NCBI GenBank assembly: GCA_029531795.1
Contig: JAPEIS010000006.1
Location: 2,108,001 to 2,172,000, forward strand
DNA: 64,000 nt
Source: Sclerotinia nivalis
Lineage: Eukaryota > Ascomycota > Leotiomycetes > Helotiales > Sclerotiniaceae
Direction of reading: 5' to 3'
This document shows, piece after piece, positions 1-64,000 of this stretch. A program made the translations under genes and the position numbers. Below the pieces are notes generated by a model that ran no database searches, had not been told where the DNA came from, and worked only from the letters and a program-made list of their open reading frames with translations. Numbering within the stretch: the stretch's first letter is position 1; every line of letters begins with the position of its first letter.

Positions 1-473
1 ATTATCTCTCACCGGATACTGATGTGCAGCTAACACATGATGTGAACACAAAGCCTCAAAGAGCACTCTGCTTCATCAAATCCCGCTATCCCGTCGAAAC
101 ATTCGAGAAAACATGGTTAAGCATCTTCGATGCCCTTTGGGTTTCCCCTCACAAAAACGTCACGATTCCTGATGAATTCCGGGATTTCCTAAGTAAGCTA
201 GGTTCGTTTGATGAGAAACAGGTAGAGGAGATTATGGAAAAGGCAGCGGAGAAAGAGTGGAAGGATAAATTACTGGCGAATACGAAGGATGCGCTTGAGA
301 AGGGGGCGTTTGGGGCACCGTGGTTGTGGGTTAGGAATGGGGAGGGGTTGGAGGAACCATTTTTCGGGAGTGATAGGTTTCATTTTATTTGGAGGTTTTT
401 GGGGGTTGAGTTTAGGGATGTGGAGATTGTGAAAGGTGAGAAGGGGGAAGAGAGGGAGAAGGCGAAGTTGTAA
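1..473 (+). CDS. Kappa-class GST / DsbA-like oxidoreductase, C-terminal part
   Basis: The frame is open from the window edge to the stop at 471-473, so only the C-terminal ~157 residues are visible and the start lies outside. The order 'RALCFIKSRYP', a helical segment, then 'GAFGAPWLWV' and 'FFGSDRFHFIWRFLG' is the C-terminal signature of GSTK/2-hydroxychromene-2-carboxylate isomerase proteins (DsbA thioredoxin fold with helical insertion). The GAFGxP turn carries the cis-proline that faces the active site, and 'GSDR' belongs to the glutathione-binding end. Members conjugate or isomerise substrates with glutathione, often in mitochondria or peroxisomes; no targeting signal can be judged here. 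The tail after the last helix is Lys/Glu-rich. The active-site residue and N-terminal half are not visible. Confidence 0.85.
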   Translation, partial: YLSPDTDVQLTHDVNTKPQRALCFIKSRYPVETFEKTWLSIFDALWVSPHKNVTIPDEFRDFLSKLGSFDEKQVEEIMEKAAEKEWKDKLLANTKDALEKGAFGAPWLWVRNGEGLEEPFFGSDRFHFIWRFLGVEFRDVEIVKGEKGEEREKAKL

Positions 474-1562
474 GGGTGTGTAGATTGGGTTGCTGATAGT
501 TGGGCACAAGTACTGTACATTGATGAGCACTGAACTGTGCTACTATTTAGAAGGATAGGGTAAGGGATATTGTTGTGTTGAGAAACTGGAGTTTGAAAAC
601 TGTAAACTATCAATGAAATATGTTGAAGACTGCTTCATGCTTTGCGACTCAGTGAAAAGGATCAATTATTGTAATATCATAGACACGTACATGGATAACT
701 ATAATTCCTATTGTTGTTCCAATGACTGGAGGATGATCATCTACCATCACGTGATCTTAAGCGACAGATGTTCACGTGTTTCCCCATACTTTCCTAAAAT
801 AAGGGGTCCAAAAAGGTACGAGACTTTAATCGAGATAAGCTTTTAAGCCGCATGAGAACTATATAAAGGTTGATAGTGAGTATCAAATTCTCTTTCCTTA
901 AAAAAGTTCTTTTCTTTTTTTATACCAATCATGGTTTTTTTTCGATTTGATTACATCTTTCTGGGAAGATGTATATAAAAACCTCGAGTATCTCATTTTC
1001 AGACAATGGAGAAAAGTTTTCTATTTCATCCTTTCATCAATTGATGTTGTTGATATATTCGAATTGAGAAGTTTCAATTCATTACAAAGGGTTGGTCAAA
1101 AAATGGATCAAAGATGATTTTCTTAAATGGTTATCGCCTAATCATTAAATTTTGGAGTGGCGCTTTGTTAGCGTGATGAACTAAGCGATCACCGGCAAAT
1201 CCCAGGCAGAACCAAAAACGCGCCTGGTGAGAAATCAGCTTTCCACCCATATCAACATTAATAAACACAGATAGATATCAATTCATTCATCATAATTTCA
1301 TGCGAATAAATCTTCGCGGAAAGGAAAGGAAAAGGATTATCTATCATTCGCTAACCTTATGATATTCACACTTCACTTACAACAGAAAAGAGTATTGTGC
1401 TGTTCAACATTGACTGAACATCGATTGCTTTTCATTTACAGCAGCGCGCGAAACTTATCAATGTTTTGACAAACAAGTGAATTTCGACGAATCACCATCG
1501 CTTTCACATCTTCCTCTACGGTCTTTGAATTTCGAAGCTACATATAATCCCCACTCCCCGCT
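474..1562. other. Intergenic region upstream of the Yta7-like gene
   Basis: I see no supported gene. TATA-like sequences occur at 862-868 (TATAAAG) and 972-980 (TATATAAAA), but neither leads into a long reading frame. The last 200 bp are pyrimidine-rich with CA/TC stretches (for example around 1505-1560), as is common just before fungal start codons, and probably hold the promoter and 5' UTR of the next gene. Confidence 0.5.
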
Positions 1563-4500
1563 ATGCCAGCGAAGAACCGCAAATTAGAATTCTTCGACCC
1601 TAATAAATCCGACTCTAACGACGACGATTTCTCCCCTTCCGAAGTCGCTCCACGAAAGACTCCTAGAAAGTCGAGGTCTCAATCGCAAAAGAAAGCAGGT
1701 CCGCGAAAAAAGAATAAATACAAGGATGAGGATATTGATGAGGATGATGAAAGTGTGTCGGAAGAATCATTCATAGAAGAAGTATCCGAGGAAGAAGATT
1801 TCGAAATGAACGAGAAGACTGGAAGAGCTGTGCGGAAAGCCGCGAAGAAAGCTGTCACTTATGAAGAGGATAGTAATAGCGATGATGATTTGCTCCAGGA
1901 ATCCGAGGAAGAGGTTCGTCCGAAGAAGTCAAATAAGCGAACGCGCGTGGTAGACGACGGCGAGGTCGAGGACGAGGACGAAGATGAAGTCGAGGAACCC
2001 ATTTCGAAGCGCAACAAGACAACGCAGAAACCAACGGAAAAGAAAAAATTTATGGTAACACTTAAGATGCCAACTGGAAATACGCCCGCTCGAAGAACAA
2101 GAGCTGGTAGCGCCGCAAAAGCTCGAGCAAGTGCGGAACCTACATCTGCTGGACTTAGAAGGAGCACTCGCGCTCGTACCGAGGAAGGTGAAGATTTTCC
2201 TTCATTATCAAACTCCGGCAGACATGTCATTCGGCCTTCGAGATCACCAGAGCCGCTCGGTCGCGTGAGAGCCACTAGAGGAGCGAAAGGCCTCAAACAA
2301 CCTGCTGCTTCTACTATCAAAGAAGAGGCACATGAGACGAGCTCATACGAAGATCCGCAACAAGACGCCGAAGGCGAAGACGATATTGTAATGCAGCCTG
2401 AGATAATCGGAACAGATGATGGAGAGGAAGATAACACCGAGCCATTTGCACCTATCCCCCCTGCTAATGCGCCAGCCGATGAAGATATGGTGGACGAACT
2501 CGCCGTTGGTGAAGCGCCGACAGAAAAAGCAGCCGGCCATGATGAGGATGACGATGACGAACCAGTCACAAGGACTCGCACAAGAGCCTCTAGATCAAGT
2601 AACGCGGGCCAAATCACAGAAGAAGCAGTAGAGACAACCGAAACTTCAGCTACTGGTTCTCGACGCCTAAGAACTCGAGGTTCGAAGAGAAACAAAGATG
2701 ATGGAAGTGATTTTACACCTGAAGGCGAGGGCTCCGAGGAAGAGATGACTGCATCTGAAGCGTCGCCAAAGAAAGGCGGGGATGATGATGGCGAGTATTC
2801 GAGCTCGTCTAGACCTGGAAGGAATACAAGGCGAGCGAAGTCCAAGAGCACTTCCCGAAGACGTGGTAATGTATCGGACGATGAAGATGAGTTAGATGCG
2901 GAAGAATTGGCAGATGAGCTTCAAGAACTTAGGCCATCTCGACGACGCAATCGCGAACCGGAAATCGCGTACGAGCCAAAAGGTCGTCGTGAACGGAAGC
3001 AAGTCGACTACAAAATCATGCCAATGGACCAAATATACGCTCAAGATGATGATGTAGAAGACCCGGCACCAAGTCCATCCCGTAGAGGTCGTGGCGGTCG
3101 TGGGCCTGCAAGCAAACCATGGGAACACAATTTACATGCAACATATGGTCCGTTTGGAGGTGGACTTGGACCACCTCCGCTTATTGGTGGTCCCTGGGGT
3201 AATGGTGCTACTGGTGGTGTTGATTCGGACGATAGCGACGACGAGAACATGCAACGTCCAGCTGTTCCCGGTGTTGGTATGACGCCTACCTCTGCCACCA
3301 TGGGAAGGCCTGGTATGCTTCCACCTATGCCACAAGCAAATCAACTCGATCAAACGCCAATCGGAATCGGTGCACAAGTAGGGAAAGTTAAAAGCCAGAA
3401 AGCCCTCGCAGATGCAGACCCTCTCGGCGTCGACAAAAATGTTGATTTCACCAAAGTCGGTGGACTTGATGGACACATTGAACAGCTTAAAGAGATGGTA
3501 CAAATGCCTCTATTGTACCCCGAACTTTTCCAGAAGTTTAATGTGACGCCCCCACGTGGTGTATTATTTCATGGACCACCTGGTACTGGTAAAACCCTGT
3601 TAGCCAGGGCTCTGGCGGCTACTGTGGGTACAGGTGGTCGCAAAGTCACCTTTTATATGCGAAAAGGTGCTGATGCTTTAAGTAAATGGGTTGGTGAGGC
3701 CGAGAGACAGCTTCGATTGTTGTTTGAAGAGGCGAGGAATACCCAGCCAAGTATCATCTTTTTTGATGAAATCGATGGTCTTGCTCCTGTTCGATCAAGT
3801 AAGCAAGAGCAAATTCATGCTTCTATTGTTTCCACGCTCTTGGCACTCATGGATGGCATGGATGGCCGAGGACAAGTCATTGTCATCGGAGCAACAAACA
3901 GACCGGATAACATTGATCCTGCCTTGAGAAGACCCGGTCGATTTGATCGAGAATTTTACTTTCCATTGCCTGATATTGATGGCCGAAAATCAATCATCAA
4001 CATTCATACTAAGGATTGGGGTATTGATGATTCGTTCAAGACTTCTCTGGCTCAAGTTACCAAGGGGTATGGTGGTGCTGATCTTCGTGCTCTATGTACA
4101 CAAGCTGCCCTCAATTCTATTCAGCGTTCGTATCCTCAAATCTATTCTTCTAATGACAAGCTCCTTGTGGATTCCTCGAAAATTAAGGTTACGGCCAAGG
4201 ATTTCATGATCTCGGTCAAGAAGATTGTACCATCATCTGAACGTTCAACTTCTTCCGGAGCCAGACCATTGCCAAAGAGTGTCGAATCTCTACTTCGAGA
4301 TCAACTCAACGCAATCGAAGAGATTGTTGATAACCTAATTCCCATCAAGAAGAAGACAACCGCATTGGAAGAAGCAATGTATGAACAATACGACGATGAG
4401 GATCAAGGATTTGCTCGAGAAGAAATGCAGCAAGAGTTTGAAAAGTCACGAGTGTTCCGCCCAAGGTTACTCATTGACGGTGAGCCTGGCATGGGTCAAG

Positions 4501-6778
4501 GATATCTTGGTGGTGCCTTGTTGAATCATTTCGAGGGACTACATGTCCAGAGTTTCGACCTTCCGACTATATATTTAGATTCTACTAGGGTATGTATTTT
4601 CTCCTAACAGTCTTTTCCTTGGATCATATACTGATGTGAAATTAGTCGGCGGAGACAGCTATCGTTCAATTGTTCGCCGAAGTCAAACGCCATAAGCCAA
4701 GCGTTATTTACCTTCCAGAAATTGACACTTGGTATCGTACTCTTCCAGAGAATGTGATAACCACGTTCCTTGGACTTCTCAATGCTATTCCCCCTACAGA
4801 CCCTGTCTTAGTGCTCGGCATAACAAACGTCGGTCCTGATAAGGTGAATCCGCAAATGTTGCGCAATATATTTGGGTTTTCAAAGCGCAACCACTTCACC
4901 ATCAATCGACCGTCAAGGGTAAGCATCATTCTATTATCTGTATGTTCTGAAAATATTAACGAGTCTTAGAAATCGCGAGAGGAATTCTTCCAAAGCATCA
5001 TTTCGTATTGCAGAAAAGCACCAAACGAGTTTCCTGACCCAGCCAATCGTAAGAAGCGTAAGCTAGAACCGCTTGAGCTGGCTCCACCACCGCCGCCGCC
5101 AAAGGGACCTTCCAAAGAGGAAATTAAGGCAAGATTGTTGGCTGATCGCCATATATTGAATCTTTTAAAAGTGCAAATTCAGCCTATCATGGATCAAATC
5201 CACAGAAGGTATAGAAAATTTCGACAACCTATTCTTCCACAAAGTCAGTTCCAATACCTCCTGGACGAAAAAGATCCAAATTTTGTCCGACCAGATGTAC
5301 CTCAATTCCGACCATTTGAGTTGGCTGTTGACAAAAAAGGAGTACAATGTCTACGTGAAACTGCGACTGGAAAGATTTGTTACAACCTAGATACCACAAT
5401 AATCGAGGAACGGTTAGTCAATGGTTTTTACGCTCGACCAAAAGATTTTGTCTTCGATATCAAAACTCTTGTTAGAGATGCCAAAGCTTTTGGTGATAAA
5501 GATCGACAGCTCAGGGCCAAGGAAATTCTTGCTAATGTTGAAGTTGATCTTTACGCGATGGAATTTGATCCTAAGTTTGCTGATTGCGAGAACTTATATC
5601 AACGACAGTTACAACGAGCTAAGGAAGCGGAGGAGGCAAGTAGGAAGAAGGGTCAAGAGGTAGAACTTGGGATAGATTTAGTGCGTTCAGATATCTTCTC
5701 GGAAGAAGTGAGCTCGAGAGCAATAAGCTTAAGCCAAGCTATTCCTGGTCGACGCCCGGCCTCTGCTGTTCCACCTTTCCAAACACCCAGCGCTTCTCTC
5801 TCCAATGGTCACTCAATAGCTTCAAGCTCTCAGCAGCCTACAGTCAATGGATCCTCTGTACCGTCCAGAGCGAGCGGTGAAGATATTATGATGAGCGGGA
5901 CAAACGACAATGCTTCCGATTATTCCCAGGGTTCTCCTGCTCTTCCCCGTCAGCAATGGCCACCCAAGACAGCAATGGCTCCTTCGAGCATGTCCAACCG
6001 TGCCACTGGATTCAATTCTCAGCGATCTGCTTTCCAGGAGATTTCGCATGACGCATCTCTAAATGCATTGATCAACAACGCTTCCCCAACAACTTCCGGA
6101 AAGAAAACATCAGACACAACGACCTCTAAGAGGGCCTCGAGTAATTGGAGTACACAAGCTACGAACGGTACTCGTCCAGGTGCTTCAAGTCCGATAGACG
6201 GGCAAAGACAAGATGCCGACCTTCCGGAAACGCAGAGGCTGTCACAGAATTTAAGCACGCAAACCACAAATGTGGCCGAGGGAGAGAAAAGTAGCGGCGA
6301 GGAGTGGCTTCATTCACAAGCACATGCTCTTGCACGCGGCCATCTTGGATTTCCATCTCAGACACCAAGCACACACAATTCACAAGAAAGGCCACCTGTA
6401 CCGCACTTTGATGCTCCCTCACGACCATCTGCATCCAAGCCTTCCCAGAATAGCGGCGCGGCTGATGACTCGCTAATTGAAGCCAACTTTACGCAGTCAT
6501 CTTCCCCAAAAGAATATATCATGACAGAATACTATGCAACTGAACTATTAGAAAAATTCACGGATGGATCAAGCGGATGTTCGATTGAACAATTGGAACA
6601 AATTTACCGCGAATTAATGGACTATATATGGAAGATGAGAGGGGAGTGGAACAGGAATCAAATTTGCGTCAGATTAACTGGTGTTTTCAATGAAACCATA
6701 TTGGATATTGAGGCGATGCAAAAGGTTTCAAAACCGAGTCAGGAAGACCACCCGGACTCGCCTGGTTCGACTCAATAG
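1563..6778 (+). CDS. yta7: Yta7/ATAD2-type AAA-ATPase with bromodomain
   Basis: Three exons join in frame: 1563-4589, 4646-4918 and 4970-6778 (introns of 56 and 51 bp with GTATGT/GTAAGC donors), giving about 1702 aa. Residues 1-530 are low-complexity and acidic with basic patches, typical of chromatin factors. The first AAA module has Walker A GPPGTGKT (671-678) and Walker B IIFFDEID (731-738). The second AAA module is degenerate: its P-loop reads GEPGMGQG (about 973-980), with Gln in place of the catalytic Lys. A bromodomain follows at about 1160-1300, with 'GFYARPKDFVFDIK' near 1252. The C-terminal 350 residues are Ser/Gln/Thr-rich. Yta7 proteins are nuclear hexameric segregases that act on histone H3/H4 and chromatin boundaries. 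The start ATG follows a TC-rich leader. Antisense reading frames in the acidic half are codon shadows. Confidence 0.96.
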
Positions 6779-8529
6779 TCGTCGTAATCGTATTGCGTTG
6801 AGGTATTGGAAATATTGGAGGCTGGATTAAGGATTGAGCATGGCGCTAGAAAGGTTTTTTCATTACAAATTGGCTTGACAATTGATAGCATGTGGAAATG
6901 TATTTTATCGTATAGGCTAAAGAAAGCGAGGGCTCAAGCGTGTGTGTCTATTAATTTGGTATGATTAGATGATATTTATGTTTAAGAGTGCTTGGTGTAA
7001 AATTTCCTCATAATTAGTTGTGAATTTATTAGTATGGGTTGGTGAAAAGAATCAAGAAGCAGAAATAAAATATATCGGCAAGGTTTTCAATCAGTATGGG
7101 AGGAACCACCAACCATACAGACGGACCAATTAGAGAATGTCTCCGCGGACCAATATAGTAAGTATGACCCTGTGGACGGAGTGTTATTTTCTCTTTACGG
7201 CTTCCTCATTATCTCCCCTTTCGCATAGTAATGGTGTGGGAATAATCTTCATGACTTAGGTGCTCACCTCACAACTCACTCATCACACCCACTCGAAATT
7301 CTCAGAACTTTTTAAAATATCACGCTAACGGATAACCTCCTCCTGAATTTGTATATACAAAGCTTAATACCCCTTGGACTGAAAATCTAGTCTGTTTTCA
7401 TCTCTTCTCTTTTTTGGCTCTATACTTGATCATGACAAAACTATATACATATGTACTCATCGCAGTAATATAGTTATTTGCATCGACGATATCATGTTCC
7501 TGTGACATGGCTAGATACCTGGATTTGTTCACAGATATTTAGGGTTGGATATGATTTATTATAATTGTTCTATAATCACAATCAGACATAGGCAAAATCA
7601 TAAGAGATGAGTGGAAATCACTCTAAGGTAATCCACGATATATATTTTACAGGTATTATTATATTAAATATCCAAAACTATCGTATCTAATCTAAAAACC
7701 CTATATATATATATTTTTTATTTTTTCTATATATCGTCGAATTCAAATTTAAGCTATTATATATAATTATATAATATATCTAAGATATTTTAAAATATTT
7801 AGAAAAAAAAATTATATAAAATTAATGAAAAAATGAAAAATATATTATAAATACATTTTAAAATTATTTAAAAAATCTTATAATTTTTATATATTTTAAA
7901 TTTATAGTGATATTGTTTTATTATATAATATAATTCTATAGAATAATAATAATATAAATGATTTGAATGAAATAAATGATTTAAATAAAGTGAATGATAT
8001 AAATGAAATTAATTAGAGAGTGATCAAATATTAATGAAATAAATAATTCCAAAATTAGTTTCAAGATCAAATGGAGATAACTTTATTTTTTGATGGATTT
8101 TATTATACTAAAAATAAATTATATAAATCTTTCTTATATAGTTGTCTATATATCTTAAAATGTCGATTGGATATTCAAATTCTATAAAAAAAAAGCATGA
8201 TTTTGAAACATCTAGGATATTTATTCCAGAACCTTAGGGTCAAGTGTTCCGGAAATTTTTTCCGGGTTGTTATCGAAATGGTATGAACTGAGAGGATAAC
8301 TGGTAAGTGTACTGGTTTCTGAATGCTGGAAAAGGAGACCGCTATAGTTGTAAAGGCTTTTAAGGGCTAGCCAAAAAGGAGAAAAAATAAGGCGAGTAAT
8401 ATTCTGAACGGTGTTTGAAGCGTCGCCGGAAATGGAGCGAGGGAAGAAAATCATCATAACCATCGTTGAATAGCAAACCCAGAACCTCTTCTGGGTTCCG
8501 TCGATCTTGTCTAAACCCGGCAATACCAT
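6779..8529. other. Gene-free stretch; AT-rich, probably RIP-decayed
   Basis: The first ~900 bp look like normal fungal intergenic DNA. From about 7640 to 8210 composition drops to very high A+T, with runs such as 7800-7930 and a loose repeat of AAATGATTT/AAATGAATT-like words at 7955-8015. This is the look of an old repeat emptied by C-to-T mutation; no family can be named. Position 8221-8529 is open on the minus strand directly behind gene A's stop, but the encoded 102 residues resemble nothing and are more likely 3' UTR. Confidence 0.5.
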
Positions 8530-10220
8530 TTAGGCTCGAACAACATGTTGAGCTTTCTCATGAGCAATGGTGTCTCGAACAATCTCCTCCATCATTTTTT
8601 GATCGGCCTTAGCTTGTTTGTCGGCAGTGAGATGATTTACCAGAGATCTGTGTCGATCAGTCCATAGAGATATGCCGTTAGTTGACAATAAACGCCTGTA
8701 ATGTAAGAGAAGTCTTTCAAAAGAAGCCTCGAATTCTTTATCATTTTTGCTATTACAACGGTAAATTGTCTTGAAATAGCACCTATACATAGTGGCATGC
8801 ATGTTGAGGGGTTCCAGAAGAATTGATGGTGGATAGCCTTTGGAGAAAAGAAAGATCGTTTTACACTCTTCCGGCGTGATGCGATACGATTTCAAAAAGT
8901 CGTTATAGCGTTCACCTCCAACGTTCCAGCCAGTACGATTAGGATCGACCATAAAAAGTGCAAAGTCGATGGCAATATCTCCTTTATGACAAGTTTCGTT
9001 ACGAAGATCAATCACTTCCTTACTTGCTGGACCCCGGCCTTCAATCTCACGAATCACACCACCGTGGTGAATGCGACGTCCAGAGTGATGAAATCCGTGC
9101 CGAACACGAGAAGAAAATTGCGCCGTCACCCTATAAAATGGAAGGCTGGCTTCAATTCTTTCTGATTCTTGCTTGAGCGCAGTAGTTGTGCTATTCGATT
9201 GAGGGGGGCAGGCTTTGTATTGCTCCAGGGCTGCCTCAGCTCGGGCTTGAGCTTTTTGTGCGGCATCAAGTTTGATTTGGAGGGAAGCATTATCCTCGAG
9301 GATCCGTGCAACAACGTCGGTAGTGTCATTCTTGCTTTGGGCTGGCTTAATGTTGCTTGGAGAAGACGTATTTATGGTCGGGATGCCAAGGACCATGGAA
9401 ATTTCGAGCTTGACTGCCTAATCGAAGTTAAGTGTGGGTCTCTTGTAAAAATACAGCTGTACCGGGACGGACCTCAAACTCCTTTCTCAACTGTTCTTTC
9501 TTAGCAGCAGCTTGTTCTCTTAGAGAAGCGGTGAATTTTACGATGTGCTCATCTGTATCAGACATAGAGAATACTCTCAATTCCTGGAGAGGATAATTGA
9601 CACCCAATTCGTCATTGATCTTTTGAATCAGATCATTATTCTTCTTGATGTTCTCATTGACTTCCTGCCGAGGGATGTTAGCAATGGGCTTAACCTGTCG
9701 ACTGCAGAGGAAGAAATTTGTTACTTACATGAAATACAAAGGAAAGATTGTCAAATTTGTCAATGAGAATTCTCTTCTCATCGAGGACGCTACTCTGAAT
9801 ACTCCGCTCGACTCGTTCTTCAGAAAGGTCGATGAGTTCAAGTCTCAGCTTTTCAAAGCTCTCGACAAGGTCTTTGAGGGATTTGTGATCTTTATCTTCA
9901 GAACTGTTGGCTGTAAGCGCTTCAATAGCTGTGGAGGTTAGGGGCTTCGTAACATGCTTCAGTTCTTCAGAAGATATAGATTCCTCCGCGTTTAAGAAAA
10001 CTTCATTGTCACTGAGATGTGGTTGACGACTGGCAGAAACTAGTGGAAGTGTATCTGATTGCATAGTCGGGACTTGTGATAATACTGATGATGGTTCATC
10101 AACTTTACCAGATGAAGCTTCCTCGACTTGACCGGCCAGATCATTTTGGGAGAGAGTTGACATGGTTTGAAGGGTGATCGAGGCAGGGTAGGTATCGAAT
10201 ATTATGGTACCGTCCCCCAT
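8530..10220 (-). CDS. Coiled-coil/GN-H family protein A
   Basis: Three exons, read on the minus strand: 10220-9729, 9664-9473 and 9417-8530, joined in phase 0, about 523 aa. Intron 1 has donor GTAAGT and branch GCTAAC 12 nt before CAG. Intron 2 has an unusual donor GTCCGT but a good CTTAAC branch before TAG. The N-terminus is Ser/Thr-rich; heptad-like stretches lie at about 140-230 and 255-300. The C-terminal domain contains 'LRNETCHKGDIAIDFALF' (Arg367, His372), the counterpart of GNxxxHxG...ADAALF in genes C-I. The upstream helix is poorly conserved and a Gly/His-rich insertion sits before the motif. The reading frame stays open upstream into a transposon end at 10364, so the true start may be 10220, 10163 or disturbed. 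Function unknown. Confidence 0.66.
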
Positions 10221-10363
10221 ATTGAGATCGTTTGAATGAATGCTAGATTCCAGACGATGTTTAGGGAGGGTAGATGAGGCCTGGAGTGCGGCAATGGGAT
10301 CCGTCTTTTTGATGTTTGATGTCGCGACCTCACCTGGAATATTAGTCTCACAATCGGGAAATA

Positions 10364-11213
10364 AGTCAGCTCCCCCACTTTTGAACCCTCTTTTGGACCA
10401 CCCCAGAAAATCATACCGCTTTGAGCAACCCAACTGTCATAATTGGAAGGATTATATAAGCCGATCATACCGATCGGGCCTCGAGCGCTAACCGCTCGAG
10501 GTCGATCACCTGCCTGTAGCTAGCATATATGAGCGGTGATCGATCTTTCAACCCTTACTTAATTATAGATACATGATCGAACTCGAGTGCTAGCCGCTTT
10601 GGGCCCGATCAGGGTGATCGGCTTATATAATCCTTCAAACCGTGACAATTTTTTTGTAAAAGGATCAGAGTTAAAAATAATTGGAATATATTACAGGATA
10701 GTATAACTACAGAGCACTTTTAGAGATCGGTAATTGACTAGGGTTGATTGAATTGAACGACTTGTTTTCGATTATATTGATCGAGGATTATATATACAGA
10801 CTAAATAGATAGTTATCTATCCGATGAGTATCTTGATTAGACTAGTTTTCGAATGATAGTATATTAGATTCACTTTATCGATCGTATAGATCGATAAGAT
10901 CTAGCCGAGCCTTTAGATCAGAGAGAGAATCATATACTCAGTAGTCTATAGACTATTAGAGATCATGGTATCTCTATAATAAAAAACTAACCTGAATTCG
11001 AAATTTATAAAGATTAAAATTATTAGATATATATATATCAAAATTGATAATTATGAAATTGATAAAGAGGATTTTATTAATACTATTGAAAACGATTTTA
11101 TAGATGATTTATTGAAATTAAGTAATTATTGAATTATTAAAATTTAAAGATTGAATAATAATATTTTTGGAGGTGGCCCAAAAGGGGGGTGGCCCAAAGC
11201 GGGGTAGTTGACT
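10364..11213. mobile_element. Decayed DNA transposon, pogo/Fot1-like inverted repeats (copy T1)
   Basis: The left end (10364 onward: AGTCAGCTCCCCCACTTTTG) and the inverted right end (TTTTGG..CCACC..CTACCCCGCTTTGGG, about 11163-11213) form terminal repeats of about 45 bp. They contain two copies of a TTTTGGNCCACC-like word. Both sides are flanked by TA (10362-10363 and 11214-11215), the target of Tc1/mariner-pogo elements. The interior is AT-rich without coding capacity. The same terminal words bound the element at 48644-49867. The Fot1-like label rests on the AGTCA...CCCC start and the TA target site; no transposase is readable. Confidence 0.65.
10435..10647. repeat. 213-bp fold-back / LTR-like insert nested in T1
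   Basis: The sequence starts TGTCATAATTGGAAGGATTATATAAGCC and ends with its inverse (...GGCTTATATAATCCTTCAAACCGTGACA), giving about 34-bp imperfect inverted ends with TG...CA termini. Inside are further palindromes, such as CCTCGAGCG near CGCTCGAGG. GC content is clearly higher than in the host element. GAAGGATTATATAAG near a TG end recalls solo LTRs of copia elements; a fold-back element is the alternative. I found no convincing target duplication. Confidence 0.5.
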
Positions 11214-11522
11214 TAGATCGTTAAAATACTGCAAGGTTTTGTGTCTCATACTCAGATATACGTTATGGTAAGATAAATTGTTTTTATTCTTCAGAAGTAG
11301 CATTCATCCTATTAGTTCTCAAACTCTGCTCTCCTCTTTCATTGCCCTGATGAAATTAGAAACGACAATCACTAAACCCAAACACCAAATGAATGCCAGA
11401 CAAAAAAGAAAAACCCATTTGCCCTCAAAACAACCACTTTAAGAGTTCTTAGTTGATATCTCCATAGATCTCATAATACTTGCAGACTGTCTCGATTAGA
11501 ACCCGATTCGCCCATGGACCTG
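11214..11522. other. Short 3' flank of gene B
   Basis: This is unremarkable AT-moderate DNA between the right end of T1 and the stop of gene B. It probably contains the 3' UTR of B. Nothing else is seen. Confidence 0.4.
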
Positions 11523-13397
11523 TTAGCACATGGCGTCCCTCTGCAGACCTTTAATCTCCTGAACAATCCTCATCATTTCATTGAACATTTCACATTGGTT
11601 TGACCTAACCGCAGCATCGAAAATTTGACCTTTGTCCGCAGGGGTAGATGCATCAATTGCTTCGAATTCAATCAAGCACTGTGCAAATTGATTACGAAAG
11701 AGGGAGTCGCGAGTCTTGGAGAGTGTCATTTCTGTAAATGAACCACATTCCACAAGAATAGCATGCATGTCTAACATCTCATCGAGTCTTTCCGATGCCT
11801 TATATAAGTGACGGTATTCACCAACAGAAACTCCATACATGTTGCGAAACATTTCGTGACTGATGACGGGGCCGCTCACAACCCCTTTTTCAGATAAGAC
11901 GATCGAGGCAAAGTGTGCATTGACGTGACCTCCGGTTGTGGCGAGATTACCAGTACGAACAATGGCCTCGTTAAATGGAAGGTGGCTGTTATCCAACGAT
12001 GTGTAAATACCATCGCGCTTGACTCTTTTCATATTTTCGGCGCTTCTTGCTAAAATCGGAAGTCCAATCTCTTCGGCCACAACAGAAAGGTGAGCTTTCT
12101 CTTTCTCCACCTTAGCCAAATTGTGTACTAGTTGTCCGCGCACCTCATAAGATTCATCCAACGCGCCCTTATACTCTCTGAGCGTTTCTTGACCAGTAGA
12201 AACTTCAGAAGCAAGCCGTTTAATGGTGGCTTTTGTGCCAAGCCGAAAGCGATCAAATTTGCCTTCCCATTTTCGAATTTTCTCCTCAGTAGTCTGGAGT
12301 TCTAGTTTGAGGCGTCTATTCTCTTCGATTGTCGGGAAGTCACTTTCTTCCTCTGTTTGGTTGTCTTGTCCAAACAGATGGTCTAGTACATTCGAGGATT
12401 CTTCTCCATCGTCTGTAACCCAGGAGGTATCCCGATGCTGTATGTTGTTTTCGACAGGATACTCATCGAAGCTGGTTTCTTCTTCTCCCTGGTGGTTTTC
12501 ATACTCTCCCAGGTGACTATCTGGTACAATCGAATCTTCATCACTATCCTGTGAAATTGAAGAGGCGGGTCGAAGTGGAACGTAGCCTTCAACGTGATCA
12601 TCCTTCGAAATCTCGAATTTTTGTTTTTGGATATCCTACAACACGGTGCATGTGATTAGTATGTTTCAAAGCATAGTAGAATCACATGCTTACTTCTTTT
12701 GCTAATAGAAGCTGAGCTTTTGTATCCTGCGCAATGGAGCGTTTAGTCCTAATGTACATTTCCTTGCGCATTAATAAGTTCCTGTCTCGGCTAGCTTGAT
12801 CAGGATGCTCAATTGACTCGTCCACTTTCCCCATCATGGCAAACCATAGCTCAGCTCTCGTCTGGACTTTATCATCCCGAAGATTGAACAATTCCCGATC
12901 AATCACGCCTTCCTTTGCAATGAGATTCTCGAGAAGAGCTTCCTGTGTATCGGGGACAGCAGAGGATTCTTGAATACCCAATTCTACTCTGGAACTTAGT
13001 TCTTCCAATGTCTTTTGGTCGTCTTTGATTGTACAGTGGAGCTCTTGTACTTGAGCCCGCAGTTCCTCTACCTCTGTTTTCATTTTCTCTTCAGAGGATA
13101 TCATGCTCTCCAGTTCCGATTTGGTTCGTTCATGTTTGTTGATTAAGACAGAAATGGCTTTTTTGGATTCATCGCTGATCTGTGATACTGGTTTCTCTGT
13201 ACCGGACTTGTTGCGATTTATATTATGGCTGAGGAGGGCGAGTGGCTTCTGTGATTGAAAGAGGGTTAGCATTGATAGGCCGCGACTTGATATACCTTGT
13301 TTTTGTTAGACTCAATACTACTTACCCTAATGTCTTCATGAATTGAAAATTTCCTGCCCCTGCCTTTCTTATTGGTACAAGTTCCAAGGGATGTCAT
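11523..13397 (-). CDS. Coiled-coil/GN-H family protein B
   Basis: Three exons on the minus strand: 13397-13326, 13248-12694 and 12635-11523, all phase 0, about 579 aa. Introns are 77 and 58 bp; the first has GTAAGT and GCTAACC before CACAG. The 24-residue first exon is basic. Residues ~45-130 and 160-205 are coiled coil; 215-300 are acidic; a second coil leads into the C-terminal domain (about 390-579). The domain is divergent: 'IVRTGNLATTGGHVNAHFA' replaces the usual GNxxxHxG...ADAALF, with a 'MFRNMYGVSVGEY' segment like 'IYGVALDDV' of gene E. The third exon begins Asp-Ile-Gln-Lys after a phase-0 intron, matching the exon border of genes C and E. No stop or frameshift. Function unknown. Confidence 0.75.
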
Positions 13398-14039
13398 GAT
13401 GTCGGAGTGTGCCGTGATGGTTGGTGTTTGAAATATTGATGTGTATATGCCGATGTCGAAGTGTTGGTGTCAAATTTCTGATGCCGAAGATATTGTGAGG
13501 AAGAAAAGTTAAATTTCCATTGTGGATGACTCGATGGTTAAATACCCAGGGAATAGATAGTCTGCCTGATGCTTAATGGTTGTTAAGTACGGCTGTTACA
13601 TGGCTGTATTTTGGCCGTACCTGGTAATTTCTTCATTGTGACAACGATGGTATGGGTTGTTCATTGAGGTGAAATGAGAGTCAAGAGAAGTAGATTATAT
13701 TTTTAGGTATAGGGTGGGGGAGGGGGTATATATATGTGCAAGTTGGGATAGTGTGGCAGTGTTGCGGTTATGTTCAATAGGACTGTATGTCATGGGAATG
13801 TATTAGCAATTATTCACATCATTCTTGGTCGAATTTTTATGTTATTCGTGTTTGAATTTGCCCGATGCTGCGATGAAGACTTAAAACCTTTGGTTTTCCT
13901 GAAGCTCCGCAAAAGATTGCCCTATCTCATACCAAACCACTGGTTGTCCTAAAGCTGCAAAAGCTTGCCCAACACCATGTCAATTCTGAATGACTAACTA
14001 GAGCTATCCACTCGTCCAGGTAACAACAGTCCAGAATTC
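13398..14039. other. Intergenic region between genes B and C
   Basis: Upstream of gene B there is a G/T-rich stretch with imperfect repeats of GATGTCGGAGTG/GATGTCGAAGTG type (13402-13470). A short duplicated word, CTGAAGCTCCGCAAAAGATTGCCC / CTAAAGCTGCAAAAGCTTGCCC, occurs at 13900-13970. No gene is supported. Confidence 0.4.
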
Positions 14040-15725
14040 TTAATGACTCCTGAGCCTTAGCTTCTCCCGGTCAACAATTTGCTGGGAAATGTCTCTCATC
14101 TTAGTAAGACATTTCTCAATATTAGGATCAAAATCAAATGCGTTTTGTGCTTTGGCTGCTGATCCCAACTCCCGGAGAAATCTTTCGTAACTCAACTCAC
14201 ACTCATCTCTTAGGCTCTCAAACTCAATGTCCCCATTCTTATCATTTGTAAACTCCGAGAATGACAAACAGTGCGCCATTGTTCCTCTCAAGTCCGCAAT
14301 CTCAACATTTTTGGAGCCGATGCGATATCTGCCGCATCTACCCTGATTAACCATATCGACAGTAACGCCGTAAGTATGCAAGAAAAGCTCTTGATGTCCG
14401 TCGTCGAACTTGTTGTGGATATTCTCGTGAATCATGTAGGTATCGGCTCGGACATCGCCACTATGTACAGCAGCTGAGCCGCGATTAATGGCGCTTACAT
14501 CTGTGACGGCCAGCTACTGCTGTGTATTTACCGTGATCATTGCGTCGGGTCGACTCATTAAAAAAACGTAGGCGGGTATTAACGGAAAGTGTTCGAATAT
14601 CATGATTGGGATGGTTTCTGCCCTCCAATTCATATGTTAGGCTCTGGATATTTGTTTCTGCTTCCGTAAGCATCGACTGGGTAGAATCAAGTTCATTTTT
14701 GGTAGTAGAAAGTTCCAGTACAAGAGTATCTTTATGATTTTGAGCGTCTGTCAGTTGTTTTTGGGTGGTGGAGAGCTCTGCTTCAAGAGAGGCGATCCTA
14801 TCGGATGCAATACTCGCTGACTGGGCATTGTTGGCGGAGACTTCATCATGGCTACCAACTTCAGACTTTACATCCTTCGAATAGTGGCGCAGAATAACGT
14901 CGATTTTCTTCAAGATTTCCTGGATCATGAATCATTTAGTCAGCGATTTATTTTTGCCTCACAGTGCGTATAAATGATACTTGCTTACCTTTCTCTGCTC
15001 GCGTTGATTATAATTCATGCTGGCATTTTGAGCCTTGAGACTCTCCATCTCATCTTTCATCGCGTCTTCCCATGCTTCTTTGATATTCTGCTGGTCATCA
15101 CCAATGCCCAAAGTCACCTCGATGTCCTCATAGGTGAATTGAATCAAGTTCAAGCGTGTTCGACCCCCATGAAAAGCTCCGTAAAGATTCTGTGTAACTA
15201 TCAGCGCTTTGGTCAAGCAGGTTCAATGTAGCCGATCCTACCTTAACTTCTTGATTGGTACTGTGAGAAAGTTGGATTGCTAGGGCCACATACGTAGCTA
15301 GTTCATAGGCATTAGGTCACATGATCCTTCGTAGTTAAATATAAGGAGAAGGCTTTGCCTTCCCTTCTAGAATAATCAATCGTTTTCACTAGTCTTTTTG
15401 CATACCCACTGTATACAACCCCCAACCCATTGTTATTCACATTAGTTCTACTATTCGAAGTTTATACAATGTAGTCTGATCAGTTCGTATCCTATTCCCC
15501 CTCGCAGCGTGCTATCGGGACGCACGTATCTCGACCTACCTCTTTCACAGTACCATCAACCCAGCTCTTCTTCTTGGCTGCAACTTCGTAAAGCTTTTGC
15601 CGATGATGGTAAGATGTACGAAGAAAATTTGCATCGATATCATAGAATTTTTCGTGTAGTTCAATGAGCTGCAGAGACTCTTTATCCAATGCGTCTAGAG
15701 TCTCTGAGGCAGGATTGAGATCCAT
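14040..15725 (-). pseudogene. Coiled-coil/GN-H family locus C, frame-disrupted
   Basis: Read on the minus strand, exon 1 (15725-15540) encodes 62 residues ending before a GTAGGT donor. Further coding pieces lie at about 15310-15247, 15199-14989 and 14919 onward. Exon 1 has exactly the length and phase of gene E exon 1 and aligns with it (YHHRQKLYE versus YHSKKRFEK). The piece ending 'QEVK' matches 'AQEVKK' of E. The C-terminal domain reads 'NTRLRFFNESTRR' in one frame, then 'AVTDVSAINRGSAAVHSGD' and the rest to the stop at 14040 in another. A frame change is therefore needed near 14500-14525. No plausible intron bridges it. The distal part keeps 'DLRGTMAHC' and 'CLTKMRDISQQIVDRE', very close to E. 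Most likely a recently broken paralogue of E; a sequencing error in this short stretch is the alternative. Confidence 0.65.
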
Positions 15726-16135
15726 CACTGTGACGGAATTTTGGCGGTAGATCGAAGAGGGGATTGGAGTTGTTTTTCTCAGGATACTCAAGCACAAACA
15801 ATTGGAAAGTATTCCAATTAAAGTTGATCAATCGGCTAGTTCTATTCTATTCACCTTTCGACATTTGGTTGAGGGTGAAAACGTACAACGCGCTTGAGTT
15901 CGAGAGCCGAGGGAAAAACTACCGTCATGTCTTCTGTGTTCACTCGTTACTTACAGACACATATGCGATACCAATTGCACCTTTACGCAGAAGGGTATGA
16001 ATATATGCGATGAATTGCAGAATATGATGCTACCTAATAGCCATGTTCAATATTTGGTCAATTTGTTCTCCACCCTCTCTCCACTTTGCTCACTACATCT
16101 ACGATCTTGCGCATTGATACTAATATCTTTTCCAC
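15726..16135. other. Gap between loci C and D
   Basis: No gene is supported. It presumably contains the former promoter of C and the 3' flank of D. Composition is ordinary. Confidence 0.35.
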
Positions 16136-16733
16136 CTAAGAGTCTGCAACAAACAATTTGATGCTCCCGTCCTTCTTTATCGCATCTATTGCCATCTTCA
16201 GGAACTCTGTAAATTTCGAACTGAATAGAGCATCCTGCCTGGGAGATCTAGTTGACTTTCTAGACGAAAAACAAAATGCCATCGTAGCCCGCAAATCTAA
16301 AGTCTCTCTCACTTTGCTGGATTTCAAAAAAGCTGGATGTACGGAACCTGGCTTGACAACATAAATACTTCGAAGAAATCGCTCCTCCGTTCCTGAATAT
16401 TTGTATCCTAATCGGTAGAGCGCGTCGTCCGCTTGCATACTCTCACAATGGCAAGTACTGTTATCCTTTTCGATGAATTTGATATCGACCTCTCCACGAA
16501 TGTTCGGGAATTTGTCCTTTCATTCCCCAAAGACTCTGCGGCTTTGGCCTGCTTCAGAGCACGGAAAAGAACAGCAGCGACTTCTTGCCTCAAGCTACAG
16601 ATATTCGGAATTGTACTCCTCCAGTTCTTGTTTCAGCTTTACCTCCATATCTTCGTGAATCTGATGTATCAGACAACTAATCGTGCTTTGGGGGCATCGA
16701 TTGCAGCTTGAGCATTGATGCTGACGCCATGAT
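16136..16733 (-). pseudogene. Coiled-coil/GN-H family locus D, degenerate
   Basis: The minus strand carries an upstream coil-like piece ('MEVKLKQELEEYNSEYL') that ends in a TAG near 16610. A second piece, 'FRALKQAKAAESLGNE' in another frame, resembles the RxRFLEQ helix. A third frame then reads 'NIRGEVDIKFIEKDNSTCHC' followed by 'QADDALYRLGYKY', the GNxxxHxG...ADAALF segment. After that comes 'DLRATMAFCFSS', as in C and E (DLRGTMAHC). At least one stop and two frame changes are needed, so this is a pseudogene. Its C-terminal end lacks the usual final helix. Upstream exons could not be found with confidence. Confidence 0.6.
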
Positions 16734-17355
16734 CACGAGAAAGAAATTGGTTCTATCGGTAGAATATGTTCACAAGTTCAATGCCAATCGATACATGCAA
16801 ATCAAATTCTTACCAAAACTTCACAGAAAATAATCTTTAGTGCCTTACAAAGGCAAAGTACAACTGCACCGAGGTATTTCTTTAGTGTCCCAACCATCAT
16901 TGCTAAGTAGTAGTGTCTGGAATAGAGAATGGCAGGAGTATAGGATTGCGGAGCTAGCAATAACATAGCGGCGGCAGATTTAGAGTTAGGTAGCAATGAT
17001 GAATGAAAAAGGTGTAGAGCAGAGATATTTCTCTAGCAAGTAAATCAGTCTTGTTGTCTACAAATATTCATCTGGATTTTTCGCAGTTTTTGTGATCTCA
17101 CATCTGCGCTTTTCTATCAAATGCAATTCAATTCAATCTTGGTAGAATTAGACGAAATTACCTGGATCAGCACTCCTTTTGTAGAAGAAAGCCCGTCATG
17201 CATCTGAAATCTTCGCTGGCACAATGTATGTACCCAAATCACGTTATGCTAAACCTTAACCTCGTGAAATTATTGCCAATCACCTTTCCATACCAATGTA
17301 CATGCAAATAACACCATTGCAAGTCCAAACCATTAATTCTCCACTCCGCCATCCC
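16734..17355. other. Gap between loci D and E
   Basis: I see no convincing coding sequence. A short open stretch on the minus strand (16802-16996) has no similarity to the N-termini of B, C or E. It may contain unrecognisable remains of D's first exons. Confidence 0.35.
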
Positions 17356-19043
17356 TCAAATATACTTTCCATTGATACCACCACTCATGAATGAATGAGG
17401 GCCATCGACCTTGGTTCTTTCCACAACCGCATCACAGATCTCACGCATAGTGTTGCAGGCTTCAATAATTTCCGAATCATTGCTGAATGCCTTCGCTGCC
17501 TGAAGATTTGTAGACGATCTTCGGATTGTACACTCGTACTCCGATTCACAATACTCCGAGAGAGTCAAGAACCTGTCGTCTGCGTCCTTATCTGGCGTAT
17601 GTTCGGTGAAGCATCCTAGGTGTGCCATCGTTCCTCTCAAGTTCACCATCTCCGTTACCTTAGACTGCGGTGCAAATTTGTCAGTACAGCCTTGCTTTAC
17701 GTCATCCAGAGCAACGCCATAGATTTGTTGGAATGTTTGTTCAAACTTAGCGCGGTGATTGGAGTTGGTGATGAGTAATGCCGCATCAGCTCGAACATTT
17801 CCTCCATGTGGACTACTTGCCCCGGTACCCATTCCTGGAGCGCCAATGTGGATATTGAGTCCTGATTGACCACGAGAAATGATTCTATGATCTGAGTGGT
17901 GTTGAATGACGGGATATCCGTGCGCCTTAGATGTGCGAAGAAATTCAAGACGAGATTCGATTCTGACATCTCTAAGAATGTCGTGTGGCTCCCTGCTACT
18001 CTTCATCTTCGCCAACGAACTGGATAAACTTTTGACCTCCTCCTTCAGGCGGACATTGGTATCATCGAAAGTAACTTTGCGTACTGGGTTCCAACATGGC
18101 TGTGTCTGCGTCTGCACCTGCGACTGTGCAGACTCCAGCGCAGCTTCGAGCTTCTTGTTTTCCTCGGCATATCTCCTGTTGGTTTGAACATGCTCATCTC
18201 TATTCTCAGCAATCTGTTTCATAAGATCCTGTGTTGACTTCAAAGAATCAGAGATCTCTGCATTATCCTGAACAAGTTTGAACTTTTCATACTCAAGGGT
18301 TCTGTAGTCCTCTGTAAGGTCTTTGAGCTGTCTCTTTACTGTACTAAGTTGTTCCAAAAGCCGAGGGTTCTCGTTCTCAAATCTCTTGTCCGGTGATGGC
18401 TGGCGAGAGGATGTATGGTGGACGACGTGCTTGGGAGCTGTATGAGGATTGCAGGCTGATTCATCGAAGCAGGAGTCAAAGTGTTTTTCACTTGAACTAA
18501 AACCAAGAATGCGATTCTTTTTCCTCAAGATGTCCTGTATCCACCATCAGTATGGAATGATTAGCAAAAATGTAAATGAAACTCACCACCATACGCGCAC
18601 CAATATCCTCTTGACTCCGCTTCCACTCAGCAATCTCTCTCTTCTTAGTTTCGTTGTACCTAGATCCATCGTGCATAGCAAGAGCCTTTTTCACTTCCTG
18701 TGCACTTGTTTTGGGACCAATCTTGATTGGCCGTCTTTTACCGTGCTCAAGCGCCTTGAACTCAGCCGGCTCTTTGAGAGTGCTATTTTCTGCGGCACTC
18801 TACACTATATATCAGCCATGGATTTCTGGATTGAGAAAGAATAATTGAATGACTTACATTAATGAGATTTTTCCATCTCACAAGGCTTGCACATTTTTTA
18901 TCGGAAATCTTCTCGAATCTCTTCTTCGAATGATAGAGCTTCTCGAGCAAAATTGTCTCATGGTTTTCATATTGTGTGTTCAGTTCAGCAAGCTTAGCTT
19001 TATCTTTCTCCAACTCTCTTTTCCACTTCCTTTCGGGTGTCAT
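17356..19043 (-). CDS. Coiled-coil/GN-H family protein E
   Basis: Three exons on the minus strand: 19043-18858 (62 codons), 18799-18587 (71 codons) and 18534-17356, all phase 0, about 525 aa. Donors are GTAAGT and GTGAGT. The N-terminal 60 residues are a basic helix-rich segment. A Pro/His/Ser-rich linker (about 155-185) precedes a coiled coil at about 190-280. The C-terminal domain starts at 'VRIESRLEFLRTSK' (about 323). It carries a Gly/Ser-rich insertion before 'SPHGGNVRADAALL' (about 375-387), then 'IYGVALDDVKQG' and 'NLRGTMAHLGCFTEHT' (about 431-446). It closes with an amphipathic helix 'CNTMREICDAVVERTK'. It is the closest intact relative of locus C. No signal peptide or membrane segment. 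Activity unknown; the Arg-x(n)-His spacing of other members is not kept, so it may be a catalytically altered member if the family is enzymatic. Confidence 0.8.
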
Positions 19044-21240
19044 GATCTCGAAATTGACTAAATCAAATATGAGATGCCGTTGGTGGGTTAAGACTGTTGT
19101 AGTTTGTATGTGTACATTTTGGGAATGCTAGGAACATATCAAAGAAAAGGATTGAATTTGATGGATTGAGGTTGTAGGACTATGCAATTATTTATCAGAG
19201 GATTCCTAAGAAGAATATTGAACACATTAGGTCCAAGCTCCAGGCTGCCTTAATTACTCTTTAGTAAAATCTCAGAACTCATGCAAATCAATACTCCTAG
19301 CCTATTTCATCAACAAAATATTTGGAAATATATTTCATTTTTGATTCATTAACTTTAATTCAATTATTAATATTCTCTGAACTAATTTTCACCTTGGGAG
19401 GATGCCTTTTGACCAGCTTTTCCTCCAACCAAATTTAATTCAGAAGTGTATTTCCATAAATTGGGGATCTTTAAGTTTTCATTGAAAGATAAAACCCATA
19501 GAACGAGGGGGTGTCATGTGCTAATTAGATCAATGCACAAATGGAGAATCTCTATTCTATTCACAATCGATGTTTTCCATCTAGTTAATTGATTGATTGA
19601 TTGATTTAACGTCCACACTGAGTCTAAGACTATCTAGGACGGCTAGGGGCTCTATGAGCTCCTAGTTGATACTATAGGGAGTTGTATGCTAGCTAACATA
19701 CAGTTTGTATAGTTTGGGTTTCTTTTCAACCCTTGAAATGTTGATTGAAAGCAAGTGAAAACTAATACTAAGGAACAAAGCCCGATATCTTCATCCTCTA
19801 AGACCTTTCCTTCCTCGCTCTCCCCTTACCCCTTGCTAATTAAAGCATCCCACTGATATAATCTTCTTCTTCGACCCAATCTGCTATTCCGATACCACTT
19901 CCCACAAAGGTCAAGAGTCATCTCCATCAAGATTACCTCCAGCACAACAAAAGGGTCCTCATACTAATGAAAAGCAACTAGAAGGCACCACTCTTTTCAG
20001 CTCGAACTCATTCATTAGCTCCTTTGCATGCCTTCCTAAATGTGATGATCTCCAGCTTTGTTTGAATGTAAATAATCAAAACCGCTGAATGGAATATCGG
20101 TCATTTGAATATAATAATAGTGGAGCGTAGCCCTAACCCTACCTACACACGTACAAAAAATATTTTCGTAAAATCAAGGAAAAGGCGTAATATCGTATCG
20201 ATGCCCAAAACATAGCATTAATTGATAGATAATAATATTCTTTGTTTCATGATAATCGTAGTGTTAAAATGAATGTGTTTTCGATAATCGATTATCGAAA
20301 AAAGGTATAAAATGCGAATAAAACAGTAGCAAATTCCGTATCGAAAAGACTTTTCTGGAATAGAAAGGACTTACTAGACGTATCATACCTCGTATTAAGG
20401 TAATAATCGATAGCAGATGTTGAATCTAACCAGGGCTTCTGTAGCCATCGTCCGTATTTTGGATTGATGTTCGTTCATCCTTTCGAAGATATTGATACTG
20501 TAAAATCGTAATAACCCCTCCATTGTGAATATCGTAATCGGGAAACCCTCTCCCTCTCTTCCAATGTATCCGATTCCATCAAATGACTCAATCTTAGCTC
20601 TGCAGACTCTCAATAGAGAGCTGGAGGTTCGTAGAGGGCACCACGTACAGGTGTTGAGTCTTCGCCCTCCTTCCATCTAGTTAAGTATCATTGCGCCCAA
20701 CTTGCGATGCCCTCGTTAGCCTTCCGCTAGATCCGTGGAAGAGTCAATTCAACTGAGTAAGTGAAAATATCTAAATCAAACACAAAATTCGCCAGTCATC
20801 TATTACATGAGTAATTGTGAATTCACTCCACACTAGTGATTAGCGAGGCCCCTTTCTTTCCTCACTCCCCACGTCGGACCACAGTAATTGAGATGCTGGA
20901 ACAAATACATACAATGAACAGTCATTTGATCTCCATCTGCAAATGTAAGAAAAGAGACCTATTATCGAAATGGTATCATTCCTCCCACTTATGTTGGCAT
21001 CGAAATCGAACCCGCAGATGTTCTTGGTAAATGCTTGGCAAACTCCAGGTTCCAATTAAAATTGAGTATAATCGCAATATCGAGCAATACAGGCTATATT
21101 GAAGGACTCTAGGTAGCGGCGAGAGCAATCAATGGTCGAGCAAGTGTTGGGACAGATGTATTGACCCTTTAAAACTCTCTAGGATCCACTCGTCAGTAAA
21201 CTTCATAGAAATGTGGAGCAGGAAAGTTGCGAAACTTACA
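19044..21240. other. 2.2-kb region without a supported gene
   Basis: It includes the probable promoter of E (19044-19250), a (GATT)n microsatellite at about 19586-19605, and a GC-richer block at 19605-19740 with repeated CTAGG/GCTAGC words that may be an old repeat. A palindrome GATAATCGATTATC lies at 20284-20297, followed by a stretch in which short words such as TAATCGATA and ATCGTA recur (20170-20600). Short open frames on the minus strand around 20395-20676 show nothing recognisable. Confidence 0.4.
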
Positions 21241-22068
21241 TCACTTCTTTCTTCTTGGAGGCCGTCTACCACGATGAGATTTGGGAGCAGCTGCGGGCTT
21301 CTTAAGAGGGGGCAAAGTCTGAGGAGGTCCATAACTGGTCGAAGGTGTCGCAGAACTGGCGTCATATCGCCGAGCTTTGGTGATAATTAGATCTGCGAAC
21401 TCTCCAAGCCTCTTTAAATGGTGTGTGACACTCTCATCTTTCTCGAATACATCATCTCCTAGCTCTAGGTGCTTATCTTTAATGAACTTCATACTATCAC
21501 TCGCGGCTTGTTTGTCCTTGATCATCGACCCATTATTTTGAGCATAAAGTGAAACGACACTACCCTGGTAATCGATAGCCTGAAGCATTTTTGAGGGCAT
21601 ATTACCATAGTTTTTAGGAGATAGACCATCGTAAATAAGAGGAAAGACCCCTTTGAGGTGCGCCTTTTCCTCATCTTCGAGAAAGTTTCCTGTGAGAAGA
21701 GCAGCATCTACAGCACCACATGCCCGATGTGCCGCATCATTTCCTCTCTGTATGAATTTGGCCTTTAAATTTGCTGGATTGAGGCCCATAACCTGGGATT
21801 TAGCTTGCTCAAGATATCGAATGCGTACATCAGCACCAATTCGGGCCAATATGTTCGTCTTTTTCTGTTCCGTTTCCATCTCCAACCTCATATCCTTCAA
21901 TTCCTGCTTCAGAGCCTTTCGCTCTGTTTCGACAAATCTAGCATGGTTATCTGCATCATCCAGTTGTTGTGTCTTCTCCCTGATTTCTTGGTCTTGTTCA
22001 ACTATACGTGCCTCCAGTTGCTGGCATCTCTCTTTCCAATATGTTGAGTTTATCTTGCTTTGTGCCAT
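21241..22068 (-). CDS. Coiled-coil/GN-H family protein F (short, intronless)
   Basis: A single exon encodes 275 aa from a clear ATG. Residues ~8-75 are a strong coiled coil rich in Glu, Gln and Lys. The C-terminal domain follows at once: 'GADVRIRYLEQAK' (78-90), then 'IQRGNDAAHRACGAVDAALL' (106-125; Arg108, Asn110, His114), then alpha-helical sequence with 'FVEKDESVTHHLKRLGEFAD'-like spacing. The tail (about 235-275) is Pro/Ala-rich and ends in a strongly basic cluster RGRRPPRRKK that could be a nuclear localisation or nucleic-acid-binding signal. This is the most compact member and the best template for the family core: one coil plus one domain. It lacks all introns found in B, C and E. Function unknown. 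Confidence 0.8.
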   Translation of the reverse strand: MAQSKINSTYWKERCQQLEARIVEQDQEIREKTQQLDDADNHARFVETERKALKQELKDMRLEMETEQKKTNILARIGADVRIRYLEQAKSQVMGLNPANLKAKFIQRGNDAAHRACGAVDAALLTGNFLEDEEKAHLKGVFPLIYDGLSPKNYGNMPSKMLQAIDYQGSVVSLYAQNNGSMIKDKQAASDSMKFIKDKHLELGDDVFEKDESVTHHLKRLGEFADLIITKARRYDASSATPSTSYGPPQTLPPLKKPAAAPKSHRGRRPPRRKK

Positions 22069-22738
22069 TGGACGACCTGATGCTTATCTGATGAGATTTC
22101 TGTCAATTGTAAATTTTGGCTGTGTAAGTCGGTGAACTTGTAGATTGAACAAAAACATGCCCAAGGAGCGTGACGGGATCCTGTGTTCAAGAGGGGTCTT
22201 GCATGTACATAATATCAATATTAGCCCCACATGGTGGTAGGACATGAAATCATCAAAAGTGGCCATCGACCTATAACCACGCGACTGAAGTCTCCTGTAT
22301 TCTAACTATATTGCAATAATTCACGTTCATGGCCGATACTTGCAGGAATTTGATGAAATGACCTTATCTCGGCTATGTTCAAACATAATATATTCCCCCA
22401 TCTTCCAGAAATTATAACTCTACACAATCTCTGTCTTCTTTTTTCAACGGAAAAGGAGAGGGTTTTCATCTTCAATATTCTTCATTGTTTTCTCCCATTA
22501 AATCCCCGCAGATTACGCACTCAAGTAATGAGAGTGCCTTACAAAACCACAAAAATTTATTTTTCATTGCTTCGGTGTTAATTTTTCCGCCAAAAATTTC
22601 CCATTCTTTGCTGTGGTTGACTTTGTTGTTGATTCCGTTGGATAGATATGCCTGGTCCGTTTGAGTCTCTCCGGACCTCCATGAAAAAGTTTGAAGGATT
22701 GGATCCATTGTGTACATGTGAGTAAAATCCTGGCTGGT
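22069..22738. other. Gap between gene F and the Gln/Ser-rich gene
   Basis: The part next to 22069 probably contains the promoter of F. No further gene or repeat is evident. Small open frames here are short and unlike any family in the window. Confidence 0.35.
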
Positions 22739-23584
22739 TCAGATATGTGTGCATTGACGGATTATAATTATAGTATTGCGGGGGATATCCGAGAAATTAG
22801 TCGGTCGAGTCGGATACATGCGAGCTGATAGATAGGATGAGCTAAGTTGTTCGTGTATATTTGATGACGCGTTCCAGTGGTTCTGATGTGGATTCCTCGG
22901 AATACATGAGTAGCAAGGTATGTTGTATGCACCCGAGAAATCATTTGAAGAGTTATGATATTGCCTGGCCGGCAGGCTTGACGGGTTGAGCTGACAATAT
23001 CCACCATGAAAAGTGTACATGTCTTGTGGTTCTGTGCGAATTGTACTATGTGCAACGGCCATTGCGTTAAAACTGATTTGAGGAGGATTATCGTACATGA
23101 ATTGGGGTGCATAATTATTCATAGCTCCATTTAGTGCAGAGGCATTGCTGTTGGAGAAAGTCGAATAGCCAGAAAAATAGCTCATCCTCGCTGACACCGC
23201 ACGCTCTACTCCTATGCCAAAGTCTGATGAGGATTGACCAGCCTGTGTTGGTTGCTGAAAATTCCTGGGAATCATCATAGAAGACGCACCGCCCAGGGCT
23301 TGATGCTGAAGTTGTGCTGAGGATTGTGTAGCTTCTGCCTGGCACTGGCAATATAACGAGGATTGAGTGGCTTGCGCTAGATACCGAGGCATTCCAGTGC
23401 TCGGCATAGAAGAGACGGTATATTGTACTGATCTTTGGGGACATAATGAGGATTGAATGGTTTGTACTGGAAACCGAGGCATTCCATCATTCAATATAGG
23501 AGGTATATCAGCTTGCGCCACTCGCTGAGGATACGATGGAAGTTGAATAGTTTGTGTCGGATGCTGAGATCCAGGATTCATCAT
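22739..23584 (-). CDS. Gln/Ser/Asn-rich low-complexity protein
   Basis: An open frame from an ATG at 23584 encodes about 281 aa. The frame stays open to about 23644 but has no ATG there, so an upstream exon is possible. The N-terminal 110 residues contain five or six imperfect repeats of a ~25-residue unit built on MPR(F/Y)xxQxxQSSLYxQ. At DNA level these are repeats of GGATTGAATGGTTTGTAC-type words (23330-23560). The middle is Asn/Tyr/Pro-rich, and the C-terminus is Arg/Thr-rich. There is no known domain, signal peptide or membrane segment. Such proteins are often disordered, prion-like or regulatory, but nothing assigns a role. Whether it is expressed is uncertain; the length of the frame and repeat conservation in one frame favour coding. 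Confidence 0.45.
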   Translation of the reverse strand: MMNPGSQHPTQTIQLPSYPQRVAQADIPPILNDGMPRFPVQTIQSSLCPQRSVQYTVSSMPSTGMPRYLAQATQSSLYCQCQAEATQSSAQLQHQALGGASSMMIPRNFQQPTQAGQSSSDFGIGVERAVSARMSYFSGYSTFSNSNASALNGAMNNYAPQFMYDNPPQISFNAMAVAHSTIRTEPQDMYTFHGGYCQLNPSSLPARQYHNSSNDFSGAYNIPCYSCIPRNPHQNHWNASSNIHEQLSSSYLSARMYPTRPTNFSDIPRNTIIIIRQCTHI

Positions 23585-24723
23585 GGAAGATGCGAAAGTT
23601 TGGCCTTGATTGAGCACATTTGTGCAGCGTGTTGCTGCCGCCAAATGCGTGTATTACGGGAGTTGGTCATTTAGTAGCGTCGAGTTCTCGATTTTGATAT
23701 GCCGTGCTCTCTTTCGCATGTTCTCATATATACCGTGAGAAGCTTTTTGGGAACCACTTTCCATGTCGAGAGTATCTGTGTTGTTGTTTCGAGGATGCTT
23801 TTTCCCACCATTTGTACTGTTCAGTTCTTAGTAAACTACATCAGCTCTTCATATGTTTTAGAACCAACCATGATTGTGTATTAGGATTGAGGGTTTCTAC
23901 AAATGAGAAAGGAGGCCCACCCTAAATCCTAAGTTGCGATCAGTATTGTGCAATCATTAAAACCACAATTCGGAATATCATGTATCCTGTTCAATTGAAC
24001 AAAACTGTGAAGGACTTACCAAGAATCCAACTATTTCAATTGAATAGAATATCAATGAAAAACTTTTGAAGGGAAGGTGAGGCGATGCACAAGTAAAGAA
24101 ATGAAAGGAAATAAAAAGAGATCTTGATGTGGGAATTTCTAAAGTACCGGGAGCAATATCATTTCCGCCCCATAAGCCAGCAACCAATAATAAATTTAAA
24201 ATAAAGAAATTGGAGTATTACACTTACTATGTACAAGTTAATTAACAAGTTATTCTAGGAAGGTGCTTTCATGGCAGGTGTGATGGTGCAGACAACTGCA
24301 GAAGGAGACTAAGGAAGGGAAAACAGAAGCCACGATCAGAGATTAGTCAAAATTTGTGCGATCTTGTCATACCACTCTGCTTAGATCTTCTTAACCTTAA
24401 TTTGCTCAATGATAGTAAGCAGAAGGAGTGATTGAAAAATTTGTCAGTAGAGAAGTTTCCTTCATTGAATTTTTCGTGAGGAGTGGAAGGAAATAATTGA
24501 TTGAGTAGGGTATGAATTCAATTTAGTCACTTTTCAAGGCAGAGGAAAGGAATATTATCACTTGATATTAAGTTGGAATCAGTTGCAGATATTGGTAAAG
24601 ATGACGTCTAGTCGTTTGATTTTGAATTGAATTTCACTCACCTTCGGGCTCAAAGTGCATGAAGGCCAGCTTCATAAAGAATTTCCGCCTTCAACCCCTA
24701 TCCCCATATTGCCAACCAATGAC
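23585..24723. other. Gene-free stretch
   Basis: No supported coding region. The DNA is moderately AT-rich with Gly/Ala-type purine runs (24290-24320). It may contain the promoter of the Gln/Ser-rich gene close to 23600-23900. Confidence 0.35.
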
Positions 24724-24894
24724 TTAGTGCCTACGGGCGCCTGTGTTGTTGTTGGATGGATCATATCCAATGGGGATGTTCCCATATTGAGGATTCGATG
24801 GAGTTTCTGGCAAAGGGGAACTTGGAGTAATTCTGTACTCACCAGGGCGGACCTCGACAATCGTGAGATCGACTTGTGTGTTGTTAGAAGGCAT
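24724..24894 (-). CDS. Possible small protein, 56 aa
   Basis: A minus-strand ATG at 24894 opens a frame of 56 codons to a TAA at 24724-24726. The product begins MPSNNTQVDLTIVEVRPGEY and continues Pro/Ser/Asn-rich (PETPSNPQYGNIPIGYDP). GC content and codon choice look more gene-like than the surrounding DNA. A GTGAGT donor-like site lies inside (about 24842), so this could instead be a first exon. It is unlike any family I recognise. Treat as a candidate only. Confidence 0.3.
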   Translation of the reverse strand: MPSNNTQVDLTIVEVRPGEYRITPSSPLPETPSNPQYGNIPIGYDPSNNNTGARRH

Positions 24895-26572
24895 GATGTA
24901 GAAAACTTGAATTGCGAGACTTGAGGGTTTCGGAATGTTGCTTTAAATGTTTCCTGAGTGCCAAAAAATGGAGGTAAGGTTGATGTTGGTGAAGTTGTTA
25001 CTGAGTGGTAGTGATGATGATGTGTGAGATGTGATTGATTGAGAAGTTATTGAGTGATATATTAGACAAATTACATAGTAGATTTCAACGAATTGTTTCA
25101 GTATAATTCCTGAGATTGAAACAATGCCATTGTACATCAACCTTTGTTATGCTCCAACTTTTAGCTTTGATAACAATAGCATTGTGCCTTCGTCTTTGTT
25201 AGCATTTTACAATTGTAACAAAACGAGTCTTTGAGGAAGTGATAATATGATTGTCCGAAATGGAATCCTAACTTGATTATAGTACAACTGGAGAGCAATT
25301 CAATCCTGATAGAAAGCTTTTTGATGTATCTACTTGGATTGTTTTGTCTTATAATCCTCTCTGTTTTCACATATTGAAGCTGCACAAGAATGAGTATAAA
25401 TGGCTTCAAATTAAAGCGAAGATTATGAATGAAGAGTTTAAAGAGCTAACTATACAGATAACTTGAGGGGGTACTAGTTTTAGAATAGAATATCTAGGTA
25501 GGAAAGAATTTGTGATTAGCAGTAAGTGAATAGATTCCTTCATTATTGAAAAAAATATCAAATTCGAAAATAATTAAGATCCGAAAGCTGTTCTGGAATT
25601 CTTCTCATTTGACTGTATATTTTTAAGAAATACTTTTTGCTTTGATATATATTAGAAAGTTGATTAATAAACTACAAGCTAAAAGTACTATCGGAGATAA
25701 TAGTCTATTGTGACTATTTGGAATGATCAAAATACTTAATAGCTAAGGATTATATAATTTATTGATATATTCAATCTTTCAAATAAATCTTACGATCAAA
25801 ACTTACTAGAAATATATCGTATATTAGAATACATAATATTGAATTTTATATTATTAGTATTAATAAGTATTATATAGAATATCATATATTATTATTTATC
25901 ATATTACTCCTATTACTATATAGATATTTTTGACAAAAGTCAAAAACTAGTTTAAAGGGTTCTTATTTTCTTTAAGGCTTCTTTTAAGAACTACTACTTT
26001 TCATAGCTAGTAGTATATTATAACTTTATAAGAGGAAGAACTCTAATCGTTGTGATTCCTTAAGAATCACTCATCGGCCGGTGATTGGCTTTTAGACCCT
26101 CTCATTATCCCTTGTAACCAATTAATAGATAGAGCCTTTAGATGAAAGCATATAGAGGCTTTTCTTGAAGAGCTTTGGGATTCAGGATTAGAAGATTCAG
26201 AGGCCTTGTTCTAATCTTCGTCTCAATGGATTCAAATGATATCAGGGCACTCAGCGCTTCGTAGCTAGCTCTTCAAATTAAACTAAGCTGTTGTATCCGA
26301 ACCTGGAAAACAACTAATATATATAAGAATATTATATAGTATACGTATATATATTACTTATATATATCGCTTTATATCTATCACTTTCAACGTTATATCT
26401 ATTATTTATATATATCACTTATATATTTCATTTATATATTTCACTTATATATATCAATCCATTACAAATATAATTTAATTTAAAATATACCAGGGGCCGC
26501 GGATCTATAGTGATTTTTAAAGTAATATAACCAGCAGCGAAAGTCGACTTGCTTTTTAAAAAATCTTATATT
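24895..26572. other. AT-rich region with a possible decayed copia LTR and primer site
   Basis: The stretch 24895-25930 holds no gene. From about 25930 a GC-richer block resembles a decayed long terminal repeat. It ends near 26240 with ATTCAAATGATATCAGGGCACTC, which looks like the Met-tRNA primer site of Ty1/copia elements (TGGTATCAGAGC) after G-to-A change. The rest (26300-26480) is a loose array of ATATATCACTT/ATATATTTCA words. No reading frame survives. Confidence 0.35.
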
Positions 26573-26891
<319 letters not shown>

Positions 26892-26950
26892 TGAATAAGT
26901 TGAAAAAAGCTTTAAGTAAAATAGATATATCTAAGATATTAATTAATAAT

Positions 26951-27113
26951 TGTTACGGGTTCATCTCCCTTCACCTACATGTGATCATGTATACCTTAGG
27001 TATATATGCATACACTCACTTCTATATAGTCAGGTTATCTTCTTGATTTTCTTTTTCTCTTTGTAGTACAACAATAGATCAAATCTATACAAATCTTTTC
27101 CCTCACTGTAATA
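26951..27113 (+). repeat. 5' LTR of the gypsy element
   Basis: Starts TGTTACGGGTTCATC and ends CACTGTAATA. It differs from the right LTR mainly by C/T and G/A transitions, in line with RIP acting after insertion. A TATA-like ATATATGC lies at 27002-27010. Confidence 0.92.
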
Positions 27114-27393
27114 GTTTGTACTATCTTTTCAAAGGCTCCATCACTTTACGAAATGATCTAACCTTGCTAAATCATCTGTAGACTTTTGTATCTGTTTTCG
27201 ACTGTTTTCGCGTTATCATAATTCGCTTGCTTTTGTGCAATTGTATTTCTTATCTGCTTTTGCGCAGTTTTTGATCCCTGATTGCTTTTGTACAATCGTA
27301 TTTATTCGTAAACTTCTATATCTGTTTTTGATTGCTTTTGTATAATCGCAAATTCCCTATCGATTACTTTGTACAATTATAATTCTTTTTATA

Positions 27394-28698
27394 ATGGCTT
27401 TTGGTTCTATATCCGCTAATAGTGCGATTTCTACTTTTATCGAAGAAATTCATACCGAAATCCAACGAATCTTCGATTAATAGTTTACTATTATACAAAT
27501 CCTAGCAGAATTGAATGTTCCAGTAACACCAAACCTCGTTGTTGATCCTAACAAACAAATTGCTTATTTGAATTATATTTTCTTTATCATCGAAGATTGC
27601 TTTACTATTCAAGTTATTCATATCGCTACTCAAACAAATAAGATCGAGGAATTCAAAACGGAAAACGTCGAGCTTCTTCGCACTCTAATCGGCAAGTAAG
27701 CTCAGCTGGATACCGATAATACTGTTACTAATTAGAAACCGATTACTCTTTACCAAACTCAGAAGAATCCGTTTGTTTTTAAAGGCAAAAGATTTAATAT
27801 TCTTGTTCGATAAAAGAATTATCAGTTTTGAAAGTTGGATTTGCAATTCTATTGAATAGTCGATTTATAACTTTTTGCCTTCGAACAAAAGAAGATTAAC
27901 TATACTATTAGTCTTCTCGATAATCAAATGTAATAAAAGTATATTACAGATATTACCAGATTCATTGATGATCCTATTTGCTTCGATTCTACTGTTTCGT
28001 TTTTGGTCAAATTGAACAAATTATATATCTCTGTAGATATCGAAAAAGAAGTCTCGTTCAAATTCGATAAGCTTTCTATAAATCCAAAGGAATCCTTTTC
28101 GGTTTTCTTTTTTACATTATCTCATCTTATTAACTCTTGCTATAAATCTGATTACGAGATTGTTAACGCAATGAAACAAAAGATTACAACCCTTCTTCGA
28201 ACTTTGGTCATTAATGACTCGAATTTTTACACAGCCGATGATATTGATGATTAACAAAAGAAATTCTCTATTTGGAATCAGAATCTTCGTAACATTGAAT
28301 ATTATAACAAAAATTCTGGTAAAGCATTTATTGTTGATAATGATCCTATAAACCTCAATACAATGAAACAAAAAGGACAATAGAAAAAGGGTTTGCAAAA
28401 TAAAAAAAAGAAGTTTAATCCTATAGTTTCTTGCAATTGTTATAATAAAATCGATTACCTTCAGATTGATTATTATACTATTTATGATATCAATAATAAT
28501 CTTCTTTCTAGCAAACAAACTCCTATTAATACCTTTTTCAATTGTAATACCATTGTTTCAACTAATCCGGCCCTCGATCAACATACTGCCGTTCCGGCTT
28601 TTCGAAACGCTAATAGGTTTAATAATAATCGCAATGGATTTCGAAAAGGATATACTGGTAATTGGGTACAAAATCAACAGTATCTGAATCAAGTATAA
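27394..28698 (+). pseudogene. gag region of the gypsy element (broken)
   Basis: A likely start ATG lies at 27394. The frame runs MAFGSISANSAISTF and is stopped after 28 codons at 27478-27480. Readable pieces follow at 27511-27699, 28003-28254 and 28393-28698, in changing states of decay. The middle piece resembles the capsid part of fungal gypsy Gag (Phe/Leu-rich helices). The last piece has 'SCNCYNKIDY' where a zinc knuckle would be expected; its Cys/His pattern is not intact. Confidence 0.7.
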
Positions 28699-29173
28699 TG
28701 GTAAGGCTATATCGAGCCAAAGGAGGTTGTCTTTATACCCAATTCAGTTAAGGAAAATCCCGAACAGAGAAAAGATTAATCTTTACGAAAAATCGTTCGT
28801 GGAGGAATATTAAGAACAAGAAGGTAAATTGAAGAATGGATAAAGATAAACTATTGCAACTCAACTTTATGAATAGCAAATCTCTATTCGTTAAAATCAT
28901 TATGTTCCTTGTGTATGAAAATCCCTTTACTGTTACAAATCTTATTGATAATAGATGCTCTGAAGAAGTTTTTGTTGATTATTCTTTTGCTTTCAAATAT
29001 AATATCGAAATACAACTCTTATCTCATCTTTGCGAACTCCGATTTGCCAATAGAAAAATCGTCGATAGAATTACAGAATATTTTGTAATGGAAATCATTA
29101 TAAAGGATCATTATGAGTATTAGTCTTTTTATATTATCCAACTTTTATTAGAGATATTGTTAATCTTTGGTTT

Positions 29174-29410
29174 TATCACGGAGGCAGCAGACAGGATAAC
29201 AGAAATCACTTTTATTGGTAAGACGTAGCTCGAAGAGCTACGTTTCTATAGAAGGAACGTTTCCTTTAAATACATTTGTGTGTGCTAGGGCTCCGAGCCT
29301 TAGCGCTCTTACAGGGTACGATCACCGAGCGTGCCCCGCTCGGTGCTGGATCGGACAGGTGGAGCCTACTAAAAGGGCCGGTCCAGTGGCCCGGCCCTGA
29401 CCCCGTGACA
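29174..29410 (-). mobile_element. 237-bp GC-rich solo LTR-like element, copy 1
   Basis: Inserted in the gypsy pol region with a perfect 5-bp target duplication GGTTT (29169-29173, 29411-29415). On the minus strand it runs TGTCACGGGG...CCGTGATA, the TG...A and inverted-end form of fungal LTRs. The sequence contains a series of short hairpins: ACGTAGCTC/GAGCTACGT at 29223-29243, AAGGAA/TTCCTT, GCTAGGGCT/AGCCTTAGC, ACCGAGCG/CGCTCGGT and GGGCCGG/CCGGCCC. Much less AT-rich than its host. A hairpin-rich MITE with 5-bp duplication is the alternative. Confidence 0.85.
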
Positions 29411-32400
29411 GGTTTATTATAATTACAATGCTACAATCCTATTATCAATTAGATGAAGATGAGTTTAACATTCTTTTCAAACTATTGTACTTCCAATTGT
29501 TTGGCGCGTTATGGTTCAGAGCCAATTATTACATCAACAATTCTATCTTCGATCAAGGAACAAAAGGATCTAGCAAAAATTACTTTACAATAAATCATTG
29601 ATGTTATCGAATCTTTAAATAAATTCCTTATCGATTTTGATATAAAAACTAAATGTACAATTTATAAATACCGTTCTCTATATATCGAGGATTGTCCAAA
29701 GGACGATATCGATTATTCATCTATTCAAACGCTTTCTATTTTTAAAAGAACTTCTTATAAAAAACCTTCTATTGAAAAAATACCAAATGAAGATTATATA
29801 TCACAATTTGACGATTCTTCTATTGATCTCGAATTTCAACAGAGTCTGATGTCTGATATGAATCATTATCGAATAAAACACTGCGGAGAACCAAATAATC
29901 AAGTATAGATGATTCCCAATTGTTTACATTCAAAATCGATCTTAAAGATTACAGATCGATGTCGGTCTATTTACAATCCAAAAAACCGTTTGCCTCTGCT
30001 TTCTATTGGGGAACTCCTTATACCTATTTACAAAGATACAAACCCAAATATAAATGATATTCGTTAATTGCAAACTTCTAACTTTGTTTCGTTTTATCAA
30101 TAAAATAACGTTCGGGCTATCTGATTGATATAAAATGAATTGGATATTGTATAGAAAACTATTGAGCAAGATCATCTGCGATAGACTATATTATCCTCGA
30201 TACTCATAGAAAAGGATTTTCGATCGATTTTATAAGGGCAAGGCAATATAATAAAAATGCTCTTTAGAACCCCATTGCAATTTCATGATTTTATATACAA
30301 TTATTATAAGTCGCTTTATTTGCGAAAGATCTCTAAAACTGATATCGATAAATTTTTAACCAGCAAACCTCCCCTTAGTAACGATCAAATACAATAAAGG
30401 CTTTCTATATAATTACAAGATAAACTTTTTGCCTTCCTTTTACGTTATACAGATAAATTGCTACCTCATTGAATCTGGGATTACAAAATTGAATTGATAT
30501 TTGGTAAAGAACTATCTTATTTCAAAAACCGCCTTTTATCGCCAATGGAATTGGTAATGGTGCACAAATGATTTGATGATAATCTCTCCAAAGAGTTCAT
30601 TCGGAAATCGAGATCGCGATACACCTTTCCTTTGTTATTGGTTGCCAAACCGAAAAAGGGGATCCACATTTGTCAAGATTATCGAAGACTAAATAATGTT
30701 ACTATAAAGAATCGTTATTCATTATCTATTGTTTACAAAACGCTGGATGCTTTTTGCAATACAAAAATTTATACCAAACTTGATATCATTGCAACGTTCA
30801 ACAAATTGCGAATTGTTGAAGGGGATGAATGGAAAACTGTATTCATTATTCGTTTTGGTCTTTTTGAATCTCTGATTATACTTTTCGGTCTTTGCAATAC
30901 ATCTGCATTGTTCCAACATTATATCAATTATACGCTTTTCGATGAATTGGATAAATATTGTATTGTATATCTCGATAACATTCTAATCTACTTCGATAAT
31001 CCTGTAGAGCATAAAGAGCATATCCGTCAAGTAGTTCAAAAGTTAATGAATACTGGATTACAAATTGATATTAACAAATACGAGTTTGAAATTACAAAGA
31101 CAAAGTATTTGGGTTTTATTATTACAATTGAAGGTATCGAAATAGATCAAGAAAAGGTCATGGTTATTATATCTTGGGAATTGTTTTTATATGTAAAAGA
31201 TTTACAATGATTTCTTGGTTTCGTTAATTTCTATTAACGTTTTATAAAAGATTTTTCAAAGATTTGTTGTTCTCTCAATAATCTCTCGCAAAAGAATATT
31301 ATATGGGATTGGACCACAGATCATATAAAGGCTTTTGACACTTTAAAAAGAACTTTCACAATAACACCGGTTTTGGTATACTTTGATTACAAACGGAAAA
31401 CTGTTTTGGAAATCGACATTTCCGATTGAACTTCAGAAAGAGTTCTTTTGCAATACAATAATGATAATGTTTTGCGTTCAATCGTTTACTTTTCATCTAA
31501 GTATACAGCAATGAAATACAATTATGAGATCTACGATAAAGAACTACTCGCTATTATCAAGGCAATAAAAGAATAGCATCTAGAGCTTCAAGATTTACAA
31601 AAGGAGTTCGAGATTCTTACTGATCACAAGAACCTCGAATATTTTATAACTACAAAAGCTCTCAATCAATGGCAAGTGCGATGGTCTGAATTTCTGTTTC
31701 AATATAATTTCTGTATAGTTTATCGATGAGGAAACAAAGCTATTCAATTAGATGTACTAAATAGAAAATACAAAGATCAATTATATCGTTTTAATCTAAA
31801 CGATAAGTGTTTAAAGAATCGAGAATGCATTGTTTTCCTTTAGGATTGTTTTAACAACGACCTTTATAAGGATTTGATTGGATATATCAATTTGGCATTA
31901 ATAGAGACAATAATACTATTCCACGATCAATCAATTGATACTTTAATCGATGTAGTGTATATTAGGTCCGATATTGTAGATCAATTTATCTTTGCTTTTA
32001 ACGATTTATTGGTGATTAAATAATCAAAAGAGTATTGTAAAACCTTCCAGATTGTTATGCAAGATTGTTCGGTCCAAAATAATAGAATTTACTATCGGGA
32101 TAAGATTTGGGTTCTATTAGACGATAAGTTCAAACTCCAAATTATCTATCGAACTCATTCTTTTAATCCTATTGGCCATCCTGATCGAATTAAAACGATC
32201 GATTTTGTTTTTTGTATATACTAGTGGCCTAATATACATTTGAAGATCGTATCCTACATAAAGGTCTACGAACTTTGTATTTGTATCAAATCGTCCAAAT
32301 CGGTGCTTCCCGGATTTTTGAAATCGTTGCCTGTCCCTTTTCATGTGTAATCTGATATCTCAATCGATTATATTACACTGTTCCCAAATTGTACTCGTTA

Positions 32401-32932
32401 TAATTCTACTTATAAATATATCTTGGTGGTAATCTATAGACTAACCAAAATGAGATATTTCATCGATACATATATATTAACAACAAAGGAGCTAATCGAT
32501 GCTTTTATCAATTGCATCTATACACTTCATGAACTTCCGGATAATATCATTTCCGATCGGGGAACGCAATTCGTATCAGGATTCTGGTCACAACTCTCGG
32601 AGCGATTAGGAATTACTTTAAAACATTCTTCAGCTTTTCATCCTCAAACAGATAATCAGATTGAGTATATTAACTCGGTTTTGGAGCAGTATTTACGAGC
32701 TTTTGTTAACTATCATCAAGACGATTGGTTGGATTGACTACCCTTAGCCGAATTTGTATCCAATAATTTGGTCTCTGAAACAATTGATTGTTCGTCTTTC
32801 TTCGTCAATTACAGCTTTAATCTATATCTAAGTATTGAGTCTAGTAAATTTTGCCCATCGGATATGACTTTAGTACAAAAACGGGAATTCTTTAAAAATA
32901 ATAGGATTGCAGATCGTATAGAACGTATCTTG

Positions 32933-33169
32933 TATCACAGAGGCAACAGACAGGACAACAGGAATCACTTTTATTAATAAGACGTAGCTCGAAGAGCTAC
33001 GTTTCTACAGAAGGAACGTTTCCTTTAAATACATTTGTGTGTGCTAGGGCTCCGAGCCCTAGCGCTCTTACAGGGTACGATCACCGAGCGTGCCCCGCTC
33101 GGTGCTGGATCGGACAGGTGGAGCCTACTAAAGGGGCCGGTCCAGTGGCCCGGCCCTGACCCCGTGACA
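32933..33169 (-). mobile_element. 237-bp GC-rich solo LTR-like element, copy 2
   Basis: Same element as at 29174, same orientation and length, with a different 5-bp duplication TCTTG (32928-32932, 33170-33174), so it inserted independently. About nine differences separate the copies by eye, all transitions (C/T or A/G). Removing the element and one duplication leaves the surrounding integrase C-terminal frame continuous, which confirms the borders. Confidence 0.87.
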
Positions 33170-33984
33170 TCTTGAAGCAACTTCGTGCCTTTGCACAACA
33201 AGCAATTGCTATTTATGAAGACTATACTAATCGCTACTGCTCTGATTCACTTTGCTATACAGCTGACCAGAAAGTCTTTGTCAATACCAAGAATATGAAG
33301 ACTTTATACAAAGCAAAAAAGCTAGATAATAAATGAATCGACCCTTACAAGATTATCAAAGTTTATCCTCGTACTTGTTTTGTTTAATTGTCTAAGAACA
33401 TTAAAATCTTCCCTATTTTCTATCATTCTTTTTTATTTCCAGCTTATACTAATCCTTACTTCCCAGCTCAAACAACGATTAACGAATCCGAATCCCTAAC
33501 TATACGGGACAGAATTTTGGAGCGGAACGACGATGAGAATGAGCCTGTTCAGAAATGGATATTTGAAAGGGTTCTAGATAATCACGATAAAAATGGCCAT
33601 CATTATTTAATCAAATGGAAACACTACACACCAACTTGGCAACCAGCTAATGATTTAAAGAGTAACAAAAAGATTCTTATCGAATATCATCACCTTCATT
33701 TAGAAAAGCCAAGGCCACCAACTTAAATCCTAAAGCACCCCGACACTACTATATTACAACCGGAACCACAGAATTTGCAATCGGAGTCACACAGCGCGAT
33801 TGCTATACCTACTCTACAAAGATCCATTTGCACCAAGATTGTTCGCTTCGCCTAAAGGTATATTACATATTATAACAATAAGGAATATAACATCATTAAA
33901 GGATATCACACGTTTTTTTTTGTTCAGGAATCTAATTGAGAAAAAAGATCTGTATTTTTTCTTTATTTTTCTTTATTTTTTAAT

Positions 33985-34021
33985 ACCCATTTGAAATCAA
34001 ATGGGTTTCTTGAAAAAGAGG
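33985..34021 (+). other. Hairpin and polypurine tract before the 3' LTR
   Basis: A perfect 10-bp inverted repeat ACCCATTTGA-AA-TCAAATGGGT (33985-34006) is followed by GAAAAAGAGG (34012-34021), three bases before the LTR. The purine run is in the position of the plus-strand primer. The hairpin has escaped the mutations that changed most of the element. Confidence 0.6.
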
Positions 34022-34024
34022 TAT

Positions 34025-34187
34025 TGTTATGGGTTTATCTCTCTTCACCTGTACATGATCATATATGCCTTAAGCACACATACATATATTCACTTCTATA
34101 TAGTCAGATCATCTCCTTGACCTTCTTCTCCTCCTCGTAGTACAACAATAGATCAAACCTATACAAACCTTTTCCCTCACCATGATA
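34025..34187 (+). repeat. 3' LTR of the gypsy element
   Basis: Starts TGTTATGGGTTTATC and ends CACCATGATA, 163 bp as the left copy. Followed directly by the ATAAT target duplication at 34188-34192. Confidence 0.92.
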
Positions 34188-34717
34188 ATAATCAATTTAA
34201 AGAGTTGAAGAGTTGAAGAGTAAAGTTGATACTCTCGTATTATCAATATATATAAGAGTTCTGGATCTGTTATTCGATATAAAATATAATACTATTTAGA
34301 TTCGATTCCTTTCGCCGGCTTTCTAATGGAGTGGTTTATATTATTCATTATCATATTCATAGGTTTTCTGGGCCGGACTCACCGTACACTAAGCGAAATC
34401 ACATCAAAAATAACGATTTTTCATCTTTTTAGATTCTTATTATATATATAAAATATTAAGATAATTTATTAAATTTTGTATTTATAGAAAGAGAATTAAT
34501 CAAGATTTATTAAAAATTAAACAAAATACAAAAGTTTATTTATTTTGGTTTGAAATTATATATATTCGAAATCAAAGAAATAATTTTTTCTAAAAAAATT
34601 GTTTATTTTATATAGGAAAAATATGAAAAAAATATTATATAATGAAAACTTTGAAAATTTACAATTTGTAATATTTGTAATTTTCAATCAAAAATTATTA
34701 AAAATAAAATATATAAT
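34188..34717. other. AT-rich flank of the gypsy element
   Basis: Contains a duplicated AGTTGAAGAG word at 34202-34220 and otherwise very AT-rich sequence without any reading frame. Likely older, fully eroded repeat DNA. Confidence 0.4.
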
Positions 34718-35382
34718 TTTCTAAAATATTTTTATAATTATTGATTATATTTTAAAATTTAATTTGATTCTATTCTATATTAAAAAATTTATTTAATATT
34801 TAATTTTATATAAGAAAATAAAGTTTTTGCAAGGATTCTATTACGAATTGGAATGATATACGATAAGTAGATTCTGGAACTCTTACATTTGTAATTAATT
34901 ATATATATATATTCGCAAATATTAAGAGAAAAGTATATCGAATATCTTTCAATCAAATTGCTAGGATTGCGACTCACTTTTTATCGCCTAACGCCGAATC
35001 TCTTTTTCCCAATCCTTATAGCTAATCTTCTTATATATAGCAAGAATATTATTTCTAAAATATTTTTATAATTATTATTATATTTTAAAATTTCATCTGA
35101 TTCTATTCTATATTGAAAAATTTATTTGATATTTAATTTTATATAAGAAAATATAGTTTTTGTAAGGATTCTATTACGAATTCGAATAATATACAGTAAG
35201 TAGATTCTGAAACTCTTACGTTTGTAATTATATATATATATATTCGCGAATATCAAGAGAAAAGTATATCGAATATCTTTCAATCAAATTGCTAGGATTG
35301 CGACTTACTTTTTATCGCCTAACGCCGAATCTCTTTTTCTCAATCCTTATAGCTAATCTTCTTATATATAGTAAGAATATTA
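34718..35382. repeat. Tandem duplication of a ~334-bp AT-rich unit
   Basis: 34718-35051 and 35052-35382 are direct copies, each starting TTCTAAAATATTTTTATAATTATT and ending with CTTATATATAG(C/T)AAGAATATTA. A GC-richer core, GGATTGCGACT(C/T)ACTTTTTATCGCC, is identical except for a transition. Most differences are C/T or A/G. Tandem copies of this length are a natural target of RIP. Confidence 0.9.
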
Positions 35383-35641
35383 AAGTCTTCAATTAATAGA
35401 AAGATTTGAAATTTATTTATCAGTAGAAAGAAATAAATTTTTATATATATTTTTTTAAGTCTTTTTCTGTAAAAGAAAAAGAAGAAACATTTCAAGTAAA
35501 TAACTGTACTAACGCCAGATTAACCCTAAATGTATCTATTTGAATGTATTCGTGTAAGCCGAGTCGCAGCGCCACTGTGAAAAGAGGTTATCGAGAACAC
35601 TTGCGTCCAGGTGGCACAGCAAGTAAGCCTCAATACTATCT

Positions 35642-36454
35642 TTAGTGTCTCAGCAAACGGAGGCCATCGTTATAAGATTTGGCGCAGTCCAAATCCTTGA
35701 CGTGTTCATTCATTGTAACAGCCGGACGAGCATTTCTGGGCATCCTGAATTTGAGAGTGGAGACACCAGAGGATACGATTTCATGGGCCTCGGCGAAAAT
35801 CGGGGAAAGGATGATTTCTGGTATTTTGGTAATGAATCCCTCGTTGAGCCTCTTTTGGCAAAGCCCATAAATAAACTTCGCATCATCGATCAACCGATCT
35901 TCCATCATGCGTATACGCTGAATTAGGGGTGTGTTGTTCGGTATGCGGGACGTTAAAACATGCCCATCATAGAGTACAGTAAGCTTTTCAAGGTTCCTGA
36001 AGAAGCATATCTGGTCCATTTTTGCAATACCCCGCCAAACTTTAAGCAAAGTGACCATGTCACATTCTTTAATGGGTTCGAGATTTTCAATGGCTAAATA
36101 AGGAAATCTTCGACGAATTCCAAAGGAATCAAGCCATCTCTGATTCCAGCACGGGCCAATGAGAAACTGGAACCTGCCAAGATCTGAATCATCATTAAGG
36201 AAAAGTGTATCGATCTTCGGGTTGAAATACAAAAAGTGGCAATTTTCAGAACCAACAAGGTTGGTACCATCGAAAAGAAGTTGCATTTTTTCTTCGGCCT
36301 GCTTTCTGGACTCATAGTTAACATGGAATGCAACTGGGATCTTATTCTTCATATCCTCCATCCTGTTTGTCCTAATGGTGAAAGTGCGAGGTCCTGAAAA
36401 TGTAAATTCCCAGATTGCAAGTCGAATCTCGACGGGGAGTTCGGACCAAGACAT
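35642..36454 (-). CDS. 2EXR-domain protein 1
   Basis: A single exon encodes 270 aa from an ATG at 36454. The N-terminus 'ELPVEIRLAIWEFTF' is the first half of the fungal 2EXR domain (LPxEIRxxIW). 'HVNYESRKQAEE' and 'YFNPKIDTLFL' (about 47-105) are its second conserved parts. The remaining ~150 residues are helical with no motif I recognise. 2EXR proteins are numerous in plant-associated ascomycetes, and their biochemical role is not established. F-box proteins share a similar LPxEI start, but the later NxESR and FNPxxD elements favour 2EXR. Two relatives follow on the same strand at 37280 and 38794. Confidence 0.85.
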   Translation of the reverse strand: MSWSELPVEIRLAIWEFTFSGPRTFTIRTNRMEDMKNKIPVAFHVNYESRKQAEEKMQLLFDGTNLVGSENCHFLYFNPKIDTLFLNDDSDLGRFQFLIGPCWNQRWLDSFGIRRRFPYLAIENLEPIKECDMVTLLKVWRGIAKMDQICFFRNLEKLTVLYDGHVLTSRIPNNTPLIQRIRMMEDRLIDDAKFIYGLCQKRLNEGFITKIPEIILSPIFAEAHEIVSSGVSTLKFRMPRNARPAVTMNEHVKDLDCAKSYNDGLRLLRH

Positions 36455-37279
36455 GATGTCTAATTTTGGATAAATGACTTAAAGTCGAACTTGCTGTGAG
36501 TCGCTGTAAGAATTTGTTTGATGGTAGTGAAATGGTTGTAAGATGGAGTGGATGGAGAATATTGATGAAGGTCATGTTGAATCATTATATATTGAGTCAC
36601 AATGTATTGTTCCACCTTTGTTTTCTAATACGGTAACATCAAAGAGAACGACTCACTTCTGAACAACAATTGAATAACAGAGGAACAGGAGTGGAAAACT
36701 AGCCCCCCCGAAACCCCCGTTTGACTACCGTAGTGATGGGAGTAGCGTGAATTAGAATTATAGTAGCTGATACTGAAGTACTTATTAATATTATTTTAGT
36801 ATATTTAAATTGTATCATTATTATTCTCTTGGTCTCAAACCTTGGTATAATTCGCTGAAAGTCTATACTACTATAAATGTAGTGATTAGTATAGATGTCT
36901 AAACTATTATTAAGATGAATGAAATAAAAGACACTATAACTACTATATTCATTAGAAAGATTACTAGGGATAAAGAAATATATATCATTTGGTTTAAAAG
37001 GGAAAAAGGATTTTTTGAATAATAGAATTATTGTATTGGGATTAAAATAGCTGTTGGATGTTTCTAACTAGCTAAGTATTGTTGGAACACGTATACACAC
37101 TAGTACTGGATTATACGCTAGCTAATTCATCTCCTAGAGCTGGACCGTAGAATATTAGCTACAATTAACAATATATGCACTCTTCCACTTCCAACAAGTA
37201 TAACCAGATCCACAAGCTCCAATCGAACGGATGCTGATCAAGGGGTTTGAATGATGTAATAGTCGATTTTTGCCGGGAT
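36455..37279. other. Gap between 2EXR genes 1 and 2, partly AT-rich
   Basis: The first 200 bp are the likely promoter of 2EXR gene 1. From about 36720 to 37140 the sequence is AT-rich with repeated ACTACTATA/TAGTAG words (36870-36950), probably an eroded repeat. No gene seen. Confidence 0.4.
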
Positions 37280-38359
37280 TTATCGCTGCTTTGCAGCGAG
37301 AATCATCCTACCGTAATCGACAGTTGACTCAATTAAGCGAATGTCCTTCCATGTAGGCACAATGGAAACTCTAGGGATCCTAGTGACCAAACCTTTATCG
37401 AGTCGGGTTTTAAACCACCGGAGCACTCTTCTTATATCCCTCAAAAATCTTCGATGCATGGTACGTACAAAGAGCCTAGCGCCTCTGGCACCAGTTCCTA
37501 GGAAAGAAGTGGAGTGGGTTCGGGTATATCGGATCACTAAACGCCTGAGGTTTCGGAAGTTTGGACTAGGCCCTCTTTCGCACAATGCGTCTTCACTAAG
37601 CTCGATATCAGTGATATCGTCGCACTCGTTCATCGGTTCTTGATCGTTGAGATCTGCAGCCGCCGGATAGGGACCCAAGGAAAATTTGAACTTCCGCGCA
37701 TGGCCGTCGAAGCGGATAATATCAAGCTTCGGGTTGAAATACTTGAATTGTTCAGAGCCAATCATGTTGACACCATAGTTATACTTTCCAGGGGCAGTCG
37801 TATTGGCACTCTCAAAAAGAAGTTTCAAATGCTTGAGAGCCACACTCCTGGATTCAAAGTTCACGTAGAGTATGGCGGGGTTCTTCCTAGAGTGCGTCTT
37901 GTTGTGTTTCATTGCATTATCAGTAATGCTGTGACACTGAGCTGTTGGAACTAACAATTCCCAAATCATGAGCCGAAGCTCTGGAGGTAACAGGGGAAAC
38001 AAGTTGAAAGAACTTAAGTTTGAGTTTGTCCGATCTTGGACAACATTTGGCTTGAAGCTTTGAGGGAAAAGAGCACGTCCCCTATCGGGAAGAATATTGA
38101 ACGTCATGAGAGTAATGATTGAGGTGAGCGAGGTGACCGGCAAAGGGCTTGGCCCACATAAACTTTCCCACCTTTTTATTTCCACTGCAAGAGCCGACTC
38201 AGGTAACAACTGAGGAACCATCCTGCAATTCCTATCTGGAAGGGCATCCAGCATCAAAAGAGTTGTCTGTAACGGACTGAGACTGTCCCCGCCTTGCCAT
38301 CTCTTGGTCAGGGCTCGTACACGCCCTGGACTTACTGGATATTGATCGTTTGAAGACAT
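37280..38359 (-). CDS. 2EXR-domain protein 2
   Basis: A single exon encodes 359 aa. The ATG at 38359 (MSSNDQYPVSP) is chosen because the frame continues upstream without another ATG. About 115 residues of unique, Leu/Pro-rich sequence precede the domain. That leader contains two similar 'LSPLQTTLLMLDALPDR' / 'ITLMTFNILPDRGRALFPQS' stretches, suggesting an internal duplication. The 2EXR domain starts at 'FPLLPPELRLMIWELL' (about 125). It continues with 'YVNFESRSVALKHL' and 'KYFNPKLDIIRF'. The C-terminus is Arg-rich ('MHRRFLRDIRRVLRW'). No membrane segment or signal peptide. Function unknown. Confidence 0.85.
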   Translation of the reverse strand: MSSNDQYPVSPGRVRALTKRWQGGDSLSPLQTTLLMLDALPDRNCRMVPQLLPESALAVEIKRWESLCGPSPLPVTSLTSIITLMTFNILPDRGRALFPQSFKPNVVQDRTNSNLSSFNLFPLLPPELRLMIWELLVPTAQCHSITDNAMKHNKTHSRKNPAILYVNFESRSVALKHLKLLFESANTTAPGKYNYGVNMIGSEQFKYFNPKLDIIRFDGHARKFKFSLGPYPAAADLNDQEPMNECDDITDIELSEDALCERGPSPNFRNLRRLVIRYTRTHSTSFLGTGARGARLFVRTMHRRFLRDIRRVLRWFKTRLDKGLVTRIPRVSIVPTWKDIRLIESTVDYGRMILAAKQR

Positions 38360-38793
38360 GTTGTTGAAAGTCTGACGATAGATTAATTTATGTAGGGTAG
38401 AAATCTTGTGAATCAGATCGTTTCTTGCCGTCAATGATGTAGGTAGACTGTTAACCGTAAGTCAACTAAATTTTTTCCAGGTATATTAGGAGTTACAAAG
38501 CATTATTCCTAAACAATTCTCATATAGTTCACGCAGTGTTTTCCTAGTTCTAGATCTTGAGAATAATCTCCTATTGTAATAGAGGTTTTACCGCATGATT
38601 ATTCCAACTAATAGTATTGGGCGAATAGGGGGGTCTATACTGATTGGCAAAGGAGAATGGTACTTAATTTTGGTCATTATTACATGAGTTATTGATTGTT
38701 TGTATCACTTGAAGAGTTTTTACTTTAGAAGAAAAAGAATATTCATTGTATAAATGAGTGCGAATGAAATGGAAAAAACAAAATCAGCCCAAT
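38360..38793. other. Gap between 2EXR genes 2 and 3
   Basis: Promoter side of 2EXR gene 2 and 3' side of 2EXR gene 3. No repeat or RNA gene is evident. Confidence 0.4.
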
Positions 38794-39477
38794 CTATATG
38801 CCTCGCATTTCGAATGAAGTGCAGCTTTTGATTTGCAGGTCCTGAATGACGATTTCAGGGATTTTGGTGCAATTGCCGTGCGCCAGCTTGTCTTGATAGT
38901 ATTTTGTCACTTCATGAAGAACATCACGATGATCATTACTGTAATTTCCAATACGGAGGATCAACTGATCCAAGGATCCAAAATGAACAGCATTGTACAT
39001 CCACATCCCAAGGTCTTCTTCCAGCTCAAGTATTTTGACCGAGTCGCACTCTGGCTGTGGAGGAAACCTGTAGGTTTTGTCTGGTGGCCCATGGATAAGT
39101 TGATCTTGTGGGAAACTGAAATATCGGATATCTCTGAAAGCAATTGTATCTTTTTCTGGACAGAAATATACTTCATGTGTCTTGCCTGTAAATGTTTGGC
39201 CATCAAAAAGCTTGCTGAGAACCTCCTTGGATATAATTTCACTTTCGAAGTCAGCATATAAAGTGGAAGGTGATGAGATATTCATATGGAACTCATTGTC
39301 AGTAATTTCCACTCGGCGTGCTGGGTTGGTAGCTGCCAATTTCCATATTATGAATCTGATTTCTCTTGGGAGTTTCCTAAACAATGGGAAAGCTGGTTCA
39401 GTAGTATCACCCTGTACAGAATTTGGTAGGCTCGAAGATCCAGCTTTTGAGCTCCAGTTTTGAAGGTAGTTGAACAT
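38794..39477 (-). CDS. 2EXR-domain protein 3
   Basis: A single exon encodes 227 aa from the ATG at 39477. The domain begins after a ~30-residue Ser-rich leader with 'FRKLPREIRFIIWKLA'. It continues with 'TLYADFESEIISKEVLSKLF' and 'YFCPEKDTIAF'. The canonical Asn of NxESR is Asp here, and FNP is FCP. The protein is shorter than its two neighbours and ends after an 'IPEIVIQDLQ' strand that resembles 'IPEIILSP' of gene 1, so it covers the same core. All three genes point the same way with 0.4-0.8 kb gaps, which suggests tandem duplication followed by strong divergence. Confidence 0.82.
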   Translation of the reverse strand: MFNYLQNWSSKAGSSSLPNSVQGDTTEPAFPLFRKLPREIRFIIWKLAATNPARRVEITDNEFHMNISSPSTLYADFESEIISKEVLSKLFDGQTFTGKTHEVYFCPEKDTIAFRDIRYFSFPQDQLIHGPPDKTYRFPPQPECDSVKILELEEDLGMWMYNAVHFGSLDQLILRIGNYSNDHRDVLHEVTKYYQDKLAHGNCTKIPEIVIQDLQIKSCTSFEMRGI

Positions 39478-40548
39478 GATCAAATGGCAGCTGATTTATA
39501 TCTAGTTTTTTGGTTGTGATTCTGTTTGTAGTTCTGTTTGTGAAAGATTCTGCTTTCAAAATTATAGACTGCGAAGCTATGAGATTAAATAGATGACTCT
39601 GAGGTATTGTGTATAATCTATACTTGATGTGTTCCAACTTTTCTTGTAAGAGGTTCAAAGACAAGGAATGGGTGGGGAAAAAAAAGACAAAGAAGTCTAT
39701 TGTACAGACAAAAGATGTGATGGGAAAATGATCTGGCCTGCAACAATGGCACAAAAGAGACCAAGCAAAGAGAATGAAGTTAAAAAATGCAATCTATGCT
39801 ATCAAGCTTTAAAGTAGATCAAGACTCAGTCAATTGAATGCTGTTGTTCAAGAACAGGAATGGAGCTGAGAGGAGAAGATAGGATGAAGGACTTAAAGGT
39901 TGGAACCGGTACCAAAGTGGACTATGTGGTTCATTTGTATATTGATGGATATGACTAATAGTCAATACATGTTACTGGCTGATTATATTTGAATTCCGGA
40001 ATGCCATTATTTCATGGACTTTGCTTGGGTTTGTTTGCATGAAGCAGGTGGGCAGGATAGATGTTGTACACTAGGCCCCACGTATACAATCAATCAATCA
40101 TCAAGCACTTAATGGCAATCATTTCAACTTCCCATTGTGACTTCTCTACAGTATTTCTTTTTATAAGATTGTACAAATATCCAGTTTTTTTTGTCCATAT
40201 CATTGAGCTCTGTTACCAATGTTCTTTTCATCTTCATTTAGCCTTACACATTGTCAAACACTTAGATTGGTTAACCAAATGACAACCATAAGCAGAGATC
40301 AATATGTTTAATATAAACCTTGACTTCCATAATAGACCTGATGAGGTATATCTTATAAGCAAAAAATAACAATATCATGACTGATTAGGTATCACCCATC
40401 CATCGTTAAAAACACACCTCGTTCCCGACCATCCAATTATTCCCAAGAATCAATGATTCATCATGTTCAGAATCACATTCTACAATACAAAAGAAACAAG
40501 AAACCCTATGGTCAAAAAACATCTCATCTCATGTCCCTCCTTGTTTCA
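39478..40548. other. Gene-free stretch upstream of 2EXR gene 3
   Basis: The first 200 bp should hold the promoter of 2EXR gene 3. The rest shows ordinary composition, with no coding frame or repeat that I can support. Confidence 0.4.
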
Positions 40549-42908
40549 CTAAGTAAGCTTGACCCACCCCATCGCATTACTGGAATCCCACATTGGCGTT
40601 TCCATTCTCAAGACGCATTCCTTGCGCAATCCATTCGTGGATCTTTCATAGGAGCATAGTATCGTGCGTAACATACCTCCCTCTTTGCCCGCGAGTAATG
40701 CTACAGATGGCGGTCGTTCGGCGGAGAAAACGGTTACGGTCATTGTACCCTAAGGTGTATGTGGTTAGTTTGTTGTCTCTTTTAACCGCGAAAGAATGGT
40801 AAAACTTACGGTATCGATCAATGTAAACAATCTGTGCCCGTGAGGAAGATCGGAGACATTGAAGAGAGGTTCTGCGCCAATTCTCTCATCTGGTTTACTA
40901 GTGCAGTACGGGCCACTGGAAGGTGAGTATTGAAGACGGCCTATTGCATTGCCGAAAGTGAGATGCTCGATCTGTTCAAGAGGGAGTGTTCCTTCGAAGC
41001 CAATGAGCCAAGGGCAAGCTCCCCCTGGTTATATTGTTAATATTGTAGACTTAGGGCGATAGGACTTTACTTACAAACTTTTCCACCATAGAGAATATGC
41101 ACAGAGAGTGGTGATGTGAGCAACAAAATAAGCCCCAAGACCAAGAAGAAGGCCCCGAGTCCCACAGCTGACTTAGCAGACACAAGGCTAATACCAGCAA
41201 TGAACCAAACTGTTCCGGACCTCAACGCAATGTCAGCGCCCAGCTTTTTCCAGGTCACTCTTCTGAGAGAATGAATTCTTGGAATGTCCTTCCAACGAAT
41301 GGAGATTGCATGGGTACCATCCAGAATCAAGGACCCATCATGACAAACGCCTGCTACTTGACAAAGTGGCTGGATATCCCACAAATTGGCGCCAAGATCA
41401 TCTTCAAGATTGAACCACGCAGGTTTATTTTTCATGCGAATACCGTCCATGCAAGCCATGCGCTCGACGATTTGGTCACTATCGTTAGCTAGTGATAGTC
41501 GTGCAAGGGCTTGCTCTTCTGTGTCAGAAGGATCCATACGAGGGCGCTTCGTGAGCAGTGTCATGAGAGCGTAAGCAATGTCACCGCGTTGGAACTCCGT
41601 GTATTGTCTAGATTTCAAAGCTTGAAGTGCGACCTGAATCAGCTCAAGCCGACTGAGAGTCATTGAGCCAGTATAATGCTCTGCCAACAGCCGGAAAATC
41701 TCGTCATTGCCATCGCGGATGATCTCATTACTAGGTGTGAGCGTCCTTGCCCACGATCGATGCGTGAACTCCATGATATCAACAACTTCTATTTTATCCA
41801 CACCATCTTTGTTTTGGAAGTCGGGCGTGCAAAGACTGACTTTATGATCTCGGGCAAGCAGTATCTCAGGTAAACACCAGAGGCGCTGACCAAAGAATAC
41901 TAGAAATTCAGGGGAATCGCCTGGCAATACAACACAGACCTTTTCAGCCCCACGTGTGACATCACAAAATCGATGAACATCATCAGTAGCCTCGGGCTGT
42001 AATTCTGCTCTACACTGATTCATGTGTCAGTAACTTTCCATAATTGGGGTGTGCAAAGCAGTAATACTCACATGGAAGTCTGCCCAATAAGCTTCCATTC
42101 CATGATGTAGCGTAAGCTTTCTCGCTCTTCGATCAATGGCATCCTCATCTAGCTCGGTCTTTTGAGGATTTTGATCTGTTGGGGCCGGCTTCTGGTACTG
42201 AGCCGCTGCGAAACTAATAAAGATATATGGCCCAGTAAAACTTCCGTCTTCGACAACATCCCATCTATTGTTACGGAAGACAACCAAGGCACGAGGTCGA
42301 AGAAGACGATTCTGTTCACCTTTAATTATATAGGTCTTGTCTCCGTCATCTTTGCGCTGTCCCTTAACCCATTCCAATGCATTTGGCGAAGCATCTAGCT
42401 GATTTAGTGCATGCTTTGGATACTCATAGCATCTGTGTGGGAAACTGGTATATTTGTCACTCTCCTTTCCAGTGCCATTGGTAAACATCGGATAGAGGAC
42501 AATAAACATTGTGATAGGAAGAACAAGAATGGATCTTCCGATGGCCAAGGCATAGTCTTCGGCAGTTTCGAGCCGATTTCCGATGGCCCATGTGGATACT
42601 CGCATAAGTGTAGGCGCGTTTCCTCCAACAGGTCGCCGCCTCCATTCTCCCTGGGGCTGGGTGTTGGGACCGGGAGCGGCTTGTACGATCATATGATATG
42701 GCTTTCCATAGAAAGGAGAGATATATCTGAGAAGATCTCGAGGTCGCCATGTCTCCCGGTTCAAGATATCTCTGTGGAAATGTGTAGATACTGGTTCGAG
42801 GGGGCCCGCCTTTTCTGTATCCCTCAACGTAGGGTTCGTATACCAAAATTGTTTGAACCAATGCCTTTGTCCATCGAAATGGTGGTTAATATCGACTGAT
42901 GTTGACAT
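40549..42908 (-). CDS. Fungal multipass membrane protein resembling HET-associated family
   Basis: Four exons on the minus strand: 42908-42072, 42014-41075, 41024-40810 and 40749-40549 (introns of 50-60 bp, donors GTGAGT/GTAAGT), about 730 aa. The frame joins correctly at all three introns, two of them not in phase 0. A hydrophobic segment lies at about 121-142. 'EAYWADFH' leads across intron 1. 'FFGQRLWCLPEILL' (about 321-334) matches the W/F-G-x-R-x-W-xx-PE motif shared with heterokaryon-incompatibility-type proteins. 'RMACMDGIRMK' and 'FNLEDDLGANLWDIQPLCQV' follow. Two more membrane segments lie at about 545-592. The C-terminus is hydrophilic. I recall similar large fungal membrane proteins of unknown function; a role in non-self recognition is only suggested by the HET-like motif. 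No canonical N-terminal HET domain is visible. Confidence 0.8.
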
Positions 42909-44999
42909 AAAGGGCAACTATCTGGGAGAGTCCGGCCTAGATAAGGTGATCTTCGTGATAAGATGTTGATGGACGTCAGTAAGCCTTCCCAAAATCTTTG
43001 AGGCCTTGCAAACGAAAACTAGCACCCGTCATGAGAGGGGGAAATTTCTGTGTTAATAAGAAAAAATAGCTAGGGACACAAGCAAGTCCTTTCACCGGCA
43101 TTTTCCACCAGCCCATATATCAAACATTGCGACCGAAATACGGGCGGATGCCGAGACTCTTTGAGCAAGGGTTAAACCGATCAAAATTGAGCTTTCTGTA
43201 TGGCTGAAGGCTGAGTTATTCCATCGCGCAGCACCCCAGTATTGGAGGTAGCCCGCCCATTATAAGCAAGACATCAGAACACATTCCAGACAGCAGTCTC
43301 GCCAAGGAGTGTATGAACAAATACACTTGAATAAAAGTTTTTCAATATTATAAAAAGCTCTTATTGCTTATACTGTTTTTACAAATTTTCTCAAAAAGAA
43401 GATATACTTCCCGCTCGACAAATCATATCAACGATGGAGCAAACTTCGCTGCCTAAATAATGTCAATTTGATCGGAAAGCCAAGATATGGAAAAGCAATA
43501 ATTCGACGCCTATTTTGTCAGAAAAAGGAATGCCCAGAGAGCCACGAGTTCATATCCATAGCATTATCGAAGCCTAATATGCATGCATTCAAATCTACCA
43601 CGTGGAATGAATAGTACCCATGTTTCTGCCGCGGTTCGCAGACTTCTTTTCATTAATGGGGGAAGATTGATGTCGAGTTTTAGTTCTTACGCTGAAGGAT
43701 GAAGGAGTGGATATATCACAGCCAGCACTAGCGAACCAATCAAATCATGCCTCCGGGACAATTCACGTGACGCCCATTCGTTTGATTGGATTCTATTTCG
43801 AGACTTCCATTTCGCCAACCTCAGCTCATGCAGCCACCTGAAGTTTATAAGACAATCGTGCAACTTGAGATTCTTTGAGGCTCTTCGAAGAATGTGCAAT
43901 GCGCAAAAGGCGGCGGAATCTACCCTCGTGTTTCGACCAATCATTTTGCGATAAGATTAACCATCCCGAACCTCATTTCCAACGAGCCTTGGCGGTGATA
44001 ATATTTGCATCTGTCAATTAGCGTACGAAGTCTTTGCTCTGTCATCAATCACATCATTCTGCCTAAAGATCACAAGGGCGATAGAGCGGAAACTTGGGCA
44101 TTTTACATCTGAGCTGCCATGTAGATTGGAGGAAAGAGGCTATTCAAAACTGACCTCTGACATTTTCATCATCCTTCACCTATTGTTAAAGTATTGCACG
44201 GCATCTTGTTATTCCTGAATATTCTGATATGGGGCGATATGCGAAGCAATCAAACCATCGATGTCGTACGGTAATTGAACAGTTTCATGCCCTTGACGGA
44301 CTACATGTTGTGACTACCCCCTCCTCTTTGCCCCTTATAATCACTCGTTTAGATTCTGCCGGGCAGACAAGAAAGAAGAAGATATACCATTACCCACATA
44401 TTTGTTATCTGTATGGTATTTTGATAGTATTTCCTAGGCGCCGGAATCATCGCAACGTCATGCCTAGTATAAATGTTTTATCGTATATTTTTGAGGAAGA
44501 GTACGTCTTGTACGTACTACGTCTTGAACTTGATCATCTGACGTTCCGCACAAGCGATTCAATTCACCTCGTTCTATCAATGCCATGCATGTTATTGGCT
44601 AGGACCGATCATATGATATTCTGGGTCATCCGCGAAATCCTCGTTGTAAGGTTTTGTATTTTGGTTTTCCCATCCCTATATCTCGTCTAAGCTTCCACAT
44701 GGTATGGTATTGATCCCCGAAGAACTTAACGGGGTAAAGGTGCTCAACCCTCAATGTGAAGAGCTATGACGTCTCGTGTTCTTGCCTCATTACGCTGTCT
44801 ACTCTGCTGTCGTTCTTTCATCTTCCCCCTTTCATCCCTCTCCCTGCCCCGCTTTTCTCTTCTGCCCGTTTTCCTTTCCCAATGCTCTTCTGTCCTTTTC
44901 TTCTCCTTAGCCTTAGTAGTCGTACTCAAGTCACTTTTACAATAAATACTTTACCGCTTCAATGAAAGAGTGTCAACTGAACAGCATGTGAGCCATTCC
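42909..44999. other. 2.1-kb region without a supported gene
   Basis: The first 300 bp probably hold the promoter of the membrane-protein gene. A polypyrimidine tract lies at about 44800-44920. Short open frames at 43687-43944 (minus) and 44229-44690 (plus, 153 codons) encode Arg/His/Leu-rich sequence with no recognisable feature and are not accepted as genes. Confidence 0.4.
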
Positions 45000-45308
45000 C
45001 TAATAGGAATAACTCCTGGGTTCATGGTGACCGTCAAGTCCATCAGAACAGGCAGTGACTATATCATTGAAATGAGAAGCGAGTATGTGCCCATCACTCT
45101 TTATGACCATCTTCATGCGGCTCCTTACAAAAACATCATAATTTGATTTGGTGAAGAAGCACGGACTACACTTAAAGATTATGGCTTGCTTACAGAAGAA
45201 GCTTTTGCAGCGTACTAAGTAGGAATAAATCAAATTTTCAACAAGATGCGGCTCCTTGATGCTACCATTGACAATCTCAACTTCAATCTTGCGAGTTCTT
45301 AGATGCAT
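45000..45308 (-). pseudogene. Possible remnant of a BTB/POZ-type gene
   Basis: A minus-strand frame of 102 codons begins with ATG at 45308. 'KIEVEIVNGSIKEPHLVENL' followed by 'IYSYLVRCKSFFCKQAI' resembles the start of fungal BTB/POZ domains (VxIxVGxxxxxFxVHKxLLCxxSxFFxxAF). The His-Lys pair is missing and the rest of the domain cannot be followed, so this would be a fragment. Similarity is judged from memory of the pattern only. Confidence 0.3.
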
Positions 45309-45896
45309 CTGAATGGCTCCGGGTGGCTTCCATCACTGGCAGATCAGCAGAAATAGATGATATCGATTGAACAAAACAGCGCATATATATATGTATTCCT
45401 GTGTTGAAGGCTCAGTCGCATTTTGTTATTTTGACTCACTGCTTGGGTGAATGCTGATGATCATTGAGCAGATGTTCATTCGTAGTCCAGGTTTTCTAGT
45501 ATGACAAATGGCATTGTTTGGAATTATATAGTGTTTGGATGTAAGGTCAATGGAGGTGAATGTTGTGGTAGTGGGATGTCGCTTAAGTCTAACTAAACCT
45601 TTCAAGCTCGGGCTTTAATCTCCGACCTTTTCGACCCAGCTTGATCAAAACAACTCATCTCAGATACCAGATTTACCCTAATTACATTTAGCTCTAACTA
45701 CTATGCCTAATTCCTTTAATACCTCCACTACAATCCAACTTTGTTTGATACAGAATCCCACACCAACAATTGCTTGATCTCTCTTGCATCTCAAGCTGGA
45801 CCTTCAAGAACTCGAAACACGGGAGAGTCTGTTGCATTTACAACTGTCCCATTCTCTCAAACTTCGACCTCGTGGCAGAGACAGGCTACACGCAAG
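45309..45896. other. Upstream region of gene G
   Basis: Likely promoter and 5' UTR of gene G. The coding frame of G is open back to 45741 but without ATG. A possible short first exon starts at an ATG near 45703 (MPNSFNTSTTIQ) and would end at a CAG just before 45760; no donor site supports it. Confidence 0.4.
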
Positions 45897-48038
45897 ATGG
45901 CTGTGCCTCAAGATATTCCAATTCGACTTCAATCGATCAAGGCCTACATCGAAGGAAACAAATCCGTGGTTAGCCGACCTGCAACTAGCTGGGCAATAGA
46001 ATCAATGCTCAAAAAGATGAACCGAATTCTTTCCGATAGTATAACTCCCGGAGTTCTTCTAGATAAAGTACATTTAGAAGAACTTTTCGTCTGTTTCAAT
46101 GATGTTACCTCAACGATTGATAGTCTCAGATCCCACGCAGTCCAGCCGGTTGATAGCTCATACTTGGAGCCCGAAGCTCAGGTTCCGATCATCACGAATA
46201 CAGAAGAAGCTAATAAGGTTAAGAGCACAGAACCTTCAGATTGTAGAGTTGTGGCGGATGTTTCAAAGACCAAATGGAACAATGTGTCGACACCGGAGTC
46301 CAATGAGCTCATAAGAGGCGCCTCATTTTTGAATAGCTTTCAACCCATCGTGGATTCTGTGCCGAACGACACACCCAAGGAACCATCGAGTCAAAACTCG
46401 AATAGCCAACACGCTACGTTGCTGACTTCTACACCTGAGCATAAAGAGAATCCAAAGGGAAAGAAGAAGAAGAAGTCAAAGAATAAGACCTCCTCCGAGA
46501 ATGTCACCGGAGAAGTGGCTTCCATGCCAATAGTGCCAGAGTCTGTTCCGCTGCAACCGCTGCCAATGGCAAGAGGTTATACTCCACCCGCCATATCCAC
46601 GCCAATAGTAGTTCCATCTCCATTCAAGGCTGAAGTTGGTACCTCAATGCTATCACTCACCATGACCCTGTATGATAAGCCAAGTCATTCGATCATAATT
46701 GAGCAGAAAGCGGTCGGAGAGGATTTACTGCAGGTATTGATGGATAAGTCAAAAAAGGTCGAAGGTGAGAACGTCGAGTTCCAGAAGGCTCTAGCAGAAA
46801 TGTCGAGGAAGTACGAGGCTATCAAATTTGAAAACAGAAATTTGAAGACGGATCGCAACAAGGAGGTTGAGAAACTTCGCAAAGAGCATTCATTGTTGAA
46901 TGAGACATCCTCGAACAACACGGCGGAACTCTCAAAGTCACGATCCAAGGTACATGCTTTGGAATCAGAAATTATGGAAAAGTCAGAGCTACTAGAAGAA
47001 TTCAATAATGGGATGAAATTGTTACGAGCAGAGGTGGCAAGACATTCGGACGAAATGAAACACCTCAGGCAATACCAACCAAACTTCGACGCCCATATAT
47101 GCATTTTCGAGAAAAAGAAGACCTCTATGAGCATCGAGGATAATCATGCGGAGTTCCTTTCCTCGACACGACACGAATGCAATATCGAAGATTCGCCAAG
47201 TGCAACGTCTCAAGATATCACAAACAACACACTACTATCAGAGGAAGGAAGAAAGACATGCGTAGTAATGGAAGATCTACGGAAGGACAATGCTGAGCTG
47301 CGTGCACGATGCAAGTGGTATTGGGATTTACTTCAAGCTTCGAACCAGACCAAAAAATCCGGTGGCATCAGCGAAGCGGAATGGGCAAAGAGAAAACCAC
47401 TATTTGACGTTGGAGTGGCGGTTCGAAAGAGATTTCTTGAACAATCCAAATCTACACTACCTTACCGCGAAGCTCAGAGTGTGCCGGACCATACAATTAT
47501 CAGGGAAGGAAATGAGCGCTGCCATAGAGGAAATGCAATTGCAGATGCTGCACTTTTCGAATTTGGATTTCTGACAGGCCCTGACAACGAAACCGCATAT
47601 CGAGATGTGTATCACATATGGGCAGATGACGTTGCAAATCACCACCAAGAAATCATTGAGGCCATGGAACTTTGTGCCAATATCGGCACAGTCAAGGCTA
47701 CAAGAGCTTCTCAAGAATACAGGAACGAAGCATTTCAATGCTGGAATTCTCTAATCGCTTTGCGTGAAACTTGTCAAACGGAAGAGGACTTTATCGTAAA
47801 TCCGGATCGCGATATTTGGTTGTCACGTCTGCGTCAGCTGTCAAGGGACATTGTACGTATTGATAGGGATAGAGGTTATCGCTATTCTACTGAAGAAGCA
47901 GAAGTAAGCATATGCCTCTTCTAGTGTTGGAATTGAGAACTAATCATGCGTTAACAGGACACTGAACAAGATGAATGGGCAATGCCGGCTAGTGAGCAGG
48001 ATGATTGGGCAAGGTTGGCTGCTGAAACGCAGTCTTGA
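45897..48038 (+). CDS. Coiled-coil/GN-H family protein G
   Basis: Two exons, 45897-47903 and 47958-48038 (54-bp intron, GTAAGC, phase 0), about 695 aa. The start is the first in-frame ATG. An upstream exon is possible because the frame is open further 5'. Residues 1-80 are helical; a Ser/Thr/Pro-rich linker contains a basic run KGKKKKKSKNK (about 188-198) that could be a nuclear signal; a coiled coil spans about 280-385. The C-terminal domain begins at 'VGVAVRKRFLEQSKS' (about 505). It has 'IIREGNERCHRGNAIADAALF' in essence (Arg536, Asn539, His543), then 'AYRDVYHIWADDV' and a final 'LSRDIVRIDRDRG' helix. The last exon adds 26 residues with the repeat DEWAMPASEQDDWARL. Best-conserved plus-strand member together with H. 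Function unknown. Confidence 0.82.
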
Positions 48039-48643
48039 AATTTCATTGCTATAATGAGGTTTTCAATAGTTGATGCAGTCTACACCTTCTTTCACGACGG
48101 ACGGTTATGTGTTTTGCAATGGTATCCCTTGATGGGACTAGAGCAAGTTTTGCCAACTTGAGTTGCGTAACCCACGCTTGAGTAGCGTCTGGGACATTGT
48201 ATGGAGCTGCAGGAAAAAATGTATTGCTCGCAAATTGGTCTCGTTGGGAGATTAAGTCAAACGGCGTAGCAAATGGATTGAGAATGTAAGATACAAAGAT
48301 GTAGCTGCTAGACCACTGTACTTACCATATATGAATATCATCATAATTACGCAAGTAAATAATCTCCGTGAGCTGCTATAAAAAGTCTTAAGTCCATGTT
48401 GCGTTGACATCGGGTCAAAGCCTTCCAATGTGAATTTGAACGAAAACATACCAATGGTAGGTATAAGTTAAACATGTTTTAATGGGTTTAACCACTTTTT
48501 CTATCTACTTTTGGGAGAGAACTGTTTCCTAAAAGTAGATTCCTTGAGCAGCATTATAGAGTCATTCTTTTGTGTCTAAGCCATCTATAGTGGTGGTGAA
48601 ATAGGAGACAGATGAAGCTAAATCGAGGTAAATATTACCTTTA
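48039..48643. other. 3' flank of gene G up to transposon T2
   Basis: No gene is supported. The DNA has ordinary composition and a few short palindromes. Terminator signals cannot be identified with confidence. Confidence 0.35.
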
Positions 48644-49867
48644 AACCAAGTACCCCCTTTTGGACCACCCCTCTTTTAGACCATCTCAAAAAATATTATT
48701 ATATATATTTTAAACTTTAATAACTCAACAACTATTCAACTTCAATATAATCTGTTTTAATTTATATTCTAATTGTTTTATTTTGTCACGGGTTCAATAC
48801 CCGTTCCTAGCTAGTATAGATGTCTCAGACAACTACTATTCTCTATATAATCAAGAGTGCTCCTATACTCTTCTTCTCTTCTATATAGAATATTATATTA
48901 TCAATCTAGTATCTATCTGACACCGTAATATATTTAATATTTTAATTATATAATTGTATAATTGTATAGTCTTTAAAATCAAAACTTTTCGTAATTTTAT
49001 AAAATAATAATTGATAAGTTGAAAGATTTCTAAATCATTGTATATATTTTCAAAGATTATTATTCGAAGTAGAATTTTGAATTATAATTTGATTATTATT
49101 ATTCTCCGATAATAATCGATTTATAAGAGGTTTAATATAATTTTGAAACTATAAATTAGAAGCCTTTTATTTAGATTTGATATTATAAATTGTTAAACTT
49201 TTTATTCTAATTCTTTAATAGTATATAAAAAAAACTATATTTATTAATTATCGAAAAATTCAATAAAGAATTTCGTAACGATAGTCTAATTCAAGGTATA
49301 GTAAGAAAGAATCAATTTATCTATACTAGAGAATAACAAACTATTATATAATATATAATAGAATTGAGTCTTTTATAATCTCTACAACGAGGATCAAAAT
49401 CTTAAGCTCTGTTTATGATGGCGTCCTGAGACATTTATATCAGGATCGTTACATCATCAATATTATAAATTTCATAATAAATTGAATTAATATCTATGGA
49501 TTCCTATATTAATATTCAATTTACTAATCGTTTCTTTTGAATCAGAATTATCTTTTGTATATTTTCAATTTCTTTTTGATAAAATAAATAATCTTTTATT
49601 CGATTATAATGTATAATACAAAGAATACTATATTTCAAACTAATCTAATATATAAATATTTCATTTACAATTGTATCAAATATTATAACAATATCATCTT
49701 CAATATAATAATTCTTTATAGTATAAATAATGATATATCAAAATTTCAGATCAATTGATTAAATGGTTATTGAATTATTAAAGATTTAATAAAAGGGATT
49801 GTTTAAAGCAGTATGCTTTTTTAAGGTGATCCAAAAAAGGGGTGGTCCAAAAGTGGGGTACATGACT
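48644..49867. mobile_element. Decayed DNA transposon, pogo/Fot1-like inverted repeats (copy T2)
   Basis: The left end (AACCAAGTACCCCCTTTTGG, then ACCACCCCTCTTTTAGACCATC) is matched by the inverted right end (AGTCATGTACCCCACTTTTGG, then ACCACCCCTTTTTTGGATCACC). These give ~45-bp terminal repeats. A TA precedes the left end (48642-48643); on the right it is TG, possibly mutated. The 1.2-kb interior is AT-rich and non-coding. Its ends share the double TTTTGGACCACC word with T1 at 10364. A solo LTR is nested at 48784. Confidence 0.7.
48784..48930 (+). repeat. 147-bp solo LTR nested in T2
   Basis: TGTCACGGGTTCAATACCCG...GACACCGTAATA is flanked by a perfect 5-bp duplication TATTT (48779-48783, 48931-48935). 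The start contains a small hairpin ACGGGT/ACCCGT. Length and sequence differ from the gypsy LTRs at 26951 and from the 237-bp elements, so this is a third LTR family. Confidence 0.85.
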
Positions 49868-50368
49868 TGATGTCTCATTTGCCATGTTTCTTAACAACCA
49901 CGAAGCAACCATAACTCAATTATGAAGACCGAGATATTTTCACAGAGGCTCACCATATCATCTCTGCAATGAACATTTATTTCGCATATTGTTTATGGCA
50001 GAGTAATAGCGAGGGAATACCTTGTGATTAATTAGGCCAATACGCACATCTGTTTTCCATCGTGTATGGATTGTCAAAACAAAGCGATTCGTTTCTAAAA
50101 CTCTATCGGACGCAATCCTCTCTCACATTCAGACGAGGTATCTTCTTGACTAATAGATTCAACTCTCTCAGTCTTTTCTCCATTTTTGAATTGTCAAACA
50201 ATCTTCGCTACAAAATAGCCCGTTGATTTCTATTGTTCAGTGTTGTCCAACAACAACAACGCGATCTAAGACATTTCACCGGTTCAGAAGGTTGCATTAT
50301 TCCTCGAAAGATCCCAAGATTACGCTCCAGGTTATCTACACAGAGAACTCACCACCAGTCTCAACACA
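49868..50368. other. Upstream region of gene H
   Basis: 500 bp of normal composition between T2 and the ATG of gene H. It becomes rich in CAA/TC words before the start (50200-50365), as fungal 5' UTRs often are. No other feature. Confidence 0.4.
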
Positions 50369-52414
50369 ATGGCAGCCAGAAAGAAGAAATTAGCTAGTGC
50401 TTCTGCATCCACTCAACTGCCCGCAAGAACCGTCTCACTATCGTCCTTAAAGGCAGAAAACCAATCACCACTTGAAAAAGAAGGTACGGAAAACCGTTTA
50501 CTAAATACATTGACACACTGATACTTAAACGAAGTCACAGACCAAATTGTCAAGCGCCAAGAAGTCGAAGAAGCTCCACGTTCCTGGCCCCTACAACCAC
50601 CTATGATCGAAGATTGTAGTGGTGAGAGGTACTCTGGGTGGGATTCGAATGAAGATTCTGACAGCAAAGGCTTTTTAGACGATGATATGGACTTTTTGCC
50701 GACTGGTTGGGGTAAAAATGATAAGCAGTCGAATGAAGATGAGGAGCGAGCGGAAATGGTCAGGAAAGCCAGGTTGAAGAAAGAGAAATCTCAAGCGTCT
50801 GCTGTCATGATATCAGCGCGTGAGAAGGAAACAGCCAGAGTTCAAGGTCGACAGGTAGATTTTCCTCGAGCATTTGTCAGGTTACCGAAGTCTCGCGTCA
50901 ATATGGAGATTGTAGAGTCTGGCACAAAAATTTCTAGTGATTCAACCGAGCAAGCTGTCGAAGAGGGCATCAAGGTGATTAACTCGATGATACCCGTCGA
51001 GAGTTCGTGCGTCGTATCTACTTCTCAACCATTAGATGTCGTCGAAAGCAAAATCTCTGTCAGCAAGTCAACGGTACTGGAAACAGAATCGAGCATCAAA
51101 TCAGTCGAAAAGATGGCCCAACAAGAGCGTGATCTGAAGTCCTCGAAGACACAAACCGGTTCTCTGCGTGCCGAGATCGAAGCTCTGAATCATAAGCAAA
51201 GGCTGGAAATGCAAAAGCAGATAGACCAGCTCAATGAACGCCATCAAAAAGAAATGGAAGCAATGAAATTGGATCTCAAGGAGGCGGAAGCGGCACGCCA
51301 GAAGGCTTCGACCGACCTGTGCAAGGTGAGGGAGAAGAATTCCGCGGTTCGGACGGAGAGGAGAGAGCTTGATTTAAAGTTGGCGGCAGTGAACGAAGAA
51401 GTAGTGAGGCTTACGGAAGATATCTCAGTGTTGGAGACCCAAAAGAGTGATGCACTTACAATGGAAGACTTCTCCTCTAATGCGCTATACGAGTCAAGAC
51501 AGGAGACTAGAGCCGCTGAATTCGGCCTGCAGGTGGAAAGGATGCATAGTGCAACGTTACAACAGCAAATTACGAACTTGAGAAGTAAGAATCGCAGTAT
51601 TAGACAACAGCACTCTCAGTCAGCCTCAACTTCTAGACGCCTGCAAGACCTGGAGCGAAAGTACGATAGTCTCAAAGATGATTATTTCACTCTTGAGAAT
51701 AAACACAATGAGCTCGACGACGATGCTGCTAGATACCGACGTGAGCTTCAAAAGTACAAACAAGATGCGGAAAGCTATAGGAAGAAGCTAGATACCATTC
51801 AGATCGAATTAGAGTGTGTTGAGAAAAGCCTCAAAAATATGGCCACCAATCATGTGAATATGCTTCTTACCCGAGAATCCATACGACAAGACTATCAGGA
51901 ATTGAAAAAGACCCACGATCTTAGGGAACCACTGGTCAAGATAGGAGTAGACATACGACTGCGGTTTCTAGATCAATCTCGAGAGATCGCCCTCAATATC
52001 TCTCGAGACGAGGCAGATATGGCTCTGAGAACTAACGGCAATGTTGCTGCACATAGGGGTAATGCAGCTGCTGATGCTGCACTTTTCAAATGTAATTTAG
52101 TTCCGGAGGAGTACGAGGAAGAGGCCGATGAGATATTCCAGAAGCTGTACAAACAGAAGCCAAGTGAGTACCCAGTCTGGACTGGAATTGCCGAAAGACA
52201 GACGGACTGCGAAGCAACATTAACAGCAACAAAGTGGTCTAGCATCTCAGAGACTCTGCGTGAAGATTGGCGCAAGGTGTGGAATGAACTCTGTAACCAT
52301 ACAACTATATCTGATATGGTTGAGATTGAAAGGATTGTGGGATTGATTACAAGATTGGAAGCTTTGACCGATGAAATTGTGGACATAGAACGTTCTCGAG
52401 GTCGTCGCAGATGA
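50369..52414 (+). CDS. Coiled-coil/GN-H family protein H
   Basis: Two exons, 50369-50483 and 50541-52414 (57-bp intron, GTACGG...CACAG, phase 1), about 662 aa. The basic N-terminus (MAARKKKLASAS) is followed by an acidic patch 'DSNEDSDSKGFLDDDMDFLP' (about 73-92). A very long coiled coil runs from about 225 to 500. The C-terminal domain opens with 'LVKIGVDIRLRFLDQSRE' (about 507-524). Then comes 'LRTNGNVAAHRGNAAADAAL' (about 534-553; Arg535, Asn539, His543). It ends with 'LEALTDEIVDIERSRGRRR'. The domain copy at 53651 is clearly a duplicate of this one. The layout (charged N-terminus, long coil, compact C-terminal domain) suggests an oligomeric scaffold that displays the domain. Function unknown. 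Confidence 0.85.
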
Positions 52415-53650
52415 TGTAGTCGCTCGGATGTGCCTAGCACACGTTTTAAGTGTTCAGGTAGTCAGTCATAGTGTGTGAATAATTGTGGGCCTGTGAGTGG
52501 GAAAGGAATATGTAGATTCAAAAGCACGCGAGCCAGGTTATCGATGACCTGGTAATAGAAAGGATAAATCAAGGGGTGATCAATGTGGATTGTCTGTTTG
52601 GAGTATGACCCGACCAATTATGAGATATGTAGTTTTACTTCCTGGATGGCAATGATGTTTGTGTTTAGTCGTGGGAGCGTGCAATGAGATTTAAGTACAT
52701 ATGTAGGAATAAATGTTATGAAATATTTTTCTTTGTAGATGTGAAAAGATTCTTCCATTGCATCTCGGTGTTCAACTACAGATATATGATTGAAATAGAT
52801 TCTACCTGAAAAATATCACCAAACAATGATAGATACTTTCAGTGATATGATTCACCGGGAATTGTCAGTCCGACTCACAAAGTCTTAATTCATCGGACAG
52901 TAGATAGACCATTGTATAGTGCCTATCCGGTTTGCATCATTTAGCTACAGGAAACATCTTATTGTATTCTCGGACACCTATTCCAGGTCATATAATCCCA
53001 CTATATCAGATATGTGAAGTGAAATCAAACAACATGGCAAGTTCTTCTAGGTTTCAATGAATAGCAACCTAAAATGTTGAAAATTTAAATGAAAAACTAA
53101 AAACATCTCGTTGAACTTGGAATATTTAATAAATTAAAGATCCTAACCTGGGCCATGTATTCCGGATTTTTAATTCAGCTTATAAAAATTGACCGTCTCG
53201 AAGAAACAACTCACCTCCATGCATCATTCTCTAAATTTTAAATATTCCTCCCATACCATGTCAACCCAACGTGATCAAATCCAAGCGGATAACCATGATC
53301 TCTAAAAGAACATCCATGATCATTATCACAACGACAAGAATCATTAACTCAACTTTAATAACATAACTACATCTGCATAGCCCAGTTTATGCCTAACTAT
53401 TCCAAAGCTTCATGAGAATACCTGCACAGGATGATCTAGTTTTTCTTCAGATTATGTGCTATCTAATTTCTCGGCTAAGCAGATTCATGACTACTTCAGA
53501 TATCTCAACTTGATACTATCTCTGCTAATTGCTGGTTAGAAAGATTGTACGATGTCTAATGATTACTCGGAACAATAACTCTACCATTTAAACGAATAAT
53601 TAAAGTTAGAACTAACTATGTGTTGAAAGTCAGAAGTGCTATGAACGATA
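52415..53650. other. Gap between gene H and pseudogene I
   Basis: 1.2 kb without a convincing frame. Its last 250 bp should correspond to lost N-terminal coding sequence of I, but no coil can be read there. Composition is moderately AT-rich. Confidence 0.4.
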
Positions 53651-54262
53651 TTGTGGATTGAAGTACTTGGATCTTGGTTGCCTGCTCGCCAACGGATGCG
53701 GCGATTGGAGGACATGGTACTTGCCGACGACTATTTTGAGATGAGAGAAGACAACTTGAACTTCCAAGTAATTCTTAATCAAAGTATAAACGGCAGTCAA
53801 GATTTGCAGGCTCGAATTAATGGACTTGTCGAAGAAAATGCCATGAAAGAATCTCTTGTAAAGGTTGGAGCATATGTCCACCTCAGATTTTTGGAGCAAG
53901 GAGGAAGAGAGGTGAATAGGAGGGACCATCATTTCGAGCTGAACCAAGAGCTGTTAGACGGCGGGAATATCGCAGCGCACAATGGCATCCTGAGGGCAGA
54001 TGTAGCCTTATTCCAAAGCAGCCTCATACCAGAAAACTACATGATGGAAGCCCGAACAGTCTTCCAGGAGTTGTATTAAGCCCAGCCAAGCAACTATGGT
54101 AACTCGGATCCTCTTAATGAGAGATTATCGAACTGCGTCGCGACAAATCGAGCGCACAGAAAGACCGACAGTTCGGTAACTCAGCGCATAGTGACGGAAT
54201 GGCGAAACACCGATGAAACCTCTCTCATTAGGCATTCAGATCTTATTGCAGCAATGGAATAA
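53651..54262 (+). pseudogene. Coiled-coil/GN-H family locus I, truncated duplicate of H
   Basis: The frame 53651-54079 starts with a short coil related to H ('RRLEDMVLADDYFEMRED' versus RRLQDLERKYDSLKDDYF). It continues with 'ESLVKVGAYVHLRFLEQGGRE' and 'DGGNIAAHNGILRADVALF', the family core. A TAA at 54077-54079 interrupts it exactly where H reads LYKQKPSEY. The same frame goes on 'AQPSNYGNSDPLNERLSN' to a second TAA at 54260-54262, still alignable with H. Most of the H coil is missing and no start region is preserved. The Arg before the motif is Asp here. A decayed tandem copy of H rather than an active gene. Confidence 0.78.
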
Positions 54263-54870
54263 AAACCAACGAGATCCGAGGACTGGATCTAAATTATATT
54301 AGACATATGAGAGCCTGCCGAAGAGACTCAATTCTGGATGATGCTTCCATGGAATAATAAATAATAGGAAGCACTTCGCTGCGCAACTTTGCATATGCAA
54401 GAGTGTCAGATGGGTGGACAGGTTAGGAAATTTAATGCTTTAATAGAGGTATTATTGTACTTGACAATTATATCCACTAGGATATAAAGCGACCTGAACA
54501 TATACCAAATGCAATCAAATTCCATAGAAAAACTGCTTCATACATGGTGTGATTGTTGTATGTGTGGAGAGTGAAACATGCATAGTGACATCGTCATAGG
54601 TATGGACGGTAGTGAGGGAAAGAACCATTGCGAATAATCTAGACGTTTCCTCCTCAGTAACCCAACAAACCAATTATATTTCATAATTTTAATACACCAC
54701 AAAACAAACAGCGACAACATCAATAAGTGTTCCTGATTCTCGATTCATTAAAAGGCAACATCATCTTTCAACTCAAGATTCTCAAACCTTCAATTAAGAC
54801 TTGGACAGCTGAGGCTAATTTGAATTTCTACTAAATCTCTACTAAAATCCTTAGCTTCGGGTTCGGCAGC
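54263..54870. other. Right border of the accessory island
   Basis: It contains the unreadable end of I and, from about 54700, the probable promoter and TC/AC-rich leader of the GFA-fold gene. No repeat marks the border. Confidence 0.4.
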
Positions 54871-55660
54871 ATGAGTGAGCTTCGAGGCCGTTGTTCCTGC
54901 GGTCGCAACAAATATACAATTCAAATCCCACAAAATGCAGGTGATGGCGCACAAGTATTTTTCGATAGCAGTAACGTTCATCGTATGTCAATTGAAAAAT
55001 TTCTGAATATCCTCATATCTTACATGGCTACAAAAGACATTGCTAATGACACCATAAACAGGAAGATCACAAGCAGCCCCTCTCTCTGCATGGATCCGCG
55101 TACCCTTAGCATGGTACCACTCGACGACGTACGCATTTTTCGACGATGAATCGCACAACATAATTCGACGTTCCTATACTTCTCCATCCGAACAGCATGC
55201 AAAGCGCCAGTTCTGTGGTTTTTGCGGCACTCCTCTATCATACTGGACGGAAGAACCGCCCGCTCACGCAGATTATATTTCATTGACCTTGGGTTCATTG
55301 GCTTCATCAGATCTGCGAGACCTCGAAGAATTAGGCTTGCTTCCCAAAGAAGCTTTTGAGGATGCACAGAACGATAAACAAATCATCGAGTCAGTTATAC
55401 CACATACCGAGAACAATAACGGAGGAGAACAAGCTGTACCGTGGTTCGAGACAATGGTTGAAGGAAGTCGATTGGGCAAAATGAGAACTAGTAGAGGTAG
55501 AAGAACTGCCAGTGATGGTCGAATCAAAGTGGAATGGGAGATTGTAGAGTGGACTGGCGAAGATGATGATGAGCAGATACCAGCTAACCCTACAACTGGG
55601 AAGAGAAAGTTAGATTCTGCAAGTACAGGCGAAGATACCAGTATGGAGGAGCTACAATAA
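54871..55660 (+). CDS. GFA/CENP-V-fold protein lacking the middle cysteine cluster
   Basis: Two exons, 54871-54982 and 55062-55660 (79-bp intron, GTATGT, branch GCTAATGAC, phase 1), 236 aa. 'LRGRCSCGRNKYTI' (Cys8, Cys10) and 'RQFCGFCGTPLSYW' form the structural zinc site of the Mss4-like fold used by glutathione-dependent formaldehyde-activating enzymes and CENP-V. The central Cys cluster that binds the second zinc is absent; the corresponding place reads 'VFFDSSNVHRRSQAAPLSAW'. I remember this DxSxxHRRSQA form as a fungal subgroup. The C-terminal 80 residues are acidic/Thr-rich and not part of the fold. Catalytic function in formaldehyde metabolism is therefore doubtful. Confidence 0.88.
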
Positions 55661-56437
55661 AGGGGATGCAATAACTGCGAGGTCGACACCTTGGGAGGTA
55701 GAGTGATGCATCATGATAGCATGGTTGTGGGTTTGTATAGTTGACTTTGGTCAAGAACGCTGCTTATGGAGATATGGGTTCGGGATCGGCACATAATACG
55801 AGAGCTTTGCAAGAGTACAACAAGGTTGCCAAATGTCACGATCTTTTTGAAAAAGTCATCTTCTCAATATCAAATACTCATGTTTAACGGATCAGGGACT
55901 TCGGAGCTAGGTTAACTAATCAGATAGTGGGGTTTGCTAAGATCCACCTGTATATGTAAGACTACAATACCAAGCAATGCAAATAGGTTTTCACATTCAA
56001 TAAACCGCTATCCACTTAAGACCCAAAGTAATCATTTAGATCTACGTACAAGCCAAACACAACACGAAGACAACACCAAAGAGCTGGATCAATGCGGAAC
56101 CTCGTCCCGTTTAACCGCCTCACAATATTTTGTTACCCCGCCATCTTGGGTTCATGTTGGATGGTGGGGCTAAGCTGGTAGCTTCGGAAGATGTAAAAGT
56201 CGCTCAATGAGGAAATGATTATATCACGGTTAGAACGGTCCGAGGGGTGGGATATGACATTATTTCGGTTGGTCTGTCATTACATGATATTCACAACAAC
56301 AATTAGCCACTTTATTTGTACTTATATGCCAGCAAATCCCAATATTAAAACAATAAAATTTGTGTTCTGAATCCCTAGTTCTAGGACTTTTGGTATTTAC
56401 CCGGAATCACCCTGAATTCAGATCTTACAAAGACAAC
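55661..56437. other. Intergenic region before the GH1 gene
   Basis: No gene supported. The last 150 bp should hold the beta-glucosidase promoter. Short open frames here have no recognisable content. Confidence 0.45.
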
Positions 56438-58091
<1,654 letters not shown>

Positions 58092-58446
58092 GGGGGATAG
58101 GAGTGTTGGGACTGGGTGGTGGGTGGTATTGGTCATTCGGAGGCTTTAGGCGGTATTTTAAGTTCATTGGAAGTCACGAAAATTGATTATTTCAAAGTTA
58201 ACTATAAATTCTAATGTTCTAGTAAGCTAGACTTCATTGCTGCATCCTGGGTTTTCAAGCGATTGGATCTATTCCATAGATCCATAAACGAAGAATTTAT
58301 CCTTCTATAATTTGCACGATATTGCATAATTGGGTATAAAGACCAGCCAAACTCCACAAGTCCATTTATCATGAATATAATAAGCAGACCAAACATCTAA
58401 TCCTTGATGTATTCTCCATAACGCCCATCGCTTCCAGCCAAACCAA
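58092..58446. other. Convergent 3' region between GH1 and Bdp1 genes
   Basis: 355 bp between two converging genes. It should contain both 3' UTRs and polyadenylation sites; no other feature is seen. Confidence 0.45.
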
Positions 58447-60465
58447 TTACACCGTACCAAGAATTTCTATTTCCTCCCCACCACCTTGCATAGAAGCCTT
58501 GTTGGACTTCTTAGATTTGGCTGGTTTCCTCTTCCCCATCCCGGTCAAAACAGCACCCGCGTTTTCTTTTTGTGATTCTGGCCCGTCTTCACCATCGCTA
58601 GCACCTCCAGCATCACCCTTCCCTCTCCTCGCAGCATTGGAAATAGCTTCTTTCTTTTTCCTGTCAGCAGCCGCTTTGGCAGCTTCGGCTTTCTGCTCCT
58701 CCGCGTTATGCTCATCTTCGAGTCGTTGATGTTCTGCTTGAATGTCTGCTGAGTCTTCAAATTTTTTACCCGTAAGCTGAGTATACTCTTCAAAATCAAT
58801 CTCATCTGTCTTGCCCTTAAGAGCTCGGTCGACTTTAGCTGGATTTTGGCGTTCTTCTCGTACAAATTTCAATTTGATCTGTCTTCTATTGCGGTCCGGA
58901 AACATCGCAGCAATCATTTCAAATGCTGTACCGAATTGTCGTAGGCCCTGATAGAATAATTCGTTCGAATTAGAATCCCATCTTACAGCTGGAGCACGCT
59001 TCATATATTGTCCAGAGTTCACTGCCCTTGTAAATTCGTTCTCCTCAATTTCTTCCAGCACTTGACCTTGATTTCGTGCTTGCCTATGTCGATCCACTTG
59101 TAAAGATTGGTCATCAAGTACAATTTGTCCATCTATGACTCGCATTTGTAATCCGTTATTGTTGACGATGGCAGCTGGCGCTTCAGCAGGTCCCACGCGA
59201 GGTTCGGCATTGCCCTCAGCTGGCGCATTGTTGACCAAACCTGCAAGTTCAGGATGTTCGGCCAATTGTGCATCGATCTTCTTTCGGGCATGCCTCAGCT
59301 TGAGTTCGTCATGTTTACTGAACTTCTTGCCAATACGAATATCTTTGCAAAGATCTGCCATCTTCATAACCGTTGGTTCAATAACTTCATTTTCCGCATC
59401 TTCTGGCGTGGCTTCCCGATCCTTTCTTTTTTTCACTGCCTCGCCGTCCTTCTTTCTGCGTTCTCGAGTTTGTCCTCCAGTATGGCGTGGTCTATTGAGT
59501 TGAATCTCAACTTCAGTTCTAAGTTCTCCACCATCCTCAACCTGAACCTTCTTTTTCCTTGGAGCTGCTTTTTTCCTCGGCTTTTTGGTTGCTGGCGCCA
59601 CTTCTCCGTCGACGGGGGTAGATATTTCTTCGGAAGTTGGTGTAGCCGTAGAAACTAGATGAGATGCCTGACTAGCCTCACCCGCTCCCATGCTAGATAG
59701 ATCGAAATCCTCAGAAGACTCGGGTGGTGTTTGTATAGCCCCATTAAATACTTGTCCAGGCCCTTGTCCTTGGTCGGTTGTGGTATTGATTTGAGATGTT
59801 TCTACGGGGAGGATAGAGGTAGAATTGCTTGAAGGTTGTGTTGGTTCCGCTGGAAGAGCTTCTTCATTCGTAGCATTATCTGTTATTAAATGGCTAATTG
59901 AAGGCAATTCTTTGTCACTTGCATGATCCTCTACGATTCGACTAGGTTGAACCGGCCCTTGCGTATTTGGAGAAGCCGGCACTGATTCGGATATGCCTGT
60001 AGATGCGGCTGGAACGGTTTGAGAGGGCACGTTTATTTCGGAAGGCTGCACCTCATCCGGAGGAGGGGTCAATTTGCGGGCCTTTGAAGGTGGTTGCTCG
60101 AGTTCGGCGGCGGTGCCAGCTTCATCTTCCCTAACCTTTCTTTTGGCCGTATTATCAATTATCGCGGTATTATCATTATTTGGTGTGGTAAGTGATGGTT
60201 GAGCTTGAGCTTGCGGAGTTGGATGTGATTGAGGGGTTAACTGAGTCGAGTTCGAAATCGTAGTTTGTGATGGTTCTTTTTCAGTAACATTTTCGATTAA
60301 TGCAGGTATAGGATTGGATGGTTGTGACGTAGAGACTGGTGTCTGTGATTGGATCTCGGAACTTGGGTGTGTAGCAGGTTGTGATGAAGAAGGCCTGGGA
60401 GCATTTGGTCGAGGACGAGCACTTGGTTTAAATGACTTTCCACCTTTTCTAAGCATAGAAGACAT
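58447..60465 (-). CDS. bdp1: TFIIIB subunit Bdp1 (B'')
   Basis: A single exon encodes 672 aa from the ATG at 60465 (MSSMLRKGGKSFKPSARPRP). Residues 1-290 are Pro/Ser/Thr/Gln-rich and disordered. A basic stretch 'TKKPRKKAAPRKKK' (about 292-305) precedes the conserved core. The extended SANT/Myb domain is at about 480-560: 'AVRWDSNSNELFYQGLRQFG' with Trp496, then 'MFPDRNRRQIKLKF', the Bdp1 signature that contacts TBP-Brf1-DNA. A charged coiled coil ('AEEQKAEAAKAAADRKKKEA') and a basic tail follow. Bdp1 completes TFIIIB at tRNA, 5S and U6 genes and stabilises promoter opening by RNA polymerase III, in the nucleus. No intron disturbs the frame. It is divergent from bre1 across ~450 bp. Confidence 0.95.
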   Translation of the reverse strand: MSSMLRKGGKSFKPSARPRPNAPRPSSSQPATHPSSEIQSQTPVSTSQPSNPIPALIENVTEKEPSQTTISNSTQLTPQSHPTPQAQAQPSLTTPNNDNTAIIDNTAKRKVREDEAGTAAELEQPPSKARKLTPPPDEVQPSEINVPSQTVPAASTGISESVPASPNTQGPVQPSRIVEDHASDKELPSISHLITDNATNEEALPAEPTQPSSNSTSILPVETSQINTTTDQGQGPGQVFNGAIQTPPESSEDFDLSSMGAGEASQASHLVSTATPTSEEISTPVDGEVAPATKKPRKKAAPRKKKVQVEDGGELRTEVEIQLNRPRHTGGQTRERRKKDGEAVKKRKDREATPEDAENEVIEPTVMKMADLCKDIRIGKKFSKHDELKLRHARKKIDAQLAEHPELAGLVNNAPAEGNAEPRVGPAEAPAAIVNNNGLQMRVIDGQIVLDDQSLQVDRHRQARNQGQVLEEIEENEFTRAVNSGQYMKRAPAVRWDSNSNELFYQGLRQFGTAFEMIAAMFPDRNRRQIKLKFVREERQNPAKVDRALKGKTDEIDFEEYTQLTGKKFEDSADIQAEHQRLEDEHNAEEQKAEAAKAAADRKKKEAISNAARRGKGDAGGASDGEDGPESQKENAGAVLTGMGKRKPAKSKKSNKASMQGGGEEIEILGTV

Positions 60466-60917
60466 TTTGACGAAATTAATTGCGCCCGATGGGCGAAATC
60501 CAAAGGATGTTTTCTTGTTGTAGATATTCCTAGTACTTGCTCTGAGAAATATCGACTGCTCATATATTGGACATAAACTGTAAGCTTGGGGTAAATACTA
60601 CTCTCTGTGATTGAACAATGGAATCTTTGAAGTGTATGGGTGGTGGTTGAAATAATTATTTCCCATTGATCTGGAGCCGTACCCACTATGACTAAATTAA
60701 CACGCTAGTCCATTTCCGAAATGGCGGCTTGCAACTTCTCACTTCTTTCGCCTTTACCTCTATTTACCTCCTCAACCTTACAAACCTATAACAACGATAC
60801 AAGGTCAACCAAATAACACTTTCAAAAAGATTGGATTCCTGCTATTGCGCTTCATTCCTTCCCGGTCAAATTCGCTATTGTATTTGATCTTATGAACTGT
60901 TCACCTCCTTCAATCTG
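60466..60917. promoter_or_regulatory. Divergent promoter region between bdp1 and bre1
   Basis: 452 bp separate the two start codons. The side next to bre1 is pyrimidine-rich (60735-60790 and 60840-60910), as expected for a fungal core promoter and leader. No TATA box stands out. Both genes are housekeeping, so a shared nucleosome-depleted promoter is likely, but this is inferred from position only. Confidence 0.5.
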
Positions 60918-63539
60918 ATGACGCCCGTCGCCGCCTCAGCTCCATCTCTCCCTTCCTTCATCAAGATGGAGGATAGGAAGAGGGCAGCTGGCCAAAGCAC
61001 TGATGACCTCGCACCACCTACCAAGAGACAAGCCGTTAATGGTTCTGGTAGGGCATCTTCCGATTCCGATAATACTGCGCCATGGTCTGAAGATATCGAG
61101 GTATGTAGTCGGTCTCATGACTTATCTCCTTTCGCATGAGTGTTTTTCATCAATATTCTTTCGAATTCTCTCATCCATCAACGTCATACGAAGAGTCTAG
61201 GGATTGCTGTTGAAATCTATGTGGCTGTTGCTAATGCGCAGCTTGCTGTGAACAGCATGGATAGCCTGCAAACCTTCACGCCCCTACTCGTACTCCCACA
61301 ACATATCGCATCAATGTAGTCAATACACCTTCCCTTTCTCGAACAAATAATAAACTGGTTGGAATGGCAGGCTGATATGTCACGTTATAGAAATACCAAA
61401 AAGATGCGATCTATAGACAAATGCTCGAGTACAAACGAGAAAAGGCAACTTTGGAGTCCCAATTGAAAAATATACAAAAGAAATCTACAGATCATGACGA
61501 TCATTTGAGAATTATCGATGCTTGGTGGACACAGGTATGATAAGACCCTTATCAGTTAGCAGGAGCACGAGATTGATAATGGGTAACAGTTATTAGAAGA
61601 AGTCACTCTCCTCGCGGAAAATGATATTCCAAACACAGAAAAGACAGAACGTGGGTATTTCACATGCAGGAGTATGGATTTAAGGCTGACGTATGACAGC
61701 ATCATTCTCAACTTCTTTACAATTTCATGGTATCAAGGGTTTCTCAGATCACTTGGCGTCTAAAGGAAAAGAAATAAAATCGAAATTGCATACAATATTT
61801 ACCACTGTTGCTGCTACTCGTGGCAAACCCTCTTCGGACTTACAAGATCTCCAAGCAAAGGTTACTAAAATGCTGGCTTCCCAAAAAGAATACCTCGTCA
61901 CAGTAGACAGGCTCCGAAACGAAAAAGAAGAATTAAATGAGCGTCTCGAATCGGCCTCACTACGTTACATCAAAGCCGAAAAACGTTTAGATAGGTTGAG
62001 GAGTGATACAGTGCGAAAGGAAGAGGCGAAAGCATTATTTCATAGTACAGCTAATGGCATCAAAGCTGAAAATGGCATGGACACCGAAATGACAAACGGC
62101 ATAGCGGAAGACAAGGAAGCTAATCAAACAGCATACAAAGAGGCACAAGCAGTTGTTGAGAAGCAAAAAGAACAACTCGAAGCAATGGCTGCTGAAAACA
62201 AATCACTCACAGAGCAAATCACTTCAGCCAGTATCAAACAGGTTCCTTCAGACGACGACTATGCTCGAACTGAGCTTTTCAAACAATTTCGTATTCAACA
62301 CGAAGACGTCATCAAACGTATCAATCACCTTGAGGCTACTAATATACAGTTGCGAGAGGAGGCAGAAAAACTACAAGCCGAACGGACTGCATACCGGATC
62401 CAAATAGAGAATGAAGCGGAAGCGGCTACTGGCGAATTAGAAATTCAACTTCAACGTCTTGATGCTGATTTGACGAGGATTCGCTCTGCCCGAGATGAAT
62501 TGCTCGCTGATCTGAGCGTGCGAAAAGCTACACAGGATCAGGATCATGCAGGTATCGAGCATTTGAAAGAATTGGTTGGAGCCAAGGATGACCGAATTGC
62601 CTCTCTCGAACTTGAAGTCGAACGCCTGAGACAGATCGCCGAGCAATCGTGCCAACCAACACCAGGACCGGAAATAGATTCCTTGAGTCTAGAAGAATTG
62701 CGTGTCAAGTACGATCTCCTCCAACAGGGCTATGACTCGATCAACAAAGAACTACCTGCTCTCCAAAGTGCCTATAAGCGGGTTCAGGCCCTGACAAGCA
62801 AGAAAGTAATGGACTTCACGGCTCTCGAAGAAAAGGTTTCGGTTTTAGCGGCTGAAAAGAGCAAGGCCGATCAAAAATATTTCGCGGCTCGAAAGGATAT
62901 GGATATTCGTCTCGCGGAAGTTCGATCCCTAAAGAACCAAAACGCCAAAAGTTCCGAGATAATTTCCCAACTCAAGGATGTGGAGACATCGGACCGAACG
63001 CTCTTAAGCAACATGGAGAAGCAATTAAGTGATATGAGACAGTCAAATACCTCTATCATGGCGGAGAACAAGAAGCTGGAGGCATCAAGTAGAGAGGCTA
63101 CAGGCAAATTTGAAATCCTGAAAAACCAAGCAGCAGAATTGACAAACCTTTTGAAATCCAAGGATTCCGCGAACTCGGGCACCAAGCAGAAGATTCACGC
63201 TGTGGAGCTGGAAAATGAGCAACTTCGAGTCCGATGTGAGCAAGCGCAAAAGGACAGAGACACCTGGAAGCAAAAGAGTTTAAGCAATCAATCGGGTGAG
63301 GAGGAAATGCTTAGAGTAAGTTTTATTATCATTGTCTATTCTGAGTTGTTACTGACACAATTTAGACTCTTGCACTGTGCACCGTCTGCCGCGCAAACTT
63401 CAAGAACACCGTTTTAAAAACATGTGGACATCTCTTCTGCAATCAATGCGTGGATGATCGGATTGCCAACCGTATGAGAAAGTGTCCCAATTGCGCTAAA
63501 CCTTTCGACAAATTTGATGTCATGACCGCACATATGTGA
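60918..63539 (+). CDS. bre1: E3 ubiquitin ligase Bre1 (histone H2B)
   Basis: Five exons: 60918-61100, 61391-61534, 61590-61650, 61700-63315 and 63366-63539, in frame throughout, about 725 aa. Intron 1 is long (290 bp) for this window. The N-terminus '[14 protein letters not shown]' with 'PPTKRQAV' is typical of fungal Bre1. Almost the whole protein (about 65-660) is coiled coil, which mediates dimerisation and Rad6 binding. The C-terminal RING is complete: Cys673, Cys676, Cys688, His690, Cys693, Cys696, Cys708 and Cys711 in '[20 protein letters not shown]' and 'CNQC...CPNC' form. With Rad6 it monoubiquitinates H2B in the nucleus, upstream of H3K4 and H3K79 methylation. It ends AHM-stop at 63539. 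Confidence 0.96.
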
Positions 63540-64000
63540 TATGGAGGTTTTGATGTCAAACTGGGGATTCCATTTAGGCCATTGGGAAGTTGTATGATTT
63601 TGAATTCATGAAGTGTGGCGAAGTGCCGCACTGTGTATGACTGCACATTTGAGCGTGGACTGGCTTTTGCTTAAGTGAAGGGATTTGGTCCCATGTATAC
63701 CATTTTTCGTTTTCACATTCTATTGTGATGAGATCCATCATATTGTTTCAGTCAGGGAATTCCTGAATGAGGAGCAAATAGGTGGACTTTGTATTTTAAA
63801 ATAACGAACCGACTGGCCAGGGCAAAGAGTATGCTCTTACCCTTGGTTATTGATGTGGTCGAGAAGCTGCAGAGCTGGCAGATCAGATAGCTTTAATAGA
63901 AATAAATACGATGTTTTAATGAATGCTTACCATCCAAGTCACATCATTTTGTAGTGTATGTGGGAGCACAATCAGAATGGCAAAATTGAACAGATCATGG
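63540..64000. other. 3' flank of bre1 to the window end
   Basis: Contains the 3' UTR of bre1. I see no further gene, RNA or repeat before the window ends. Confidence 0.45.

What the first reader, a model, noticed from the sequence alone, without database searches (positions are those of the whole stretch)
8530..54262. Nine-member clustered family of coiled-coil proteins with an unassigned C-terminal domain
Loci A-I share a C-terminal core: a helix like VRxRFLEQxK, then GNxxxHxG, then ADAALF, then in C/D/E DLRGTMA, and a closing helix like MRxIxxxIVxRE. The N-terminal coils differ in length from ~65 (F) to ~275 residues (H). Six loci lie left of the repeat core, all on the minus strand; three lie right, all on the plus strand. 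I cannot match the domain to any family I know by name. Local clustering, strong divergence and mixed intact/broken copies point to a rapidly evolving gene family under birth-and-death turnover.
Basis: partly seen in the sequence, partly recalled or inferred. Interest (0 to 1): 0.9.

Follow-up and report, generated by a model that had tools for sequence, protein, structure and literature searches.

The report
Ancient coiled-coil gene array in Sclerotinia
A fungus related to grey mould carries a row of old duplicated genes for rod-like proteins that end in an unnamed helical domain, whose most conserved motif resembles one found in a large class of RNA-cutting domains.

Summary
In detail: nine loci (A-I) encode an N-terminal coil plus a shared C-terminal core of about 165 residues, six on the minus and three on the plus strand around an AT-rich stretch with retroelement fragments. 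The genome is Sclerotinia nivalis. Three more members lie outside the window on the same contig. A, B and E are split by introns; C, D and I are broken. Rapid birth-and-death is only partly right: E, F and H have orthologues in other genera, and one Botryotinia gene model is collinear with E-D-C-B; in Monilinia vaccinii-corymbosi E and H tags lie far apart. No Pfam, NCBIfam, PADLOC or PDB match to the core is significant. Its signature (GN-x-A-A-H, then D-A) locally resembles the HEPN motif of DUF4145: Pfam E 0.1, below cut-off; hhalign P about 0.001 for H and all cores, 0.01 for F; 0 of 150 shuffles reach the H and all-core scores. The HEPN Arg is not conserved and the fold is not shown, so I propose, but do not file, a divergent HEPN-like RNA-binding or RNA-cutting domain on coiled-coil oligomers.

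The parts
8533..10436 (-). Locus A: coil and core gene, probably three exons (outer ORFs 9693-10436, 9431-9724, 8533-9417); core 8533-9144 with LRNETCHKGDIAIDFALF
   Evidence: exon borders inferred from splice-like sequence, not shown by RNA
11526..13305 (-). Locus B: probably two exons (outer ORFs 13305-12685 and 12635-11526) around a GT...CTAAT...AG intron; core 11526-12089 without the His
14043..15222 (-). Locus C: pieces 15222-14962, 14931-14488 and 14513-14043; reading frame broken between the last two; the B. narcissicola gene model reads through
16139..16657 (-). Locus D: degenerate copy with in-frame stops; core piece 16139-16519
17359..19043 (-). Locus E: three-exon gene = OCU04_006304 of S. 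nivalis, 525 aa (19043-18858, about 18808-18587, 18534-17359); core 17359-17976 with an insertion in the motif region
21244..22068 (-). Locus F: intact single-exon gene; coil residues about 13-76, core with RGNDAAHRA
45897..47921 (+). Locus G: open gene (start codon inferred); core 47397-47921 with REGNERCHRGNAIADAALF
50369..52411 (+). Locus H: intact gene, short first exon from 50369 (by alignment to the S. cepivora protein) and long ORF 50522-52411; core 51914-52411 (modelled)
52037..52054 (+). H signature GNVAAH (core residues 42-47); conserved Asp at 52073-52075, Tyr at 52148-52150
53645..54259 (+). Locus I: copy closest to H, interrupted by an in-frame stop at 54077-54079

Best explanation
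An old tandem array of probably intracellular coiled-coil proteins. SHOWN: paralogues share one C-terminal core; E, F and H have orthologues across Sclerotiniaceae genera and part of the order is conserved; C, D and I are broken in this assembly. SUPPORTED BY MODEL: the core is all-helical and a long N-terminal helix runs into it; in H the signature helix ends at the His of GNxAAH and a short loop leads to a helix that holds the conserved Asp. INFERRED: the coil makes the proteins homo- or hetero-oligomers, placing several cores side by side, as HEPN domains usually act in pairs (recalled). The core is a strongly diverged HEPN-like domain that binds RNA, and in paralogues that keep an Arg at the classical spacing (A, C, F, G, L025) may cut it. 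Proteins without the His (B; 9 of 12 E-type proteins looked at) would be non-catalytic RNA binders or partners.
For: Family. Old orthology and collinearity. Conservation: Leu 7, Asp 54 and Tyr 79 (H core numbering) are at 90% or more in a 55-row alignment of full-length or ORF sequences; Gly 42, Asn 43, His 47, Asp 54 and Tyr 79 are invariant in 23 hand-picked F, G, H and I-type rows. F model: helix 13-99, block pLDDT 85-95 for residues 11-70 and 64-73 for 71-100. H core model: pLDDT 84.3, pTM 0.76, helix 33-47 ending at the His, next helix 51-59. DUF4145 is the only Pfam model listed at E up to 10 for the H core alone, on residues 33-50, the motif itself, and is listed for 5 of 36 full-length members, best E 0.23, beside coil models listed for more. 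The 17 DUF4145-type comparators have G, N, A and H of G-N-x-A-x-H in 17 of 17, then Asp or Glu at +9 in 11 and Ala at +10 in 13; the fungal rows have D-A at +7/+8. hhalign scores 26.1 (H) and 27.1 (all cores); 0 of 150 column shuffles reach either (maxima 23.9 and 17.0); reversed 9.2 and 11.2. Five other alignments of these proteins score 7.6-11.5 against DUF4145. A and L025 carry RNxxxH.
Confidence: 0.38

Rival explanations
1. The core is an unrelated fungal helical fold. Gly-Asn-Ala-Ala-His is a packing and helix-capping motif reached by convergence, and the proteins are non-enzymatic coiled-coil scaffolds or adaptors.
For: No significant match of the core in any library or fold search; the Arg of HEPN is not conserved; 9 of 12 E-type proteins lack the His; two pattern scans of 84,980 prokaryote species found no relative.
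Against: Asp and Tyr stay at 90% or more over 55 diverged rows, unusual for pure scaffolding; the motif shared with DUF4145 includes the following D-A at a similar distance and exceeds 150 of 150 shuffles.
Confidence: 0.4
2. A rapidly turning-over conflict family (allorecognition, antiviral or anti-transposon), with birth-and-death as its main mode.
For: Tandem clustering, three broken copies of nine, a retroelement-bearing break in the middle of the array, E and H tags 225 apart in M. vaccinii-corymbosi, 55-71% identity to Botrytis for E, F and H.
Against: Orthologues of E, F and H across genera and collinear E-D-C-B; both coil and core are kept between orthologues; no match above 41% identity to another copy in the nine genome searches with family members.
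Confidence: 0.17
3. The resemblance is only coiled-coil composition and not homology.
For: Coils dominate Pfam and PDB sequence hits of the full-length proteins.
Against: The shared part lies C-terminal to the coil, and cores match each other above reversed decoys.
Confidence: 0.02

Closest known systems
DUF4145 (PF13643), HEPN superfamily, e.g. N-terminal part of HsdR-like helicases
   Same: Motif G-N-x-A-[AVT]-H, at a helix end in the H model, then a short loop and a helix with acidic-Ala; H orthologues also share the Arg eight residues before the His
   Different: Score below cut-off; similarity limited to 10-25 columns; only one domain helix before the motif helix instead of the HEPN helix 1-2 pair plus insert; fused to a coil, not to a helicase
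HEPN RNases with RNxxxH, such as the KEN domain of Ire1/RNase L (the exact KEN spacing is recalled; PMC3710099, passages and sections 7 and 9 read)
   Same: A and L025 carry RNxxxH
   Different: Most other paralogues have GNxxxH or less; no kinase partner; no fold match on the motif part
Eukaryotic lineage-specific HEPN expansions (Oikopleura, monocots, Daphnia, Caenorhabditis; PMC3710099 section 9)
   Same: Lineage-restricted paralogue expansion with motif decay in some copies
   Different: Fungal, coiled-coil fused, old; that section names no fungal expansion (it does name the conserved Swt1 family for fungi)

Membership tests
HEPN superfamily / DUF4145 | Score above Pfam's curated cut-off for PF13643 | tested here: not met
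   Best 13.1 bits against 23.1 (H core), no hit for the other 9 of 10 cores; no match in the whole genome at E up to 10
HEPN superfamily / DUF4145 | Conserved Rx4-6H motif | tested here: not met
   22 of 45 motifs, which looked only at proteins passing a motif filter. By paralogue of this genome 5 of 12 (A, C, F, G, L025), or 6 of 13 with the doubtful first core of L010; B and E judged by eye. In the 17 comparators 12 have Arg at x7, as H orthologues do
HEPN superfamily / DUF4145 | Motif His at the end of a helix, before a loop and the next helix | tested here: inconclusive
   Met in the H core model (helix 33-47, His 47), not in the F model (helix 108-131, block pLDDT 65-71 at residues 101-120)
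HEPN superfamily / DUF4145 | Four-helix up-down bundle, with insert between helix 2 and 3 | tested here: inconclusive
   Foldseek found no match at E 0.001; VIA rows mostly cover residues 88-166 of H
HEPN superfamily / DUF4145 | Profile-profile similarity | tested here: inconclusive
   hhalign P 0.0009-0.01, 10-25 columns, probability 4-22%; 0 of 150 shuffles reach the H and all-core scores
HEPN superfamily / DUF4145 | RNase or RNA-binding activity | not testable with these tools
   Needs purified protein

The most novel reading that the evidence does not exclude
A fungal lineage-specific expansion of HEPN-like domains, mounted on coiled coils and kept as an array, acting as an oligomeric RNA sensor or RNase (for instance against mycoviruses or transposon RNA), with paralogues that switched between the RNxxxH and GNxAAH forms of the motif and others that became non-catalytic partners.
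Probability: 0.2. Interest if true: 0.75.

Novelty: new variant of a known kind. Interest (0 to 1): 0.45.

Why it matters
If the core is HEPN-like, it adds a fungal expansion to the eukaryotic HEPN repertoire; PMC3710099 (section 9, 2013) names expansions in a tunicate, monocots, Daphnia and Caenorhabditis and none in fungi. It would give a testable candidate RNA-level defence or regulation system in a fungal family that includes major plant pathogens. Even if it is not HEPN, it defines an unnamed signature (GN-x3-H, Asp, Tyr) in an old array that none of the profile libraries searched here covers.

Tried and rejected
Chance similarity: rejected by reversed decoys. Named domains: Pfam, NCBIfam and PADLOC gave only coil-type or sub-threshold hits; coil models reach E of about 1e-5 for the coils. 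PDB by sequence: no hit at E 0.001 for F; coils for the A5 profile, best 1.4e-5 (60 of 96 shown). Structure: Foldseek against PDB for F and H and BFVD for H had no match at E 0.001; VIA-align rows mostly cover the C-terminal helices, which is no evidence that the fold is new. Prokaryotic or viral relatives of the whole core: pattern scans found none. RIP as the cause of decay: no RIP signal over the family genes. Secreted effector: not favoured, as the N-termini of E, F and H look hydrophilic by eye; no signal-peptide program was run. Shared basic C-terminal tail: net charge +1 to +8 in F-type proteins but 0 or +1 in 13 of 14 H-type ones, so not used. Faster coil than core evolution: seen for Botrytis pairs of H and E, not for F nor for the Monilinia and Ciborinia E pairs. 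Motif-filtered counts: Asp is 47 of 47, Tyr 46, His 42, Gly 42, Asn 37, but most of its rows were located by patterns that require the Asp and allow only a few residues at the Asn and His places, so these counts, except Tyr, are partly by construction; P0018 and four E-type proteins (P0042, P0047, P0049, P0051) fell outside the filters. I therefore rely. First core of L010: seen by motif only; in the profile searches its stretch has E 18 and 1.1. Coil controls against the fungal core gave 45% for the H coil and 93% for the F coil (the latter overlaps the core), so they are no clean controls for the core. Literature (listings unless said): locus tags (passages of PMC7065775 and PMC6390599 read, on neighbouring genes only), S. 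nivalis genome (63), HEPN domain with fungi (37, 15 of 32 listed), HEPN with Pezizomycotina (68, one paper), a five-term motif query (69, none), HEPN with Botrytis (123, 8 of 9 listed) and Sclerotinia (124, 4 of 5 listed): reviews on CRISPR and crop biotechnology. The three protein searches use E-values for 5.8 billion sequences, and one search scored only 7996 candidates, so distant fungal relatives are probably missed.
Full report
WHAT IS THERE. The window is G000:C6:2108001-2172000 of a 50.3-Mb genome. A public S. nivalis protein, OCU04_006304, contains locus E at 100% identity, and its contig length, 2,869,516 bases, equals that of C6, so the organism is Sclerotinia nivalis. A-F are on the minus strand left, and G-I on the plus strand right, of an AT-rich stretch with reverse-transcriptase and integrase fragments.

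MEMBERSHIP. A profile from F, G and H-type cores finds I, D, C and E above every decoy, A at 0.021 (best decoy 0.14) and B at 0.76. After E, C and D cores are added, B (3.8e-8), A (1.4e-6) and I (1.1e-17) stand clear of the best decoy (0.31). Three members outside the window are on the same contig: C6:2079410-2080072 and two between 2643740 and 2648692. The second of these, L010, may hold a degenerate second core, seen by motif only (stretch E 18 and 1.1). A weak, stop-ridden match lies on C7 (E 0.019); one on C1 (E 0.3) is probably chance. Searches are by exon and counts are lower bounds.

INTACT OR BROKEN. Splice-like joins explain the gaps in A, B and E; for E the public protein confirms them. 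C is broken by a frame change, D by in-frame stops, I by one in-frame stop. The B. narcissicola gene model P0035 reads through C. I do not list mends. An assembly error cannot be excluded for C.

AGE. Homologues at E up to 0.01: 15 for F, 18 for H besides the window's own, 16 for E besides its own. In the tree E (6 rows, 100/98) and F (16 rows, 98/100) are each one clade across genera; H orthologues and I group with modest support (97/77); A-E plus L025 form one clade (98/95) (several long branches, so deeper joins are unsure). P0035 aligns in order to window E (18507-17374), D (16657-16400), C (15192-14049) and B (13284-13111). Locus tags: S. cepivora H 000418, F 000425, E 000426; B. fragariae F 005445, H 005449; B. 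galanthina H 00100, F 00170; B. hyacinthi E 00270, F 00280, H 00350; B. sinoallii E 011881, H 011889; M. laxa H 002507, E 002510. Against: M. vaccinii-corymbosi H 008055 and E 007830, far apart; B. calthae and B. tulipae F and H on different contigs. The duplications behind E, F, H, C and D thus predate at least the split of Sclerotinia and Botrytis. Identity of the S. nivalis core to Botrytis/Botryotinia orthologues is 64-71% (H, 3 pairs), 66% (F, 2) and 64% (E, 2); of the N-terminal part 57-59%, 65% and 55% (7 of the 16 pairs; not calibrated against housekeeping genes).

THE CORE. In a 55-row alignment of full-length or ORF sequences, Leu 7, Asp 54 and Tyr 79 of H are at 90% or more. In 23 hand-picked F, G, H and I-type rows L7, R17, L19, G42, N43, H47, D54 and Y79 are invariant. 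The AlphaFold model of H (pLDDT 84.3, pTM 0.76) has helices 4-27, 33-47, 51-59, 65-79, 83-88, 92-104, 113-127 and 135-163; helix 33-47 ends at the His. The F model (pLDDT 76.6) shows one helix 13-99 running from the coil into the core and puts the motif inside a continuous helix 108-131. Neither Foldseek nor VIA-align gave a convincing relative; the VIA rows mostly cover the last helices.

HEPN TEST. The only Pfam model listed for the H core is DUF4145 (E 0.1, residues 33-50), a HEPN family according to PMC3710099 (passages and sections 7 and 9 read). [quoted passage not shown] I collected 17 DUF4145-type domains: three seeds from a viral-contig scan with a pattern that required the motif (4 of the 7 stretches looked DUF4145-like by eye, 3 were used, all 3 confirmed by Pfam) and 14 of the 57 plasmid hits listed in two searches, chosen for diversity. 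All 17 have G, N, A and H of G-N-x-A-x-H; Asp or Glu follows at +9 in 11 and Ala at +10 in 13; the fungal rows have D-A at +7/+8, the Asp partly by the way the rows were chosen (see Tried and rejected). hhalign scores are 26.1 (H), 20.8 (F), 26.2 (F+G+H) and 27.1 (all), P 0.0009-0.01. None of 150 column shuffles reached the H or the all-core score (maxima 23.9 and 17.0); reversed profiles scored 9.2 and 11.2. Without the three seeds the scores are 25.3, 20.5, 26.1 and 25.9; against the L042-like subset alone they fall to about 21.4, against the L044-like subset they rise to 28.0; five other alignments of these proteins score 7.6-11.5. Against: the match is short, probability 4-22%, below Pfam's cut-off, and the classical Rx4-6H is in 22 of 45 motifs only. 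So the motif resemblance is more than chance order, but membership is not shown.

HOW IT MAY WORK. Coils would assemble the proteins; cores placed side by side would form RNA-binding or RNA-cutting sites around Asn, His, Asp and Tyr; proteins that lost the His (B, 9 of 12 E-type proteins) would act as partners or binders. The oligomer and RNA steps are inference. The rival, an unrelated scaffold fold with a convergent motif, is about equally likely.

VERDICT. Real, old paralogue array with an unnamed domain. The interest lies in the possible HEPN link, which an RNase or RNA-binding assay or one structure would settle.

Noticed in passing
window 26573-26890: A (TAA)n run of about 106 units at 98% match inside the AT-rich stretch.
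   Followed up: no
window 30572-31207 and 32351-32734: Fragments with reverse transcriptase (E 1.2e-18) and integrase core (E 1.5e-7, just under the cut-off) matches in the AT-rich stretch that splits the two arms of the array; described only.
   Followed up: partly
window 34718-35382: A 331-bp unit in two tandem copies, 94% alike.
   Followed up: no
window 35642-39495, minus strand: Three neighbouring 2EXR-family genes, a second tandem group within the same interval.
   Followed up: partly
L010:196-1758: One ORF with a clear core near its end and a possible degenerate second core before it (motif only, not significant by profile).
   Followed up: partly
G000:C7:1946311-1946538: A weak, stop-containing match to L025 (E 0.019), possibly a relic of the family on another contig.
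   Followed up: no
window 22739-23653, minus strand: A 304-residue open frame with imperfect Q/S-rich repeats near F; no Pfam hit at E up to 1.
   Followed up: no
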